Assembly (NCBI GenBank): GCA_019915135.1
Contig: JAHLMK010000005.1
Location: forward strand, 2,666,001-2,730,000
DNA: 64,000 nt
Reading direction: 5' to 3'
Source of the DNA: Strobilurus pachycystidiatus
Taxonomy: Eukaryota > Basidiomycota > Agaricomycetes > Agaricales > Physalacriaceae
Part shown: positions 1-64,000 of the stretch, in pieces
Numbering within the stretch: position 1 is the first letter of the stretch
Layout: the number at the start of each line of letters is the position of its first letter
Notes under the pieces: generated by a model
What the model was told of the DNA's origin: nothing
What the model saw: the letters and a program-made list of their open reading frames with translations, nothing else
The model's database searches: none
Translations under genes and position numbers: made by a program

Positions 1-716
1 GAAGAATAGGTCAGTAGACTCGAATAGGTCTTCGCTATGAGGGTGCTGATGTGTCGAACTACAGGATGGGATTCGTCAAGGTTGCGATGCAGAATGGGTA
101 AGCGGCTTGACTAGTATTCAATGAATGTTATCAATGATGTCCACAGAGCTGATCTAGTACCGGTCTTCGGCTTTGGTGAGAACGACGTATGCTTCCCTCG
201 CACTTTGTCGAGGTGGTTTCACTCACCGCTGTCTGGTAGATCTACGACCAAGCGCCTAACGGTCCCGGAACGAGGGTCCGCGCAATTCAAAAGGCAATGC
301 AGGCGAAGGTTGGATTCACGATGCCGGCTTTCCACGGACGTGGTGTTTTGAATTGTACGTGTCTTCTCGAAAATTGGTTCTCCTCTCCAACACTCCAACA
401 GACTCATGGGGTCTCATCCCGCGCCGACATCCAATCCATGTCGTCTGTCAGTCGTCTCCCATGTTGTCTTCGATCGATTCTAATCTCGATTGACGGTCAT
501 AGTCGGAAGGCCCATACGCGTAGAAAAGGCTCAAGGGAAGGACCTCAACATCGATGAAGTGCGCAGGTATCATCAACTGTATATGGATGAATTGAAGAGG
601 TCAGTCAAGTTAGGACTGTGTCTCGAAGGTTGTTGACGCAACTTTGTTTCAGGATCTGGGACAAGTATAAGGATCAATGGGCTAAGGACAGGGTGAAAGA
701 GATGGATTTTATCTGA
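1..716 (+). CDS. DGAT2-type acyl-CoA:diacylglycerol acyltransferase, C-terminal part (5' end outside window)
   Basis: This is the end of a DGAT2-family enzyme, which makes triacylglycerol from diacylglycerol and acyl-CoA at the ER and lipid droplets. Short exons, joined by eye: 1-9, 65-97, 147-186, 240-354, 402 to about 434, one from about 504, and a last exon from about 653 to the TGA at 714-716. Joined, they read GADLVPVFGFGEND, then IYDQAPNGPGTRVRAIQ, GFTMPAFHGRG and IPRRHPIHVV, and end DELKRIWDKYKDQWAKDR. The order (pro-phe-gly-phe-gly-glu-asn-asp block, FHGRG, then a charged tail) matches fungal DGAT2. The upstream HPHG motif lies outside the window. The frame is open through all exons, so it looks functional. 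The splice near 434-504 is the least certain. The paralogue cannot be told from this fragment. Confidence 0.85.
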
Positions 717-964
717 ACAATAATCCCGATATCAGCGCATCAATCCCGCATGTTTACAGACTACTGTACATAGAGCATGTTTGGGATGTAGCTCAAAACG
801 ATCTGAAACTGTTCGTTGTTTCGACCTCTCCGAACTTGAATATGCCAGGCGCAACACTTTGTAGATCGACATCATCATCACATCCAGCCGGTTGCAGAAA
901 TCTGAAAAATACTGCATGAGTGTCGCGAAAGTGCACCCTACTCAGGCTGTTCGTACCGTCTGTC

Positions 965-2183
965 CTAGGTATATCGAAATATCCCGTTAGCATGTAGAAT
1001 AAGGCCTTTACGGAAATGCCCACCTGTGATGAAGTCGCAATCTTTGGACGCAAGAAGAGAAACAACGCTGGCCAAGTCTTTCCCGTCGGTCGTCTTTCTG
1101 GGAAGAGGGACACGACTCGCCACCTGGAGAGAGTCAGATTGGCCAAGGCTGATGTTGGTTGACAGGGACATACCAACTTTGACCAAGTCGTGAACATGAC
1201 TGCTACCGATATGTTTGAGGAGGGCCTCGTACAGTTCTTGGGCTTAAGGGAACGTAGACCATTAGATCACACTAGCCAACTTGCTATTTAGACCGTACAG
1301 TGCGCGTCCTCTACGCCTGAAGGGCCTTAAGAGGACAGTGTGAGCCGAGTCGACCAATGATAAGCGTAATAGCTACCTGCTGCATACATGTTCACCGTGA
1401 TGTTATGTGGACCAAGCTCGAGGGCTATTGGATATTCGGAATCGATGAGTGCACGTACCGATCTGAAAAGACAAGGACATACCAGCGGTTTGTGTCAGTC
1501 CACGCATGGCAAACTGACCTCCAATTGTGGGATACATGTTCGGAAGCTCGGCTGATCATATATATCGTTAAGTACACACAAGTCAGTAGCAGATGTGCCC
1601 GTGTGACGTACCTCGGAAGGTCATAATCTGAGTTGCACCGATAATCCTACCCCCGCGACCTTGCTTGATCATCTGCCGCGCGGCGTATTTGTAGTGCAGG
1701 AACATGCCTCTCACAGTTTTCGAGAGGTGTTCATCCCAGAGTTTCATAGACACTGAATGAGCGACACATGTTAGTTTGCGTTTCGGAACCAGGAGAAGTA
1801 GAACAGAACCATCGGTAAGAGAGGCAACTGAATCGTGTGGCTGATAGAGACTGTTGACGACAATCTGAGACGAGCATGTCAAGAACTGAATCAATAACAG
1901 TAACAGTCGCCACGATCATTACCACTTCCAGGCCACCAAAATCCTCGGCGACAGCGTTGATCATGTTTTGAATGTCGGTTTCATGAAACCCATCGTTAAG
2001 GTAGTAGCGACATTTGGACCCGCTCGTGATAACCTCGTTCTGGAGAGCAGCGAGTGTGGCTTGCTCGGCAGGACCGTCGCAAATTGCGATGTCAAATCCG
2101 TCGGAGGCCAAGCGATGCACGATCGGCTTGAGGTCATATAGAGTTTGCGCACAACGGGTGATGAGAGCAGCTCCTCGCGCCAT
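965..2183 (-). pseudogene. Decayed short-chain dehydrogenase/reductase (SDR)
   Basis: Pieces of one SDR gene appear in order on the minus strand but in different frames. First, near 2183-2090, comes a start that should carry the cofactor loop: it reads MARGAALITRCAQTLYD, where the family has TGxxxGIG. Next come IVHRLASDGFDIAI and MINAVAEDFGGLEVV, then KYAARQMIKQGRGGRII near 1690-1640, and finally LASVVSLLASKDCDFITGG near 1080-1020, which is the usual SDR C-terminus. Stops and frame changes separate the pieces, and the glycine-rich NAD(P) loop is destroyed, so no active enzyme is expected. The intact relative would be a soluble NAD(P)-dependent reductase of the ketoacyl/acetoin reductase type. 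The 248 bases between the DGAT2 stop and this remnant hold nothing recognisable. Confidence 0.75.
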
Positions 2184-2516
2184 GTGTGAGAGTAGGAGCC
2201 AAGTGCGGATTGACAGGCCATAGTATACTCGAAAGTCCCAAGCTCAATTGGCTGAGAAGATCTGAGGCACACCATCAAGCACGAGACCATGTCCTTGTGA
2301 CAGTGAGGAATTCGAGCGTGGCATCTAATCAATTCAAGAAGATTTTCAAGGACAGAGAGACCTTCAAGAATTTGAAGAAATGATCGACGAACTCGGGAAA
2401 TGTCCGAGAGGCATGCTTGCCAAGCATGCACAATCCTTGTGCACAGCATCACGGGTTCAGGAACACGTTGGCTTCACGCCATCACGACCAGATCAACGAC
2501 GATATTACTGGTCATA

Positions 2517-4240
2517 ATGTGGCTAGAAACCGCTTTACTGCTTGGGCTGAGGTGAATCCAATGAACTCCACCAATCAATTTACTGAGAGTTTGTGACCTG
2601 TGCAGGTCCACAATATTTCTGACATGTCGAAAATATGTTCTTGGAAGCCTCTATTCTGATTTACAAGAGTTGTCTTCGCCATCCCTTGAAGACGGAACAG
2701 ATATCGAACTCTCGACGTCTTTACCCACTCCCGCCTCTGCGTCAACGGCCAAGCCCCCTTCACAGTCATCGATACCGCAGTCGATATTCGCCCTGTCATT
2801 CTCCGAGAGTTGTATGATGTTCCTGCTGCTCATGCTGCAAGGGTTGGACGTCCTTTCGCCGCCGTATGTGATATCATAGTTTTCAGTGATTTGAAGATTG
2901 ATACCGACGTAGTGTTCGGCTTCTGAACTGGCGTATTTCCCTCTGGACGCTACTGGCTGTCATAATCCTCTTTATCCCCCTCTCAAGTAGCGTTCTTCTT
3001 ACCACTGGATCATCCTCCCCGACGGCAGGTATCTCATCCCCTGCCACATATCCTTTGGTTTCTGACAGTCGTACAGATCCCAAACGAATCCTATCACCAA
3101 AATCCCTTCTCGCCCTCATTTTCGTGGTCACCACTCTCTCCCTACTCTCGTCAATCCCCCTACCCGAAGGTGTTACATCCACCACTTTCATTACCGCGTG
3201 TCTCGCTCGTCTCATCGTTCTGGGCACCATCATTCTCGGTCTTCTCTCCGGATTCGGTGCCATGAGCAGCTGCTGGTCCTTCCTCATTGCCCCACAACAA
3301 CCGATGCCCAGCGAGCGCGATCTTCAGGTCACTACTTCTGCTCTTCAGCGCGTTCGGGACGATCTGAACAAGCGCCGTGTCGATCTGAACAGGCGAAGAG
3401 ATGCGGCCGGTCCCTCGCAGTCGTCCTGGTATAAACGTGTCGTGCCAAGTTTTGGAGAGGATAGCGACTACTCGGATGTACAAGAGATCAAGGGCTTGGA
3501 AGCACTCGAGTATCAGATGGGCATGAACCTGGAGGAACTGAAGCATACCCACGAACAGGCCAAGTTCGGTCGTACGTTCTATGGCCGAGTATTCAATTTT
3601 GGTGGAAGGCTGTTCGCGGTGTACTGTCTGTTCAGGATCTTGACTGTCAGCTCAATCCCACTACTCCCTCCTTCCATGACTAATGATTCGACAGTCTGTT
3701 TTCAACCTCCTCTTTCCTGCCATTCGTAGATCACGATCCACTGGCAATGGAACATACAATTATCCCGACCTCGCAGCCGAGATCGTATCTTACATGCTCT
3801 CGAAACTCTCCTCTGGCATTGGCTTCGAAGAAATCTCTCGCGTCTCCCGTCAAGTGGGCCTGGTCCTCGTCGGATGTATAATCCTCAGCAGCATCCGGCT
3901 CGTTCTGAGGGGCGTAACAAGAGTATTACGCGTCACCAGTCGCAACCTTGGCGCATCGCTCATGATGCTCTTACTTGCTCAACTCATGGTATGTTCATCT
4001 CCCCGCTACGCGTCCAAATGCCGAGATCCAATATAGGGTATATATCTTCTAGCCACAATCGTTCAACTCCGCACGTCTTTCCCGCCGCCTTCTGGGGAAA
4101 ATGGCGACAATCTCTTTTCAACAGTGCCGGAGTTTGAGGTGTTTGGAAGCTTATTCGATTTGGCGTTCGTGGTAGCTGCTAGCGTTCATGGGGTCGTTCT
4201 GTGGTGCAAGAAGACGTTCATGTCAGGCGCACCTGAGTAG
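2517..4240 (+). CDS. Golgi pH regulator / GPR89 (ABA-GPCR family) membrane protein
   Basis: GPHR proteins are multi-pass Golgi/ER anion channels that support luminal acidification; plant relatives are called GTG proteins. Five exons splice cleanly: 2517-2551, 2606-2863, 2913-3645, 3695-3988 and 4037-4240, giving 507 residues, with introns of 48-54 nt. Signature stretches: IFALSFSESCMMF (helix 1), VRLLNWRISLW, the loop-entry helix ending LLSGFGAMS, a long charged cytoplasmic loop with paired RRVDLNRRRDAA, then FYGRVFNFGGRLFAVYC, the C-terminal module NYPDLAAEIVSYMLSKLSSG, and MLLLAQLMGIYLLATIV. Human GPR89 is of similar length and has the same block order. The ATG at 2517 begins the exon that joins in frame to STIFLTCRKYVLGSLYSDLQ. 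An apparent TGA near 2900 lies inside the 49-nt second intron, so the gene is intact. It converges on the F-box gene at 4777. Confidence 0.92.
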
Positions 4241-4776
4241 CGCGAAATTCGAAGCGGACAGTCCTCCTTGATTCTATATGTATCTACTAAATCAATCAAC
4301 TGGCTGTTCGGCGGCTTCGGTGATTCCTCGAATATATGCTGGTTATCCTGTGCAGCGTGTACCGTCATCATATGGACAGACCTGACGCCGTCTGTACAAC
4401 CGTAGGGAGGCTCTTCTGTCATCGTTCAATCTAAGTACAGAACGAAGGATGCCCGGGGGAGGAAGTGCGGCCGCGTTCCTGTAAATTGCCTTAATCTTGA
4501 GCGCATCGAAGAAACTGCTTGGGTAGCGGACGGCACTGGTAGACTCTATAGTTTCGCCATTAGGGCCGTTTGCGCCGTATCACGGGAAAGTTTCCGAGCA
4601 GAACGAGCTCAATGAAGACTCGAACGATGAATACAATTTACAACAGGCCATACTTCTACTGTTACACAACATACATATACTTCAGTACACTTACTAATGA
4701 GCTACATCATCGTTGCCAGAGTATCCCTACACACAAAGGAGTCAGTACTGCAAACGGATGGTCTGAAAGATATATC
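4241..4776. other. Convergent intergenic spacer
   Basis: Shared 3' flank of the GPHR gene and the minus-strand F-box gene. Short open frames occur on both strands but show no domain, no splice-consistent partner and no similarity to anything recognised. The stretch presumably carries the two polyadenylation regions. No repeat structure seen. Confidence 0.5.
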
Positions 4777-6307
4777 TCACCTGGACGATGCCTTCTTGAT
4801 CTCATATCTTACATGCTCGCCTGCCTCTCCCTCCCTAATCATCACGATCTTGTTGAAGTCACGCCTCTTGAAATCATACTTGAGGTGATCCAGTTGCTTC
4901 AGATTCGGGCATCGCGAAATCATCCTCATGATTGCGATGTGCATCTGGTCCATATCTCCCTTCACAGCAGACCACAGCGACGGCCCAGCATATACCTCGA
5001 GCTTCGGCATATGCGAGAAGAGTTCTAGCCAGATGTCCTGTGAAGTGATGAGAATTCGGTAGCACGCCAAGAAAAAGAAGAACCTACCAATGGCAAGGAG
5101 ACATTCGGTACAGATAACGATCTTAGCTCTGGACATATGTCGCCAAGTACACGAAGAGAATCGACGATGTCCGCTGTGACGCAGGCAAAGGTAGCGCTGC
5201 GCAAATGGCTGCCGTCAAAGCCCTTGAGGTTCACCAAGGCTGCCGGCTCGAGAGTGGTATCAATTGACTCAATGGCTCGGGGCGACGCGTAGAGCGCTCG
5301 TAGGAAGCGGTCGCCGGCATGAACTCGCTTGAGATTAGGAAGAGCCTTCGCCGACATCCCCGCAGAGAGGTCACCAACAGGGAACCAGGAGACTTCCTCG
5401 ATGGTTTTGTTCTTCTCCAAGAAATTGAGCCACAATTTGTCCAATGACACAGTGCCGCCTGATTCCATGACAATCCTGATCTTTTTCAAGGAGGGGAGAG
5501 TCGTGTCACAGATTGTAGTTAGCTCCATCGGTATCCTCAGAGACTGTACGAAGTGTTAACAAAGGTACCGCAGCAAGCACGAGCTCATACCTCAAGCGTA
5601 GGACAGGCCTTCAACATGAACTTGATCAACGGTCCTAGATTGGGCCTGTACCATACTCGCCCGGCAAGGGAGAGCTGCTTTAGATTGCACAATTTCCATA
5701 GCTGTAGGTGGATCAGCCTCAGCGACATGACCGAGGCGGGCAAATAACTCACGGGATAAATGGAGTTGTGGCGCCCCGGAAATGCTTCGAAGCCTCCAGC
5801 AAGCGCTACATGCTTAAGGTCGGGCTTGCCAACAAGAGCAGCGAGTACCTCCGACTCTTGTGCTGGCGTGACAGTTGGCTCGGGGAAGGGCACTTTGTCG
5901 CAAGACCAGGTAAACGCCCGTAGCCGATCCATATGCCGAAGGGCTGTACAGATATTGCGTACTCTGCCTTCCTCGTCATCGGGCGCGGTTCCTTCAGACT
6001 TCGAGGGCACACGAATCAGGGAGTTGGGATACCGATCCGAGGCAGCCTGGTTGTGTCTTTCGCAAAGATGGACCTCTCGAATGTTACGAGCTAAGTCTGC
6101 GCGCCGGGCAAGGTGGGCCCACATGGCGGGCAGCTTGTGCCGTACCCGTATTACACGGTATTCCGTATGTCTGGGAATGGCGAGGCCAAAACATGCCTTT
6201 GACACGCAAGCGAATGATAGCAGATCGCGATGCAGGTCAACTTCGGAAAGAATTTCGTCGAGGATTTCCTGGGGAAGCCGTAGGAGCATTGAGGTGGAGG
6301 CAATCAT
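4777..6307 (-). CDS. F-box protein with leucine-rich-repeat-like C-terminus
   Basis: The start (ATG at 6307) is followed by LLRLPQEILDEILSEVDLHR and DLLSFACVSKACFGLAIPR, a clear F-box of the kind that binds Skp1 in SCF ubiquitin ligases. The rest has degenerate leucine-rich repeats (for example LKQLSLAG, LKKIRIVMES, LRSLSVPN, KLEVYAG), the usual substrate-reading half in basidiomycete F-box families. Exons on the minus strand are 6307-5753, 5701-5591, 5543-5088 and 5037-4777, giving 460 residues. All junctions are phase 0. The 51-nt intron 5702-5752 is a multiple of three and has no stop, so an ORF caller will translate through it. Target unknown. Such families are large and fast-evolving in Agaricomycetes. 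Confidence 0.85.
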
Positions 6308-7177
6308 CGCAGAATGCTATGGTGGGGGGAGTTGATAAGTTGCGAATTAAAGAGGAAGCGTCAATCACACCATGACATTGACATGATGGAAGGCAATGAA
6401 CAAGGCTTGCCTTTCTTGGGGAGAGATAAGATAAGAGTACAAACGAGTGTCCATATGCGGATGTTCAGTTATGCGGCAGCGGAGGTCACGCCGACGGCTT
6501 GATCAGCGACGAACTCGAGACTCGACTGTGAGGATGTGAGGATGCATCTCGAGCCGTTCATATGCCTTTTGATATCGTCGAAGGTGCTGGCGATGGTCCA
6601 GGAACAATCTTCCGTGCTCTTTCTGCTCTCCCCCCAATTGCCGACCATTTCACGCGACCGCGAGACCGACCTTTGGTCACCTTTTCATAACCTCGCTTCG
6701 ACTAGCCTTGCTTGACCGACCAGCGTCAGCACTGGAAGCTGTGTTAGATACTCACCTGTGTCTAGTAATGTGCTTGAAGTCTGACCGTCGCTGCGTCGTC
6801 GTGGTAAGGACTCGGAAAATAAAAGACCCACAGTTCATTGTTCCCCAAATACGGAACCCTCGCTTTTCTCCGCGTCTATATCCGCTCACATGTCTGGATA
6901 GCCTTTCGTTCTCCTCCCCACTCCAACCCAATGAACTTCAAACCTCGAATTCTTTGCACGCTTGTAAATCATCGACGACATTCGGTTCTATCGGCCATCT
7001 TGGGCACACTACTTCAATGTCCAGGGTCCAGACTATAGATTGCTCGACTATGATATGTCGTATTTCTGATATAGTCTGAGAGTGCATTTCCGTGTGGTCA
7101 CCGCCTCTCCCCATTGTACGAGGTACGTGCTGAGTGCTCCCTTTTCAGCTCTATCTTATCTCAATCGCGTTCTAAGT
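6308..7177. other. Upstream region of the F-box gene, no gene seen
   Basis: About 870 bases between the F-box start and the left end of the first transposon. It should hold the F-box promoter. Reading frames on the plus strand (around 6708-7330) are short, lack ATG-initiated splice-consistent structure and run into the transposon end, so they are not called as genes. Confidence 0.45.
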
Positions 7178-7225
7178 TGTCGGAATTCTTGCAATGAAAG
7201 TATCAGGCTCTTTCGAGCTGTTTCA

Positions 7226-7395
7226 GACCTGGTCAGACACGTCAGGCCGACCCCGCCTGATCAGAGACAAAACGGTACTGGCAGGCTTGCTCAAGCATCG
7301 CCAGGTCTGACCAAGTCTGATCGCGTCTGAAGCACCCGGTCAGATATGATCAGGCCTGAAGCGCCTGTTCAGGCTTGCTCAGGCATGACGAGATG
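7226..7395. repeat. Left subterminal array of TCAGAC/TCAGGC motifs
   Basis: About a dozen copies of TCAGRC or its complement GYCTGA in 170 bases, in both orientations, for example CAGACCTGGTCAGAC and TCAGGCCTGA. The same motif cluster is found at the right end of the element. Such clusters are normally transposase-binding sites. Confidence 0.8.
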
Positions 7396-7702
7396 GAGTG
7401 CTCCGGGCCCCAAATAGCGCGAAAAAATCTAGACGCCGTCCTTACTGACGGTCGTTATCTCACACTTTCCTTTGTTACGGTACTCTGACAGTTAGTTAGT
7501 TACTTACTTATCTTGAATCCGGGACACTACTAACTAGGGAAATGTTGCATGGACCGGTAATTGAACGCTTGACTTAGATGTTGGAGGAAAATTGAAGGCA
7601 GACGAGTTTACGGTTGAACTAAAGATCTCACAATTGTTACGTATCTTATCGCGTTATATACCCGTGGTCGATTGATCCTGTGAAGAATCAACTAATTACA
7701 TC

Positions 7703-9367
7703 TCACGTTGATACCTCGTTGTCCACTTCATCGTTGCTGGTCCGACCGCCGCCTCCATCGCTCCCGCCACCACCTCCATCGCTCCCGCCACCGCTCCCGC
7801 CGCCACCCTGGTTACCGTCTCCATTGTCACCATCCTCACCAAGCCTGTCCAGCGCCAATGGACCGCGACCCTCTGAAGCACCCGTTCCGTCCGCTCCTGC
7901 ACTCGATTCTTCCTCCTCCTCTTCGTCAGCATTCAGCTCCGCCATCATGTCATCGTCAGAATCATCGTCAGATGTGTGATTCGGGCCACCAAGGCTGTTC
8001 TTGGTATGAGGGAACAGGACTTCGTCCCAGGCGCGAAATATCGAGAGAACCGACTTCTTTCGACCAGTGACGCCCTCGTGTAGATAGCGAAGGTACGCCT
8101 CAAAGTCTTCCCTCCATGGAATTCCCGTGGTTGACCCGACTTCATTTAGTTCTCTGTCAGCCGATAGCGTGTACCGTGCCTAGCGCGAAATAAGATCAGG
8201 TTTGCAGAAATCAGAGCGCGTCAACTCACCAGGATGGAAGCCCCTGCAATCATTCCGGGAGTCGTTCGCTTCAGGCCCCACTTTGTACCAAGTGTTCCTT
8301 TTTGCTTCGCGACCTTTCCGTATGCTTTCAGGTGTTCCATTGTCGTCTGACCGTAAGCACAGGCAGCGAAGACCTGAACTACACGGTAAGGCAACGAATC
8401 ATGTGGAGAACAGGTTGCTTACCTCGAATAGGATAGGATTGAGGAAGATTTTGTTCAAATCCTTCCTCCCGGCATAATCGCGATGCAGAATTTTTACCGA
8501 CCAACGACTGAATTCCTTTTTGGAATCAACCCAGCCGATGTCTCCCCGAAATTTGTCGCCTCGCAATACCGCCGTCTGCAGATCCGTCGCCTTGCAGTCG
8601 AAGACTATCGAGGCAACCTTCTTCATGCGTGACACGGAGTTGCTTCGTTGAGTCTGCATTTGCTTTTTGAACTGAGAAGGGTGAGTTATCTGATTGTTCA
8701 GGAAGAGGATATGCACTCACTACGTCCTGAAGTAGATACTCCGACATCACCTCCGGATGGGCTTCCCGAAGGACCTCGGGAATGGCATCTTCGATCTCGT
8801 ATAGCTGCCCTTGAATGAATGAGGCATCATCATCCCAACGAGTCGCGACATCAAACTCGTCATCCTTTCCCGTCTCGAAGGTCTGGGTAAGGTCGCGAAT
8901 CCAGAGCATCCGCGTCAAGGTGAAGCTTTTGGCAGTGTTTGACAGCGCGACTTGAAGGGTGAGCTTCTTCTTCCCACTACCCTCTTCCGTGTCGCTCTCA
9001 TCATCCTGATTGCTCTCTCTTTCATCGTCAGAGTGAGACTCTTCCAGCCTCCGGCGCTGTCGGCGACGCTCAGAGCCATCCTCGGATGAATTGGTAACAT
9101 CGGCAAACTTGCGGCGGAGGGTTCGATTTTCGCGTTCCATTTGGTTCTGGCTGGCCTGGGACTCGCGTAATTGCTAAGGTATTCTTGAGTTCATTGACAT
9201 TTGACATATGTTTGACGATGCACCTTTTCAAGCTCGTCCAATCGACTTTCGGCCCTCGGTGACGCGTTGTCAGCACGATGGACAGGCCGCTGGTGAGTCG
9301 ACATTCTGAGGCGACCTTTCCTTCCTTGCCGAGAGTGATGTTGTTTTGACTTGTGCCGAGAAGACAT
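7703..9367 (-). CDS. Accessory protein of Plavaka element, DUF6698-like
   Basis: Start ATG at 9367 gives a basic N-terminus (MSSRHKSKQHHSRQGRKGR), then a short coiled-coil predictor (ESRLDELEK spliced to QLRESQASQNQMERENRTL). A Ser/Asp/Glu-rich linker follows, then a folded core: SNTAKSFTLTRMLWIRDL, VASIVFDCKATDLQTAVLRG, LNKIFLNPILFE and WGLKRTTPGMIAGASILARY. The C-terminus is very acidic and then glycine/serine-rich, ending before the stop at 7703. The motif order resembles the Agaricomycete-specific DUF6698 family, which is recalled, not searched. Introns end cleanly near 9225-9175, 8720-8670 and 8420-8375. The gene is divergent from the transposase across about 110 bases, so the two are probably co-expressed. 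Function unknown; a DNA- or transposase-binding helper is a guess. Confidence 0.6.
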
Positions 9368-9476
9368 GGGAGTTGGTCGTAGTGGTGGTTGGTTGACAAG
9401 GATGGATGACGTTGTGAGGCTGTGGGGCGCTGAGGGTGTTGATCGTGATCGTGACCGTGTTTTTTCCGCTACGCTC
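9368..9476. promoter_or_regulatory. Bidirectional promoter between accessory gene and transposase
   Basis: Only 109 bases separate the two divergent ATGs (9367 minus, 9477 plus), so both promoters must lie here or overlap the 5' exons. No TATA box is evident. Confidence 0.45.
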
Positions 9477-12400
9477 ATGGTTCGGGCCGCATCATCGACG
9501 GCGAGGTCCAATCTTCAAGCATGCAAGTACTGCAAGAAGATGCGTAAAACCCAGGGCTTTCACAATCATGAGATATCATGCCGTCGCAAACAAAACATCC
9601 GAGGAAAGCATCACAAAGTCAATATTCCAGAGGTATGGCTAACGCGTTGTAACTGTGTTGTTTTCCTCATATCAACGAGTTTCAGCACGTCGACACATCA
9701 CAAATGGCAGCAGATAGCAATCTCCTACCGGATCCTGAGCCTATGGATCTGATACCAACCGCAGGTATGTGATATACTTCAGTTACAATCATCGTGTTTA
9801 TCGCCACCGATTTAGTGATGGATTCAGCAGCCGAAGGCGATATTGTCATGTCCGAGGACAGTGCCACCATCGCCTCGAGCAGCGAACAGCCATATTGTTA
9901 CATCGAGATCATCCATCATCCCTCAAGCCAACGGAACGAGCCCACTATCATCCACTTGAACCTCCGGCCTGGTTCTCGTGATACCCCTCAAGAAGAACCC
10001 CAGGGATTGGTGGTCGTACCTGCGAAAACATCGACCCTTGCGCCGTATGCCCCCTTCCGAAACCTTGCCGACTTCACGTTCACTGAAATTGCAATCACTA
10101 ACGCGATGTCAAAGGATGCCGTGGACGATCTCTTGAAAGGCATGCGGAGCGATCTCTGCCCCTCGACATTTGTGACTTTTCAGAAGTACGATGACATGGT
10201 GGACTCTCTGGAGGCGGCCAGATGCTTTGGTGTCGAGGTATGATCTTGAACAGCCAGGTTTATACTTCGACTCACTGTATCATATTAGTTTGAGCCCGCT
10301 GAGGTCACAGCCTCGTATGACGGTCAAGAGTATACCTATCAGTTTGGCTTCCGTGACCCGTGGCAGTGGATCCTGGATCTTGTTGATGACTCGACTCTGA
10401 AGGATGTAATCGAATGGTTCCCAGTACAAAAGTTTCTTCACCGCAACGAGATGACTACTCGTATCTACGATGAACCGAATACAGCCACAACGTGGTGGGA
10501 CATTCAGGTATGTCACGAGGACGTGTAGGCCATTGACGCAGTATCTAATTACAATCAGGATGACCTTCCAGAAACTGGATCGGACAGTGCCCCCCACTGT
10601 GCACTCCCCATAGAGATCTGGCTCGACAAGGGAAAAGTCGGGTCTACAGCCAAAGTACATCCCGGTATTGCTCGGGCGAGCTTTCTCCCCAGCCAAATTC
10701 GAAACGCCTCTGGCAACGGCGGAGGTGTGTTGTTCATGTATATGCCTGTGGTACGTTTGCTTTGTTACACCCTTATTGAGCCGCTCATCCTGTTCTCTGA
10801 AGATCCGTGACCCCGACGACCCCAAAAGTCGGAATACGGCGAAGAAACTCGAATTCCAGAAGTTCAAGCGTGAGATCTATCATCAGGCATTGCGGATTGT
10901 TTTCAGATCATTCCGGTCTCGCTCTCATCTCGGGGAATATCATGTATGCTCCGATGATGTGGCACGTATTCTGTACCCAGTCATCCCGACAGCTTCACTT
11001 GATGGTGAGGAAATGTGCATCTACGCTTGCACCCGCGCAGCAATGGCCGACTTTCCGTGTGCGCGATGCCTTGTTCATCATGACGACCAACACCTAATCA
11101 CAAGGCGGAACGATCCGCGAACGGATGAAGCAATGAAGGATGTCTGTATCAGAGCTTCCCAAGCACCGACTCGTACAGAAGCGAATGGTATCCTTCAAGA
11201 CGCCGGGCTTCACAACACTTCCGTTCGTCTTTCACTGAGCTGCTTCATATAGATACTGACATATACTAGAACGCTCTCTGGGAGATCAATCACTCGTCTC
11301 CGTACCGTGCAATATCGCTTGACACACTCCATGTATTTGATATTGGTGGCATGGGAAAGCATGCATGGCCGCTTGTCATCAAAGTTCTCGACTCAAAGGC
11401 GGGAGCACTAACTCGAAAGTACGGATCTATCTTGTTGGTACCGCTTGTACTCATTTTTTTTTCAGCATGGCGGCTGTACCACGATGGTCCGGTCTGACCC
11501 ACTTTCTCGATGTCACGACGATTGAGTTCACGGATGGTAACAAGTTCTTCGATATATTTCGATGTCTTGTCCCGTGCATTGCACCTCTTCTCGCCAGGAG
11601 CTGTGCTCTCATACCATACATCCGTGCCTTGATGCAGATTCGATTGACAACAGACCTGAAGTGTGTAACGGAACAAAGGATCGCAAAGTTGAACGACTTC
11701 ATAGCTCAATATGAGCGGGCATGTGCAGTGAGCGTTTTTTCTCGAGTACTAGTTTGAGACTGACGAGGTTATAGAAAGTCAGCGATGTATACGACAAGAA
11801 TTTTGACTATCCCAAGCAGCATCACATCTCGCATATCATAGAGGATCTTCGTCAAAAGGGTGCATCATACAACTATTCGACCCGTCCGAATGAAGGGTTC
11901 CAGCAAGAAGCTCGCCAGGGCTATCAGCGCACAAATCGGAAGAAGGTAGAAGCTCAAGTAAGTCTTTGTGTCCTCAATGTGGCAGGCCGCTCATCCATAT
12001 TCTTTCAGATGACGAGAATCGATGAGTACCAAGAGCTCGTGGCCCGAATCCGTCTGGCCATCAACGAAGCACAACGTGACGTTGAGAGCTCAGTATCAGA
12101 CAGCGAGAACTCCTCAGACAGCGAGTCCGTAACAAACGCTACATCACCGACCGGGCAATGGGAATTGAAAGGCACTGAAAGACGATGGCGAACGTCCGTT
12201 GACTTCGGCTCCTCACAGCAACTTACCGATCAAGGCTTCGTGAACTTTGACCGTGATCTCAAGAAGTTCATCGAAGAGCACATCGGGGTCCTTCCGTTTG
12301 GCAAGCAGACACCTGTTCATGTGCGCTTAACATCTCCGCTGTCTTTCGATGCTAACACACACACATCTCAGGTTCGAGTTCATTCCACAGTCCAGCTTCA

Positions 12401-12806
12401 GTACAGCTCAATGGATGACTGGAAGGAGGCACGGGACATTCTGCATTGCAGCGACAACTTTCACGGCGAACTGCGACGAGACTGTGTTCTTGTGAACATG
12501 GATTCTGCGGTTCTCTGTTTTGCGCGCATCTACGGTCTCTTTCGCGTCAAATTTGGAGGTTCCGATCAGATTCACGATATTGCATTCGTTCGGATGCTAA
12601 ACGCTTCGAACTGGAAGCCACGGTCAACCTGGGACGGGATTCAAGTCTTTGAAGAGGAAAAGAGCGCGCGGTTCATTTTTGTGAAGTATTTCACTCGTGG
12701 TGCCCACCTTATCCCCGTCTTCGAGACAAGTAAGCCCCGGCATGTTGTATTGAACGACTTGATCGATACCGACTGGTTCATTCGAGCAGGAAACCTTCCA
12801 GAGTAG
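9477..12806 (+). CDS. Plavaka-family transposase with N-terminal zinc finger (island 1)
   Basis: ATG at 9477 opens MVRAASSTARSNLQACKYCKK, followed by a single C-x2-C...H...C zinc finger. The next exons read HVDTSQMAADSNLLPDPEPM, then a long body with WWDIQDDLP, a KVHPGIARASFLPSQIRN segment, YHVCSDDVARILYPVIP, the cysteine pair in DFPCARCLV, the SLDTLHVFDIGGMGKHAWP block and a helical C-terminal region (HISHIIEDLRQKGASYNYS, NEGFQQEARQGYQRTNRKK). This order (TIS-like platform, C-x2-C, then leucine-rich helical segment) is that of Plavaka transposases of basidiomycetes, which cut and paste the element. At least eight introns of about 50 nt restore the frame. No internal stop was found. The tail 11979-12806 has a Ser/Asp-rich linker and a conserved RNA/DNA-binding-like domain (VRVHSTVQLQYSSMDDWKEA). 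It is more diverged than the island 2 Plavaka at 38.7 kb. Confidence 0.78.
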
Positions 12807-12867
12807 AAGTAGGAATATAATGTGATGTATCTAATAAAGATTCAGCCGCCGTTCCAAAAGTTCTCTG

Positions 12868-13874
12868 TCATGTTTTGCTTCGCGCGCAAGTTGCTTCTCT
12901 TGCCAGCTGGAAATCTATTAGTAGGGTGGCTTGGGCAATACAGGAAACATGAACTGACTTGTCCCATAATGACAAATCAACCTCGTTTCCGTATTGTATC
13001 AATGACCGCGAAAAATCATCATTCAAATGGCAGGAAAGTTCCGGGAGCGAGGCCTCAGGCGGATCTTCTCCAAAAGTGCGGAATTTGCGAGCATTGAAGC
13101 GCTGTACACCGTTATGAGAGAAGTTCAATGAGATCAAGTCGACTAACCGCGTATGCGAATGCCGCTCGATGACAGTCTAGCATCGGGGACTTTGGACAGC
13201 ACTCAAAGACGTCAAGCTCGATGAAGTTGTCATAGAACTCGTCGAGGGTCAGAGGCCCTCTCTGAAAATTGACGGACTCGATAATCTGTGGAAACATAAA
13301 TCAGAGAAAGCAAGCGAGCATCGGGAGCTCACCATAAGTAGATATTCCTTGCTGATAGGCCGAGAGACCGAGTCAATGTAATCATTGAAGGCCTTCGTGA
13401 TAACATGGTCCACGGAGTAAAGCTCGACGTCGATTGGAATTACAAGATGTCCGCCTTCGCGAATGTGGCGCTGGTCGTATTGTTAGCTCATGTAAGCATG
13501 TAGACACTGTTTTGCACCTTGATGTTTGTAGCGGCAACCTCGGCTATGCCTGCTGTCAGTGGCACTTCAGACCACAAACCTGCAATCAACGAGTCCTTCA
13601 CGGTCTCGGGCAATTCGTACACTGTTGCCTGATGAACGCGTGAGATCTTGGCATCCAATACATCGAGAGTATGTTGAAATCGCAGATCTATGTCCTGTTC
13701 TCATGTCAGTCGACGTGTCGCAGTCCACAACGCGTCTCGTACCTCGCCTCTGTTGGCAAGATCAGTGAGAACGGCTCGATCTTCCGGAGCAACGGAGTAT
13801 TTGTCGCAAATCTCTTTCACAGTTCGCGTAGGGTGCTCATGCTTTCGATGCGTGTATTTCTCAGCCTTGGGCAT
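12868..13874 (-). CDS. Uncharacterised accessory protein of the island 1 element
   Basis: Not a recognised family. ATG at 13874 begins MPKAEKYTHRKHEHPTRTV, a short basic start. Splicing gives KEICDKYSVAPEDRAVLTDL, DIDLRFQHTLDVLDAKISRV, then RHIREGGHLVIPIDVELYSV, IIESVNFQRGPLTLDEFYDN and, in the last exon, RFNARKFRTFGEDPPEASLP. Five or six short introns with GT-AG ends keep the frame open. The product is about 230 residues, soluble-looking, with no membrane segment or obvious catalytic motif. It lies tail-to-tail with the transposase (62 bases between stops) and inside the subterminal arrays, so it belongs to the element. It may be a cofactor or a host gene captured as cargo. Confidence 0.55.
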
Positions 13875-14014
13875 GTTGGGATGGTGATTGGCGTCGCGGT
13901 ATGAGAAGGAAAGTGATCGATCCGGTGACGTCGATCACGGTTTATTCCAACCTCCACTATCATCTGATGGCATTGGCAACGGTCTACAGCAACACAGAGA
14001 AGCTATATACGGGC

Positions 14015-14166
14015 CCTAGGTACATATCTGACCGTGTGTGGCCATATCTGACCTGGCCTGAAACTGTCTGAATCAGTCTGCTCAGACGCCCAGCAGTATC
14101 TGACAACGTCTGACATGGCCATCAGATGGCTTCAGGCCTGACCAGACGATTGCGACTTTTCCGACA
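14015..14166. repeat. Right subterminal array and end of island 1
   Basis: Mirror of the left array: TATCTGAC, GGCCTGA, GTCTGA, CTCAGACG, TTCAGGCCTGACCAGAC and similar, then the terminal TTCCGACA at 14159-14166. A GGGCCC hexamer at about 14010 flanks it on the inner side, as on the left. Confidence 0.75.
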
Positions 14167-14432
14167 GTCCTGACCTCTCCGCAAGACCCGAAAGTTGAGG
14201 CTGTGAGACCCAAATCCGGCTTCGATGGGCGCGCAAACAGTCGGCGAACAGTGCATTTTCACAGTGAGAGTTTCAAGACTCTATGGCGCGGCCGACGGCT
14301 GTGATGAAACGACTGCCTCTCGGTTCAGCCGAGAGCAATCTTACTCGACCCTGGCTCATTACGCTTATAAGTAATGCCCGTTGTCTTGGCCTTTTCCCTC
14401 GTCCTTTCCCCCTGCCTTCACCTTGACCGACA

Positions 14433-15800
14433 ATGACACTCAGGAAGAGCTGGCCGTTTACGAAGCCTCTTACTGCTCTTCCTCAGAGAGCGGTACGATT
14501 CCCATTCCTTCCCTCAGAGGCTATCGCCTGTATCATTTCCCATGTGACCCATATCCCGACTCTGAAAGCTTGCGCCTTAGTCTCTACTACCTTCCATCGC
14601 CACGCGGAAAAGCTTCTGCTCAGTGCAGTCACTATACGCCTATCCTCTCAGAATCAGAACCCTTACCACACGTTCCTCGATCTCATCACCACCGTCTCTC
14701 CCCACGTCGCGCTTCTGGTGGTGTCCCTCCATCTCTCCGACTTCTACTTGCAGGATTCCACTTCGACATGGCTTGCGTGCGATAACTACATTGTCCCGCA
14801 CATTCTCGCCTTTCTGCCTAACATCACTTACCTCGGCATCCACGCCCACAATGACATTTCGGCGCCCACTCGCGTGGCTTTGAGCGCCCATATCTTCACC
14901 CCTCAACTTCGGAGTCTGTCAGTACGTGGGACGTCCTTGGATATGCGAGATGTGTTTGGGAGGTGCCATTCACTGGAGGATATACGCATGACGGACGTCG
15001 AGATAACATCTCATGTTTCTCAAGACGAGACTTCGTCGGACGACCTATCCGAAGAGCTGGACATCACAGAGCTATTGAAACCTTCTCGTCAAAGTTTGTG
15101 TCCCACACCCCCGCCTCCCCTCATACATTACCACGCGTCAATACAAAACTTTTCCCTTCAGCTCACCTCCTCAACCAGTCCCGAGTTCATCGATCATCTT
15201 CTCCATGCCTCAGTGTGGAAGTCATTCATCCGACTCGAGACACTCGATCTTGACCTCATCCACTTTCCCTACCCAGTCGCCGTCCAGCGCCTCCTCGCTG
15301 CCACAAGCCGGTGTACAACGCATCTCCGTCTACGCGCTTATGACGTTACAAGCCTTGGGTTCTACATCCATCCTACTGTTCCCCGCGTTACGTACCGCTT
15401 CAGAATCCTACCCCGTACCGGCAACCCAAGCTTTGTGGATATATTCCAGTCATTCAGCCGGCTTCATAGGCTCGCCGCCCGCGGGAGTGGATCTGGAAAT
15501 GGAAGGGTGTTTCGCAGCCACCCGCCGAACCGGTGGCGCGGTATATCCGATTTACGCTTGGAACTCGAGATGGTCGACGCGTTCTCGTTGTTTGCGAGGA
15601 GTGACTGGGAGTGGGCGTGGTTGGACGAGGTGTTGGGCGCTGTGAGGAGGAAGGTGACGTTTGTGGTGAACATCTCGCTTCTGTACGATGCGGAGCGACA
15701 TCTGAAGGAGGATATGGAGGGTAGGGTGAGGCAGTGTTTGCCGAGAGCAAGCGAGCGCGGTGTTTTGAGAGTTGCAGTGAATTTCAGGGCGATTGATTAA
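14433..15800 (+). CDS. F-box-like protein, single exon
   Basis: One uninterrupted 455-residue frame starting at ATG 14433. Residues 25-75 read FPFLPSEAIACIISHVTHIP, TLKACALVSTTFHRHAEKLL: a diverged F-box with the expected Leu-Pro, Ile-x-x-His and Cys-ala-leu-val-ser positions. Downstream are leucine-rich stretches (LRSLSVRGTSLDMRDVF, LETLDLDLIHFPYP) and an acidic loop near residue 200 (QDETSSDDLSEELDITELL). It is the only host gene between the two transposon islands, and codon use and GC look host-like. It probably acts as a substrate adaptor of an SCF ubiquitin ligase; the substrate is unknown. Lack of introns fits the many intronless members of this family. Confidence 0.72.
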   Translation: MTLRKSWPFTKPLTALPQRAVRFPFLPSEAIACIISHVTHIPTLKACALVSTTFHRHAEKLLLSAVTIRLSSQNQNPYHTFLDLITTVSPHVALLVVSLHLSDFYLQDSTSTWLACDNYIVPHILAFLPNITYLGIHAHNDISAPTRVALSAHIFTPQLRSLSVRGTSLDMRDVFGRCHSLEDIRMTDVEITSHVSQDETSSDDLSEELDITELLKPSRQSLCPTPPPPLIHYHASIQNFSLQLTSSTSPEFIDHLLHASVWKSFIRLETLDLDLIHFPYPVAVQRLLAATSRCTTHLRLRAYDVTSLGFYIHPTVPRVTYRFRILPRTGNPSFVDIFQSFSRLHRLAARGSGSGNGRVFRSHPPNRWRGISDLRLELEMVDAFSLFARSDWEWAWLDEVLGAVRRKVTFVVNISLLYDAERHLKEDMEGRVRQCLPRASERGVLRVAVNFRAID

Positions 15801-16055
15801 CGAACTTCACTGTGGCGAGGACTTCATCTATTTATCACTATCATTATTCAAAGTTTGCTTTTGTTGCATGTACACTTCATACTTCTACTTTACCGCTTTG
15901 TTTACCCAGTACCGATCCTCGTATGAAATCAAACATAAGGGTGTTTTGCGATGAGTTGAAAGAATAGAAGCTAATATCGCGATGCAGTGGTTCCGACCAC
16001 GCAAGTCAATTGGAGATCCCAGTTGGCTCCATGAGCTGCGACAGTAGATGGATCC

Positions 16056-16062
16056 GCATCGA
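16056..16062. repeat. Putative left target-site duplication GCATCGA
   Basis: GCATCGA directly precedes the left inverted repeat of island 2. The same heptamer, same orientation, directly follows the right inverted repeat at 49285-49291. Seven bases match exactly and an eighth position differs. This is what duplication of a target on insertion of one 33-kb unit would leave. Confidence 0.6.
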
Positions 16063-16119
16063 CAAAAAGATGACACTCTAGTCTTAAGTTACTCTGGTGA
16101 TCACCGGGGTGAGCATGAG
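16063..16119 (+). repeat. Left terminal inverted repeat of island 2
   Basis: Reads inward from CAAAAAGATGACAC to TCTTAAG and then GGTGATCACCGGGGTGAG. The reverse complement of 49228-49284 matches it with a few substitutions. The inner core GGTGATCACC is itself a perfect 10-bp palindrome, a likely transposase contact. Confidence 0.78.
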
Positions 16120-16226
16120 CCATGGCTAATCTTATGTTTTAATCTTGAGCTGGAAATTCTGGTATATTGCATGGTATGCCATTCATTGGTACACTAATAC
16201 ACACAATGTATGATACTTACACTAAG

Positions 16227-16500
16227 CTTGAGCCAAACTCAAGCCGAGTGACTCTAGTTGGCGACACTGACTTGAGTGGCGACACCCGAGTCGAGCGACG
16301 AGTCGGACGATACAATAAACTTGAGCCAAACTCAAGCCGAGTGACTCAAGTTGGCGACACTGACTTGAGTGGCGACACCCGAGTCGAGTGACCACCGACT
16401 CGTCGCGAAAGTTGAGTCGGAAACTTGAGCTGAAACTCGAGTTAACGGTACTCAACTTGAGTGTACAGCTTGAGCTGAACTCGAGTTCGGCCTTGGGCTC
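16227..16500. repeat. Left subterminal ACTCAAG/ACTTGAG array with 93-bp tandem duplication
   Basis: A 93-bp unit starting CTTGAGCCAAACTCAAGCCG at 16227 is repeated at 16320. Both units, and the sequence after them, are dense in ACTCAAG, ACTTGAG and ACTCGAG hexamer/heptamer variants on both strands. The same heptamers recur at 49060-49170 just inside the right end. These are probably binding sites of the element's transposase. Confidence 0.78.
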
Positions 16501-17451
16501 AACTCGCGCCACTGAATCGTCCAAACGGGGAATTTCGGGATGGACGAAGCCGGACCAGGTAAGTAGTCGGGATTGAGATGGATTGTGAGAGGGCACCAAA
16601 ATACCCAATTAGCCGCGTCGAGACTGGTAGTACGATGGAGAGGGAGAGAGAAATGTTAGCACGGAAACGATACAGAGAGAAAAGAATCCGACGCACCTAA
16701 CCAAAATCCTCGCTGACGTCACGTCAGCCGTCCTTCGTCGTGTCCGCAACACACTAATCCTCCATCCCAAAATTTACTTGCGACGCGGGACCGGCGAGAG
16801 TACCATTGAGAGCGTCGTCGCTGCCGCATTGTAAGCCTGTGGTCGTGGGGGGCGTCGTCGGGGTGGTCGTCGTCCCCATGGTGGTGGTCGTCGTCGTCCT
16901 GGTGGATTCGTCACGCCATGTCAACGAGAGAGCAGCGAGAACGTTGTCGCTGGGGTCGTCGCCACTGGATAGTGGCCCGTCGTCGTATGAGGCGTCGTCG
17001 GGGGATCGTCGTCGCCGTCGTGGTGGTGGTTGATGGAAAAGAGCAAATGATTAGTCAGCTGTCAGACACGGCAACGTGTCCAGGCCGTATTGATGTCCAA
17101 AGTGCATAGGCACCAGGACAGGCACCGGCGTCACCGCCACAGATAGATGAGATTATGGATGGAGATATCGCGATGACAAGTCCGTAAGTACTTCGTATCA
17201 GGTAGTCGTCGATGCAGGGGAATAGGATATGGTACGGAAGGATAGCACGAAAGATACAATACAACTAAATGACGACAACATATGCAAGGGGAAATACAAC
17301 AAGAATAGACAAGAAAACACGCCAGACAAGAAAACACGCCAGACAAGAAAACACGCCAGACAAGAAACTGCGCCACACTCCGCGCCACACCATTACGATC
17401 ACAGATTCATCTGGGGTAAGATAAGCAGCGGAAACCCTTCAAGAAAGAATG
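16501..17451. other. Non-coding left arm of island 2, low-complexity GTCGTC tracts
   Basis: About 950 bases without a supported gene. The part at 16806-17033 is a run of GTCGTC/GTGGTG triplets (open on both strands because of composition). A frame on minus would give Thr/Pro-rich protein, but it has no start or splice support. Confidence 0.5.
17309..17359. repeat. 17-bp tandem repeat, three copies
   Basis: ACAAGAAAACACGCCAG occurs three times head to tail (17309, 17326, 17343), followed by a partial fourth. Recent slippage-type repeat just downstream of the small gene at 17452. Confidence 0.85.
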
Positions 17452-17940
17452 TTACATTACCCTAGTATGTTCTTCCAGCCGGAAGAACCATTCCCTCGGA
17501 CGCCGCTCCTCCGGCTCAATCCCAAATTGCCTCTTCGCCTCGTCGAGCCTCGATCCCTCCGTCCTGTCGTAGACGAAACACTTCGATGATTGGCGTCCCT
17601 TTCCCGCCCACTCCACCGTCCCCAAGCTCCAATTGTCCTGCCCGTATACCCGGATGGTAAGATGCGGCTTCTGCAAGCTTTCTGTGTTTGCGGGAGGCGA
17701 CAGATGGAAGCCGGAGGGCCTGGATATACGCTCAGACGATTGCAACAGCCGCAAAATGGAAGAAAAAACGCACATAAGTACGAAATGCGCCGCATCGTCG
17801 CCAAACTTGGAGGCAAATTTCTCGACCGCGTCCCAAAGCGCCATTTCGGCGTTGCTGTATTGGGTGCGCGCGTAGGGTCGCAGTAGCTCCGCCGGCGTCG
17901 GCTGGCCTTGCAGCAGATATTGGGACATAAGGGCGGCCAT
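17452..17940 (-). CDS. Small unrecognised cargo protein
   Basis: Open frame of 162 residues from ATG at 17940, starting MAALMSQYLLQGQPTPAELL. The N-terminal half is helical-looking (ALWDAVEKFASKFGDDAAHF). The middle, near residue 65, has HLSPPANTESLQKP. The C-terminus is basic and aromatic (PREWFFRLEEHTRVM). No family recognised. A GTACTT donor-like site follows DDAAHF, so an intron through the middle is possible, but the only acceptor found shifts the frame, and the single-exon reading is kept. Located at the left arm of the giant element, reading toward the left terminus. Confidence 0.4.
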   Translation of the reverse strand: MAALMSQYLLQGQPTPAELLRPYARTQYSNAEMALWDAVEKFASKFGDDAAHFVLMCVFSSILRLLQSSERISRPSGFHLSPPANTESLQKPHLTIRVYGQDNWSLGTVEWAGKGRQSSKCFVYDRTEGSRLDEAKRQFGIEPEERRPREWFFRLEEHTRVM

Positions 17941-19070
17941 GACGGATTTGGTCGACGTGAAGAGAGGCGGCGTTTGTGAGGCGGGAACTTCCTACTTGGG
18001 TAATCTCCATCTTGATCTCTGGTTCCTTGTCCGCTCACCATCACCACACTGGCGTCCTCCCTCCTTCTCAATCGACCACCCAGTGGATCACCCGCATGAT
18101 AACGGCGACCGAATTGACAACACTGACGGAATGAAACCGCCGGCAGACACAAGACGCGTGTCAGACTCCAGGACGACGGGAGCCATAGCTGTAAATCCTA
18201 GCCAAAAGAAAACCGTTACAACGGGTGGAAAATAAGTCAAACGCCCCGTTGCAACGGTGGCTTACCTAAGGTGACCCACCTGCTCCCGCGCGGTCCGTTT
18301 GCCCTGGTGCACGTGGTTGCGCGCTCTTTCCGCCCGCCCGCCAGCCCCTCCCAAAATGGTCGGCTCGAATCTGGTAGTGGCTCGTTGCCGGTGCGCCGAT
18401 ATCCTGCGGGGTGCGAATGTGATCGCACGATCAGCACCCCGGCATTGCTATGCACCGCCGCCCCCTGGCCCGCTCTGCTAGCGGGCGGCTCCTTTGCGGG
18501 TGCGCTCCCACTATCGGTATTCAGACATTACCAACAGGACATTGCAGCCTTCTGTACGGCAGTAGTAGCACCCATCACCATACCCATAATATTAATGCGC
18601 CACACATACGCTGCTAGAATTTTCCACCGGGCTATTATGGGCCCACCTGATCTGATCCACTGCACTCATCCCTCCAGCCACCAGTACAGTAGTAATCAAT
18701 AATAATATGAATCGCTCAATAATACGCCACAATAAATCCGCTACTAAAAAATTTGCGGCAGCCTGCGCTCCGCAATTCGATGTTTGCAGTCACCCATGAA
18801 GCACTCGGCAGTCCGAACTCCCTCTGAAAAATCTTGACGGACGAAGGACTTGTTAAATTGAGGTATCAGGTAGCCTCGGCCCGAGGAATCCAACCACGTG
18901 GCAAGCTGAACTTAGCGCAGACGCCTTGGCTGCTTGAGCCCAGCGGTTTCTTGCGTTCGACAGATATGGGAACGGGCGCCACAATCATATGAATTGCATG
19001 TAAAAACTAAGTACATGCAAGACACACGTCGGCACATCGCAATCAATCAGAAAGTACGTACTCTATGCCG
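17941..19070. other. Spacer inside island 2, no gene supported
   Basis: Upstream region of the small gene at 17452, then downstream region of the large acidic gene at 19071. Contains a GC-rich part (18240-18500) with the 12-bp palindrome CCGTTGCAACGG and an AT-rich part (18540-18780). Plus-strand frames such as 18271-18702 have no motif. It may hold remains of an older insertion, but no terminal repeats were found. Confidence 0.4.
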
Positions 19071-22053
19071 TTACTTATCACCTTGGCCTTCCACTTCCAT
19101 CAACACACCTTTCATCGCCCACCTTACCTCCGCCAGCGCTTTCACCAATCCATCCTCCTGCGCTGGTAACGCTTCCAACCACCATGATAACGTCGCGACT
19201 ACCGACAACAGCCCATTTTGGCCGGCTAATTGCAAGCAACCCCAATCTCCGCCATACTCTCCTCGAATCCAAACCCCATCGCCTCCTTTGTTTCGCCACG
19301 TTGGTTGCATGCTATCCCACCATAGCCACCACGCCGCCTCAAATTTTGCGACCGTTCCACTGCGAATATGGACTCGTGCGCCACGCGTTCGGCCCTGGCG
19401 CAACCACTGCGACAACTCCGACGGACGATACTTGGATGGTAAGCCCTTCCGTCCAACCCCACCCTCGTCTATGCCATGCTCACACTCGATTGCAATCAAC
19501 AGGCTCAAGATCTCCTCGAGACTTTCTGCGCCGGCAGCCTCGCGAAATTCCATAACGGGATCCTTCAACCACGACGCATCAAGCGCCTCTAGCCGGTTTG
19601 ACAGATCGTTCCTTGTTGAAACGGATTGCACGATGAAGGTTGGTGGAGGGTCCTGTGGTTTAGGCGGGGGAGGCGAGGACGCGTCAGAAAGTGCGAAGTA
19701 AGTCGATGCAGGTGAACTCGTGGAGGGAGGATCTGCCGCCATGTCCTGGACGGCTGCCGTCGTCTCCTCATACGGTCCCAGTCCTCCCACCGCCATCTCG
19801 AGTCCGCGAAAGAATTCTCCCATCTCCGCATCAACCTCTCCTCCTCCAAAGCTCATTCCAACATCCAGCACGACTCCTCCGCCCCCAAACTTCATTCCGG
19901 CATCGATCTCCCCATTCATAGCCGTAGCATCCACATTTTGCGCATCCCCGCCCCACAGCAGGCCCTCGTCAAACCCAGCAGCGACTTCGTGAGCGACAGG
20001 CGGAGGAATATCCCAAACCACAGGTTGAAAGGTGGGTGTCTTCTGAGGCGCCGCGTCATCCATCATGTTTACATCCCCGTCCCTCGCAGCTCCTTCGCCC
20101 TCTTTATCAGCGCCTTTCGCGCGTGGTTTTGGTTTGGGTCGAGGTCTTGCCGATTGTGTCGCCTCCTTCATGAGCGCCTGCTCAGACAACCCGGCGTTGA
20201 CGTGTTTCACCGGCTTCGCAATCGATTCCGTCCGCGACAGCTTTGCAGCCTTCGTCTTACGCCTCCCATCTTCCACCTCGCCCGCTTCCCTTGTTCGTTT
20301 CTTCTTCAGCCGTTCATGGTTCTCTTTTCCCCTCTCAACGCCTGACTTCCGCATTGGGTGCTCCTCCTCGTCGTCCTCAACCTCCTCGTCCTCGCCCTCC
20401 TCGTCCTCATCATCATCGTCCTCGTCCTCGTCCTCGTCGCATGACGAAGAGAGTTCATCGTCATCCGCGGCCGACTGTAATGGGTCCAACATCTGCTCTC
20501 GAAGCTCCTTTTGGCCTTCGGCCATCTGCTCCTGGCTGTATTCCTTCCCATCCCCACGTGGCTTGACGGCCTCCTTCTGCGCGTCCGTCATGCACAACAT
20601 GGAGAAAGCCTTGATATCCTCAATAAGCTCCGTCATCTTCTTTTCGCCCCACCACTCGGGAAATGTTCGCGGCGTGCTCTCCAAGCTTTTCCTGGTCGAC
20701 ACGCTGTACGAAGGTTAGTGAAATCACATCTTTCATTGCAAACCTTGTCACTTACATCACTGAACCAGCGTTGCCCCCAAACTTCGACATTGGTCCGGCG
20801 ACGATCGTCAAGCAGATAGTCTGGGTACGCTCCTCGACGCCACGATTTACTCGGCTCAAGAACGCCAGACTGTTGTCAACGGCGCTGAGAGTTCGTGAGT
20901 GAAAAGACAAAATGCCGAAGACTGCATAAACTTACCTCGCTATATCAACAGGGTCTCTCGACGGTCCAGCCTTGAGGCGCTCGTCATACGTCTTTCTGTC
21001 TTGTGCGGCCTTCTCTTTTGCCCGTTGCGCAAAGCCTGCCTGCACATCTTTACCGAGACGGGCAAACATGGCGCGGGCAACGCCTTCGCGCTGGTTGATG
21101 CAACCTCCCCCTTTTTTCTTGGTTTGCCTGTCGATCTTGGGCGCTTCCCGATTCGTATTCGCCATGATGGTCGTGTCGGCGAGTGGAGGAGATGGCATAG
21201 TAGACGGACGAAGATCAACCGGCGCTTCCAGGTTCGTATTCGCCACAGTGGTCGCCTCGGCGAGTGGAGGAGAAGGCGTAGTGGACGAATGGGTGGGAAT
21301 GGACTCGAGATGCGACTCGGCTGTCGGAAGAGTTGGGGCAGACACTGAATCTGAGGTGGCGGTCAGGGGGATGAGTCCGTCCAGGTCGGCAGCAGTGATA
21401 ACGCGAAGGGTCTCAGGGAATCCCGACGAAGGCGCTAGGCCACCAGATTGGGTCTCTATCTCACCGTCAATCTCCACACCCCTCTCGCACATGAACTGTT
21501 GAACAGCTGAACGAGCGCGAACGGGTCGTTTGACGCCGACGAGAGAAGACATCAACTCCTCGAAGGTATCCGCGGTCGACGAACCGGTCAATTTGTTGCG
21601 CCGGCGCCTCTCCTTCCTGAAACGGTATGCGCACCAAGCCGCAATTCGCTGTACATTCAATGATTTAACAATCCAGGTTAACGAATCATTTCGCCAACAT
21701 ACCTTGTTCATGTGCAGGATGTGCTTTCCCTTCGCTACCACCTCTTCGGCCGTCAAATTGGAATCATCGGCAGGGGGTGCTTTTGGGTCGTACAACCGTA
21801 TCGACTCCGGTTCTTGCCAGTCAAGCAAAGGCCAGGGAAATGCACAATGGAATCGGTTTTGAATGTCCTTCATGGCGACCGCTGCATCCTGCCAGCTCCG
21901 CTCAACCGCATCGAAGTACGCGGGAAGTAACGGCGCCACCAGCGCCTCGCGAGCTCCGTCCATCCAGCCTTTCTCGTTGCGGCGATCCTTCTTCGAGATT
22001 GTGGCGCGCTTATTCTTGCCCTTTTTCTTCGTCGCCGTAGCATTGCGAGCCAT
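19071..22053 (-). CDS. Large acidic cargo protein with Trp-rich C-terminal domain
   Basis: Start chosen at ATG 22053 (MARNATATKKKGKNKR); an upstream in-frame ATG at 22134 is possible. The N-terminal domain (residues 20-150) has WMDGAREALVAPLLPAYFDA and DIQNRFHCAFPWPLL and ends with a basic patch FRKERRRRNK. The next piece, RARSAVQQFMCERG, resembles the first helix of HMG-like boxes. A Pro/Ser/Thr linker follows, then TRKSLESTPRTFPEWW, a long Glu/Asp tract and a nuclear-signal-like KKKRTREAGEVEDGRRKTK. The C-terminal domain is WLRQGRTRGARVHI, AKFEAAWWLWWDSMQPTWR, DWGCLQLAGQNGLLSVV. This Trp-rich module recurs in many Agaricomycete predicted proteins of unknown function. Introns: 21649-21702 (54 nt, stop-free, multiple of three) and two near 20890-20940 and 20702-20755. 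Nuclear role inferred only. Confidence 0.65.
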
Positions 22054-22190
22054 GATACGTCGGTGCGGGCGGTTCGTCGGAAGAGGGGGACCGTGTGGTG
22101 GCGTATAGTCATCGCCCGGCAGATGCGCGGCCATCAACCCACTGGATATTTCACATCGCCACTTCAAATTTCACTCTCCTCAACACCCTC
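22054..22190. promoter_or_regulatory. Bidirectional promoter between two cargo genes
   Basis: 137 bases separate divergent ATGs at 22053 (minus) and 22191 (plus). The pair is head-to-head like the gene pairs of the Plavaka elements, so shared control is likely. Confidence 0.4.
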
Positions 22191-23030
22191 ATGGCGGACA
22201 GCATGGAGCCCCAAGGAGCCGTCGCTGCGGATGTTGCGTCGCCTCCTTCGAGCCGTCTGTCGCCGACAGCGCCGCCTTTTCTCCCGCCAACCACCAACAG
22301 TATGGTCATCAACCTTGACGACGGTGACTCCGACGAGGACAACGCACAGGACGCCTGCGACTGTGGTGAGAACTTACATCGTCACAGAATCTGTCTTAGC
22401 ACTGATAATCATGCATAGAATCTGGTGTCTCCGTTTTCAATGTATCGTCGCATCAACGCCTCTACTTTCCACCCGGATTTGTATATGATCCCGAAATTCT
22501 CCAGGAGGATTATGTCGACAAGGATCATCCCTTCCGTGTTGGTCTCACCTTCGACACCGTACCTACGGAGCCGCTTCGCCCTACCTTGATCCCACTGCGT
22601 TCGGATGCGAAGAAGGTCCATTTCTATGTGACGACTATCGGGCGTAAGGTCGGCATTGTCCTTGATTCGTGAGTTCTGTCACTTGTCTTCAGATTGGGTG
22701 CTTATTGACCTGACCATCACACAGGGAGGAAGGGCGCGCGCTTGCCACTGGCGTTAGCGACGGCAACAGTATCAAAAAGGGGTCCCAGACCATCGCGCTG
22801 AAGATGTTCAACGATCATCTGGCAGCTGGCCGCGTCATCGTCCGGCAACCGCGCGTATCTCAACCGTAGGTCCCTCTCATTGCTTTAGCTTGGCGTTACT
22901 GACACATTGTCACCTCGTTGATAGTGACATTGTTATCACGGCCCGTAGCGGAACAATTGTTCTGAGTGGAATCTTAGTCGTAGTCGTCCCTGTGCTCCTC
23001 GCTACCCTTGTTTTGTATCTGCGCCGCTAA
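22191..23030 (+). CDS. Tail-anchored membrane protein of unknown family
   Basis: Four exons joined by three GT-AG introns (22365-22418, 22669-22725, and 22869-22924 approximately) keep one frame from ATG 22191 to TAA 23028. The N-terminus is low complexity and acidic (INLDDGDSDEDNAQD). A compact domain follows: FNVSSHQRLYFPPGFVYDPE, DHPFRVGLTFDTVPTEPL, VHFYVTTIGRKVGIVLDSEE. The extreme C-terminus is a single hydrophobic helix, TIVLSGILVVVVPVLLATLV, followed only by LYLRR. That is the layout of a tail-anchored protein with its domain in the cytoplasm. No known transposon function needs a membrane anchor, so this is unusual cargo. The domain was not recognised; the IGRKVGIVLDS patch is faintly like the RNase H1-N module of the next gene. 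Confidence 0.6.
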
Positions 23031-23850
23031 ATCGATATTCCTTGCCTCTCTTCCTCTTCCCCTGACCTGACAATTATGGCTGGCCGTCAGGATGACCCCC
23101 ATTCTATAATCTGGATCAGCTCCGACGATGAAGCAGACCCCATCGTGATCCACCCGTCGCCAGGAGACAATGTTGAGGACGTAGTCCAGGCACTGTTAGC
23201 TATGTCAGTCCGAGAACGAGTGGATCGTACCCTCTATCGCATCGACGGTCCGCGTGGCGTCCAATTTACAGCTAACTGGGATGTTTCACCGACCGTCCAT
23301 TGCACTAGTGCTCACACCTCCCCAGGTCTCACGCAGGTTCGAGTCAAACCAGGAACGGCTCCCATGTGGAAGCTGTTCAAAGGCGGGATCGCCGACAGCG
23401 CGGCAAGGCGCACGCATATGTCGTTTTTATCGGGTCAAAGACTGGTGTCGTTCCCACTTGGTAAGTCCTGATTCACCTTCTTAGACACTGATAGACCAAT
23501 CCATATATAGGGATACGTGTTCCGCCTACACCCAAGGCGTAGCCCTCAATATTGCGCAGGGATTCAAGTCGCGACTGGCGGCCATCAGCGCACATGCTTA
23601 TGCGGCAGAGTAGGACCTGGTCGAACTATCGGACGACCGCGCCAAGCATTCTTACGCCCTAGCGTATGCCGTCTTCACTCCCCATTCTGCGCCCGAATTT
23701 CTCCTGCCAAACCCAATATCTCAGGGAGCCACGTCGTCTGGCTACTGGGTCGTTTATGTCGGCGTAACCCCCGGAATTTATGGTACCTAGTGAGTAATTC
23801 CCTCTGGCGAAATCATGTACTCTCACTCACAAGGATGACAGTGTTGAGTC

Positions 23851-24447
23851 TAGGGTTTGAAAGTTCAGTTGTCAAAACTGCAACTGAACCGAGAAAAACC
23901 TGAACTGAGCCCGCAGTTTAACTTCCAAAGGTGTTTTTAAGAGAACTGAAGACCAGTCTCAGTTTACAGTTCTATCATCTCACTACATTAACCCACAACT
24001 GTGAAAAGACTGGTTAAACCGGTTAAACCGCACAACAGTTTAACCGGTTTTAGACCGGTTTAAACCGGTCTTTTGACACCCAATTTTGTTTTTTTTAGTG
24101 AAAGATGTCAGAGAGTCTTCCTGGAGCTCTAAAACACATCAGGTTCCCGTCTGTTTGGCGCAGTGGTTAGTAGAAATGGCTCAGAATGGCCCGGGCTCAA
24201 TTCCTGGATAGTTCATTTTGCAGCTGGGTAATGATAAAACCGATCTTGAACTGGTTTAAACTGGTTTAACCGCACAGACAGTTAAACCGGTTTAACTGGT
24301 TGCTCAAACTGTCTCAAAACCGGTCTCTTGAGCAACTGCAGTTCAGTTGTGAGTTGCTTGAAAAACTGTAAGACCAGTTTACATTTCAGTTGTGGTTTTC
24401 TGAAAATCTTGGGAAAAAACCCAACTGAACTGAACTTTCAAACCCTA
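23851..24447. mobile_element. hAT-type MITE, 597 bp, with perfect TIR and 8-bp TSD
   Basis: TAGGGTTTGAAAGTTCAGTT at 23851-23870 is repeated as its exact inverse complement at 24428-24447. The octamer GTTGAGTC lies directly outside both ends (23843-23850 and 24448-24455). A 20-bp TIR starting TAGGG with an 8-bp duplication is the hAT pattern. No coding capacity. The interior holds several AAACCGGTTTAA-type palindromic motifs on both sides of a tRNA-like segment. It inserted in an exon of the RNase H1-N gene; the host reading frame is continuous if the element and one octamer copy are ignored. Confidence 0.93.
24156..24207 (+). other. tRNA-like A-box/B-box segment inside the MITE
   Basis: TGGCGCAGTGGTTAG (24156-24170) matches a Pol III A box. 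GGGCTCAATTCC (24193-24204) is close to a B box. The sequence around the latter folds as a T-arm: CCGGG (24191-24195) pairs with CCTGG (24203-24207) around a 7-base loop. Flanking bases do not form an acceptor stem, and box spacing is a few bases short, so it is a remnant or a SINE-like promoter, not a working tRNA gene. Confidence 0.45.
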
Positions 24448-24644
24448 GTTGAGTCGGCGTGGCAGTGTGTTGGTGTACCGGGTGGTCTATACGAATCTTT
24501 CCAGACAGTCGAAGCTGCCCGTGGAGCGTGGAGCGATGCAGTATTCGGGCGAATCGTGCGCGGTTATGTTGATCTTGGAATGTGGTAGTACGATGCCGAT
24601 GGATTCACTAGTACTGCCACATGCATATTAATTTGTAGTCGTGC

Positions 24645-25355
24645 TCAGGCTTCATACGATTGATACAAAAGCTTTCCTGCCTCCTCACATTCCAGCAAGT
24701 CGTCTGCCGCAAAGTGCGAAAAGACATCTCTGATGCAATCAGCAATGCTCTCGAGTCGATCTACCCCTTCGCCTAATGTCTTCATCAGCTTACTGTCCTC
24801 TCGAAGCTCGCGCTCCAATTTGGCCTCGTTTGCTATATCGATTCCTTTGTGCAATACGGCACTGACAGTGGTACAGACGTCGATGAGCGTCTGCAGCGTC
24901 GCATCTTCGGGATGATCGATACCGTAACGCGTCCATCGCTTTGCCCACCGCCGAACGTTATTGTCCGTGAGCACTCTGATTTCTGCTAACAGTATGGCCA
25001 TCTGCCTGGCAAATTTTCTGCTCAACGCGCTCTCTGCATAGCTAGGCAAGGCAATCAGCACCCGACTACATCAATATGGCTTTGTATACGTACGGCTTAT
25101 TCTCGATCTCGTTTGCACTCTGCTTGACTGGGTTCGACGGCTTCGACGTTCCGACACTACCAGCGAGTTCTCTCTTGGACTGATACTTCTGCTTGGCCAG
25201 AGCATTGTAATGCTCTCGCTTTCTGTTATATATCTCTATCAATGTGCTAAGACGAGGTCTGACGAGCGAGCTTACTTCTGCCAATGTTTGCGTTTGGTTT
25301 CTTTCCGAGCAAATGCTCTGTCTTCGTCGGTTTTGTACACAGCCTTGCGACCCAT
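24645..25355 (-). CDS. Small basic/helical cargo protein (MGRK-type start)
   Basis: ATG at 25355 begins MGRKAVYKTDEDRAFARKET, an Arg/Lys-rich helix. A 53-nt intron (acceptor after ATATAACAG) joins it to KKREHYNALAKQKYQSKREL. A further exon gives ESALSRKFARQMAILLAEIR, NNVRRWAKRWTRYG and LESIADCIRDVFSHFAADDL before the stop at 24645. A second intron lies at about 25037-25084. About 200 residues, almost all helix by appearance, with a strongly basic first quarter typical of short DNA-binding or nucleolar proteins found in Agaricomycete transposons (KRK...AKQKYQSKRE pattern). No defined family. Convergent with the RNase H1-N gene. Confidence 0.55.
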
Positions 25356-25952
25356 ATCTCCGAGACGGGATCCCCACCAACGTATAGGAGAAGTTGCCAA
25401 CGTCTGACCAGGCCCGAGCGCCGTAGATGAGTGTGGAAGCTAAGAGATTGAGATCCACAATTATGGCTTTGCGTACTTCGGCCCTTCCTCTCATCTCTCC
25501 TACTCTCGTGTATTTACTAAATCCGGGATTGCTTACAGTTTCTCGAAAGCATTGACTCGTCTTGTTCCCATGGCTGCACCCAACCTTAAGTGAGTCGCAA
25601 CGTCAACCGTGAACAATGTATTATACAGGCAGTTCATCGCAAAGCACGGTCAGCCCTAGACAATTATTTTTCGTTCTCATAATTCCCCCCTTAGTTTTGA
25701 CAGACGTCCAAGGCGAACGGTATGGTGGCAGAAACCGTAGCCCGACAGATAATCATTGATGGAGGGTAAGACGCTGTGCTCTACGAGCACAAGTAAATTC
25801 CCTAGACATTTATTGGCACAGGTAACGCATCGTCGATTTCTCAGATGCCTAGACACTTATGCACCTCGGCCATTGCCAATTCACGGCCCGTATCCTCGCG
25901 GGCGGCTCGTTTTGCAAATTTGTCGTTGCGTCCCCTTTGGCATACTCCCCTC
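25356..25952. other. Spacer, possible alternative first exon
   Basis: Upstream of the small gene on minus and of the gene on plus at 25953. A minus-strand ATG near 25571 with a good GTAAGC donor could be an alternative first exon of the 24645 gene, but the frames do not join convincingly. Nothing else seen. Confidence 0.35.
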
Positions 25953-26712
25953 ATGGCGTCCCGCGCAGCCAACGTCTTGGGTCCTAGCTTGATTGACCCC
26001 CGACTCGCCGCCCTCGCAGCGCCGGCTGCGCCACAGACTTTGGCTCCACCCACGACATCGAACCGTGGACAGTCACACCTCCGAGTTGCTCGTGCTTTGT
26101 ATCGGTAAGAGACATGCAAAAGATGGGAGAACTGCTGGTGCTGACACCAATACACAGCCGACGTTTTCATAATTCCCAGCCTATTAGGGTTACTCGCAGT
26201 CTGCGGTTGCTCCCGTCATCCTCGCCGTGAGAGAATCCTTACCCTCAATTGACCCCGCTGTAACTGACATGATTGTCAGTCGACGCGTCCAGATAGTGTA
26301 TGACTCTTTGATGGCTGCAATCGAAGACGAGTTCCGTCGTTACGACGTTTACACCGAACTTCAACTCCCACACATCTTCGTACGCCAGCACATCCGTGCT
26401 TTGCTGGCGGACACCTCCACACCTTACAAGTCATTCCTGATAATGTTCGAGAAGATCGCAGTTATGGCAAATGTTTTGAGGGAACTCACGGTGTCACTGA
26501 CGGAGCTTTGTGGCGTAGACCCGCAGTTCTGGATTTCTGTCACTCAGGTCCGGCGGCGCCGGATCCCAGTGGATCGAACATTTGAAACAGTGCTGCATGT
26601 ATTCGGGCGCGTCGAGTCTGGTGTAGCGCACGGCGTAGAAGCGGACGAGGGCCTCGCCGCTCTCGCGCGGCAGTTTGCGTCGGACGTCCCCGACTTCATA
26701 GCTACACTGTAG
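25953..26712 (+). CDS. Unrecognised cargo protein, structure tentative
   Basis: Two open pieces. The first, from ATG 25953, reads MASRAANVLGPSLIDPRLAA and a Pro/Ala linker and ends at a GTAAGA donor near 26106. The second runs from about 26188 to TAG-type stop at 26712 with SQSAVAPVILAVRESLPSID, YDSLMAAIEDEFRRYDVYTE, FVRQHIRALLADTSTPYKSF and FETVLHVFGRVESGVAHGVE. The second is a well-formed all-helical domain of about 170 residues. I could not find an acceptor that joins the two in frame: the CACAG acceptor at about 26156 leads to an early stop. The pieces may be one gene with an odd splice, a frameshifted gene, or two genes. Family unknown. Confidence 0.38.
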
Positions 26713-27016
26713 TCTTTGACGAATAATACTGAGCGACCTTTGAGATAAGATACACGAGCTCGCACTTGATAAGAATTTGAATAGTTCGGCCGTCGCTAAT
26801 AATTTGACCCATGGTATCTCGTAGACAGCGCATTTGCCACACCAACGAAAGGCACCAGCGAAAGGCACACACGACGTCGTGTTCTCCAGCCACCAGAGTC
26901 TCCCGGTGCAGTGCTAACGGTGGGGGACTCAATTGATTAGATTCATACTCTCGTGAAATAGACCGTCACAGGCAGAGGAACAGAATCTAAGAGAGGTACA
27001 AATCAAATGACTGCCC
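26713..27016. other. Spacer between cargo genes
   Basis: Three hundred bases downstream of the helical protein and of the mini-gene on minus. Antisense frames here are shadows. Nothing else seen. Confidence 0.35.
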
Positions 27017-27347
27017 TCAGACACTCTCACTCGCGTCATCTTTCTCCTCTCCTTCCGCGTGGCCGTATCTCCAGGGGCAGGCAATGTCATAGGAGACATC
27101 TACGGGGCACAATTAGTGGAGAACATCCTATCTTAGCACGCGTTCACGTACCAACGCTGGAGTTCCAAAATCGCTCTATACCCTCCCCATCCGTCCTGCC
27201 AACGGCGCCATAGAGTGCGACATATTTCTCGTTGTTCATGGAACATCCGGTAAAATGAGCGTGCTTGTTCCAGGTTGGCTGGGTAGGTGACTGCGATACA
27301 TTGCCAACGGATGACACCTGAGATTCGGACTGGCTGGGTGTAGTCAT
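27017..27347 (-). CDS. Mini-gene with two KDZ transposase motifs in swapped order
   Basis: ATG at 27347 begins MTTPSQSESQVSSVGN. Exon 1 (27347-27152) carries W-x3-H-x3-C-x3-N-x3-Y followed by AVGRTDGEGIERFW, the C-terminal catalytic-glutamate block of KDZ transposases. A 50-nt intron with a GTACGT donor and CCGTAG acceptor joins in phase to exon 2 (27101 to 27017), which reads VSYDIACPWRYGH, the aspartate block (YDIAC) that in intact KDZ proteins lies N-terminal to the GEGIER block. A stop follows within 20 residues. So a protein of about 95 residues would contain both motifs in the wrong order and no rest of the enzyme. It may be a rearranged fossil or an evolved small regulator. The motif order, but not expression, is certain. 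Confidence 0.5.
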
Positions 27348-27545
27348 ATCTGGGGAAACCGACGGTTGTGCTCGATGTTGGGAACTAGGTGGGGAAACTT
27401 GACTGCTGCGCTCGATCAGAATTCCGTAGCGGTATTTATGATATGTGGCAAACAGGCAGATTGAGCCATGCGGGGATGAATTGGATTTACTGACCTATTT
27501 CAAACGCATTCTCATCCAGAGTGACGCTCTTGCCCACCCGCCCTC

Positions 27546-28288
27546 ATGTCTCTCTCCCCCTCAGTGAGTGCGTCGTCCGCCCCGCAATGTAAAAAGTCCA
27601 GCGGGGGGGGGAAGCTTGTACCCCACGTCGAAGTCCCTTCCTTGCTTGAGGCAATCCGCAACAAGCGCATCGAGTCCGCCAGCGCTCGCAGTGACAAAAG
27701 CAAGAAGGACTCGACCGAGAAACACAACAGCGCCTTTGCTAAAAAGGTTAGACACATCCATCCGAGGCCCCCAGTGCTTCCTCCGCCCAGTCCGAGGTCC
27801 AGCAAACGGTCAGTTCACAGAGTCTCGTCTCATTAGTCCGGTTCTGAATACTTCCAGTGCTATTGAAGGCCGAATCCGCGCCATTAGGCCTCTTCGCACC
27901 GGGTACATGGTTGGAGCACATGTCAAATACCAACGTGAGTGCGTTCAGATTATAGAACACTCGCCCGCTTAGAGTAATCGCAGCGTTCGCATTCCCTGCT
28001 GCTGCCAAAGAAGCACTTGAGGGAGAGTTTCTCGTTCCGGCGGATCCCAGGAAGCTATCCGACGAGGTGAAAGAATTCTTAGCCGATTTGAGTATGAGCG
28101 GGCAGGAGGGTGGATTTTTGCAGATGGGGGTTTATACTACGGAGGATTTGCTCACACTCGCCTTGGAGATTCATGACCAGGGAAAACGCCAGCAGCTTAA
28201 AGCCGCGTTAGAGTTAGAGGGGATACCTTGGATGACGATGAGGAACGCCCTCTCCGCCTACGCGTGCCCGGTTAATCGGGCCGATTAG
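27546..28288 (+). CDS. Small unrecognised cargo protein preceding KDZ transposase
   Basis: ATG at 27546 begins MSLSPSVSASSAPQCKKSSG with a GGG-Lys run. Exons then give VPSLLEAIRNKRIESASARS, a short exon SEVQQT, AIEGRIRAIRPLRTGYMVGA, and after a 50-nt intron FAFPAAAKEALEGEFLVPAD, VKEFLADLSMSGQEGGFLQM and YTTEDLLTLALEIHDQGKRQ to the stop at 28288. The spliced frame is open. The C-terminal 90 residues look like a small helical domain. No family recognised. It ends about 110 bases before the KDZ transposase ATG on the same strand. Confidence 0.5.
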
Positions 28289-28396
28289 TACCGTAGTCAA
28301 ACATGCATGTCGTTGGTTGGTCCTGATCATGATGCACTCTATCACTTCCAATGGAAATTCGTTTTACGCCGCCCCTCTCGCCTTGGGAGAGCTACC

Positions 28397-31300
28397 ATGT
28401 CGCAGTCGGACCAATCCAATCGAGCGGCCTCGTCAAGCTCACGCAGGTTACAAACAACTTGGGACTTGCGTCGCCACACTGCCGAGGAGTACACAGGGCG
28501 CCGCGAGTATGAGCTCGCCAACTTTAATTCGACTGCAATTCCCGCTACCGCGCCTTCCAGGAGGAGGGGTCGTCCATCCACACAGAGCCGTACCGACGCC
28601 GCCTTTGTCGGTCCCTCACAAACTGTCCACAGTGTCGACCATGCCCACTATGTCGCGCCTACGGGAGACGTGGAAACCGTCGCCTATCGCCCCAGGAAGC
28701 GACGTCGGAAGACTAGCCGTCCGCGCAGCTCACCCGAGCCGGCGGTGGAGTTGGGTGACTTCGGCGACTTCGACCCGATGATTGGGGCTGGTATCCAGAC
28801 GGCAGACCACAACGAACTCGATGGGCCAGCCACGGACTTTCTAGACGGTTCCGGAGATATTAACCAGGCGGTGGAGGAGGATTCACTGAAAAGGAAGCGT
28901 TATCCGAGCTCGGTACGTTACCTTACTTTCTGTTCTCTTCTGAACGCGCTAAAACTTCGTGGCTAGGATGATCCAATGAAGGAGTGGATTCCTTGGGAAG
29001 ATCTGATGAATGAGGAGGCTATGCGTCGCCATGGACTGGGCGACATCGCGCACGCCCCATCTTGCAGCAGTTGCGCTGTGGCCGCTTCCGACACTACTCC
29101 CTTGCATCGGTGTAGATCATGCGGCGACTTTGTGGAGTGTGGTGCATGTTGCTTGAAAAGACACCAGCAGACGCCTCTTCATCTGATCGAGGTACGTTCT
29201 TCCTCGTGTCCCGGCGATGATGAATCTGACTGTTTCGTAGGTTTGGTTGAATGATACTTGGGAACGCACGACTCTGACGGAATTGGGCCTGGTATACCAA
29301 GTTGGTCACCAGGGTGCCCCATGCGGTTTTCGCGACACCACTGAGCGGTTCATGACCGTCATCCATTTCCCAGCCGTCCACACGCTTCGTATCCGCTATT
29401 GTCGATGTTCGCGCAACCAACAGATACTCGACTGGCAACAACTGTTTCGCAATGGCTGGTACCCAGCGACGACATATACCCCTCAGACCTGCGCGACGAT
29501 CGAGACTCTGAATTTTTTTCGACGTCTGAAGGTTACAGCAAATGTGTCCGTGCGCGACTTTCTGACGACTCTCGAGGCAACGACGGATGCGTATGGGACG
29601 GAATTGACCCCAGATCGGTACAAGGCATTTGGCCGGATGTCGCGTCAGTGGTCGTTCATGCAGCGAGTCAGGCGTTCTGGTGTGCTACACGAAGTTGGGG
29701 GCCTATCGGCAGCGGGCTGGAGTTCGGTCGCCGTCGAGTGTTGGGCCTGTCCGCGCCAGGGCGTCAACCTGCCGGAGAACATAGACTCAATCGCGCAAGA
29801 AGATCAGTAAGTTATGACTTTGTCAATCTCGCCATATTGTTGAAGTCTAACTGGTTTTCAGGTACAAATACCGACGCATCTTATCGGCTGATGCGAACTT
29901 CAAAATGAAGTACAAGATGCGACCGTCTCCCCGCGTGGATAATCCACTATACTCGGGATTGGGCGTGCAGGTTCCAATGGAGCAGTACCACGACTGGCTG
30001 CGGACATATATAACCGAAGAGGAGGTAAGCGTACAATAGGTATCGGTCGCGTTCTGCTGCTCACCTTCCGGGTATCCAGGTATCAAGCTGCATAGCTTTC
30101 GCGGCGCTCATGCATAAAGAAACCAAGTTCTCAACCGGCCTCCGTTGGACGGGCGTACTCGGCGTGATTTGTGCCCGCCACGAAATCATGCTTTCTTTGG
30201 GTGATCTTGAGAAAGGGGAAAGGTCAGTGTCAACGTATTCGTGTTCCCTGAGCCAGACGCTGATTGTTTTCCCTCCCCTTATAGATACAAAAACACCGAC
30301 TTTATTCTATACTGGCTTCTCCGCCGGCTGGGACTCAAGGAAGTGACGATAACATACGACATCGCGTGCCAATACAAGAAATACTTTTACGACCGGATCA
30401 AGGCGCTTCCTGAGTGCTTGAAGGGCTTGGATCTCCCAGAGTTGACTTGGGGTTTGCCGGTCTGGCATGGTAACGTTCACGAAGTGGCTTGTGAGACGGA
30501 AAATAGTCTGCGGTACCAGACCGGGGTGGGGAAGACGGACGGCGAGGGGATTGAGCGTTACTGGTCGCTGCTGAATCCGATCTCCTACATGACCCGGGAG
30601 GAGCAGCCAGGCGCACGCCATGACGACCACGAAGATAAGGTAAATCACATTAATTTTGGGAAGAACATCGATCTCGGTACGTTCTGTCTTTCATTTTAGC
30701 TGGGTGAAACAGTACTAATTGTTGGACAGGAAAGAGTTTGTTACGGCGGCTACGGATAGCGACAGAGGAGCGAGAGGTACAGGTCGGGGCGTTCACGACG
30801 ATGGACGGTGCCTTGAAATCGGACGTGCGGGGAGATTGGATGAATATGGTGAAGGCGTGGTTGGGCGATCGCTCAAAGCCAAACCCATACGCAGCGTCGG
30901 GCAAGGTTACGATATCCGAGCAGAAGATCCGGGCGGAGCTTCGCGCCCAGGAGTTGTTGGACGAAGAGCAGCTTGAGAGAGATGGAGAGGAGGCGGAGGA
31001 GGAGGAAATCGAGGCGGAAAACCAGGACACTCACGACCATGACGAATCTGAAGGGCCGACGGCTTCATCTAAGAAAGGTCGAGGAGGCCGCCGCCGACGA
31101 ACGAAAGGCAAGACGCCAGCTGATCGAACGCAGAGGAAAAGGCTCACGGCAGCGGGCTTCATCATCTTGGGACTCCAGTTGGAAGACACGAAGTAAGTGT
31201 TCAACGTTCATCACCGGTATGGGTAAAATGCTTAGGTTAACGATCATTAGGGCTCGCCTACATGCAGATCGGAAGGCGAGTGTGAATTTAACGCTCGCCC

Positions 31301-31734
31301 GGGAGAGCAAAATCCATGAACGTAGCAAGGCGCTCTCTACTAAGCTCAAGGCTTTCCGACGTCACCAGGACATTCACATGCCTGGGGCTGCAACTTTAGT
31401 GCAGGCGGAGCAGGAGGCACATATCGGTCCTCGACTTCCAGAGGACAGCACCATTTTTCTTCCATCCGAGTGTTTGATTGGTAGCGAGAGAGTTCCAGGG
31501 ATTTGCTCCGACAAGCTTTACGACGTCGAGGCGGCTTTGCGAAGGGGTCGGGGGAGCGACGCGATTATGCGCCTGCGCGCCCGCTTGATAACACGGAGGC
31601 ACTTCATCAATTTCCGGAACGCGCATGTAACGGGTCAGAATCAATCTACACGGGCGGCAAGGCTGATTCAGTCGCTGGGGAGCCGTGTACATCACGAAAC
31701 ACCCTATTGCCTTAAGTTAAATGAAGGCATCTAA
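28397..31734 (+). CDS. KDZ-superfamily transposase with CxC zinc cluster, 3' end replaced
   Basis: ATG 28397 begins MSQSDQSNRAASSSSRRLQT. The N-terminal tail has a basic PRKRRRKTSRPR signal. The CxC cluster follows: CSSCAVAASDTTPLHRCRSC, CGACCLKRHQQTPLHLIEVW. Then YQVGHQGAPC, the RYCRCSRNQQILDWQQLF segment and the catalytic core: SADANFKMKYK (first Asp), RWTGVLGVICARHE, LGDLEKGERYKNTDF, TYDIACQYKKYF (second Asp), LPVWHGNVHEVAC, and TGVGKTDGEGIERYWSLLN (Glu). A long acidic hinge leads to the C-terminal helical part LRARLITRRHFINFRNAHVT. That part stops short at RAARLIQSLGSRV, where the Plavaka inverted repeat begins (31689); the last 15 codons to TAG 31734 are element sequence. All catalytic motifs are kept and there is no internal stop. 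KDZ enzymes mobilise long elements and use a DDE-type RNase H fold. Confidence 0.85.
31689..31717 (+). repeat. Left TIR of nested Plavaka element
   Basis: 29 bases, identical to the complement of 42460-42488. It starts immediately after the last KDZ-type codon. Confidence 0.95.
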
Positions 31735-31779
31735 AAGCTATGAAAGCTCTGAAAGCCAAAAAGCTACAAAAGTGATTGT

Positions 31780-32290
31780 GAGCATGGTTCCCAGCAACAG
31801 CAACTCTAAAGCTTCTAAAAGCCTTCCTAGCTGCTTTTAAGGTACCTCAAAAGCATCCTCAAGTTATTGTTGATGGGAACCATGCTATTAAGAGCACTGT
31901 GAGCTACTCTTAAGAACTCAATAAGTGTAACATAAGCATTTAAAAACCACTCTCAAAGCGACCACAAGCTGCTGTTGATGGGAACCATGCTATTACGAGC
32001 GATGTGAGCCACTATTGAGAACTCAGTAAGCATAGCATAAGCATTTAAAAACCACTCTCAAAGCGACCACAAGCTACTGTTGATGGGAACCATGCTATTA
32101 CGAGCGATGTGAGCCACTATTGAGAACTCAGTAAGCATAGCATAAGCATGTAACAACTACTCTCAAAGCGATCACAAGCTGCTGTTGATGGGAACCATGC
32201 TATTATGAGCATCATGAGCCACTATTGGGAACTCAGTAAGCGCAATACAAGCATGTAATAAGCGTCCTCAAGCAATCATTAATAACGCAT
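31780..32290. repeat. Subterminal ~105-bp satellite, four copies
   Basis: The marker TGATGGGAACCATGCTATTA recurs at 31871, 31976, 32081 and 32186, exactly 105 bases apart, with the copies at 31976 and 32081 nearly identical. The inverse GCATGGTTCCCA is at about 31783. Each unit holds several AAGC(T/A) motifs also found at the right end. The region 32290-32712 has the same motif richness but no clear period. Confidence 0.88.
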
Positions 32291-32712
32291 ATACTTTTCG
32301 CAGCTTTCCAAGATACTATCAAGTTCATAGAAAGCACATGTAGGACAATTAAAAGCCACTGTTATTAAGAGCTATACTTATACTGGCTTTGTGAAAGACT
32401 ACAATATGTTTACAAAGTACTATCAAGATGCACTGAGAAGTCGTTGAAGCTACTGAGTTCATGCAGTGTCTTATAAGTTCTCTACAAGTGCTACAAAAAG
32501 ACCAATCGGTTATCTTAAATCGACTTAAATAATTTCAAACAATAAAAAGATGGCTAACGATAATTGTATTGCAATGCAGACTACTTAAAGCTACCTAAGA
32601 CTACTTACTGAATTATGAGGATGCTGATACCAAAGAGAGAGGGTGTAATAAGATGATAATATGCTATGTTTAGATGCACCAAAGACCAGTCAAGCAAAGA
32701 AAAGAAAGACTG

Positions 32713-34381
32713 TTAAGCTTGAGCAGAGGCCTCAAGGTCATCAAAGTCAAGTTCGCCCATGGCTCCAGTGACTGAAGTTTCGAGTAAGAAAGTTTTGTTG
32801 GTATGGATCCTGGACAAATTTCAACACATATAAAAGATGACAAAGTATGAAACTCACAACATAGTCTTGAATAACTGGGCCTGGATGTTGGCGAGATAGG
32901 TAGGAGCATGGTTCTGGACATGTTTGAGGCTGGCAAGGTGATAGTAGTATCTGACTGAGGCATCTTCTTTGAAGTCCAAACGACGCTGAGTGCCCTCACG
33001 CCACTCCGAAATAGCATGTTCAACCTAAGTTGAAGGTTAGCCCCATGGTAAAGTAATAAGTTAATAGCAGACAACTTACAGCAGTCATCTCCAAAGCCAT
33101 GAAGACGATGGGAAGTGACTGAAGCTCAATCAAGTTGCGAAAGACTTCACTATTGGCCTTGCCACGCCCCTCCATCAAAAGAGTACGAGCTACTGCCTCG
33201 AAAAAGTCGGCCCGGAACGGGAGTTTTCGATTAAAGGTCCGTGTCTGACAAGTGAAGGTTAGCAACGGAAATAAACAAACTCTGACAATCGTACCACCAG
33301 ATCAAGCTCTCCAAACTTCCATCCCTCAGATTTCTCGAGCCACAAAACAATCTCGGACAGATCATTTGGGCTGTGAGTACCCGGCAACCCCAGTAATCCG
33401 AGCTTGTCCCGGGCAACACGCATGAGGGCATTCATGAAAGCACCGCGTGAGTAAGCCGTCTTGAAAATCATGAGACACATTCGTAAAAATAGGAAAAGGC
33501 TTACCCAGATCACCAAGTTCTCGAAGACTTGCGGGATCTTGACGATGCGTTCATAGGTGTCCAAGAGGCCGGACTCGGCGGCGCGATCTGTCGCAACCCT
33601 CTTGATGACCTCGGCAACGTGGGCCATACGTTGTAGAGCGCCGGGGTACGGGGTCTCGGTCGCAGTGACAAGAACAAGAACCTTCTTGCTCTTGTGACCC
33701 AATCGAAGGGTTCGAGGAGTAAAGTCTGTCGCCGTCACCTTTGGATTCTTGCCACGACGGCCGGGAGCGTCATCGCCGTCATCATCATCCCGACGGCCAC
33801 GCTTGCGACTCGACTTCTTGACGGGTGTGACAAAGGGATTATCGTCCGAGGAGATGAGCTGTCAGAGTAGTTAGAATATGCATTTAGGATAAGTTATACA
33901 CGTACAACAGCTGACGAATCATACGATTCATCATCCCCATCCGGCGGGTCACTGGAAGCAACGGGAATGTCGCGCTCGTCATCAGAAGAGGGCGGCAGCT
34001 TGTCGGACTCCTCCTCATCGTCTTCGATGGGAGCAGCGGCCTTGATGTTGGCGGCTAAGAGTGTTAAATTTGGACAACATTCATGTCAAAATACAACATA
34101 CCAACGATTCCGGCTTCAAGAGCAGCGGTGTCATCGTCGTCGTCCTCCGCCTCTTCAGCGGCAAGAAGGGCGGCTTGGCGTGCGCGAATAGCTGGGGACT
34201 GATCAGGAATAATACCCAAACACAACGACAACTTACCAGCAGCATCGGCGACCTTCTTCTCGGCGGCGGCCTTCTTCTTCGCAGCAGCGGACGAACCGGC
34301 AGAACCAGCTGTGCGCAAGGCAGCAGTTGGGGCAGAGCTAGCTGGTGTGCGCAAGGCAGCACCAACCTGTCGAGGAGGCAT
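32713..34381 (-). CDS. Accessory protein of nested Plavaka element, DUF6532-like
   Basis: ATG 34381 begins MPPRQVGAALRTPASSAPTA. An Ala/Lys-rich helix with AKKKAAAEKKV follows, then an acidic linker and a nuclear signal KKSSRKRGRRDDDD. The folded core reads TFNRKLPFRADFFEAVARTL (late), TAYSRGAFMNALMRVARDKL, NDLSEIVLWLEKSEGWKFGE, FRNLIELQSLPIVFMALEMT and ends YYYHLASLKHVQNHAPTYLA before TAA 32713-32715. The block order resembles DUF6532, a large Agaricomycete family of unknown function; assignment is from memory. Seven or so short introns, for example near 33475-33505 and 33010-33075. Same strand and about 320 bases downstream of the next accessory gene, so both may be read from the shared central promoter region or separately. 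Confidence 0.6.
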
Positions 34382-34703
34382 GACGACGAGCAGAAGGGGT
34401 GGGACAGTGATCAAAAAAAAGAGAGAATGAGGGGGAACAGAGGAAAAGGAGAGAGAGAAAGAAATAAGGAGAGCGAGCGCACCTGAGCAGTATATATACC
34501 AGAGGAACCCTGCAGCCGATCGATCTTAATGAACCTGACTGGCGCACGGACCCAGTGCGCACAGACCAGCCGAACTTACCGAAACAAGACAAAGCTATCA
34601 AAAAAATATTTAATACACACCGCGCGGAGACATATGCTATGCATGTGTGGAGTAAGAAGGTGGTATGGGTACAGCTAAAAAGTCAAGAAATATAAGCATC
34701 AAA

Positions 34704-36967
34704 CTAGTAGCGGCGATGTGGTAAAACGGGAGGACGGTTGAACACTTCACAAAAGCAGCGGATATACCAGTACGCTAGACTGTACTCAGCATCCTCAAGT
34801 GCGGGAATGCTCGTGTCGACCTCGCCTTCTTCGATATCGTCTCCGTAGAAATTCAACTGTCCAAGACTCTCTCCTGCCATCCGGATTGACTTGGGCATCT
34901 CGCGTTGTGAGAGTTTCCACCCTTGCATCACGCGAAAGAGACCCAGCATATTCTCGCGGCGCTCATCAGGATTATGCGCCGCGAATCCGAGATTGACAGC
35001 AGCCCATTCACCATTGACAAAAAGCGGCACAACACTGGAAAAGAAGTAGGGAATCGCCTTGAGGACAGCGGCCTCGCGATCTTCTCGAGTGTCGGCGTCT
35101 AAGAGGTCCCATTCGTCCGATTCGGCAAGGGTAGATGGTTTGAGCTCATAGAGCACCTCGTCCAGCGAGAGCAGCTCCCACCGGAAAGAAACCTCAGCAA
35201 GCTCCCAGAGAACTGGTCGTGTCTCATCTGGGGAGAGTGGGGTGGCCAGTTGTAGAGTGGTACCATGCCATGTGAGAGGAGCGGAAGTCAAGTCAGACAA
35301 GTTCAAGGAACCCTAGAGAGGATGCATCAGTGTCAAGTCACAAAGGAACAGAACCGAACGAACCTGTTTATTAGAGGCCTTGAGACATTTGTTGAGAAGA
35401 TCTTGCATCTCTCGACGAATGATTGATGCTTTCGAATCAGTGTTGGTTGCGGAGGAGTGCGTTTCGAGAGTCAGAATGGAGCGCCACTCGGTCGGACGGA
35501 GGACCTCGCATGACATCGACAACATGCGATAAATGAGAATGGGCCACAGCTTGACAAGGACACGCAGTTGTCCAGAGATGGTCTCTTCCTTGCCCGGACT
35601 GACAATGAGATTTGGGTCGGGGAGGGCGTAACCTGAACGCATGCCAACCCATGGCTTGCGTCGCTGCGAAACGAGGTCACGTTGACTCGCGACCTTGCTA
35701 GCCTCAGCCCAGATTGGGATCGGAAGTGGCATGAGCTTGCTTTCCACATCAACGAAACGATCTCGGTCAACTTGCGGTGCTCTTTTCGCCCGCGATGAAG
35801 ACACGCCCCCTGAAATCAACGATGAGTAGGTGTCGGGAAGGATCGCAATGATCGTGAAAAAGTTAACTCACCAGGCGGAACAGCAATGTCTTGACGGGTG
35901 CGAGCGGGAAGCTGCGACGAGGATGCAGGACCAGATGACGGTGTTGGAATGGAATGTTGTGACGGTGTCGGAATGGAATGTTGTGAAGGCTGTACGCCAG
36001 TGAATGATGCATACGACGACATCAAGGACATGAGGTATTGATACATGGAACGGTAGCGTTCGATGTCGCGCGATGAGCCAATGAAGACGACTTTATGAGG
36101 TGGTGTGGTATCATCCCAGATGCCTTCGTAATGCGCGGGAGAGGACGGAGGTGGTAACTCTTCTCGCAACCAGATCAGGGATTTGACGCCGGGCAGAATA
36201 TCGATGGGGCGAACCAGCCAAACGGGCACACCACACTTGATAGACGATTTGTTAATAAGAAGCCGCAAGCAAAAGAACAAATGACATACTCGTAGAAGAT
36301 TTTCGGCGACCATGAGATCCATAGTCAGCGCACCAACGAGGGGTGCAGTCGGCCAACCTTGCGTGGGGGGCAATACGTGACTGTAATAACGGTCCCGGAG
36401 TATGGTCAACCAAAAGAGTCGGGCTAGAAGTTCGAGGGCGACGCGAGTGACGTGTCGATACACAGCCATAGTTTCGTCGAAAGATGCCACCAGATCAATG
36501 CGTGCCATAAAGTAAGGCAGCCGGTTGCCCAACGTGAGAATGACCTTGTCCTTCCGTCCAAGCTTGTGCTCGCCTCTGGTCTGCACCCTAACCCACTTCA
36601 AAGTATCTCTGCAGGCGGTGTGCAGTGATCGCCGACATTCCAGGCTCAGACGACCGAGTTGGCGCGACGCGGACGACGTGGGTTGTAGTTCAAAATCGGC
36701 CTTTGTTGGGGTAGACCAGAGGGCTATGTTCCCGGACAACATTCCTGTGTCCAGCTCCGAGATACATGAGAGGTGAGGGACACGTTCATCAAAGTACTGA
36801 GGATGGATGATGGGATCGTCTTGACCAAAAAGACAGTTCCCGCGCAGTCGTATGCGGCGTTCGTGGAGGAGGAGATCAGATGGAATGTAGGACGCGTTGG
36901 GCGTGGTCACAAAAACGCCGTCCGCTGGGAAGACGCGGCCGAGCTTGCCTTCAAACGAACGAGTCAT
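34704..36967 (-). CDS. Uncharacterised large accessory protein of nested Plavaka element
   Basis: ATG 36967 begins MTRSFEGKLGRVFPADGVFV. Further blocks: LLHERRIRLRGNCLFG, SRQLGRLSLECRRSLHTACR, ARIDLVASFDETMAVYRHVT, RVALELLARLFWLTILRDR, MDLMVAENLLR, then CGVPVWLVRPIDILPGVKSL. Later exons give SQHSIPTPSQHSIPTPSSGP (a doubled octamer), RDRFVDVESKLMPLPIPIWA and TLQLATPLSPDETRPVLWEL, ending VFNRPPVLPHRRY at 34704. Introns near 36292-36240, 35875-35812 and 35363-35310 keep the frame. The family (gene next to Plavaka transposases with a WLVRP-type motif and interaction-like helices) is common in Agaricomycetes but has no assigned function. Divergent from the transposase across a 1.7-kb spacer. Confidence 0.6.
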
Positions 36968-38695
36968 TGACTATGCAGGCGAAGGAGAAGGAGGTGGGAG
37001 CCGGGATGGTGAGGGTGTGATTAGGAAAGACTAAGATGGTGTAAGTTCAATGGCAGAGTATTTGATGAAAATGCAAAGTACACACCGGGAGAATAATATG
37101 GGAACGGATTAGAAAGCGCGGAGTTTATCCAACGCGGGGCGGGAAGGCGGGAAGGGGTCGGTCGATCCAACTGCAAATGTGTACGATGTCAGACGATTAG
37201 GAGAAATGACACTTTGATAACGCACCTCAATAGCAGGAAGAATGTACGCCTAGTAACGACAACGTGTGGCGCTACGAGCACGGCGAACAATTCGGCAGCG
37301 GGGCGAATGTAGAGCAAACGTGGACGTGGGGCGATGAGAGGCGATCCAGCTACGAATGCGTAGGATGTCAAACGATTTGAGAAAAAGATAAAAGCATCGA
37401 TGGCGCACCTGAATCTGCGCTAGTGATGACGACGCCTGGCCCTACGAGCACGGCGAACAATCCGGCAGCAGAATGAGACGAGCGCGATGGAAAATCCGGC
37501 AGCAGGACGGGGCAAGCGTGGACCAAACGTTGGGCGGAAATCGGGCGGGGCGATCCACAACCAGACGCAGGAAAAGCACAAGGCCGTATCCCTGGTCAGC
37601 AGTGGCGGCGGCGGGCCGCGGCAGGTCCCGGTCCCAGACGCAAGGTCGTGGGGGCTGAGGACTGCAGACGCAAGGTCGTGCAGTCTCTGTGTCGACGGTC
37701 GGGGCTGTGTTGCAAGCAAGACGGCGAGGGCGACGACGAATGGGGGGCTAATGATGGTGGGAGGACTGATGGCACTGATGTGGTTGAGATTGCAAAGTGC
37801 CCGGGGCCGGAGACTCGATTCGGCTAAGTCCGCGCGCACGGACCATCCTGCCAAATCGAGTCCAAGTCCCCCTCTCCCTCTGTCTCCCTCTGTCCCGCCT
37901 ATCTCCACGACAAACAAACCACACCCGCCGTTTGCCGCCATTCCCACATCACCGCCGATCAGCAGTACTCTGGCTTGCCCAAGTACTTGCTTTTGTCGCT
38001 GCACTCTGGTTTGCCCAAGTGCGAGCTCTGGTCAACCGCACTCTGGCTTGCCCAAGTGCACCGTATCGCCTGTCGAAACTCCCGCCTCTCACTCCGTCAA
38101 CCGGTTACCGCGCCGCCATCGAGGCCGAATAGGCGTACTCTGGCTTGCTCAAGGACTCGTCGTTGCCGCCGTACTCTGCTTTTCTGCTGCCCGCGCATTT
38201 TTTGCCGCCAGTGCGCCTCATTCAGACCGCATCTGTGTGAGTACCCTATCTTGCATTGGTTTCCTCGATCTTTTCTGGCGCCTCCCGGTAGGATGGCCTT
38301 ATTATTCATCTATTCGTTTCTTGGGTTTGGGCTCGCTGATTTCTAAACTTCACTAATTGCCCTCTCACAGGACCTTACATCATTTTCCTATCATCCAGTG
38401 AGTCACATTGTCCATGCCGGTGGTCACTGTGCTAACTGGGTGAATCCGTCTCCGGCCACACAGCTTGTTTTGTCGCTCGCAGACTTCATTGACCCAGGCG
38501 GTAGGTTCTATCCAGCAACCATAGCACCGTATGACTAATTGTCAATAGCCTCCTGCTACTCTTCTACCCTCAAGCGCGTAGACCCCATTTTCGCTCCCCC
38601 CATTGCTCAGTAAGTCATTCGCCACTTGAATTAGATCAGACTCTTTACTGACTCAATTACCCAGCCGACTTTCACGCACTCTCCCTATATCAACC
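36968..38695. other. Central divergent spacer of nested Plavaka with repeats
   Basis: Lies between the accessory gene (minus) and transposase (plus). A diverged direct repeat of period about 180 bp starts CGATCCA at 37163 and 37342 and each copy ends in GGCGAACAAT(T/C)CGGCAGC. On the transposase side ACTCTGG(C/T)TTGC(C/T)CAAG recurs four times between 37968 and 38155. Splice-like TCTCACAG/GTAAG sites between 38220 and 38640 suggest 5' non-coding exons of the transposase. No protein gene supported. Confidence 0.5.
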
Positions 38696-41600
38696 ATGCC
38701 CCGCGTTCTCATTGCCTGCGAGAACCCCGAATGTTCACGGGAATTTTCCACTTTGAAGGGGATGCGCAGCCACCTGCGGCAGGCCGCGACTTGCAAATCA
38801 TGGATTTCTGCGTCAAAAGCTCCTGCCCATCTCGCCGGTGCCACACAAATCGCGGCTGTGACGCTGGAACCGGAACCCTCGACGTCCAATCCATTTTCGG
38901 ACGCCGTCGATTTCTACGGTGCCGTTGAGGAGGAGGAGGATGGTTCGGACGAGGTCCAGAGCGTTGTTGTAGAGGACGACTCCTCCATGGATGAGGTTTT
39001 CAACTCGGGACAAGGTGACGACGGCGATGAGGAAGAAGAGCTGGAGGATGATGCTGAAGAGGATGCTGATGTTGAGGAGGATGAAGATGCCGGGCAAGCT
39101 TTTCGCGAATGGCTGGAGCAAGCCCAAGCATCGGAAGTGTTCGAAACCGTCGACAGCTTGCCAGCCATCGGACAGGCCGGTCCTGGGCCCTCCACCCAAC
39201 GCATTCGAATGCAAACTCTGCTTGGCGGACGTGCGCGTTACCTGGACGACGATGACGACGATGAGACTTCGGACCGTGTCTCTGACCAGCACCCAACAGC
39301 CGGCTCGATTCTGCGCATGTCAGATAACGTACACGAGCAATGGGCCGCCCTTTTCGGAACGCCTTTGTCTGCCGATGTTGTCATGGATGGCGAGGGGGCA
39401 GCGGACCTGAAGGACGTTGAGTGGTATAAACCTTTCGCGTCACAGCTCGATTGGCAGATTGCCCAATGGATGGTCACCGAAGGCATCGGTCATAACGCCT
39501 TCAATCAGCTGTTGAACATCCCGGGCGTAAGTTCCCTCATTCTTCATATGCATTCATACTCATCTTGTGCAGGTGAAAGACAAACTCGGCCTCTCATACA
39601 GCAGCACCCGTGGTCTACACAAGATCGTGGATTCCCTTCCTCGCCGCGCTGGCGATTGGAAGGTGAAACAACTCTCCTTCCCTGATCTCCCCAACGACAA
39701 GTTCACACTGCGTCACCGTGACATTCTTGACTCCATCCGCTCTCTTTGGGGAGATCCTGAGTTGGCCAACCATCTTGTCTACAAGCCGAGTACTCTCTTC
39801 AGTGACAAAAAGCGGGATCGTCGCTTGTACAATGAGATGTGGACATCAAAGTGGTGGCATTTCGTGCAGGTAAGTCCTCCTCCAGCGTTTTCTGATTAAC
39901 CCTTGATTGACCTGTTAATAGGATAAGCTCCCCGTCGGTCATACTGTCGCACCACTTATTATCTCGACGGACAAGACTCAGCTAACCCAGTTTTCGGGCA
40001 GTCGCCAAGCGTATCCAGTATACCTCACCCTCGGAAATATACCCAGTCATATCCGTCGCAAACCATCTGAACTGGCATGTATCTTGATCGCATACCTACC
40101 CATCGACAAAATCAGCAAAGGTCAGATCTCGAAGAACGCCATGCGCTCGCGATATCAGCGGCTATTCCACGCCGCCATGAGCGAGATTTTCGCTCCACTT
40201 GTCGATGCTGGGAAGAGTGGTGTCAAGATGACGAGTGGTGATGGTGCTGTGCGCATCGTCCATCCCATCCTGGCGAGCTACGTTGCCGACTATCCCGAGC
40301 AGTGTTTGGTGACTTGTGCAAAGTACGGGACTTGTCCAAAGTGCCGATGCGATGCGACGGAACTGGGAGATGAGGGGTCGTTTGAGTTGCGCACCCCAGC
40401 TTGGACGTTGGGTGTCATGTCTGATGCGAAGGAGTCCGCGACATCGACAAAGGCCTATTTCGACACGTGTATGGCAGAGTGTGTATCTGGTCATGTGCCA
40501 GAGCCCTTCTGGCGCGATCTCCCTTACACCAATCTCCATCTCAGTACCACCCCCGACGTCTTGCATCAGCTCTATCAGGGCGTCTTGAGACACTTGATTG
40601 AGTGGTGTCAAACTCTCATGACGGAGGAACAGATGGACCGCCGTATTCGCTGTCTTCCTCCTGGCCTTGGCCTGCGTCACTTCAAGAACGGCATCAGCGC
40701 GCTGTCACAGATCAGTGGGTCTGAGCGCAAGAACATGGGCAAAATCCTCCTCGCCTGCTTAGTTGGCTCAGACATTCCCGACCGTGGTGTTACGGCTTGC
40801 CGCGCCATTCTTGATTTCATCTATCTTGCGCAGTACTCCACTCACGACGACGAGACGCTTGGGTATATGGACACTGCTCTCAAAACTTGGGATACCAACA
40901 AAAGTTATTTCATTCATGTACGTTTTCTCTTGATTGTGTGTTGGGCTTATACTGATAGCAACCAGGTTGGTCTCCGTGAACACCTCAATATTCCCAAATT
41001 CCACTCCCTACGACACTACGTTGCGTCTATTCGCATGTTTGGGGCAACAAATAATTTCAACACTGAAATGTTTGAGCGCCTTCACATCGACTTCTCCAAA
41101 AAAGGTTGGCGGGCATCGAATAAGCGTGATGAATATCCTCAGATGACGACGTGGGTGCTACGTAAAGAGAATGTTCACGCTTTCACTCGGTACACTGCGT
41201 GGGTTAAGAAACAGATTGGTAAGATCACTATTTATTTTCCGTTGCAATTTTTATTGATTACAGTATGGTGATAGCTCCCACACCCAAGCCAGATCCACCG
41301 AAACCTCCTTCTCCTCCATCTAGTGGTCGTGTACAAAAGGTCCTTCTACCGATACATCCCAGCATTTCCAACAAACCTCTCCGCCGTATAGCCACCCAGC
41401 ATCATGTTCCCTTATTTTCATCGCATCTTCTAGCTTATATTCAAGCTGTAGGCCGTGACAAACTGGGGGCCTCAGCGATCAACTACACGACGCTACCCTT
41501 CGATGGCGTCGATATATATTATTCATTCAAGTTTGGGCGTGAAGGAATCACGGATGATTTTGAGACTCGAGACGTAGTGAAGGCCACTCCTCAGGATGGC

Positions 41601-42104
41601 GGGCGGTTTGATACGGTGATTGTCTTGACAGGCGATGAGGCAGAGAGTGCTGGTCTTGATGGTCAGGCTTTTTCCATTATGCTGTTGAATCTTTTCTCAT
41701 GAATTACAGGTACACGTGTTGGGCGCGTACGTGTTATATTCAAAATTCCCGCCAAGCTCATGCTTCATGGAGTCTTGGTTCCAACCCCTTCACACTGGCC
41801 GCGTGATGCACTTGCTTATATCGAGTGGTACACCAAGCCTGTTCTTACACAGAAGGGGGCACGAAGTCATCACATGCCATCATTATCAAAGGCATACATT
41901 GCAGACCGTCAAACACGTCACTGGTCCATCATTCCGCTCTCAAATGTTCGACAGAGTGCACATCTCACGCCTGATTGGGTCAAATGTTCTGTTGAGCAAT
42001 GGGATATTCCAATTTCGACAAGTTCCGTTTTAGATACATGTGATCATTTTTTCCTGAATAATTGGCTCAGTCTCTATACATATCAGACTGTATACTTAGC
42101 ATAG
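38696..42104 (+). CDS. Plavaka transposase with C2H2 zinc finger, apparently intact
   Basis: ATG 38696 gives MPRVLIACENPECSREFSTL with C-x4-C...H...C spacing, a C2H2-like finger. A long acidic stretch is followed by WYKPFASQLDWQIAQWMVTE, VKDKLGLSYSSTRGLHKIVD, then the Plavaka signature APLIISTDKTQLTQFSG, AYPVYLTLGNIPSHIRRKPS, and the motif CAKYGTCPKCRC. Also SGDGAVRIVHPILASYVADY, LHLSTTPDVLHQLYQGVLRH, IPKFHSLRHYVASIRMFGAT and EMFERLHIDFSKKGWRASNK, all expected in order. Exon joins are at 39525-39572, 39870-39921, 40918-40964, about 41220-41264 and about 41670-41710. The C-terminal 200 residues end with a stop at 42104. No stop or frameshift was found, so this copy may be able to move itself and relatives. 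Acts in the nucleus on the 29-bp TIRs. Confidence 0.88.
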
Positions 42105-42459
42105 AGATATTCAAAGATTAGAAGTTGTATTGTATCGCATTTGAAGTCAACTTGATACAGATGTCATGGGAAACAAATAGTTAAGTGAGTTTAAGTTACT
42201 TGAAAGTGTATGCGTGAAAGCAATTGAGTTTAGATACTTTATGGTTAGTGTATAAGATACACCAATTTGAGGTTGATTATACATGATTTATGATAGATGT
42301 CTCACAAACAGGTGAGTTAAGATGCTTACAGATGTCTTGATAGCTATCGAGCGCAAGTACGAGAGTCGAATGCTTTCATATGCTTTTAGATGCTTTCACA
42401 GCCTTAAGTCACTTTGGTAGCTTGTAGATGAAGGTATCTAGTACATCTAGCTTTAGTTT
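42105..42459. repeat. Right subterminal region of nested Plavaka
   Basis: AT-rich, with many GAGTTTAAG, GATGCTTAC/AGATGCTTT and ACTTGA-type motifs complementary to those at the left end. No gene. Ends at the right TIR. Confidence 0.6.
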
Positions 42460-42488
42460 ACTTAAGGCAATAGGGTGTTTCGTGATGT
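42460..42488 (-). repeat. Right TIR of nested Plavaka element
   Basis: Exact complement of 31689-31717. It is followed at once by the truncated Spt5-like coding sequence. Confidence 0.95.
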
Positions 42489-45077
42489 TCCAGACGACGC
42501 GACAGCGATTGGCAGCATGCCGCTCGTTTGGCCTACGAAGACGAAGAAGCTCATTCCGGACCAACAGAGGACTCTCCAGACAGACGGGAGCAATGGAACG
42601 AGCTCTCTCAGACCATCGCCCATCGCCTCCATCACGACGCTCAGCCAAAAGACGGCGTAATTGATGTATGGCCCAGTCCAAAAACCCCTTCCCAGCCATG
42701 CGTCTACATCGCCACCAGGGGGACTTTCAACTCGTTAATGGAACTCCTTGTCGACGATCTTGGCCATGCGAAATACGGTCTATCCCTCAGAACCATGCAA
42801 CCACTTCAATCTCCCACTGAGCGCCTACGCGCATGGCGCAGTAGTCGAGGTGTACGCGAGACATTCACCAAATGTTGGGTTACCATTCGAGGGGGGAAAT
42901 ACGACGGTGATATTGGTTGGGTTGAGAAGGACTACAAGAGTACCTGGTGTACGGTTAAAGTCGTACCGCGGATCTCTTTCAGATGGCAGCGAACGTTTGT
43001 GGGCGAGGGCGATCCTACAGAGGAAGAAGAGCGTGACGCTCAGTCTGGCAAACGCCCTACCGACCGAAATTGGACATCTTTTCCTCGCCGTATTCCACCT
43101 GCACCTGGCACTCGACATCCCCCCTGCCTTCTCGCTAAAGAAATCCGCTCAAAGCTCTCAGTCAGCAAAGACAAGCATCCCATAGTTCGTTACGAGGAGA
43201 CGGGCAGTACTGCTTTCGTGGCCGATTTCGCCCTGATCCAGGTCCGCCGTTCGCATATCTCCATCGCCATATCCACACCTCCCTACATCCACAATCAACT
43301 CATGCACTGCGAAGATCCCGAAGCGAGGTCAGCTCTTTCCTTATTACCTCCAGCGGAAAGTGGGATCTTTGAGACTGGCGAGATAGTGGAGGATGCTCGA
43401 AACGGACTCAAAGGAGAGGTCCTGTCATCTCAGGATGCGTTGCACGAAGCGGGTGGGCGCACCATCTTATCCCAATCCGTAACTGTGCAGCCGCTTGAGG
43501 ATGGATTGAAGGCCGTGGAGATCGAGAGGAGGCATATAGTTCGCGTGTTTGAGGTGGGACAGGAGGTGGGTATATGGAACGGCGGTACGAAGATGTCTCA
43601 TGGATGGGTAATAGCGACAAGTTCTGCGGGGAGAGAGCCCTCTCAAGGAGAACATCATATCAGGCGGCGTCGGCAAGACCGACATATCACGGTCCTTATC
43701 TACTGGACCGGCGAAGATTCCAAGGAGATTTCACCCCAGGTATGTATCTATGCTCGTCGATTATCAGAGACGAATTCATTTGACGATAGGTCGTGAGAGT
43801 TCACAAGAACAACTGTGTTCACATCACAAGCAACACGCAACCGCCAGAGCGCCTCACTGGGCGGCCATTGTACACACTCGCACCACCGCCGCCTTCTAGC
43901 GCAGAGCCGCGCCGTCCCGTTAACCCTCTCCACGACAACCTCGAATACGATCCAGTCAAGGGCATGTTTACCAATCAGGTCACCTTTCGTCCAGAGATGA
44001 TGTACAGTGGAAACGTTCCTTGGTTTTGCCGCCCAGTGGTTGTCCTCAACGGCGAATACAAAGGACGCACAGGGACAGTTGAGGATGTCATCAAAGACGA
44101 AAAGACCATCAGCGGCCTTAAGATTCTCGTTCGCTTCGATATGCTGCGAGCTATGGAAGGACTCCTGGAGAAGTGGTACAGCTACGGGCAAGTCGTAGAT
44201 CCCGAGTGAGCAGTTCTTCTTCTTTAGCCAGAACGACGTGAATTGACACTCACATAGAACACATTGGCCTCTTCGGATCGTTGCTCCTCTCAGTCCGCTT
44301 CACCACAAAAGTGGGTTCCACGGCAACCAGGCTTTCTACGAGGAGGAGCTGTCCCAGAATCATCCCGTGTTCCGTGGAGCTCGCGGCCAGCCAAAGGAAT
44401 CGGACTTTGACAGGTCGTTTCAGGCCTATGTCCCGCCCGGGGAAGGACCTTGGAGTATCACTGAACAAGATCGCACAGAACATGGCATCACGCACTCCCA
44501 TTTCACCAAGACCATGACCTACAACGACAAGGTCGCCTGGTGCCTGCAGCCCCACCTCGAGAACTTGAAGATTGTCGTACCCACCACAGGAATCAAAGTT
44601 AGAAAGAGTAATGGCTCTTCAGGGAAGGGGGAGAGGTTGAAGGAACATTTCGCGACGGTTCAGCAAGTACGCCTCGACAACAAAGTTGGCGTATATCGAA
44701 TATTGAAGGGCAAGCGATTACCTCAGGCACTCGTTCCCAGTCAAATACAGCTGAGGCATCCCGGAGCAAAGCCCGCTGACGGTCACTGTTGGTTCGTCTT
44801 CCGAGGTGATCATATTGGGAGATATGTTCGACCCATTCGCTGGGTTGACATGAAGATGTTGTCTGGGGAGAAGAAGCCGGCTTGGACAGTCGTCGTTGTT
44901 GAGCGTCAAGGACCCGGAAAGCCCGACAAGATTACTGATGACCACATTACCGTTCTCAACGAGGATCTCATCATCTTGGAGCGCGCTTCGAATTGGAAGG
45001 AGACTGACAAGGAAGTTTTGGCGCTACGGGAAAAGAGTCGAAATGGTAGTGCCAAGATGGTGATAGAGGCTATATGA
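42489..45077 (+). CDS. Spt5-like protein with NGN-like and KOW-type domains, 5' truncated
   Basis: Spt5 is the elongation factor that rides RNA polymerase II. The reading frame is open from the first base after the TIR: RRRDSDWQHAARLAYEDEEA, with no in-frame ATG, so the start is lost. An NGN-like part (CVYIATRGTFNSLMELLVDD, LQSPTERLRAWRSS) leads to the first KOW unit CWVTIRGGKYDGDIGWVEKD, CTVKVVPRISFRW, which is the canonical Spt5 spacing. A second is VGQEVGIWNGGTKMSHGWVI and a third RPVVVLNGEYKGRTGTVEDV. The C-terminal part has FRGDHIGRYVRPIRWVDMKM and ends at 45077. Two introns (near 43741-43789 and 44208-44258) join in frame. It is not the housekeeping Spt5: acidic N-terminal and CTR repeats are absent and it sits in an element. 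Such KOW proteins recur in KDZ elements. Confidence 0.72.
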
Positions 45078-45434
45078 TCATGAACCATACTGTACTAATA
45101 GTTCCTATCTCATCTGTACTACCTACCTACCATCTTGTAATTACACCGCTTTCCACCATTCGCCCCACTTGTGTGCCGGCAACTCGACAGATGGAGCATC
45201 GGAAGCTTGCGAGGTGAGTTCGCCGTCCTGCGGCTTATCAGTTTCGGTCTACTCATCCAGGGATCTTAGGACGATGGTGCGAGCCGTATGCTCGCAGTCC
45301 TACCCGCGTAAGGAGAACAATGGGAAAACAAAGCAAGTCGGTTTCCCTTGTTTTGGCTACTGGTGCCTAGAGACGGGGAGTTCTGACGACTGGTTTCGTG
45401 TAGGTTGACCGTCTCCTTCCCTTCTTCGTTCACG

Positions 45435-45922
45435 ATGATTTGGGTGAGTGTGCCACTCGAGACATTCACACACTTTGACTTGTCATAGACGGAACGTTGC
45501 CAGACGAAGATCCCTCAGCACTTTCACCTCCATCGCAAACGTAGGATCAAGCGCCCGAAGAGGGGACCGCGCCAGGCTATCTTCATTTTCTATCGTTCTG
45601 TATGTCAGCAACGCATCCATTCATCACGTTGTGTTCATCATGTCCTTAGGGAGGCCGAAAAGTAGGAACTATCGTCCAGCTTGATAGCACTCGCACTCGA
45701 CTTGCAGACCACGCATTTGAGTTGGCCGCGATAGGAATCACCGAACAGCCATATTTCAAGCGCCTGGCCGTGGATGGCAGCTCCTGCGAATGGGTCACAA
45801 TTGGGTGGAGGACTTTCTTTGACATCGCCAACCCAGTCAAGCCAATGTTCTTCAAAGCAACAGAGGAACCGCTTCCTGCTGACTGGGCACTCGACGTGGG
45901 TAGATTCTTGCCCGCCCTGTGA
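45435..45922 (+). CDS. Small cargo protein, unrecognised
   Basis: Exons join in phase: a tiny first exon MIW (45435-45443), then TERCQTKIPQHFHLHRKRRI with KRPKRGPRQAIFIFYRS, and after an intron with GTATGT donor GGRKVGTIVQLDSTRTRLAD, FELAAIGITEQPYFKRLAVD, TIGWRTFFDIANPVKPMFFK and LPADWALDVGRFLPAL at the stop 45920-45922. About 120 residues with a basic patch. The first exon could extend upstream (an ATG at 45274 was tried but does not join cleanly). Family unknown. Confidence 0.45.
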
Positions 45923-46324
45923 TTGTTAGTCGATCTCGTGGCGCATGCACTCTTCGTCACTGACGTTCTAGGACAGGGGAGGCGTGATATTGCTCTGGGC
46001 GGCAGTGGGACCTTAATTTGATATGCATATATTGAACCTGAACTTGGTGTGATTAGCACAAGTATGGAAGCGGAAAAGATCGTGGCGTCAGGATCGACGT
46101 GCTTCGTGGCACGGATGCAGGATCGATGTGCATCGTGGCTCTTGCGAGGCGTCAGGATCGACCTGCTCAAAGGTATGTTTGGCAGACAATGGTAACCAGC
46201 ATAATGTTGACACGAACAATAGATTCCCGAGCACAATGGAACTTCAAGGACGGCGGGTATTCGGCCGATATCAGCAAAATTTTCGTCAGGTATGCTGTCT
46301 CGTTGACTCTTGTTCCTCACCACC

Positions 46325-49004
46325 ATGAAGCCTTACGATCTGAAGGCAGAAGATCCATGGCTTGCGAGCAAATACGATCCGAATACCCTTCCCGCAGACC
46401 AGCTCAGGCAACCCTACCGACGAAGCACGGGGGAAAACCAGCTGACGGCCGAGCAACTCACCCTTTTGTGGACGTTTGCGCCGGAATGGGAGTCTTTGTG
46501 CAAGAGCGTCAAGGGCAGTACCGAGCAGAAACGAGCCTTATGGGTGAAGAAGGCGACGGACGCGGCGTTTAAGCATCGCGTATTTCTGACCGATAATGCC
46601 CCACTGTTGAAGGTGGTGAGTTGACTGGCGCGAGGTCGTTTTGTCCTGGTAGCGTCTAACGTGCTTGTAGAAGGTCGTGAAGTGGTTTGCAAACAAAAAG
46701 ACCCACTACATCGACAAGGGGAAGAGCTTTAAGAAGGCACCTGATTTCGGGCACGACAATGAGGGCGACGACGAAGAGGGCGACGACGACGACGACGACA
46801 ATGGGGAGGAGGAGAGTTCATCTGGACCTGCTGTGAATAGGCGGGGCCTCCTTCGTTTCTCTAACGTTCTACGCGGGCAGCAGCTGTTCCAAGAAGAACA
46901 GCGCGAGGACGTTCGGGAGCGCGCTCAAGAGCTCAAGAGCCAAGTCAAGGACGGCAATAATGGCGCTGCTTTTAGCAAGGCCGCATCCGAACTCTGGCAG
47001 GCGCTCACGGAAGAAGAGCGAGTGGAATGGGAAGCCAAGGCGAAGAAATTGGGCTCTCACGAGAGGTAGGTTCTCACCTCGAGGGTGACCTGGATTCCTT
47101 GTTGCTGATTTGTGTCCCTAAGTACGCTCTTGCGATTGCCTCTAGCCGTCCGGCAGGTATCGGATAAGCTGGCCAAGGAAATTGAGACTATCGGTGGGCC
47201 CGTCGCAGTTACGGTCATGTATATCTTTCGCGATCGAGTGAATGGATCTTTGGATGGATCTGTGTACGTCGAGGATTTCACACCATCATCTCTGCATACT
47301 GATATACCTACAGCATCGATTCATCTGCTTGCGGGAAAGAGGCATGCATGATGTCCGAGGTGCTGGGGTCCAACGTTCTAACAAACTTATCTGCATGGTT
47401 CAATAACAAGTGTCCCTGTGAGTGTCGACTTGATTCTTAAGTTCCGCGACTGCCTCCCTAATCTGAGGTTCTAGTGCCAGTGAAACGGTCTCTAACCTTC
47501 CCAACGGACGACGAGAACTTGCCCCGCTTCCCGGTCATAGACCTGGATGCTCAAACGGGAGCGGAACATAACGTTGTGATTGAAGAGTATATCGCTGCCA
47601 TGTGGTGTACGTTGAAACGCTTCGTGTCTTGTTTGTGATAGATTCTGACAATTTTGAAGCTTCAATCTACGGCACTACGACTCTCAATCGCATCGGACTT
47701 GGGGCTAAGCCAAGTGACTTCTTCGACACATCGGCGTGGCCCGAAGTCGAGGCATATCTGACCTCTACCAAAGGAGCCGCGATACACGCTCAATTACGCC
47801 TCTCAGCGATAACTGCGCTAATGACCCGCTCGAACGAGGATTCATCGAATCCCTTCCGTTTTCTGTCGTCACCTCAAGACTATCCACGTAGCAAGTCGGC
47901 CACACCACCACCCACGCCGCCGCCGAAGGATCAGGACAGACCGGCGCCGCGAAGTCCCTCGTTGCCTTATCCAGGGGATGTGGTCGATACAATGCCAGTC
48001 GCGGACACAGACGTCCAAGCAAAGCCGGCATCACCAAAGGTCGGACCGAATTCGCCAGCCAAGAGATCGGAGCGTGGGGGCAGGGGTGGTCGAAACACCG
48101 TTGTAGACGAGGATACGATAATGACGGACTATCCGTGAGTGAATTTCGAGTATATCTGCTGCACTTTTCTGACGCTTATAGCAGCGTCTCGACGGAAGCA
48201 GCGCCAGAGTTAGGAGCCTTACCGAACGTCGACTCAGATGATATTATAAGGGACTCAGTAGCAGTCGAAGAAGGGTGAGTGTCTCGAGAACTTGGCGGAA
48301 GCTTGCTGACATTGTACAGTGATGACCATCTGACACCGCTGAAGTGGAAAAGAAAGTGAATTCACGCTCCTGTGTGCTATTGAATCGTCCAACTGATTGC
48401 TTCCCTAGACAACAGGCCATCAACGTTACCGAGGCGCCTAAGAAGGCTAGAAAGGCACCCGCGAAGTGAGCATCCGCCCCACCACTACCGTCATCGACTC
48501 AACCGTCACAGAAAGGTAAGAAACGATGACGACTCGGAGGCGCCTAAGAAGGCTAGAAAGGCACCCGCGAAGTGAGTATCCGCCCCACCACTACCGTCAT
48601 CGACTAAACCATCACCCAACAGAAAGGTAAGAAACGATGGCGACTCGGAGGCGCCTAAGAAGTCGAACAAGTCAGTAGGGAAGTGAGTTTGTTTACTCCG
48701 ATTCATGTTATTTGTATACTGAAAGTCCACGAGGAGAACGCGGACGGGCAAGGAAAAGGCACCAGAGTCTTCATCGCAGGACGGCGCTGTGGCTGCCGAA
48801 GGCTCTAACGCGGCCTCTGGTATTTCGGAGGAGCCCCAACCCAAAAGGTGTGAATGGTTTAAGCTTGTTGTTGCCCCATGCCGATCTCCGTTGGTCTACA
48901 GACCTAGGTATGCGTATGTGCATCCGTCAGAGCTGCCCGTACCCTTGTTTGACGCTAAGATTGATACTTCTCTCACGCGTGCCTCGCGCCGCGCGCCGAA
49001 GTGA
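46325..49004 (+). CDS. HMG-box-like cargo protein with repeated C-terminal exons
   Basis: ATG 46325 begins MKPYDLKAEDPWLASKYDPN. Helices TAEQLTLLWTFAPEWESLCK and VKWFANKKTHYIDKGKSFKK are followed by a run of Asp/Glu, then LLRFSNVLRGQQLFQEEQRE, FSKAASELWQALTEEERVEW, EAKAKKLGSHE, an HMG-box-like DNA-binding pattern. Later exons give LAKEIETIGGPVAVTVMYIF, SEVLGSNVLTNLSAWFNNKC, EHNVVIEEYIAAMW and EASIYGTTTLNRIGLGAKPS, then a Pro/Ser-rich region. The last part is many tiny exons, including duplicated units at 48431-48690, ending with SEEPQPKRCEWFKLVVAPCR and a stop at 49002-49004. The gene ends about 55 bases before the subterminal array. It probably binds DNA in the nucleus. Exact splicing of the last 500 bases is uncertain. 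Confidence 0.6.
48431..48690 (+). repeat. Tandem duplication of an exon-intron unit
   Basis: GAGGCGCCTAAGAAGGCTAG starts at 48431 and again at 48537, and GAGGCGCCTAAGAAG at 48648. Units are 106 and 111 bases. Each holds a coding piece (EAPKKARKAPAK) ending in a GTGAGY donor, a short intron and an AG before KG/KK. The third copy is cut short and diverged. Splice sites were duplicated along with the exon, so the protein gains lysine-rich repeats. Confidence 0.85.
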
Positions 49005-49059
49005 TTACTTGCCGGGTTGGCATCGGCACATGTAGCCAGGTAGTACGCAAGCTTGTAAT

Positions 49060-49170
49060 TTCTCAACTCAAGCATACGCACGATTTTGAGTCCAACCATC
49101 AGCAATTACTCAAGTTGTGATTTAAGTTTACTACTCAAGTTGTGACTTGAGTTACGACTCAAGTTCTGGC
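49060..49170. repeat. Right subterminal ACTCAAG/ACTTGAG array
   Basis: CAACTCAAGC, ACTCAAGTTGTG, ACTACTCAAGTTGTGACTTG and GACTCAAGTT within 110 bases. Same heptamers as the left array, placed just inside the right TIR. Confidence 0.78.
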
Positions 49171-49227
49171 AGCTTGATTGATAGATGCATACATGTTTCG
49201 GGTACCAAATAATGAGATGAGCGATAT

Positions 49228-49284
49228 CTCATGCTCACCCTGGTGATCACCGAAGCAGCTTAAGATAAGTCGGTCACCTTTCAT
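49228..49284 (-). repeat. Right terminal inverted repeat of island 2
   Basis: CTCATGCTCACCCTGGTGAT, then CACC, then CTTAAG, ending in GGTCACCTTTCAT. Its complement aligns to 16063-16119 without gaps. Confidence 0.78.
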
Positions 49285-49291
49285 GCATCGA
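49285..49291. repeat. Putative right target-site duplication GCATCGA
   Basis: Second copy of the heptamer at 16056-16062, same orientation. Also noted: the left copy is followed by C, the right by A. Confidence 0.6.
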
Positions 49292-49771
49292 ACCATTCAC
49301 AGGCACCGAGGGCCGTCTGCGAAACTACCATCTTAATGCGAAAGATATCTGGTGACCTCGTGGGAACTGCACAGTATGTCTGGACTTTACATTCAACCAA
49401 TCTGGCAGATTGCTGGGTCTTTCGATGTCGCGGTTGCACATACGCAGCTGTGAAGGTGCAAGTGTCGTAGCACATTCGTCGGCGGGAGCACAAGAAAGAC
49501 TAGTGCATTCAAGTGTCCTGGCAGGCTTTGCCGGAACATGTCAATGAGACGCGTACTGTAACTCGGCGCAGCCGTCTAGGATGTGGGTTGCACATGCCGT
49601 GGCTTTTGTAGCCCTGAAGGTATTGCATTTGGTTGAGACGTCCAGATTGAAGTGAATAACGATCATGTCTGTGGCGTCCTTACTTTGGGGGAAACCGCGA
49701 ATTCCGCGTTTGTGATTCAGGCTGCCGGTCTCCCAATGCATCTGAGGTACCATTGCATATGTAAGTAGATA
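49292..49771. other. Host flank right of island 2, no gene seen
   Basis: 480 bases downstream of the MBOAT gene. Small frames on minus lack any motif. Probably the MBOAT 3' flank. Confidence 0.4.
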
Positions 49772-51019
49772 TCAAAGTACCTTCGCCATCAGCTGGAGAG
49801 AATTATCGATATATCTTAGCGGGAAATTAGTCTTCATCGTCGCAACGTAGATGTGCTCAGCGCAGCTTGGACTCATGCCAATCATTAACGCCATCTGGAT
49901 CCACGCAAATGTCCATACCCATCCCAGCACGCCTCCGACTTTGACGCCCGTCAACCGCCGGAAGACACCCTCTATCATCACGCCAACGCCGAATAGCACA
50001 AACATCAACGTCGTCGAACAACACAGACCCGACGGGTACCGCATACCCCACATCCCAATGTCGTGGTAGATACCAGAAAGGAGGAACACTCCGAATACGC
50101 TTCCCAGTGGACCCAAGGGCGAAAATAATCGCCCACCCGTGCGGGTGAGCATGTATCGGAAGCACTGGTGCCATCTCCGACCCCACAATTCAGCGAGCGA
50201 GGTGGAACGCAGTGGCGCGTCGAAGAGAGGGGGCCAATTTTCCGGCGTTTGGCGAAAGAGATACACGGCGATGAACTGGTACTGCATCCATTGCGCAGAC
50301 ATGGCGGTGTATGTCCCGATCGCATACGTCTGAGATGAGAGAATTCGATACATGGTTGGCGAAACGGGAAAGGGGAGTGTGTGGGTGTGAAGAGCCTTCA
50401 GAAAGTACATGTAAAAGTCGAATAGTGCGCCATAGAAAAGATAATCTTTCACGCCGTTCCAAAAGAAAGAGCCTGGCGGAGGAGGGGCAATTCGAGGGGA
50501 GATGAAATCCCAGTCGGTGCCTCGAAAGTTTATGCATAGATCAGCTGCGTCGAGAAGAATTTCGGGTATGGTGCGCTGCTTTGCGGGGTCGCGTTTCCCG
50601 ATACGTGTGAAGTGAGTGCGCTCAAAGGCCCAAGGAACCATACGAAAAAGCATGGCCGGTGTCCAGACCTGAACGTAATTAGTACAACTTAGTTTGAGCT
50701 CGGAGATGGGACCGACCATGTACGGGAGATTTGTGGACGCAGCAGTTGGGTCGGCGTGTGCGGGAGCTAAGAGAAGGGCCATGCGGCACACGAGGTAGAA
50801 GCATACGGGAAGGACGGCGATGCGCAGACTACGCGTGCTTGGGAGAGTAACCAACAGCGCAGACGCGTAGAAGGCGATATGGGCAGGAACGATGACTGTC
50901 AATGGGTGGGGATTTGAGCCGCTCCATGAAGACGCGAGAAAATTCGGTGGAGGACTAAACAGGAGTAAGTATTAGATATCCAAACGCCAGACAAGGACGC
51001 ACCATTGCCAGAGATCCAT
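49772..51019 (-). CDS. MBOAT / wax-synthase-domain acyltransferase
   Basis: Multi-pass membrane O-acyltransferase of the wax synthase-like (MBOAT_2) group, which in fungi includes acetyltransferases of lipid and terpenoid pathways. Three exons on minus: 51019-51003 (MDLWQ plus), 50954-50717 and 50668-49772, giving 383 residues. Motifs: WAFERTHFTRIGKRD, CINFRGTDWDFI, YAIGTYTAMSAQWMQYQFIA, then SLAELWGRRWHQCFRYMLTR with the family's RxWH, and the putative catalytic His in FLLSGIYHDIGMWGMRYP. At least six hydrophobic helices, for example TLMFVLFGVGVMIEGVF. The 48-nt intron 50669-50716 is stop-free and a multiple of three, so it is easily missed. Substrate cannot be told; no biosynthetic cluster is visible around it. 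Confidence 0.85.
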
Positions 51020-52110
51020 GTTCGTGGTATGTTGGAGAGGCGTGCTCCCGGCACTGGTCCCAATTCTGTTCGTTGCGCCCAAGTTGCTTCTGACTATGAT
51101 AGCCCTGTCTACCGGAGTAGATCAGACTGGTGTTTGCCAAGAGCTGATGCAATCTGCGTGGACAGAGGATAGTGAGGATGGGCAATGACGAGATGTCGGC
51201 GGAGGCGACGAAGATGATAGAAGATTGAGGCGATTCTGGAGGGAAGGGCTTAATGATACCAGAAGACCGATGAAACACTAGTCTGCGCACTATGTCTCGT
51301 CCCTTGCGGGCCACTTTGATAGTCTCAATAACCGACGGTCAGACTCATAGGCTCATGGCCACATTCAAACGTCGGAATCGGATATACCGTATTGGACTAA
51401 GTTGTTTGACGCGTCGACGGGTCGACCGGCTGCGCGTTGGCCAAATCCGCTTGATGCCGGTAAGCAGATGACGCAAGCATTGAATTTGAGATTGAGGGTT
51501 GAGACTTTCCAGTGGCCGGGCGTCGTGCGGGATGAACGGGCATTGCGACAATCATGATGACAGTCGAACAAAGAGAGCGAAAGGCGGCTATGTAATCGGC
51601 GGGTGGGCGGCTCCTGCCAAACTAGACTCGAACCAGTACCAAAAAACGCCGGACTCGATGACAGTCGATCGAGTACCTGGCTATCTACTGCCAAACAAGC
51701 GCCCGTGAGAATTTGACCGAGGCTCCTGGCATGCTCTTGCCTTTCCATCACCATCCCACTGCGACGCGTCTACTCCTTGGAGTACTGTTTCGCGCTCATC
51801 ATCTATATCTTTTCCTCTGTGTCAAAAATTCACGGAGGCGGCGACTGGGCCCTACTGTATCTGAAACTACCTGTTCTCACAATACTTTTTTCATAACCCT
51901 CAATACGGCCGTAAGTAGTTTTGCGGGTGCGTTGATGCTGGCTCATGAAAGGAACCCGCAAGGTTAGGCTTCCTCAATCAAGTTTCAAACAACTTCTCCG
52001 GTTTACTAGTGCCGTGTATGTATCGTGATTTCAGCAGTGCGCTGCTTTCAAATGACACTGACATGAAATTTGCAGGTCGTGGTACATATATACGCTTTCA
52101 CTGCTCATTC
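51020..52110. other. Divergent spacer between MBOAT and F-box genes
   Basis: About 1.1 kb holding promoters for both. Weak minus-strand frames (51345-51754) are not supported as genes. A plus-strand upstream ORF fragment with in-frame ATGs leads into the F-box gene at 52009 but lacks conserved residues. Confidence 0.4.
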
Positions 52111-53928
52111 ATGGCCTCACAATGCGCGAACTGTGGCAATTTTCCCTGCCGTAGTATTCAACACGAAGAAGTCTACACCAATTCTCCGCTCCTTCAGCGT
52201 CTTCGCTCCTCCAACTTCGCACCCACGGACCGAGAGTCATCCTTCGTTCGTGAAAATATCCTGGCAGAAATCTCCCAAGACATAGAAGGCGCGGAATCGC
52301 AGATACGCTCCTTACTCGACGCGTTGCAGAACGTCAAGAGAGAGCGTCTCGCTCTTTTGGCTATACGGAAGTGCTACGGGGACCTTGTTTCCCCCCGCCG
52401 TACCTTGCCCATGGAATTATGGTCGGAGGTCTTCGTGCATGTCTACAACCAGACTCCGGGCCAAAATGCGTGGCCTATGTCCGCGCCTCATTGGTATCTG
52501 GGCCGAGTCTGTAAGAAGTGGCGGAATGCAATCCACTCTACGGCCGTGCTCTACTCCACCATCTTCATCACCTTTTACCCAGATTCCGAATCCCACCCGT
52601 CCCACATAGAGCGTCTTGACGCAATCCTCTGCCGTTCCCGTCAGTACCCATTGACAGTGTATGTCGGGGACGTACAACCGCCGCCATCTGCGTCCACCGT
52701 GCGTGACATGATGCTTAACAGACTTTGGGCTGAATGTCATCAATGGCGAGCCGTGCAATTCTGGCTCTATGATGCCGAAGAACTCTTCTCCACTCTCCAA
52801 GGGCGCCTACCGCTACTCGAGAATTTGCACTTGGAGGTCCGTCGACAGGATGAGGCCAATATTGTGCCTGCTGAAGGGCGGCCCATTGTTCTTGGCTTCA
52901 GTGACTGCCCGCGTCTTCAGTCGGTAACGCTCGAGGGCACTCGTCGTGTCATTGACCTTCCCTGGGCCAAGATCAAGAAGCTCAGTATAGACGACTGTGA
53001 TAGTCGCACCGAGGACTTAGTCAGCTACACGCGGCTGTTACAGTCTTGCACTGCGCTCGAGGCGTTCAGTATGCCACAGACACAATACACGGTGGATTTT
53101 TCGGTGGACCCGGACACCGATCCGCTACTAGATGTCATCATCCCTTTCCCAAATATACGGACGCTCAGAACGCGCTATGGATACGTTATCGATCACCTTC
53201 TGCTCCCGCATCTGCAAGAGGCCCATTTGGAATGCATCTGGGATACGCTCCCCCCTTTCCACGACCTTCTTTCACGTTCTCAATGTGCCTCATCCCTCAC
53301 ACATCTCTTGATTGATGGTTTCGAAGCCAAGCGCTTGGACGGGGCACTCCTCCTACCTATTCTCGACCTCAGTCTGAACCTACAGACACTCATCATCCAC
53401 GCAAAAGTTTCGGACAGATTCTTCAATGCCGCTCATGAACTGCAGTACGAAACCGACGTCATCGGCATGAATGAACTCTCTAGCATCATTGAACGCCTAG
53501 CCATCTCCGACACACAGTTGCCAGTGTTTCTTCCGCGACTTCATGATTTTGAAATGGATATAGATGATCATATTGAAGCGAACCAATTCCCATATTTCGG
53601 CGAAGAGGATTGGCTCCCCGCAATGTTACGGGCGCGCTGGGAGCCCGCATTTCCCAGTATGGCCAAATTGCAACGCTTCCATGTCATGGTCTCGGCAGCA
53701 CTTTTGGCGCCTCGCTTACTCCGGGGCTCATCATCTCTTATGCTCGAGTCGGAAATAGAGGAACTGATGCAGCTGAATAATGAGGGCATGGATCTTTCAC
53801 TGTCCGTTACTGGCTCGGTCCGGTGGCCAGTTGAAAATGAGGTATGGCTTCTTATACCAAGTGAGAACCACAGTTCTCGTCTAGCTATTACTGGTAGTTC
53901 AGCAGGTGCTTCAATCTACGATTTGTAG
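52111..53928 (+). CDS. F-box/LRR protein with N-terminal Cys motif and coiled coil
   Basis: Start set at ATG 52111 (MASQCANCGNFPCRS), 34 codons inside a longer frame open from 52009; the Cys-rich start and following sequence fit the basidiomycete F-box family. A helix (ENILAEISQDIEGAESQIRS, LLDALQNVKRERLALLAIRK) predicts a coiled coil. The F-box follows: RRTLPMELWSEVFVHVYNQT, HWYLGRVCKKWRNAIHSTAV. Then many LRR-like segments (LPLLENLHLEVRRQD, CPRLQSVTLEGTRRV, FPNIRTLRTRYGYVI, LNLQTLIIHAKVSDR). Single exon, 605 residues. Layout matches the LPxELWxxIF family that is hugely expanded in Agaricomycetes. Likely SCF adaptor; target unknown. Confidence 0.88.
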   Translation: MASQCANCGNFPCRSIQHEEVYTNSPLLQRLRSSNFAPTDRESSFVRENILAEISQDIEGAESQIRSLLDALQNVKRERLALLAIRKCYGDLVSPRRTLPMELWSEVFVHVYNQTPGQNAWPMSAPHWYLGRVCKKWRNAIHSTAVLYSTIFITFYPDSESHPSHIERLDAILCRSRQYPLTVYVGDVQPPPSASTVRDMMLNRLWAECHQWRAVQFWLYDAEELFSTLQGRLPLLENLHLEVRRQDEANIVPAEGRPIVLGFSDCPRLQSVTLEGTRRVIDLPWAKIKKLSIDDCDSRTEDLVSYTRLLQSCTALEAFSMPQTQYTVDFSVDPDTDPLLDVIIPFPNIRTLRTRYGYVIDHLLLPHLQEAHLECIWDTLPPFHDLLSRSQCASSLTHLLIDGFEAKRLDGALLLPILDLSLNLQTLIIHAKVSDRFFNAAHELQYETDVIGMNELSSIIERLAISDTQLPVFLPRLHDFEMDIDDHIEANQFPYFGEEDWLPAMLRARWEPAFPSMAKLQRFHVMVSAALLAPRLLRGSSSLMLESEIEELMQLNNEGMDLSLSVTGSVRWPVENEVWLLIPSENHSSRLAITGSSAGASIYDL

Positions 53929-54269
53929 CTTTCTGGTGCGCGGTTTGGATAGCACACCAGCCTACTTATCATTACTTAGTGGCACCGCTTCGTAATACTA
54001 CTAAAGGTACTGATGCTACATAGACGCATGATGTTCAATCGCGTGAAGAAGTATCTTATCCCTCACATTGAACAGAGATTGTCTGTTGGCGTCGAGGGCA
54101 TGTGTGAGCCAATTCAAGTATCGATGCTTCGGCGCGCCAAAAGGCGGGCGCTCAGGGCGGACTGAGGCGGTGGCTTCCCATTTGGGACAGCCCTGTCAGC
54201 TGAATTACCACTTAGCACTCGACTGCCATCTACTGGTCGTCGACCTCGTTGACCGCGCCCATTTCGACA

Positions 54270-57200
54270 ATGTCGACGATATCGACAGCGCTGCGCAACT
54301 TCAAGGAGCCCACGAAAGAGGAGCTGACGGAGATCTTTTTCTCGATACCGCCCACGATCAAGGCGCCGTCGACCGGAAGCAATGACAACGCGGAGGAGGT
54401 CGAGCGGATGGATATCAACGCCGTGCTGAGCCTGGGCATCCAAGGCGAGGAGGATTCATATGTGAGCTCGCAGTTCGTGGTGACGACGAAGCAGGAAGCT
54501 GATTGTAGCGCAGGCGGGCAAACTGTACCTGATTGCGCCCTACCTGGCCTTTGCGTCACTGGACCGCAAGTCCGTGCGCTTCACAATCCCGCTCTCGACG
54601 GTGCGGCGCGTCGAGCGGCTCAATGCCCGCGCCGGCATCTATGCGCTGAGTCTGGCACTGTGGTACGGCGGCAAAATAGTGCGTGTGCCGGTCTCATGCA
54701 GCGACTGTGCGCGCTGACCACGCTCAGATCGTGCAATTGACGTCCTTGCGGCCGACGGCGGACCTCTTCTGCTCATTGCTGCGCGACGCCCTCAAGATCG
54801 AGCTGCAGCGCGGGCAAATGAAGGCAGTCAAGGGCTTTGTTAAGACGTGCTATTCCGAGGCGCTGATCTCCACGTCTTCGTCAGTCGCCGACGGGGAGCG
54901 GGAGGATGGCAGCCTGATCAGCGAGGATAAAGAGCGAGAGACCACGTTCCACGGCGGACTGGGCCTGCGTTTCAAGTTTCCCGGGGATCCCAAAAAGTGC
55001 GTGGTATACAGGCGTGCTTTCATGAAATATGCTAATCTGGGACAGGCTGCGCGAAGCGTCCAAAATCAAACTGTGGATGGCTTACCTGAAAAGTGCGTTA
55101 ATCGAACAGACTTAGTTCTTGTATTGACAGTCGACAACAATGACAGCGCACGGCCGGAACCTTACTCTTCTTCGATACCCCCAAGCTACACGTCTTGTCC
55201 AAGTCGGTCTTCCTAATCGTCTACGCGGCGAAATGTGGGAGACACTTTCGGGTTCCATCTTCATGCGATACTCCAACCCCGGCTATTACGAAAACCTATT
55301 GAAGGACAACGAAGGCCGAACGAGTACAAGTACAGAAGATATTGAGAAGGATCTCCATCGAAGTCTACCAGAGTATGCTGGATATCAGTCTGAAGAGGGT
55401 ATCGGGGCTCTGCGGCGCGTTCTGCAGGCCTATTCGTTCAGAAATCCAGAGCTTGGCTACTGTCAAGTAAGCGGAGCTGTCTGATTCCCGACGTGTACTG
55501 ATCACTGATGTCTAGGCTATGAACATTCTTGCAGCAGCCATCTTGATGTTGGTGACCTGACATTTTCCTTAGAGTCGTATGCTGACCGCACACTAGCTAC
55601 ATGTCAGAAGAACAAGCTTTCTGGCTGCTTGAGGTTCTATGCGACCGTCTTCTTCCCGGTTACTACGCGTTGGTGTTCGTTCTCTTTTCCTGGCTCCCGT
55701 CTAACGTTACCCCAGGCCCTCCATGCATGGAACACTTCTGGATCAACGAGTATTCGAATCACTCGTCCAGAAATGCCTGCCTATGATTCACAACCATTTC
55801 CAAGAAGTCGATGTCCAACTATCCGTTGCTTCTTTGCCGTGGTTCTTGAGCTTGTGAGTCAATTATCAGACCCACTTTTTGGACAGCGACTGACTGAACG
55901 CAAAATTTAGGTTCATCAATAGCATGCCCATGATTTTCGCGTTCCGTATCGTCGACTGCTTCTTCTGTATGGGACCGAAAGTTCTGTTCCAAGTTGGGTA
56001 TGTCGCTCGAAGTCTTCTTTTCCGAATGCCAGTTAATTTGTCCTCAGACTAGGTCAGTCATTCACAGATCATGCACCACGTCTCTTAACCCCCATGCTGC
56101 TCAGCCATACTCAAGATCAACGGGGAAAAACTTTTGCAAGTTCAAGACGATGGTCATTTCCTCAAGTAGTGATCATCCTTAAAGTCGCCGTTCGTGCACT
56201 CAACGCTTCTGTAGCATGATGCGAGACTATTTCTCGTCATTAGGTGACTCCGCACACCCCGACTCGACCGACCCCCGCGCACGAGCCATAACGCGTTTCC
56301 AGGAGCTTCTCCTGGTCTCCTTCCGCGAATTCTCTGTTATCACAGACGACATGATCCTGTCTGAGCGCAGGCGCTTCAGGAGCGAAATCATACACAGCAT
56401 AGAGTCCTTCTCCAAACGATCCGCCGTGCGGAATTTGCGTAGCCTTGGGCGCTTCAACAAGGAGCAAGCAGGGTATATTTACGATTCGCTATACCGCGCG
56501 ATGTGCGTTCACCCTCCTCCCCCGGTGGTGCAGCCTCCGCCTAGCCTTTTGACGGTTGCGCATGAGAACGAGGAGAAGCCTGAAACACGAATCGGGCTGA
56601 AGACGTTCCAGTATTTCCTCAGCGAGATCGCGACGTGGGCTCGTGATGAGCGGATTGTGCGGAATGGATTCCAGGTGTGTTTGATTTGATGCCTTTCGTA
56701 TAGCATCCCAGCTCATGGGGTTATGTGTACTAGCAACGGATAGATCGCGAGGTTGCCGAGCACGAGTTCATCGACCGGCTGTTTTTCTTCTGGGATACAT
56801 CATGTCGGGGAGCCCTGTCATTCCAGGTAATTCGATCCGTCCTCAAGCCCGATCCGGGTTAATATCTCTAACGGGAACATGTTTTAGAATCTGTTGTCGG
56901 GGCTCGATGGTGTTATGTTCAACGATTTGATGGAGAACATCGAGTGGTTTTTCAACTTGCATGACAAGAACAAGGACGGCTTCCTGACCAAGGACGAGGT
57001 GTTGACCCTTTCGGAATCCTTTTTGGTGGGTCTTTTGGTATGATCGTCGACAATTTATTTATTTTCGTTTGCCGCATTAGTTCATATTTCGGTTCGAGAT
57101 TGGGGATGCGTACCTCGGCGCTGTTAGTCGGTTCATGACGAACGCGTTTGAGTATGGCGATGCGCTTCTGCCTGAGCCAGAGGAGGCACGAATCGGGGAG

Positions 57201-58146
57201 GATGGGGAGCCTATATCCCCACCTCCGATTCCGAGTAACCAGCCTTACTTGAACTTGGCAACGTAGGTCTTTCGCTGACTGTGGTGTCCTTGTATTCATG
57301 TCGACGATGGTGATTAGGTTCCGTATGGTGGTCCTCGCAGACGAGGTGCTTGAATCGTTCTTCGAGTCAGATCTTTCTGGGTCGTTTCGATTGGACCCTC
57401 TACCGGATCTGGAACTGCCTGCTTCGAACAGTGGTCTCCTGGGTGATATCTGGTCGACCATCGCCACGGACTCGAACAAGAAGATATTCAACATGTTCAC
57501 GGATGAGCTCGGCAAGACGATTGGCAAACATCAGGCGGGTGTTATTCACTCTTCTAGCCTAACCGAAAGGCTAATGCATTCCTTTTTTTCAGGTCATCCA
57601 TCGACCATCTATCGGCCGTTACACGAAATTGGAGGAACCGAAAGCCCGGGAGTCACTTCTTACGCCTGGGATGCGGCATTCCGCATCCAAGTCAAGCCTG
57701 CGATCCTCGGACAGCTCGAGCACCATCCCGCCTTCGTCGAGCTCAACGCTCACAGTCGACTCCGAAGGGGCGCCGCCAGTGCCCAAGAAGGATAAGGCAG
57801 ACCCCATACCGATGGTGCAAGCGGCAAGTGCGGCGTTGATGGAGCGCACGGCCTTCGCGATAGACAATGCTGAAGGGGACGATGAAGACGATGACTTCCT
57901 TGGTGATGACGACGATGTAGGTGGAGATGAGAATGTCATGGATGAGGTTTGTGATCTTGCTTTCTTCCGACGTGAATCCCTGGTTTTGATGTCGCATATC
58001 AGGTCGACGCTTTCCTGGAGGCTCACGATTCAGGTCTCACTGAAGCCGACAAAGAGGTGGCGAAAGGTATGTTGGATTTTCCATTTGCATCTGACAGGCA
58101 ACTAACGAGGCTCGTAGATCTATTGAACGCAGAGCCATTGAAATAA
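54270..58146 (+). CDS. GRAM-TBC-EF-hand Rab GTPase-activating protein (Mdr1/Gyp2, TBC1D8/9-like)
   Basis: Activates GTP hydrolysis by Rab GTPases on membranes. GRAM-like segment: AGKLYLIAPYLAFASLDRKS, RFTIPLSTVRRVERLNARAG. TBC domain: ATRLVQVGLPNRLRGEMWET, IEKDLHRSLPEYAGYQSEEG (IxxDxxR arginine finger), FRNPELGYCQAMNILAAAIL (glutamine finger), YMSEEQAFWLLEVLCDRLLP, PWFLSLFINSMPMIFAFRIV. A calcium-type EF hand follows: LHDKNKDGFLTKDEVLTLSE. The C-terminal tail is Ser-rich then acidic (DDEDDDFLGDDDDVGGDENV). About fifteen introns of about 50-60 nt, all joining in frame, including one with a GTTGGT donor (about 55545). Start at ATG 54270 (MSTISTALRNFKEPTKEELT) is the least certain part: relatives have a longer N-terminus. 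TAA at 58144-58146. Confidence 0.9.
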
Positions 58147-58348
58147 TAAGAGTTCCTTGATTACATTGCTTTCTACCTGCATTTGACGGACTTTCGTTGT
58201 ATCATTATTTAACCTTCTCGCTTCCGTGCTTAGCAAAAATGTACATTTACATTTACAGGGTTTTGGACGGACAGAAAATTAGAGAAATCTGCAGAAAGTA
58301 GGATCCAAAAGTGTTCTTACATGTACTTACAACGATATGGCATCAGTG

Positions 58349-59806
<1,458 letters not shown>

Positions 59807-60780
59807 GACGATAAAATATTCCGGAAAGAAGCGATCGTGGGAATGTCATCTCAATGTGGCAACATTCCGCGCAGAACTCGTTGCCGCAGGTTTGGTCCTT
59901 TTCGGCAAGCCTGCTTGTCGTGAATCGTAGTTCACTTCTCATTTCTCCCGCTATCATCGAAGGCGTCTCATCCTCGCGCTCAGATACACACATTGGGAAC
60001 AAGTGCACTTACTGCCCTGCCTCGGCTCCTGGCAAGCTCCTGGGCAACTGGAACAGAAGCAAATTCTCTCAAGGGTCATAGGCTATCTACAAATCCAATC
60101 ACGGCGACCTGCGGCAGGATCCGATTTGTAGAACAAAGTCCAAGCTAGTTCAAGCCCCACGATGGTTCTTGTGTTCCTTTGGGCCAGGCGTACACTGTGT
60201 AAGCGGCAGTTCTTGCACATTACATCTGCATAATGGCCTCCGCGGTCTGTTCAATCGTACGTCCGATTCGTACGCCGTACTGTATTGAAAGAGAGATATT
60301 CGCGGTTGCCTTTGTCATTATGTTTTAGCATGTTCTTACAGATCCTTAGTGCAGTTCGGGTGCAGTCTGGGTGCAGTTCCTGGAAATACTGAATCCTCAC
60401 AACCCTGCACAGACTACGCGTAATTTCCTTCATCTTGGTACGGCCATTGTCTCCTTTAGTGCGTCGTGGGAATCTAACGCGAGGCACTAGTGAATTGACC
60501 GCCCCGAACTTGAATGCTCCTGTGGTGGTCATGACACTCGAATTACGGCAACCTGATGCCCTTTGGCCCTTACGCAGCTTCCATTCGATCCACAGCGCGA
60601 CACTTCAAACGTGAACAGCATCGAACAGACCCAGAAAGGCAGTCCTAGTGTTAACGATCGGGCGGCTTTTCACGGAATATCATACAGTCTTTATATATAT
60701 GGACAGGTTGCCCGCCGCTTGTCATACCGTTCCTTAGGCTGCAAGTCTGTACCTTCTCCAGCCCCGGTACTGTAGCACGA
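59807..60780. other. Divergent spacer between WD40 and TEA-factor genes
   Basis: Nearly 1 kb with divergent genes at both ends. Pyrimidine-rich tracts and GTGCAGT direct repeats (GTGCAGTTCGGGTGCAGTCT at about 60350) occur. Frames such as 60251-60532 minus have no motif. A TATATAT sequence lies about 85 bases upstream of the TEA-factor ATG. Confidence 0.4.
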
Positions 60781-62158
60781 TGTCGACGCCATCGACAGCC
60801 TCATCTGCTCCCCGGCGGAGGACGAAGCATCTATTTGCAGGCGCGAACACTGCGATCACGGGTCGCAAGACCTGGAAGACATTGAAGAAGGACGACGAGA
60901 TCGTCTGGCCGCCTGCTGTTGAAGCGGTGCTTCTCGAAGGTACGAGCGCACGCTTTGTCTGTCGACTGTCGTGCTCATGAGTCCTTTAGCCTTGATGAAG
61001 TACAAACCCGCCTCTATCAGCGATCCTAAACGCGTCTTACTTCGATTTCCGCGGCGCAATCGATTCATATCCGAATACATACTCGACGCCACCGGCGTCT
61101 TCAGGACGGCGAAGCAAGTTGGAAGTCGTCTTCAACAACTCAGAGATACCTGCGAGGATGCTGAGAGTGGGTCTTCCAGATTTCTTGCTGGCACGGAAAT
61201 TAAAGTGTCCTTCATAGTTGTGAGCCTTCTTCTCCCACGACGGCCTGCTCCCTGCAAGCGAGCAAAGACTTTGCCATCCACGAGCCAATGTGTGCTTTCA
61301 CCCCTCCCGTCTCCCCATTCATCACCTTCTGTCTGGAGCCCTCAAACCTTCACGCCAGATGTGGAATCATCTATGGACTCGCCGGACACAGTGTCTTCCT
61401 TTGACATGTGGCCTGACGTGGCATCGATGTATCCTTCTGCCCCGAAAGAAGACACCAGTATCGATGCGGGTTATTTTCCACCAGTGTCTCCCTCAACCAC
61501 CACCAGCGTGCTCGTCCAGCTCGGTGATTCCTCAGTCCATTTTCCTCCGGCTTGCCGGTCCTCATCTGCGCCACATCTCAGGACGGTCTCACTCTTGGGA
61601 ACCTTGCCACTTTGGACCGTCCAGCCAACGGTGGCGTTCCGATCGCCGACCCTTCTCTCACATTCCCTGTATTCTTCCTTCTCGGTCCTCGTCAACAACG
61701 TCTGTGTACACACTGAGACGACACAGCTCGTCCTCCAGCCCGGCTCGCATCCGTACATTTATCAGACGCCATTCATACCGACGGGCTGGGCGCAACTTTG
61801 TCTAAACTCCTGTACGTATCCGTCATTTGCTCAATCGCCTGAGTATATGTCTGACCTGATGATTCAAGGTCTCAAGGACTGCGTTGTCGTGCAAGACATC
61901 ACAGAAGCTACGATGATTCCTGACGGGGCGAGGCGAAGCAGATTCGTGATGTCCATCTCGTACGAATTTGAAGATCTCAGCAATTGCGCCGGTGCCGACA
62001 ATTACCACGCTTGGTCGCCCGAAAGCGAGCTGGATCCTTTCGCAACTGCAGCTGTTCCTGCTGGGACATCCTACTGGAATCAGACAGTCCCTACTGGGTT
62101 GGGACTGGTGTTCCCATGGCAGACAGAAGGCAGTGATAACTCTTTCCCTCCTGTTTGA
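60781..62158 (+). CDS. TEA/ATTS-domain transcription factor (TEC1/AbaA/TEAD family)
   Basis: Sequence-specific nuclear regulator; family members control filamentation (Tec1) and development (AbaA). ATG 60781 begins MSTPSTASSAPRRRTKHLFA. The TEA domain is split by one intron: KTWKTLKKDDEIVWPPAVEA, VLLE | ALMKYKPASISDPKRVLL, RFPRRNRFISEYILDATG, VFRTAKQVGSRLQQLRDTC. It has helix 1 (VW-P---E-), helix 2 and the recognition helix (R-KQV-S-LQ-L). A second intron near 61172-61222 is 51 nt and stop-free, so it is easily read through. The rest is Ser/Pro-rich with a possible transactivation region (TVSSFDMWPDVASMYPSAPK) and ends in an aromatic tail QTEGSDNSFPPV. The upstream region has a TATATATATGG box. 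Length 395-412 depending on the second intron. Confidence 0.9.
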
Positions 62159-62548
62159 AGTGTCGGTTTCTTGTATATACTACCAATTTCATTCTTAGTT
62201 AAATTGAACTAGCTTCACGTTCTATCGTACATACAAATCAGTTTAACTCTTGTCCTATTCAAGCTACCACCGCTACCTATATGTGTTTCGATAACGATGC
62301 TTCACCGTACTTACATATGTGCGTTCAAAAGACGTTTGGACTCAGAAATAGGAACAAATAGCTAATACCAGCCTTGGTGAAATGATATTAGTCAAGCAAA
62401 TAGCAAACAACGCTCTGGTCCTGGAAGACTTGAAACTTTTTGAAAAGTGGCAGATGACTAGTTCAAGATGTTGTTACAAGATGATTCGGAGAGCTCATGA
62501 GTAAACACAAAAGAGAGTAGGTCCACCGCACCCCATACACACATAACA
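62159..62548. other. Convergent spacer
   Basis: 390 bases, AT-rich, between the TEA-factor stop and the F-box/LRR stop. Presumed polyadenylation region. No gene. Confidence 0.5.
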
Positions 62549-64000
62549 CTACCAAGGCGAAGCTAGAATTCCTCGCCTCCCATCACACGCCCTATGCCAC
62601 CTATAGCCCTGCGTGGGCCAAGCTTTCGGCAAATTTCTCGCATACCTCCTGGTTGTCAAGAAGCTCACATCCCGAATCTGTCGTTTCAACACCTTTGTCC
62701 TCTGCGCAAACTCCGGGGCCACCGCTGTGACCATATCCAACAACTCTTCTTCATCCTCTCGATCCCTTCGCTCTCTATCATCCCCAGTGACGATGACTGG
62801 CTGAGCCGGCATCGGCATTGGATTGGGGGGACCCATGTTAGCTGGCAGTGGTACGACGTAATCGCTATTCGTAGACGATGGCGGGGACCTGAACGCGTTG
62901 ATGCCCACAACTTGGAATGTCATGATTGGCGTTGCGAACCGGGAGCGTTCTTCGGCCAGGATGGATATGTAGAAGGCGGGTACGTCTTGCATACTTGCTT
63001 CGAGGCGGATGGTACGCAAGTCGGGACAAAGGACCGAAGACGATTGCTCGGGATTGGGGAAGAGGGCGGAGAGCATGGACTCAACGTTGGAGGATGAGTG
63101 TGAGCGAAGTATGAGGGTCTTCAGACAGGGGAGGGACTGGAAGGTCGTTCGCCATACGTCAGTGCCAGGACTGTCAATTGCGCTGGCGTTGCGAGAACTG
63201 TCTTCAAAAGAGGCGGTAGTAGCAGCGTGAAGGGGAAAGCGCCGGGTGATGCTGTTGACCTGATGTACGCCGTATTCTCCCTTCACCAGGATGACGCCGT
63301 CGACTACGGACACAAGATTGGTGATGGAGGTTCTGGAGCGTTGGCGGCGGTTGCTTTCCTGGATGAAGCGGCATTCCTTGATATCACGGATGTTGAGAAG
63401 ATGTTCGTTTGATTCTGGGAAGAGGTTGGAAAGGTCTTGGTTACCGTCCACCATTGTGTCGTCCCCCCATACATACAGAGATGTCGTTTGGAGGAGCTGT
63501 AGATGTTCGAGGAGACGGGTGACAAAGTGGATACTGCGAACACAACCGATTTCCACCTCGCGCAGACGTTCGAGGCGAACAATACGCTCTGGGCTGACCA
63601 TCGGAAGATCCTCGCTCGCAGGTAACGTCGGACCTGCCATCACCAGTACGAGTGTTTCGAGAAGGGGTGAATTCTCGAGGAAATTCAGGAAGCTGGACGT
63701 GGAGGGACGATTCATATGGCTCTGCCGATAGAGACAAAGTCGCGTCAAGTTGTGAAAGTAGTTATCTGGCCAGGAAGTGTAGTACTCCAGACACAGCTCC
63801 CGCAGACGAGGCATCTGTCCGCCGAACAGTGCTGTTAGATTGGGCGGAGGCGGGGAAGGGGTGCCCCAACCCACGTTCCACGATTGGTTCTCGTTTGAGA
63901 GGAGCGTCAGACTGGTGAGCACGGGAGCTGGGGTGGCCAGATTGGCATAGGGAGGCTGCTGATCGGAGCGAAGCCGCCACGGGTCGATGTGGAACTCGCG
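62549..64000 (-). CDS. F-box/LRR-type protein, C-terminal part (start beyond right edge)
   Basis: The frame is open from the window edge (FHIDPWRLRSDQQPPYANLA at 64000-63940) to a stop at 62549. LRR-like blocks: LTSLTLLSNENQSWNVGWGT, QMPRLRELCLEYYTSWPDNY, LENSPLLETLVLVMAGPTLP, FQSLPCLKTLILRSHSSSNV, CPDLRTIRLEASMQDVPAFY. This is the second half of the F-box family seen at 52 kb. The F-box itself lies outside the window. An intron-like stretch (GTGAGCTTC ... CACGCAG, 60 nt, a multiple of three) near 62610-62670 would shorten the C-terminus if spliced, so the last 50 residues are uncertain. Confidence 0.7.
   Translation of the reverse strand, partial: REFHIDPWRLRSDQQPPYANLATPAPVLTSLTLLSNENQSWNVGWGTPSPPPPNLTALFGGQMPRLRELCLEYYTSWPDNYFHNLTRLCLYRQSHMNRPSTSSFLNFLENSPLLETLVLVMAGPTLPASEDLPMVSPERIVRLERLREVEIGCVRSIHFVTRLLEHLQLLQTTSLYVWGDDTMVDGNQDLSNLFPESNEHLLNIRDIKECRFIQESNRRQRSRTSITNLVSVVDGVILVKGEYGVHQVNSITRRFPLHAATTASFEDSSRNASAIDSPGTDVWRTTFQSLPCLKTLILRSHSSSNVESMLSALFPNPEQSSSVLCPDLRTIRLEASMQDVPAFYISILAEERSRFATPIMTFQVVGINAFRSPPSSTNSDYVVPLPANMGPPNPMPMPAQPVIVTGDDRERRDREDEEELLDMVTAVAPEFAQRTKVLKRQIRDVSFLTTRRYARNLPKAWPTQGYRWHRACDGRRGILASPW

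Follow-up and report, generated by a model that had tools for sequence, protein, structure and literature searches.

The window, the whole 64,000-nucleotide stretch of Strobilurus pachycystidiatus DNA analysed here, corresponds to C5:2666001-2730000 in a genome of 51.8 Mb and 61 contigs. Between two copies of GCATCGA it holds an outer KDZ element in two separate segments, a second KDZ element (element B) whose right end is missing, and a Plavaka-B element, together with the genes of each (Table 1). The gene models came from a home-made predictor trained on the long ORFs of the window and of 13 fetched loci, and are approximate. At 17457-18041 the predictor picked another frame, where we judged the ORF given in Table 1 likelier, and its extension of the KDZ model of the sister copy C27 into the left segment was judged doubtful.

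Outside the element, the MBOAT ORF that the first-pass annotation had placed next to the right end was recovered (49775-50971, 8.5e-16). The ORF beside the left end (14427-15797), called an F-box gene there, had no Pfam match at E 0.001. A TEA/ATTS-domain ORF (60923-62155, 5.2e-16) and an F-box match (1.4e-4 at 5588-6316) were also observed in the flanking DNA.

Table 1. Features of the composite locus, in window coordinates
Feature	Position	Strand	Remarks
Left TSD of outer element, GCATCGA	16056..16062		Abuts left TIR
Left TIR of outer KDZ element, 5'-CAAAAAGATGAC	16063..16119	+	43/57 match to right TIR; nine genome-wide pairs
Outer element, left segment	16063..18179	+	C27 alignment: 2100 bases with 5 mismatches, plus a 17-bp gap
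Left subterminal CTCAAG/CTTGAG array	16120..16500		11 motifs versus resampled mean 0.3
179-codon ORF	17455..17991	-	Part of left segment; shared with C27 and the C1:6066k copy; no Pfam match
Presumed left TSD of B, ACGACGG	18173..18179		Suggested by the junction; right copy missing
Nested KDZ element B, lacking its right end	18180..31689	+	Sharp left end GAGCCATAGCTGTAA common to five other loci
986-aa gene model of B	19071..22134	-	No Pfam match
High-copy inverted-repeat element inside B, ~600 bp	23849..24447		Flanked by GTTGAG repeats
KDZ transposase gene model of B	29658..31689	+	PF18758 2e-29, domain match 30283-30654; cut by Plavaka
Nested Plavaka-B, 10,798 bp	31690..42487	+	Termini CATCACG..CGTGATG; flanks TA/TT
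716-aa gene model within Plavaka	34704..36967	-	No Pfam match
Plavaka transposase exon, 449 codons	39922..41268	+	PF18759 4.9e-83
Outer KOW-motif gene	42488..45077	+	Lacks the first ~150 of its 960 codons, which C27 retains
Outer element, right segment	42488..49284	+	19 mismatches in 6797 bases versus C27
Small gene model, weakly HMG-box-like C-terminus	46325..47069	+	HMG_box_2 E 0.0019, under Pfam cut-off
Right subterminal CTCAAG array	49050..49227		5 motifs versus resampled mean 0.16
Right TIR of outer element, ..CTTTCAT-3'	49228..49284	-	43/57 match to left TIR; paired copies
Right TSD, GCATCGA	49285..49291		Abuts right TIR

Ends, subterminal arrays and target duplications

The 57-bp inverted repeats, the ACTCAAG arrays inside them and the GCATCGA duplication reported in the first-pass annotation were all borne out. 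The two repeats were identical at 43 of 57 positions, and a genome search with a 26-letter core of the TIR (up to three mismatches allowed) found 19 places, 18 of which formed nine facing pairs while one (C9) stood single; the reversed control pattern found 0 places. A 7-bp TSD lay directly outside CAAAAAG..CTTTCAT in all nine pairs. Eight of these were perfect (GCATCGA in the window, and GACAGAA, GCGCTGG, TCTTAGA, CTGCATC, ATAACGA, TACATGA and AAGTCTG elsewhere), and one, at C1:271k, matched at 6 of 7 positions (AATCCCG/CATCCCG). As every pair carried 7-bp repeats outside its ends, the outer ends of the window copy came in as one unit, in a single insertion that duplicated GCATCGA. The TSDs fixed the termini of the outer element as CA..AT. 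An alternative delimitation with a 6-bp TSD and CA..TG ends was ruled out, because the short copies establish a 7-bp duplication and CA..AT ends.

CTCAAG/CTTGAG occurred 11 times in 16120-16500 (random expectation: mean 0.3, maximum 3) and five times in 49050-49227 (mean 0.16, maximum 2), both far above the 200 first-order random resamplings, which were made for the window copy only. The full ACTCAAG/CTTGAGT motif was present six times in the left array, five times in the right array and once across the intervening 32.5 kb. All six short copies had the CTCAAG motif near both ends, at least twice near the right end, by plain counts.

Of the nine paired elements, six were short (1.6-2.5 kb); the others were the window copy (33,222 bp), C1:6046349-6066287 (19.9 kb) and C27 (18.9 kb). 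No empty-site allele, of the kind envisaged in the first-pass annotation, was found in this assembly: with both flanks joined as the query, the matches were this locus's own two flanks only.

The sister copy and the two nested elements

C27 aligned to the window at 16063-18179 and 42488-49284 only, with 99.7-99.8% identity (17-bp gap aside). The mismatch was 0.24% in the left window segment and 0.28% in the right, as alike as is expected if both ends derive from one recent element. Between the shared segments lay 10.0 kb in C27 compared with 24.3 kb in the window, and the two middles gave neither a blastn match (E 1e-10) nor, at the cut-offs applied, a tblastx match to each other. Past 18179, the window departs from the sequence common to C27 and the C1:6066k copy. 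Between its TIRs and their subterminal CTCAAG arrays the intact outer element, about 19 kb long, carries a gene for a CxC2-KDZ transposase and, divergent from it, a KOW-motif gene. Its KDZ class, proposed earlier, holds by way of the intact C27 copy, whose KDZ protein matched PF18758 (2.4e-11) and CxC2 (5.7e-27) in Pfam.

Over about 2.2 kb (C27:211000-213200) C27 and the C1:6066k copy were mostly 97-100% identical, with one 200-bp block at 80%, and on either side the identity fell to 57-94%. Copies of the outer family seem to exchange sequence, and this tract looks like gene conversion. KDZ elements are abundant in the genome, with at least 174 matches to the KDZ transposase domain, exons being counted separately and 150 of 249 candidates scored.

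Element B was collinear with C1:3965522-3977605 over 18180-31689 at 66-80% identity. C6:2258879-2268593 matched B from query position 3264 onward, plus one match further left, and shorter matches were seen at C26, C39, C7, C3 and others. A query over 18179/18180 gave eight matches: itself, two outer copies ending there (C27, C1:6064k) and five loci starting there or one base earlier (C1:3977k, C26, C39, C7, C2). The DNA outside B's left end, read for C1, C26 and C39, was unrelated, C1 and C26 being 99.6% alike over 240 bp and hence not fully independent. Position 18180 marks a transposon end. The sole copy of B with both ends and a TSD (CGGATGT, 7 bp) lay at C1:3964529-3977605 and measured 13,077 bp; B's left end, sought in C6:2255600-2257500, was not found there. 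The KDZ gene of B breaks at 31689, and its C1 and C6 relatives continue past this point, the former as an open frame. Two further observations concern the interior of B. Its second gene, the 986-aa model, is divergent, and the DNA of this gene was matched in C1, C6, C26 and C39. The ~600-bp repeat has more than 20 copies or fragments among those listed genome-wide, with 82-96% identity.

The Plavaka element within B's KDZ gene resembles Plavaka-B (CMCT clade) in its PF18759 transposase, its CATCA..TGATG termini and the 2-bp TSDs of two other copies (CT/CT at C19, AT/AT at C6). For Plavaka-B, the accessible text of Kojima 2025 (PMC12730594) gives termini CATCA..TGATG and a TSD of 2-3 bp. The window copy differs in having no matching TSD (left flank TA, right flank TT), which we take as the mark of a deletion. 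A query over 42487/42488 found a full-length match at this locus only, and C27 has TT where the right Plavaka junction of the window lies.

These results change how the genes of the locus are read. The first-pass annotation saw a coherent gene set around a KDZ transposase; the genes stem from three different elements. The KDZ gene of the window, taken as the element's own, belongs to the nested B and is cut by Plavaka, and the outer KDZ gene is missing.

A probable deletion at the Plavaka edge and competing explanations

A three-layer nest followed by a deletion is the strongly favoured account of the locus: an outer KDZ element, B within it, Plavaka within B, and then a loss starting from Plavaka's right edge. 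The left flank of Plavaka lies in B and its right flank in the outer KOW gene, with TA and TT respectively, which is the signature of a deletion from the Plavaka edge. A deletion ending exactly at this edge explains the missing outer KDZ gene, the missing 5' end of the KOW gene and the missing right end of B. The protein-supported part of the outer KDZ gene (C27:213745-216931) lies wholly inside the missing 10 kb.

For the order of events, we infer that the ~19-kb KDZ element, presumably a cut-and-paste element, would have inserted first and duplicated GCATCGA. Element B would next have inserted into it at 18179/18180, and Plavaka-B would then have entered B's KDZ gene at 31689. The deletion would have come last. 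Running from Plavaka's right edge to a point within the outer KOW gene, it would have taken about 10 kb of the outer element, the outer KDZ gene included, as well as the first part of the KOW gene and about 1 kb of B. The likeliest route is that another Plavaka had inserted into the KOW gene at a TT target and that recombination between the two copies, lying in direct orientation, left a single one with TA/TT flanks. The TT of C27 at the right junction fits such a former second insertion. An allele or relative with two Plavaka copies was not found in the assembly. The identity between the window and C19 Plavaka copies was 98.4% and 98.6% near the two ends; with end identities this close, the ends, which were the parts compared, show no switch in identity as a trace of recombination. 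The outer TSDs still match, which makes a post-insertion exchange with a different chromosomal site unlikely. Both ends persist in the window copy but an intact KDZ gene does not, and the remnant would consequently move only if a relative supplied transposase.

The cause of the deletion is less firm than the nesting. The same three layers could have been reduced by the Plavaka transposase itself, through an adjacent deletion or alternative transposition that fused the right end of Plavaka directly to the KOW gene and required no further Plavaka copy. We hold this possible but the less probable course. This model predicts a junction precisely at the terminal base of Plavaka and unequal flanks, and both are seen; transposase-made adjacent deletions have been published for other systems, as far as the accessible parts of that literature go. 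Nothing decisive speaks against it; the TT at the junction suits either model, and such activity is presumed for Plavaka by analogy.

Long direct repeats are a known trap in which assemblies collapse, and two direct 10.8-kb repeats would invite exactly this error at a locus known from assembled sequence alone. The real locus, about 55 kb long, would then still contain the outer element in full and both Plavaka copies, and 11 kb would have been lost in assembly. This is unlikely: no second near-identical C27 KDZ region appeared among the candidates scored (59 of 198), in which five other loci reached 38-92% by stretch. As the cause, we put recombination between two Plavaka copies before an adjacent deletion made by the transposase, and assembly collapse last; the available data do not discriminate among the three.

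The first-pass annotation read the locus as one native giant KDZ transposon of 33.2 kb carrying cargo of its own; this is very improbable. The TIRs common to both ends, the subterminal arrays and the perfect 7-bp TSD would all suit such a unit, but the other large copies measure 18.9 and 19.9 kb, the middle of C27 is different, and the middle of the window copy is made up of two further elements that bring their own ends. Full-length matches across either inner junction were confined to this locus; accordingly, nothing indicates that the composite ever moved as a whole. That two unrelated short insertions supply the left and right ends can be dismissed almost outright, as no point in favour of it was found, the TSD matches, and C27 and the C1:6066k copy each hold both end segments within one element.

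The KOW-motif companion gene and the place of the family

The truncated KOW gene of the window is the second gene of the outer family. A KDZ gene that matches the C27 query along most of its length was found at C27, C1:6059k, C13:1464k, C23:229k, C3:118k and C1:6398k (59 of 198 candidates scored), and all six of these closely related loci had a divergent KOW gene 3.0-5.3 kb from the KDZ gene. Counted from the KOW side, the KDZ-KOW pair was present in six of nine closer loci (best match 62-99% identity); the window, C28 and C1:4735k had no C27-type KDZ gene among the scored candidates. At least three of five distant KOW loci (best match 36-47%), namely C7, C1:3415k and C9, had a divergent KDZ match within 10 kb among the matches listed. 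KOW fragments at C20 and C18 were left out of these classes.

A codon comparison of one exon of the KOW gene with four paralogues (441-443 aligned residues) gave dN/dS values of 0.14-0.17, with the C3 and C23 paralogues nearly the same sequence and the C1:6390k paralogue containing one stop. The window-C27 pair gave 0.15, resting on very few changes. These values indicate that the KOW gene is under purifying selection.

The protein has one KOW motif above the Pfam cut-off (3.7e-6), which it shares with Spt5 and other KOW elongation factors. A profile of seven exon sequences matched 5xon_W best in the PDB ('Protein that forms a complex with Spt4p'), with E 0.0015 for the whole chain and no single stretch significant alone. 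We take 5xon_W to be a yeast Spt5. The next match was 4ytk_A, SPT5 (E 0.54). Unlike Spt5, to which its similarity is weak, the companion protein gave no Pfam hit for an NGN domain. Pfam on the seven aligned exons returned nothing significant (best DUF3097_N, E 0.05, 3/7), and none of 7982 scored candidates in a large protein database reached E 0.001 as a homologue. A single-sequence PDB search yielded one methyltransferase, in two entries (E 0.23), and AlphaFold on the seven-exon alignment gave a pLDDT of 39, a fold that is unusable. The motif and the weak profile match suggest that the companion is akin to Spt5. A tentative extension, which we hold possible and no more, is that this KDZ lineage has fixed an Spt5-like KOW protein as its second gene, which the element may use for transcription of its long genes or escape from silencing, much like the presumed role of TET/JBP genes in other KDZ elements. 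No TET/JBP domain was found by Pfam among the proteins scanned; the second gene of the outer family has the KOW motif. A literature search, mainly of PubMed Central, returned no report of a KOW gene paired with KDZ or Kyakuja.

Iyer et al. 2014 is the founding paper on KDZ elements. Both KDZ and Plavaka elements are already known from mushrooms, and the accessible text on Marasmius oreades counts them among the dominant repeats (PMC8290104). The outer element resembles Kyakuja in the CxC-cluster KDZ transposase of its intact copy (CxC2 being assumed to mark Kyakuja), in its 7-bp TSD and in its 5'-CA left terminus. It differs in its CA..AT ends and imperfect 57-bp TIRs (43/57), whereas Kyakuja in the Laccaria families has 5'-CA..TG-3' termini and no TIRs in the available portion of PMC12730594. 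With Zisupton and Dileera it shares the KDZ transposase domain, but its TSD is 7 bp compared with the 8 bp that the same portion reports for Zisupton and a Dileera family. As the TSD length fits Kyakuja and the TIRs and CA..AT ends do not, the outer element is assigned to the KDZ superfamily with the branch left unnamed, the comparison with Kyakuja, Zisupton and Dileera being made by their descriptions.

The ends, the target-duplication length and the true size of this family are now fixed, and the locus illustrates that an apparent giant element with cargo can be nested elements plus a deletion. More broadly, the findings point to a KOW-motif protein conserved as a partner of the transposase. 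If its kinship with Spt5 is confirmed, this would be a transposon bearing its own transcription-elongation-like factor.
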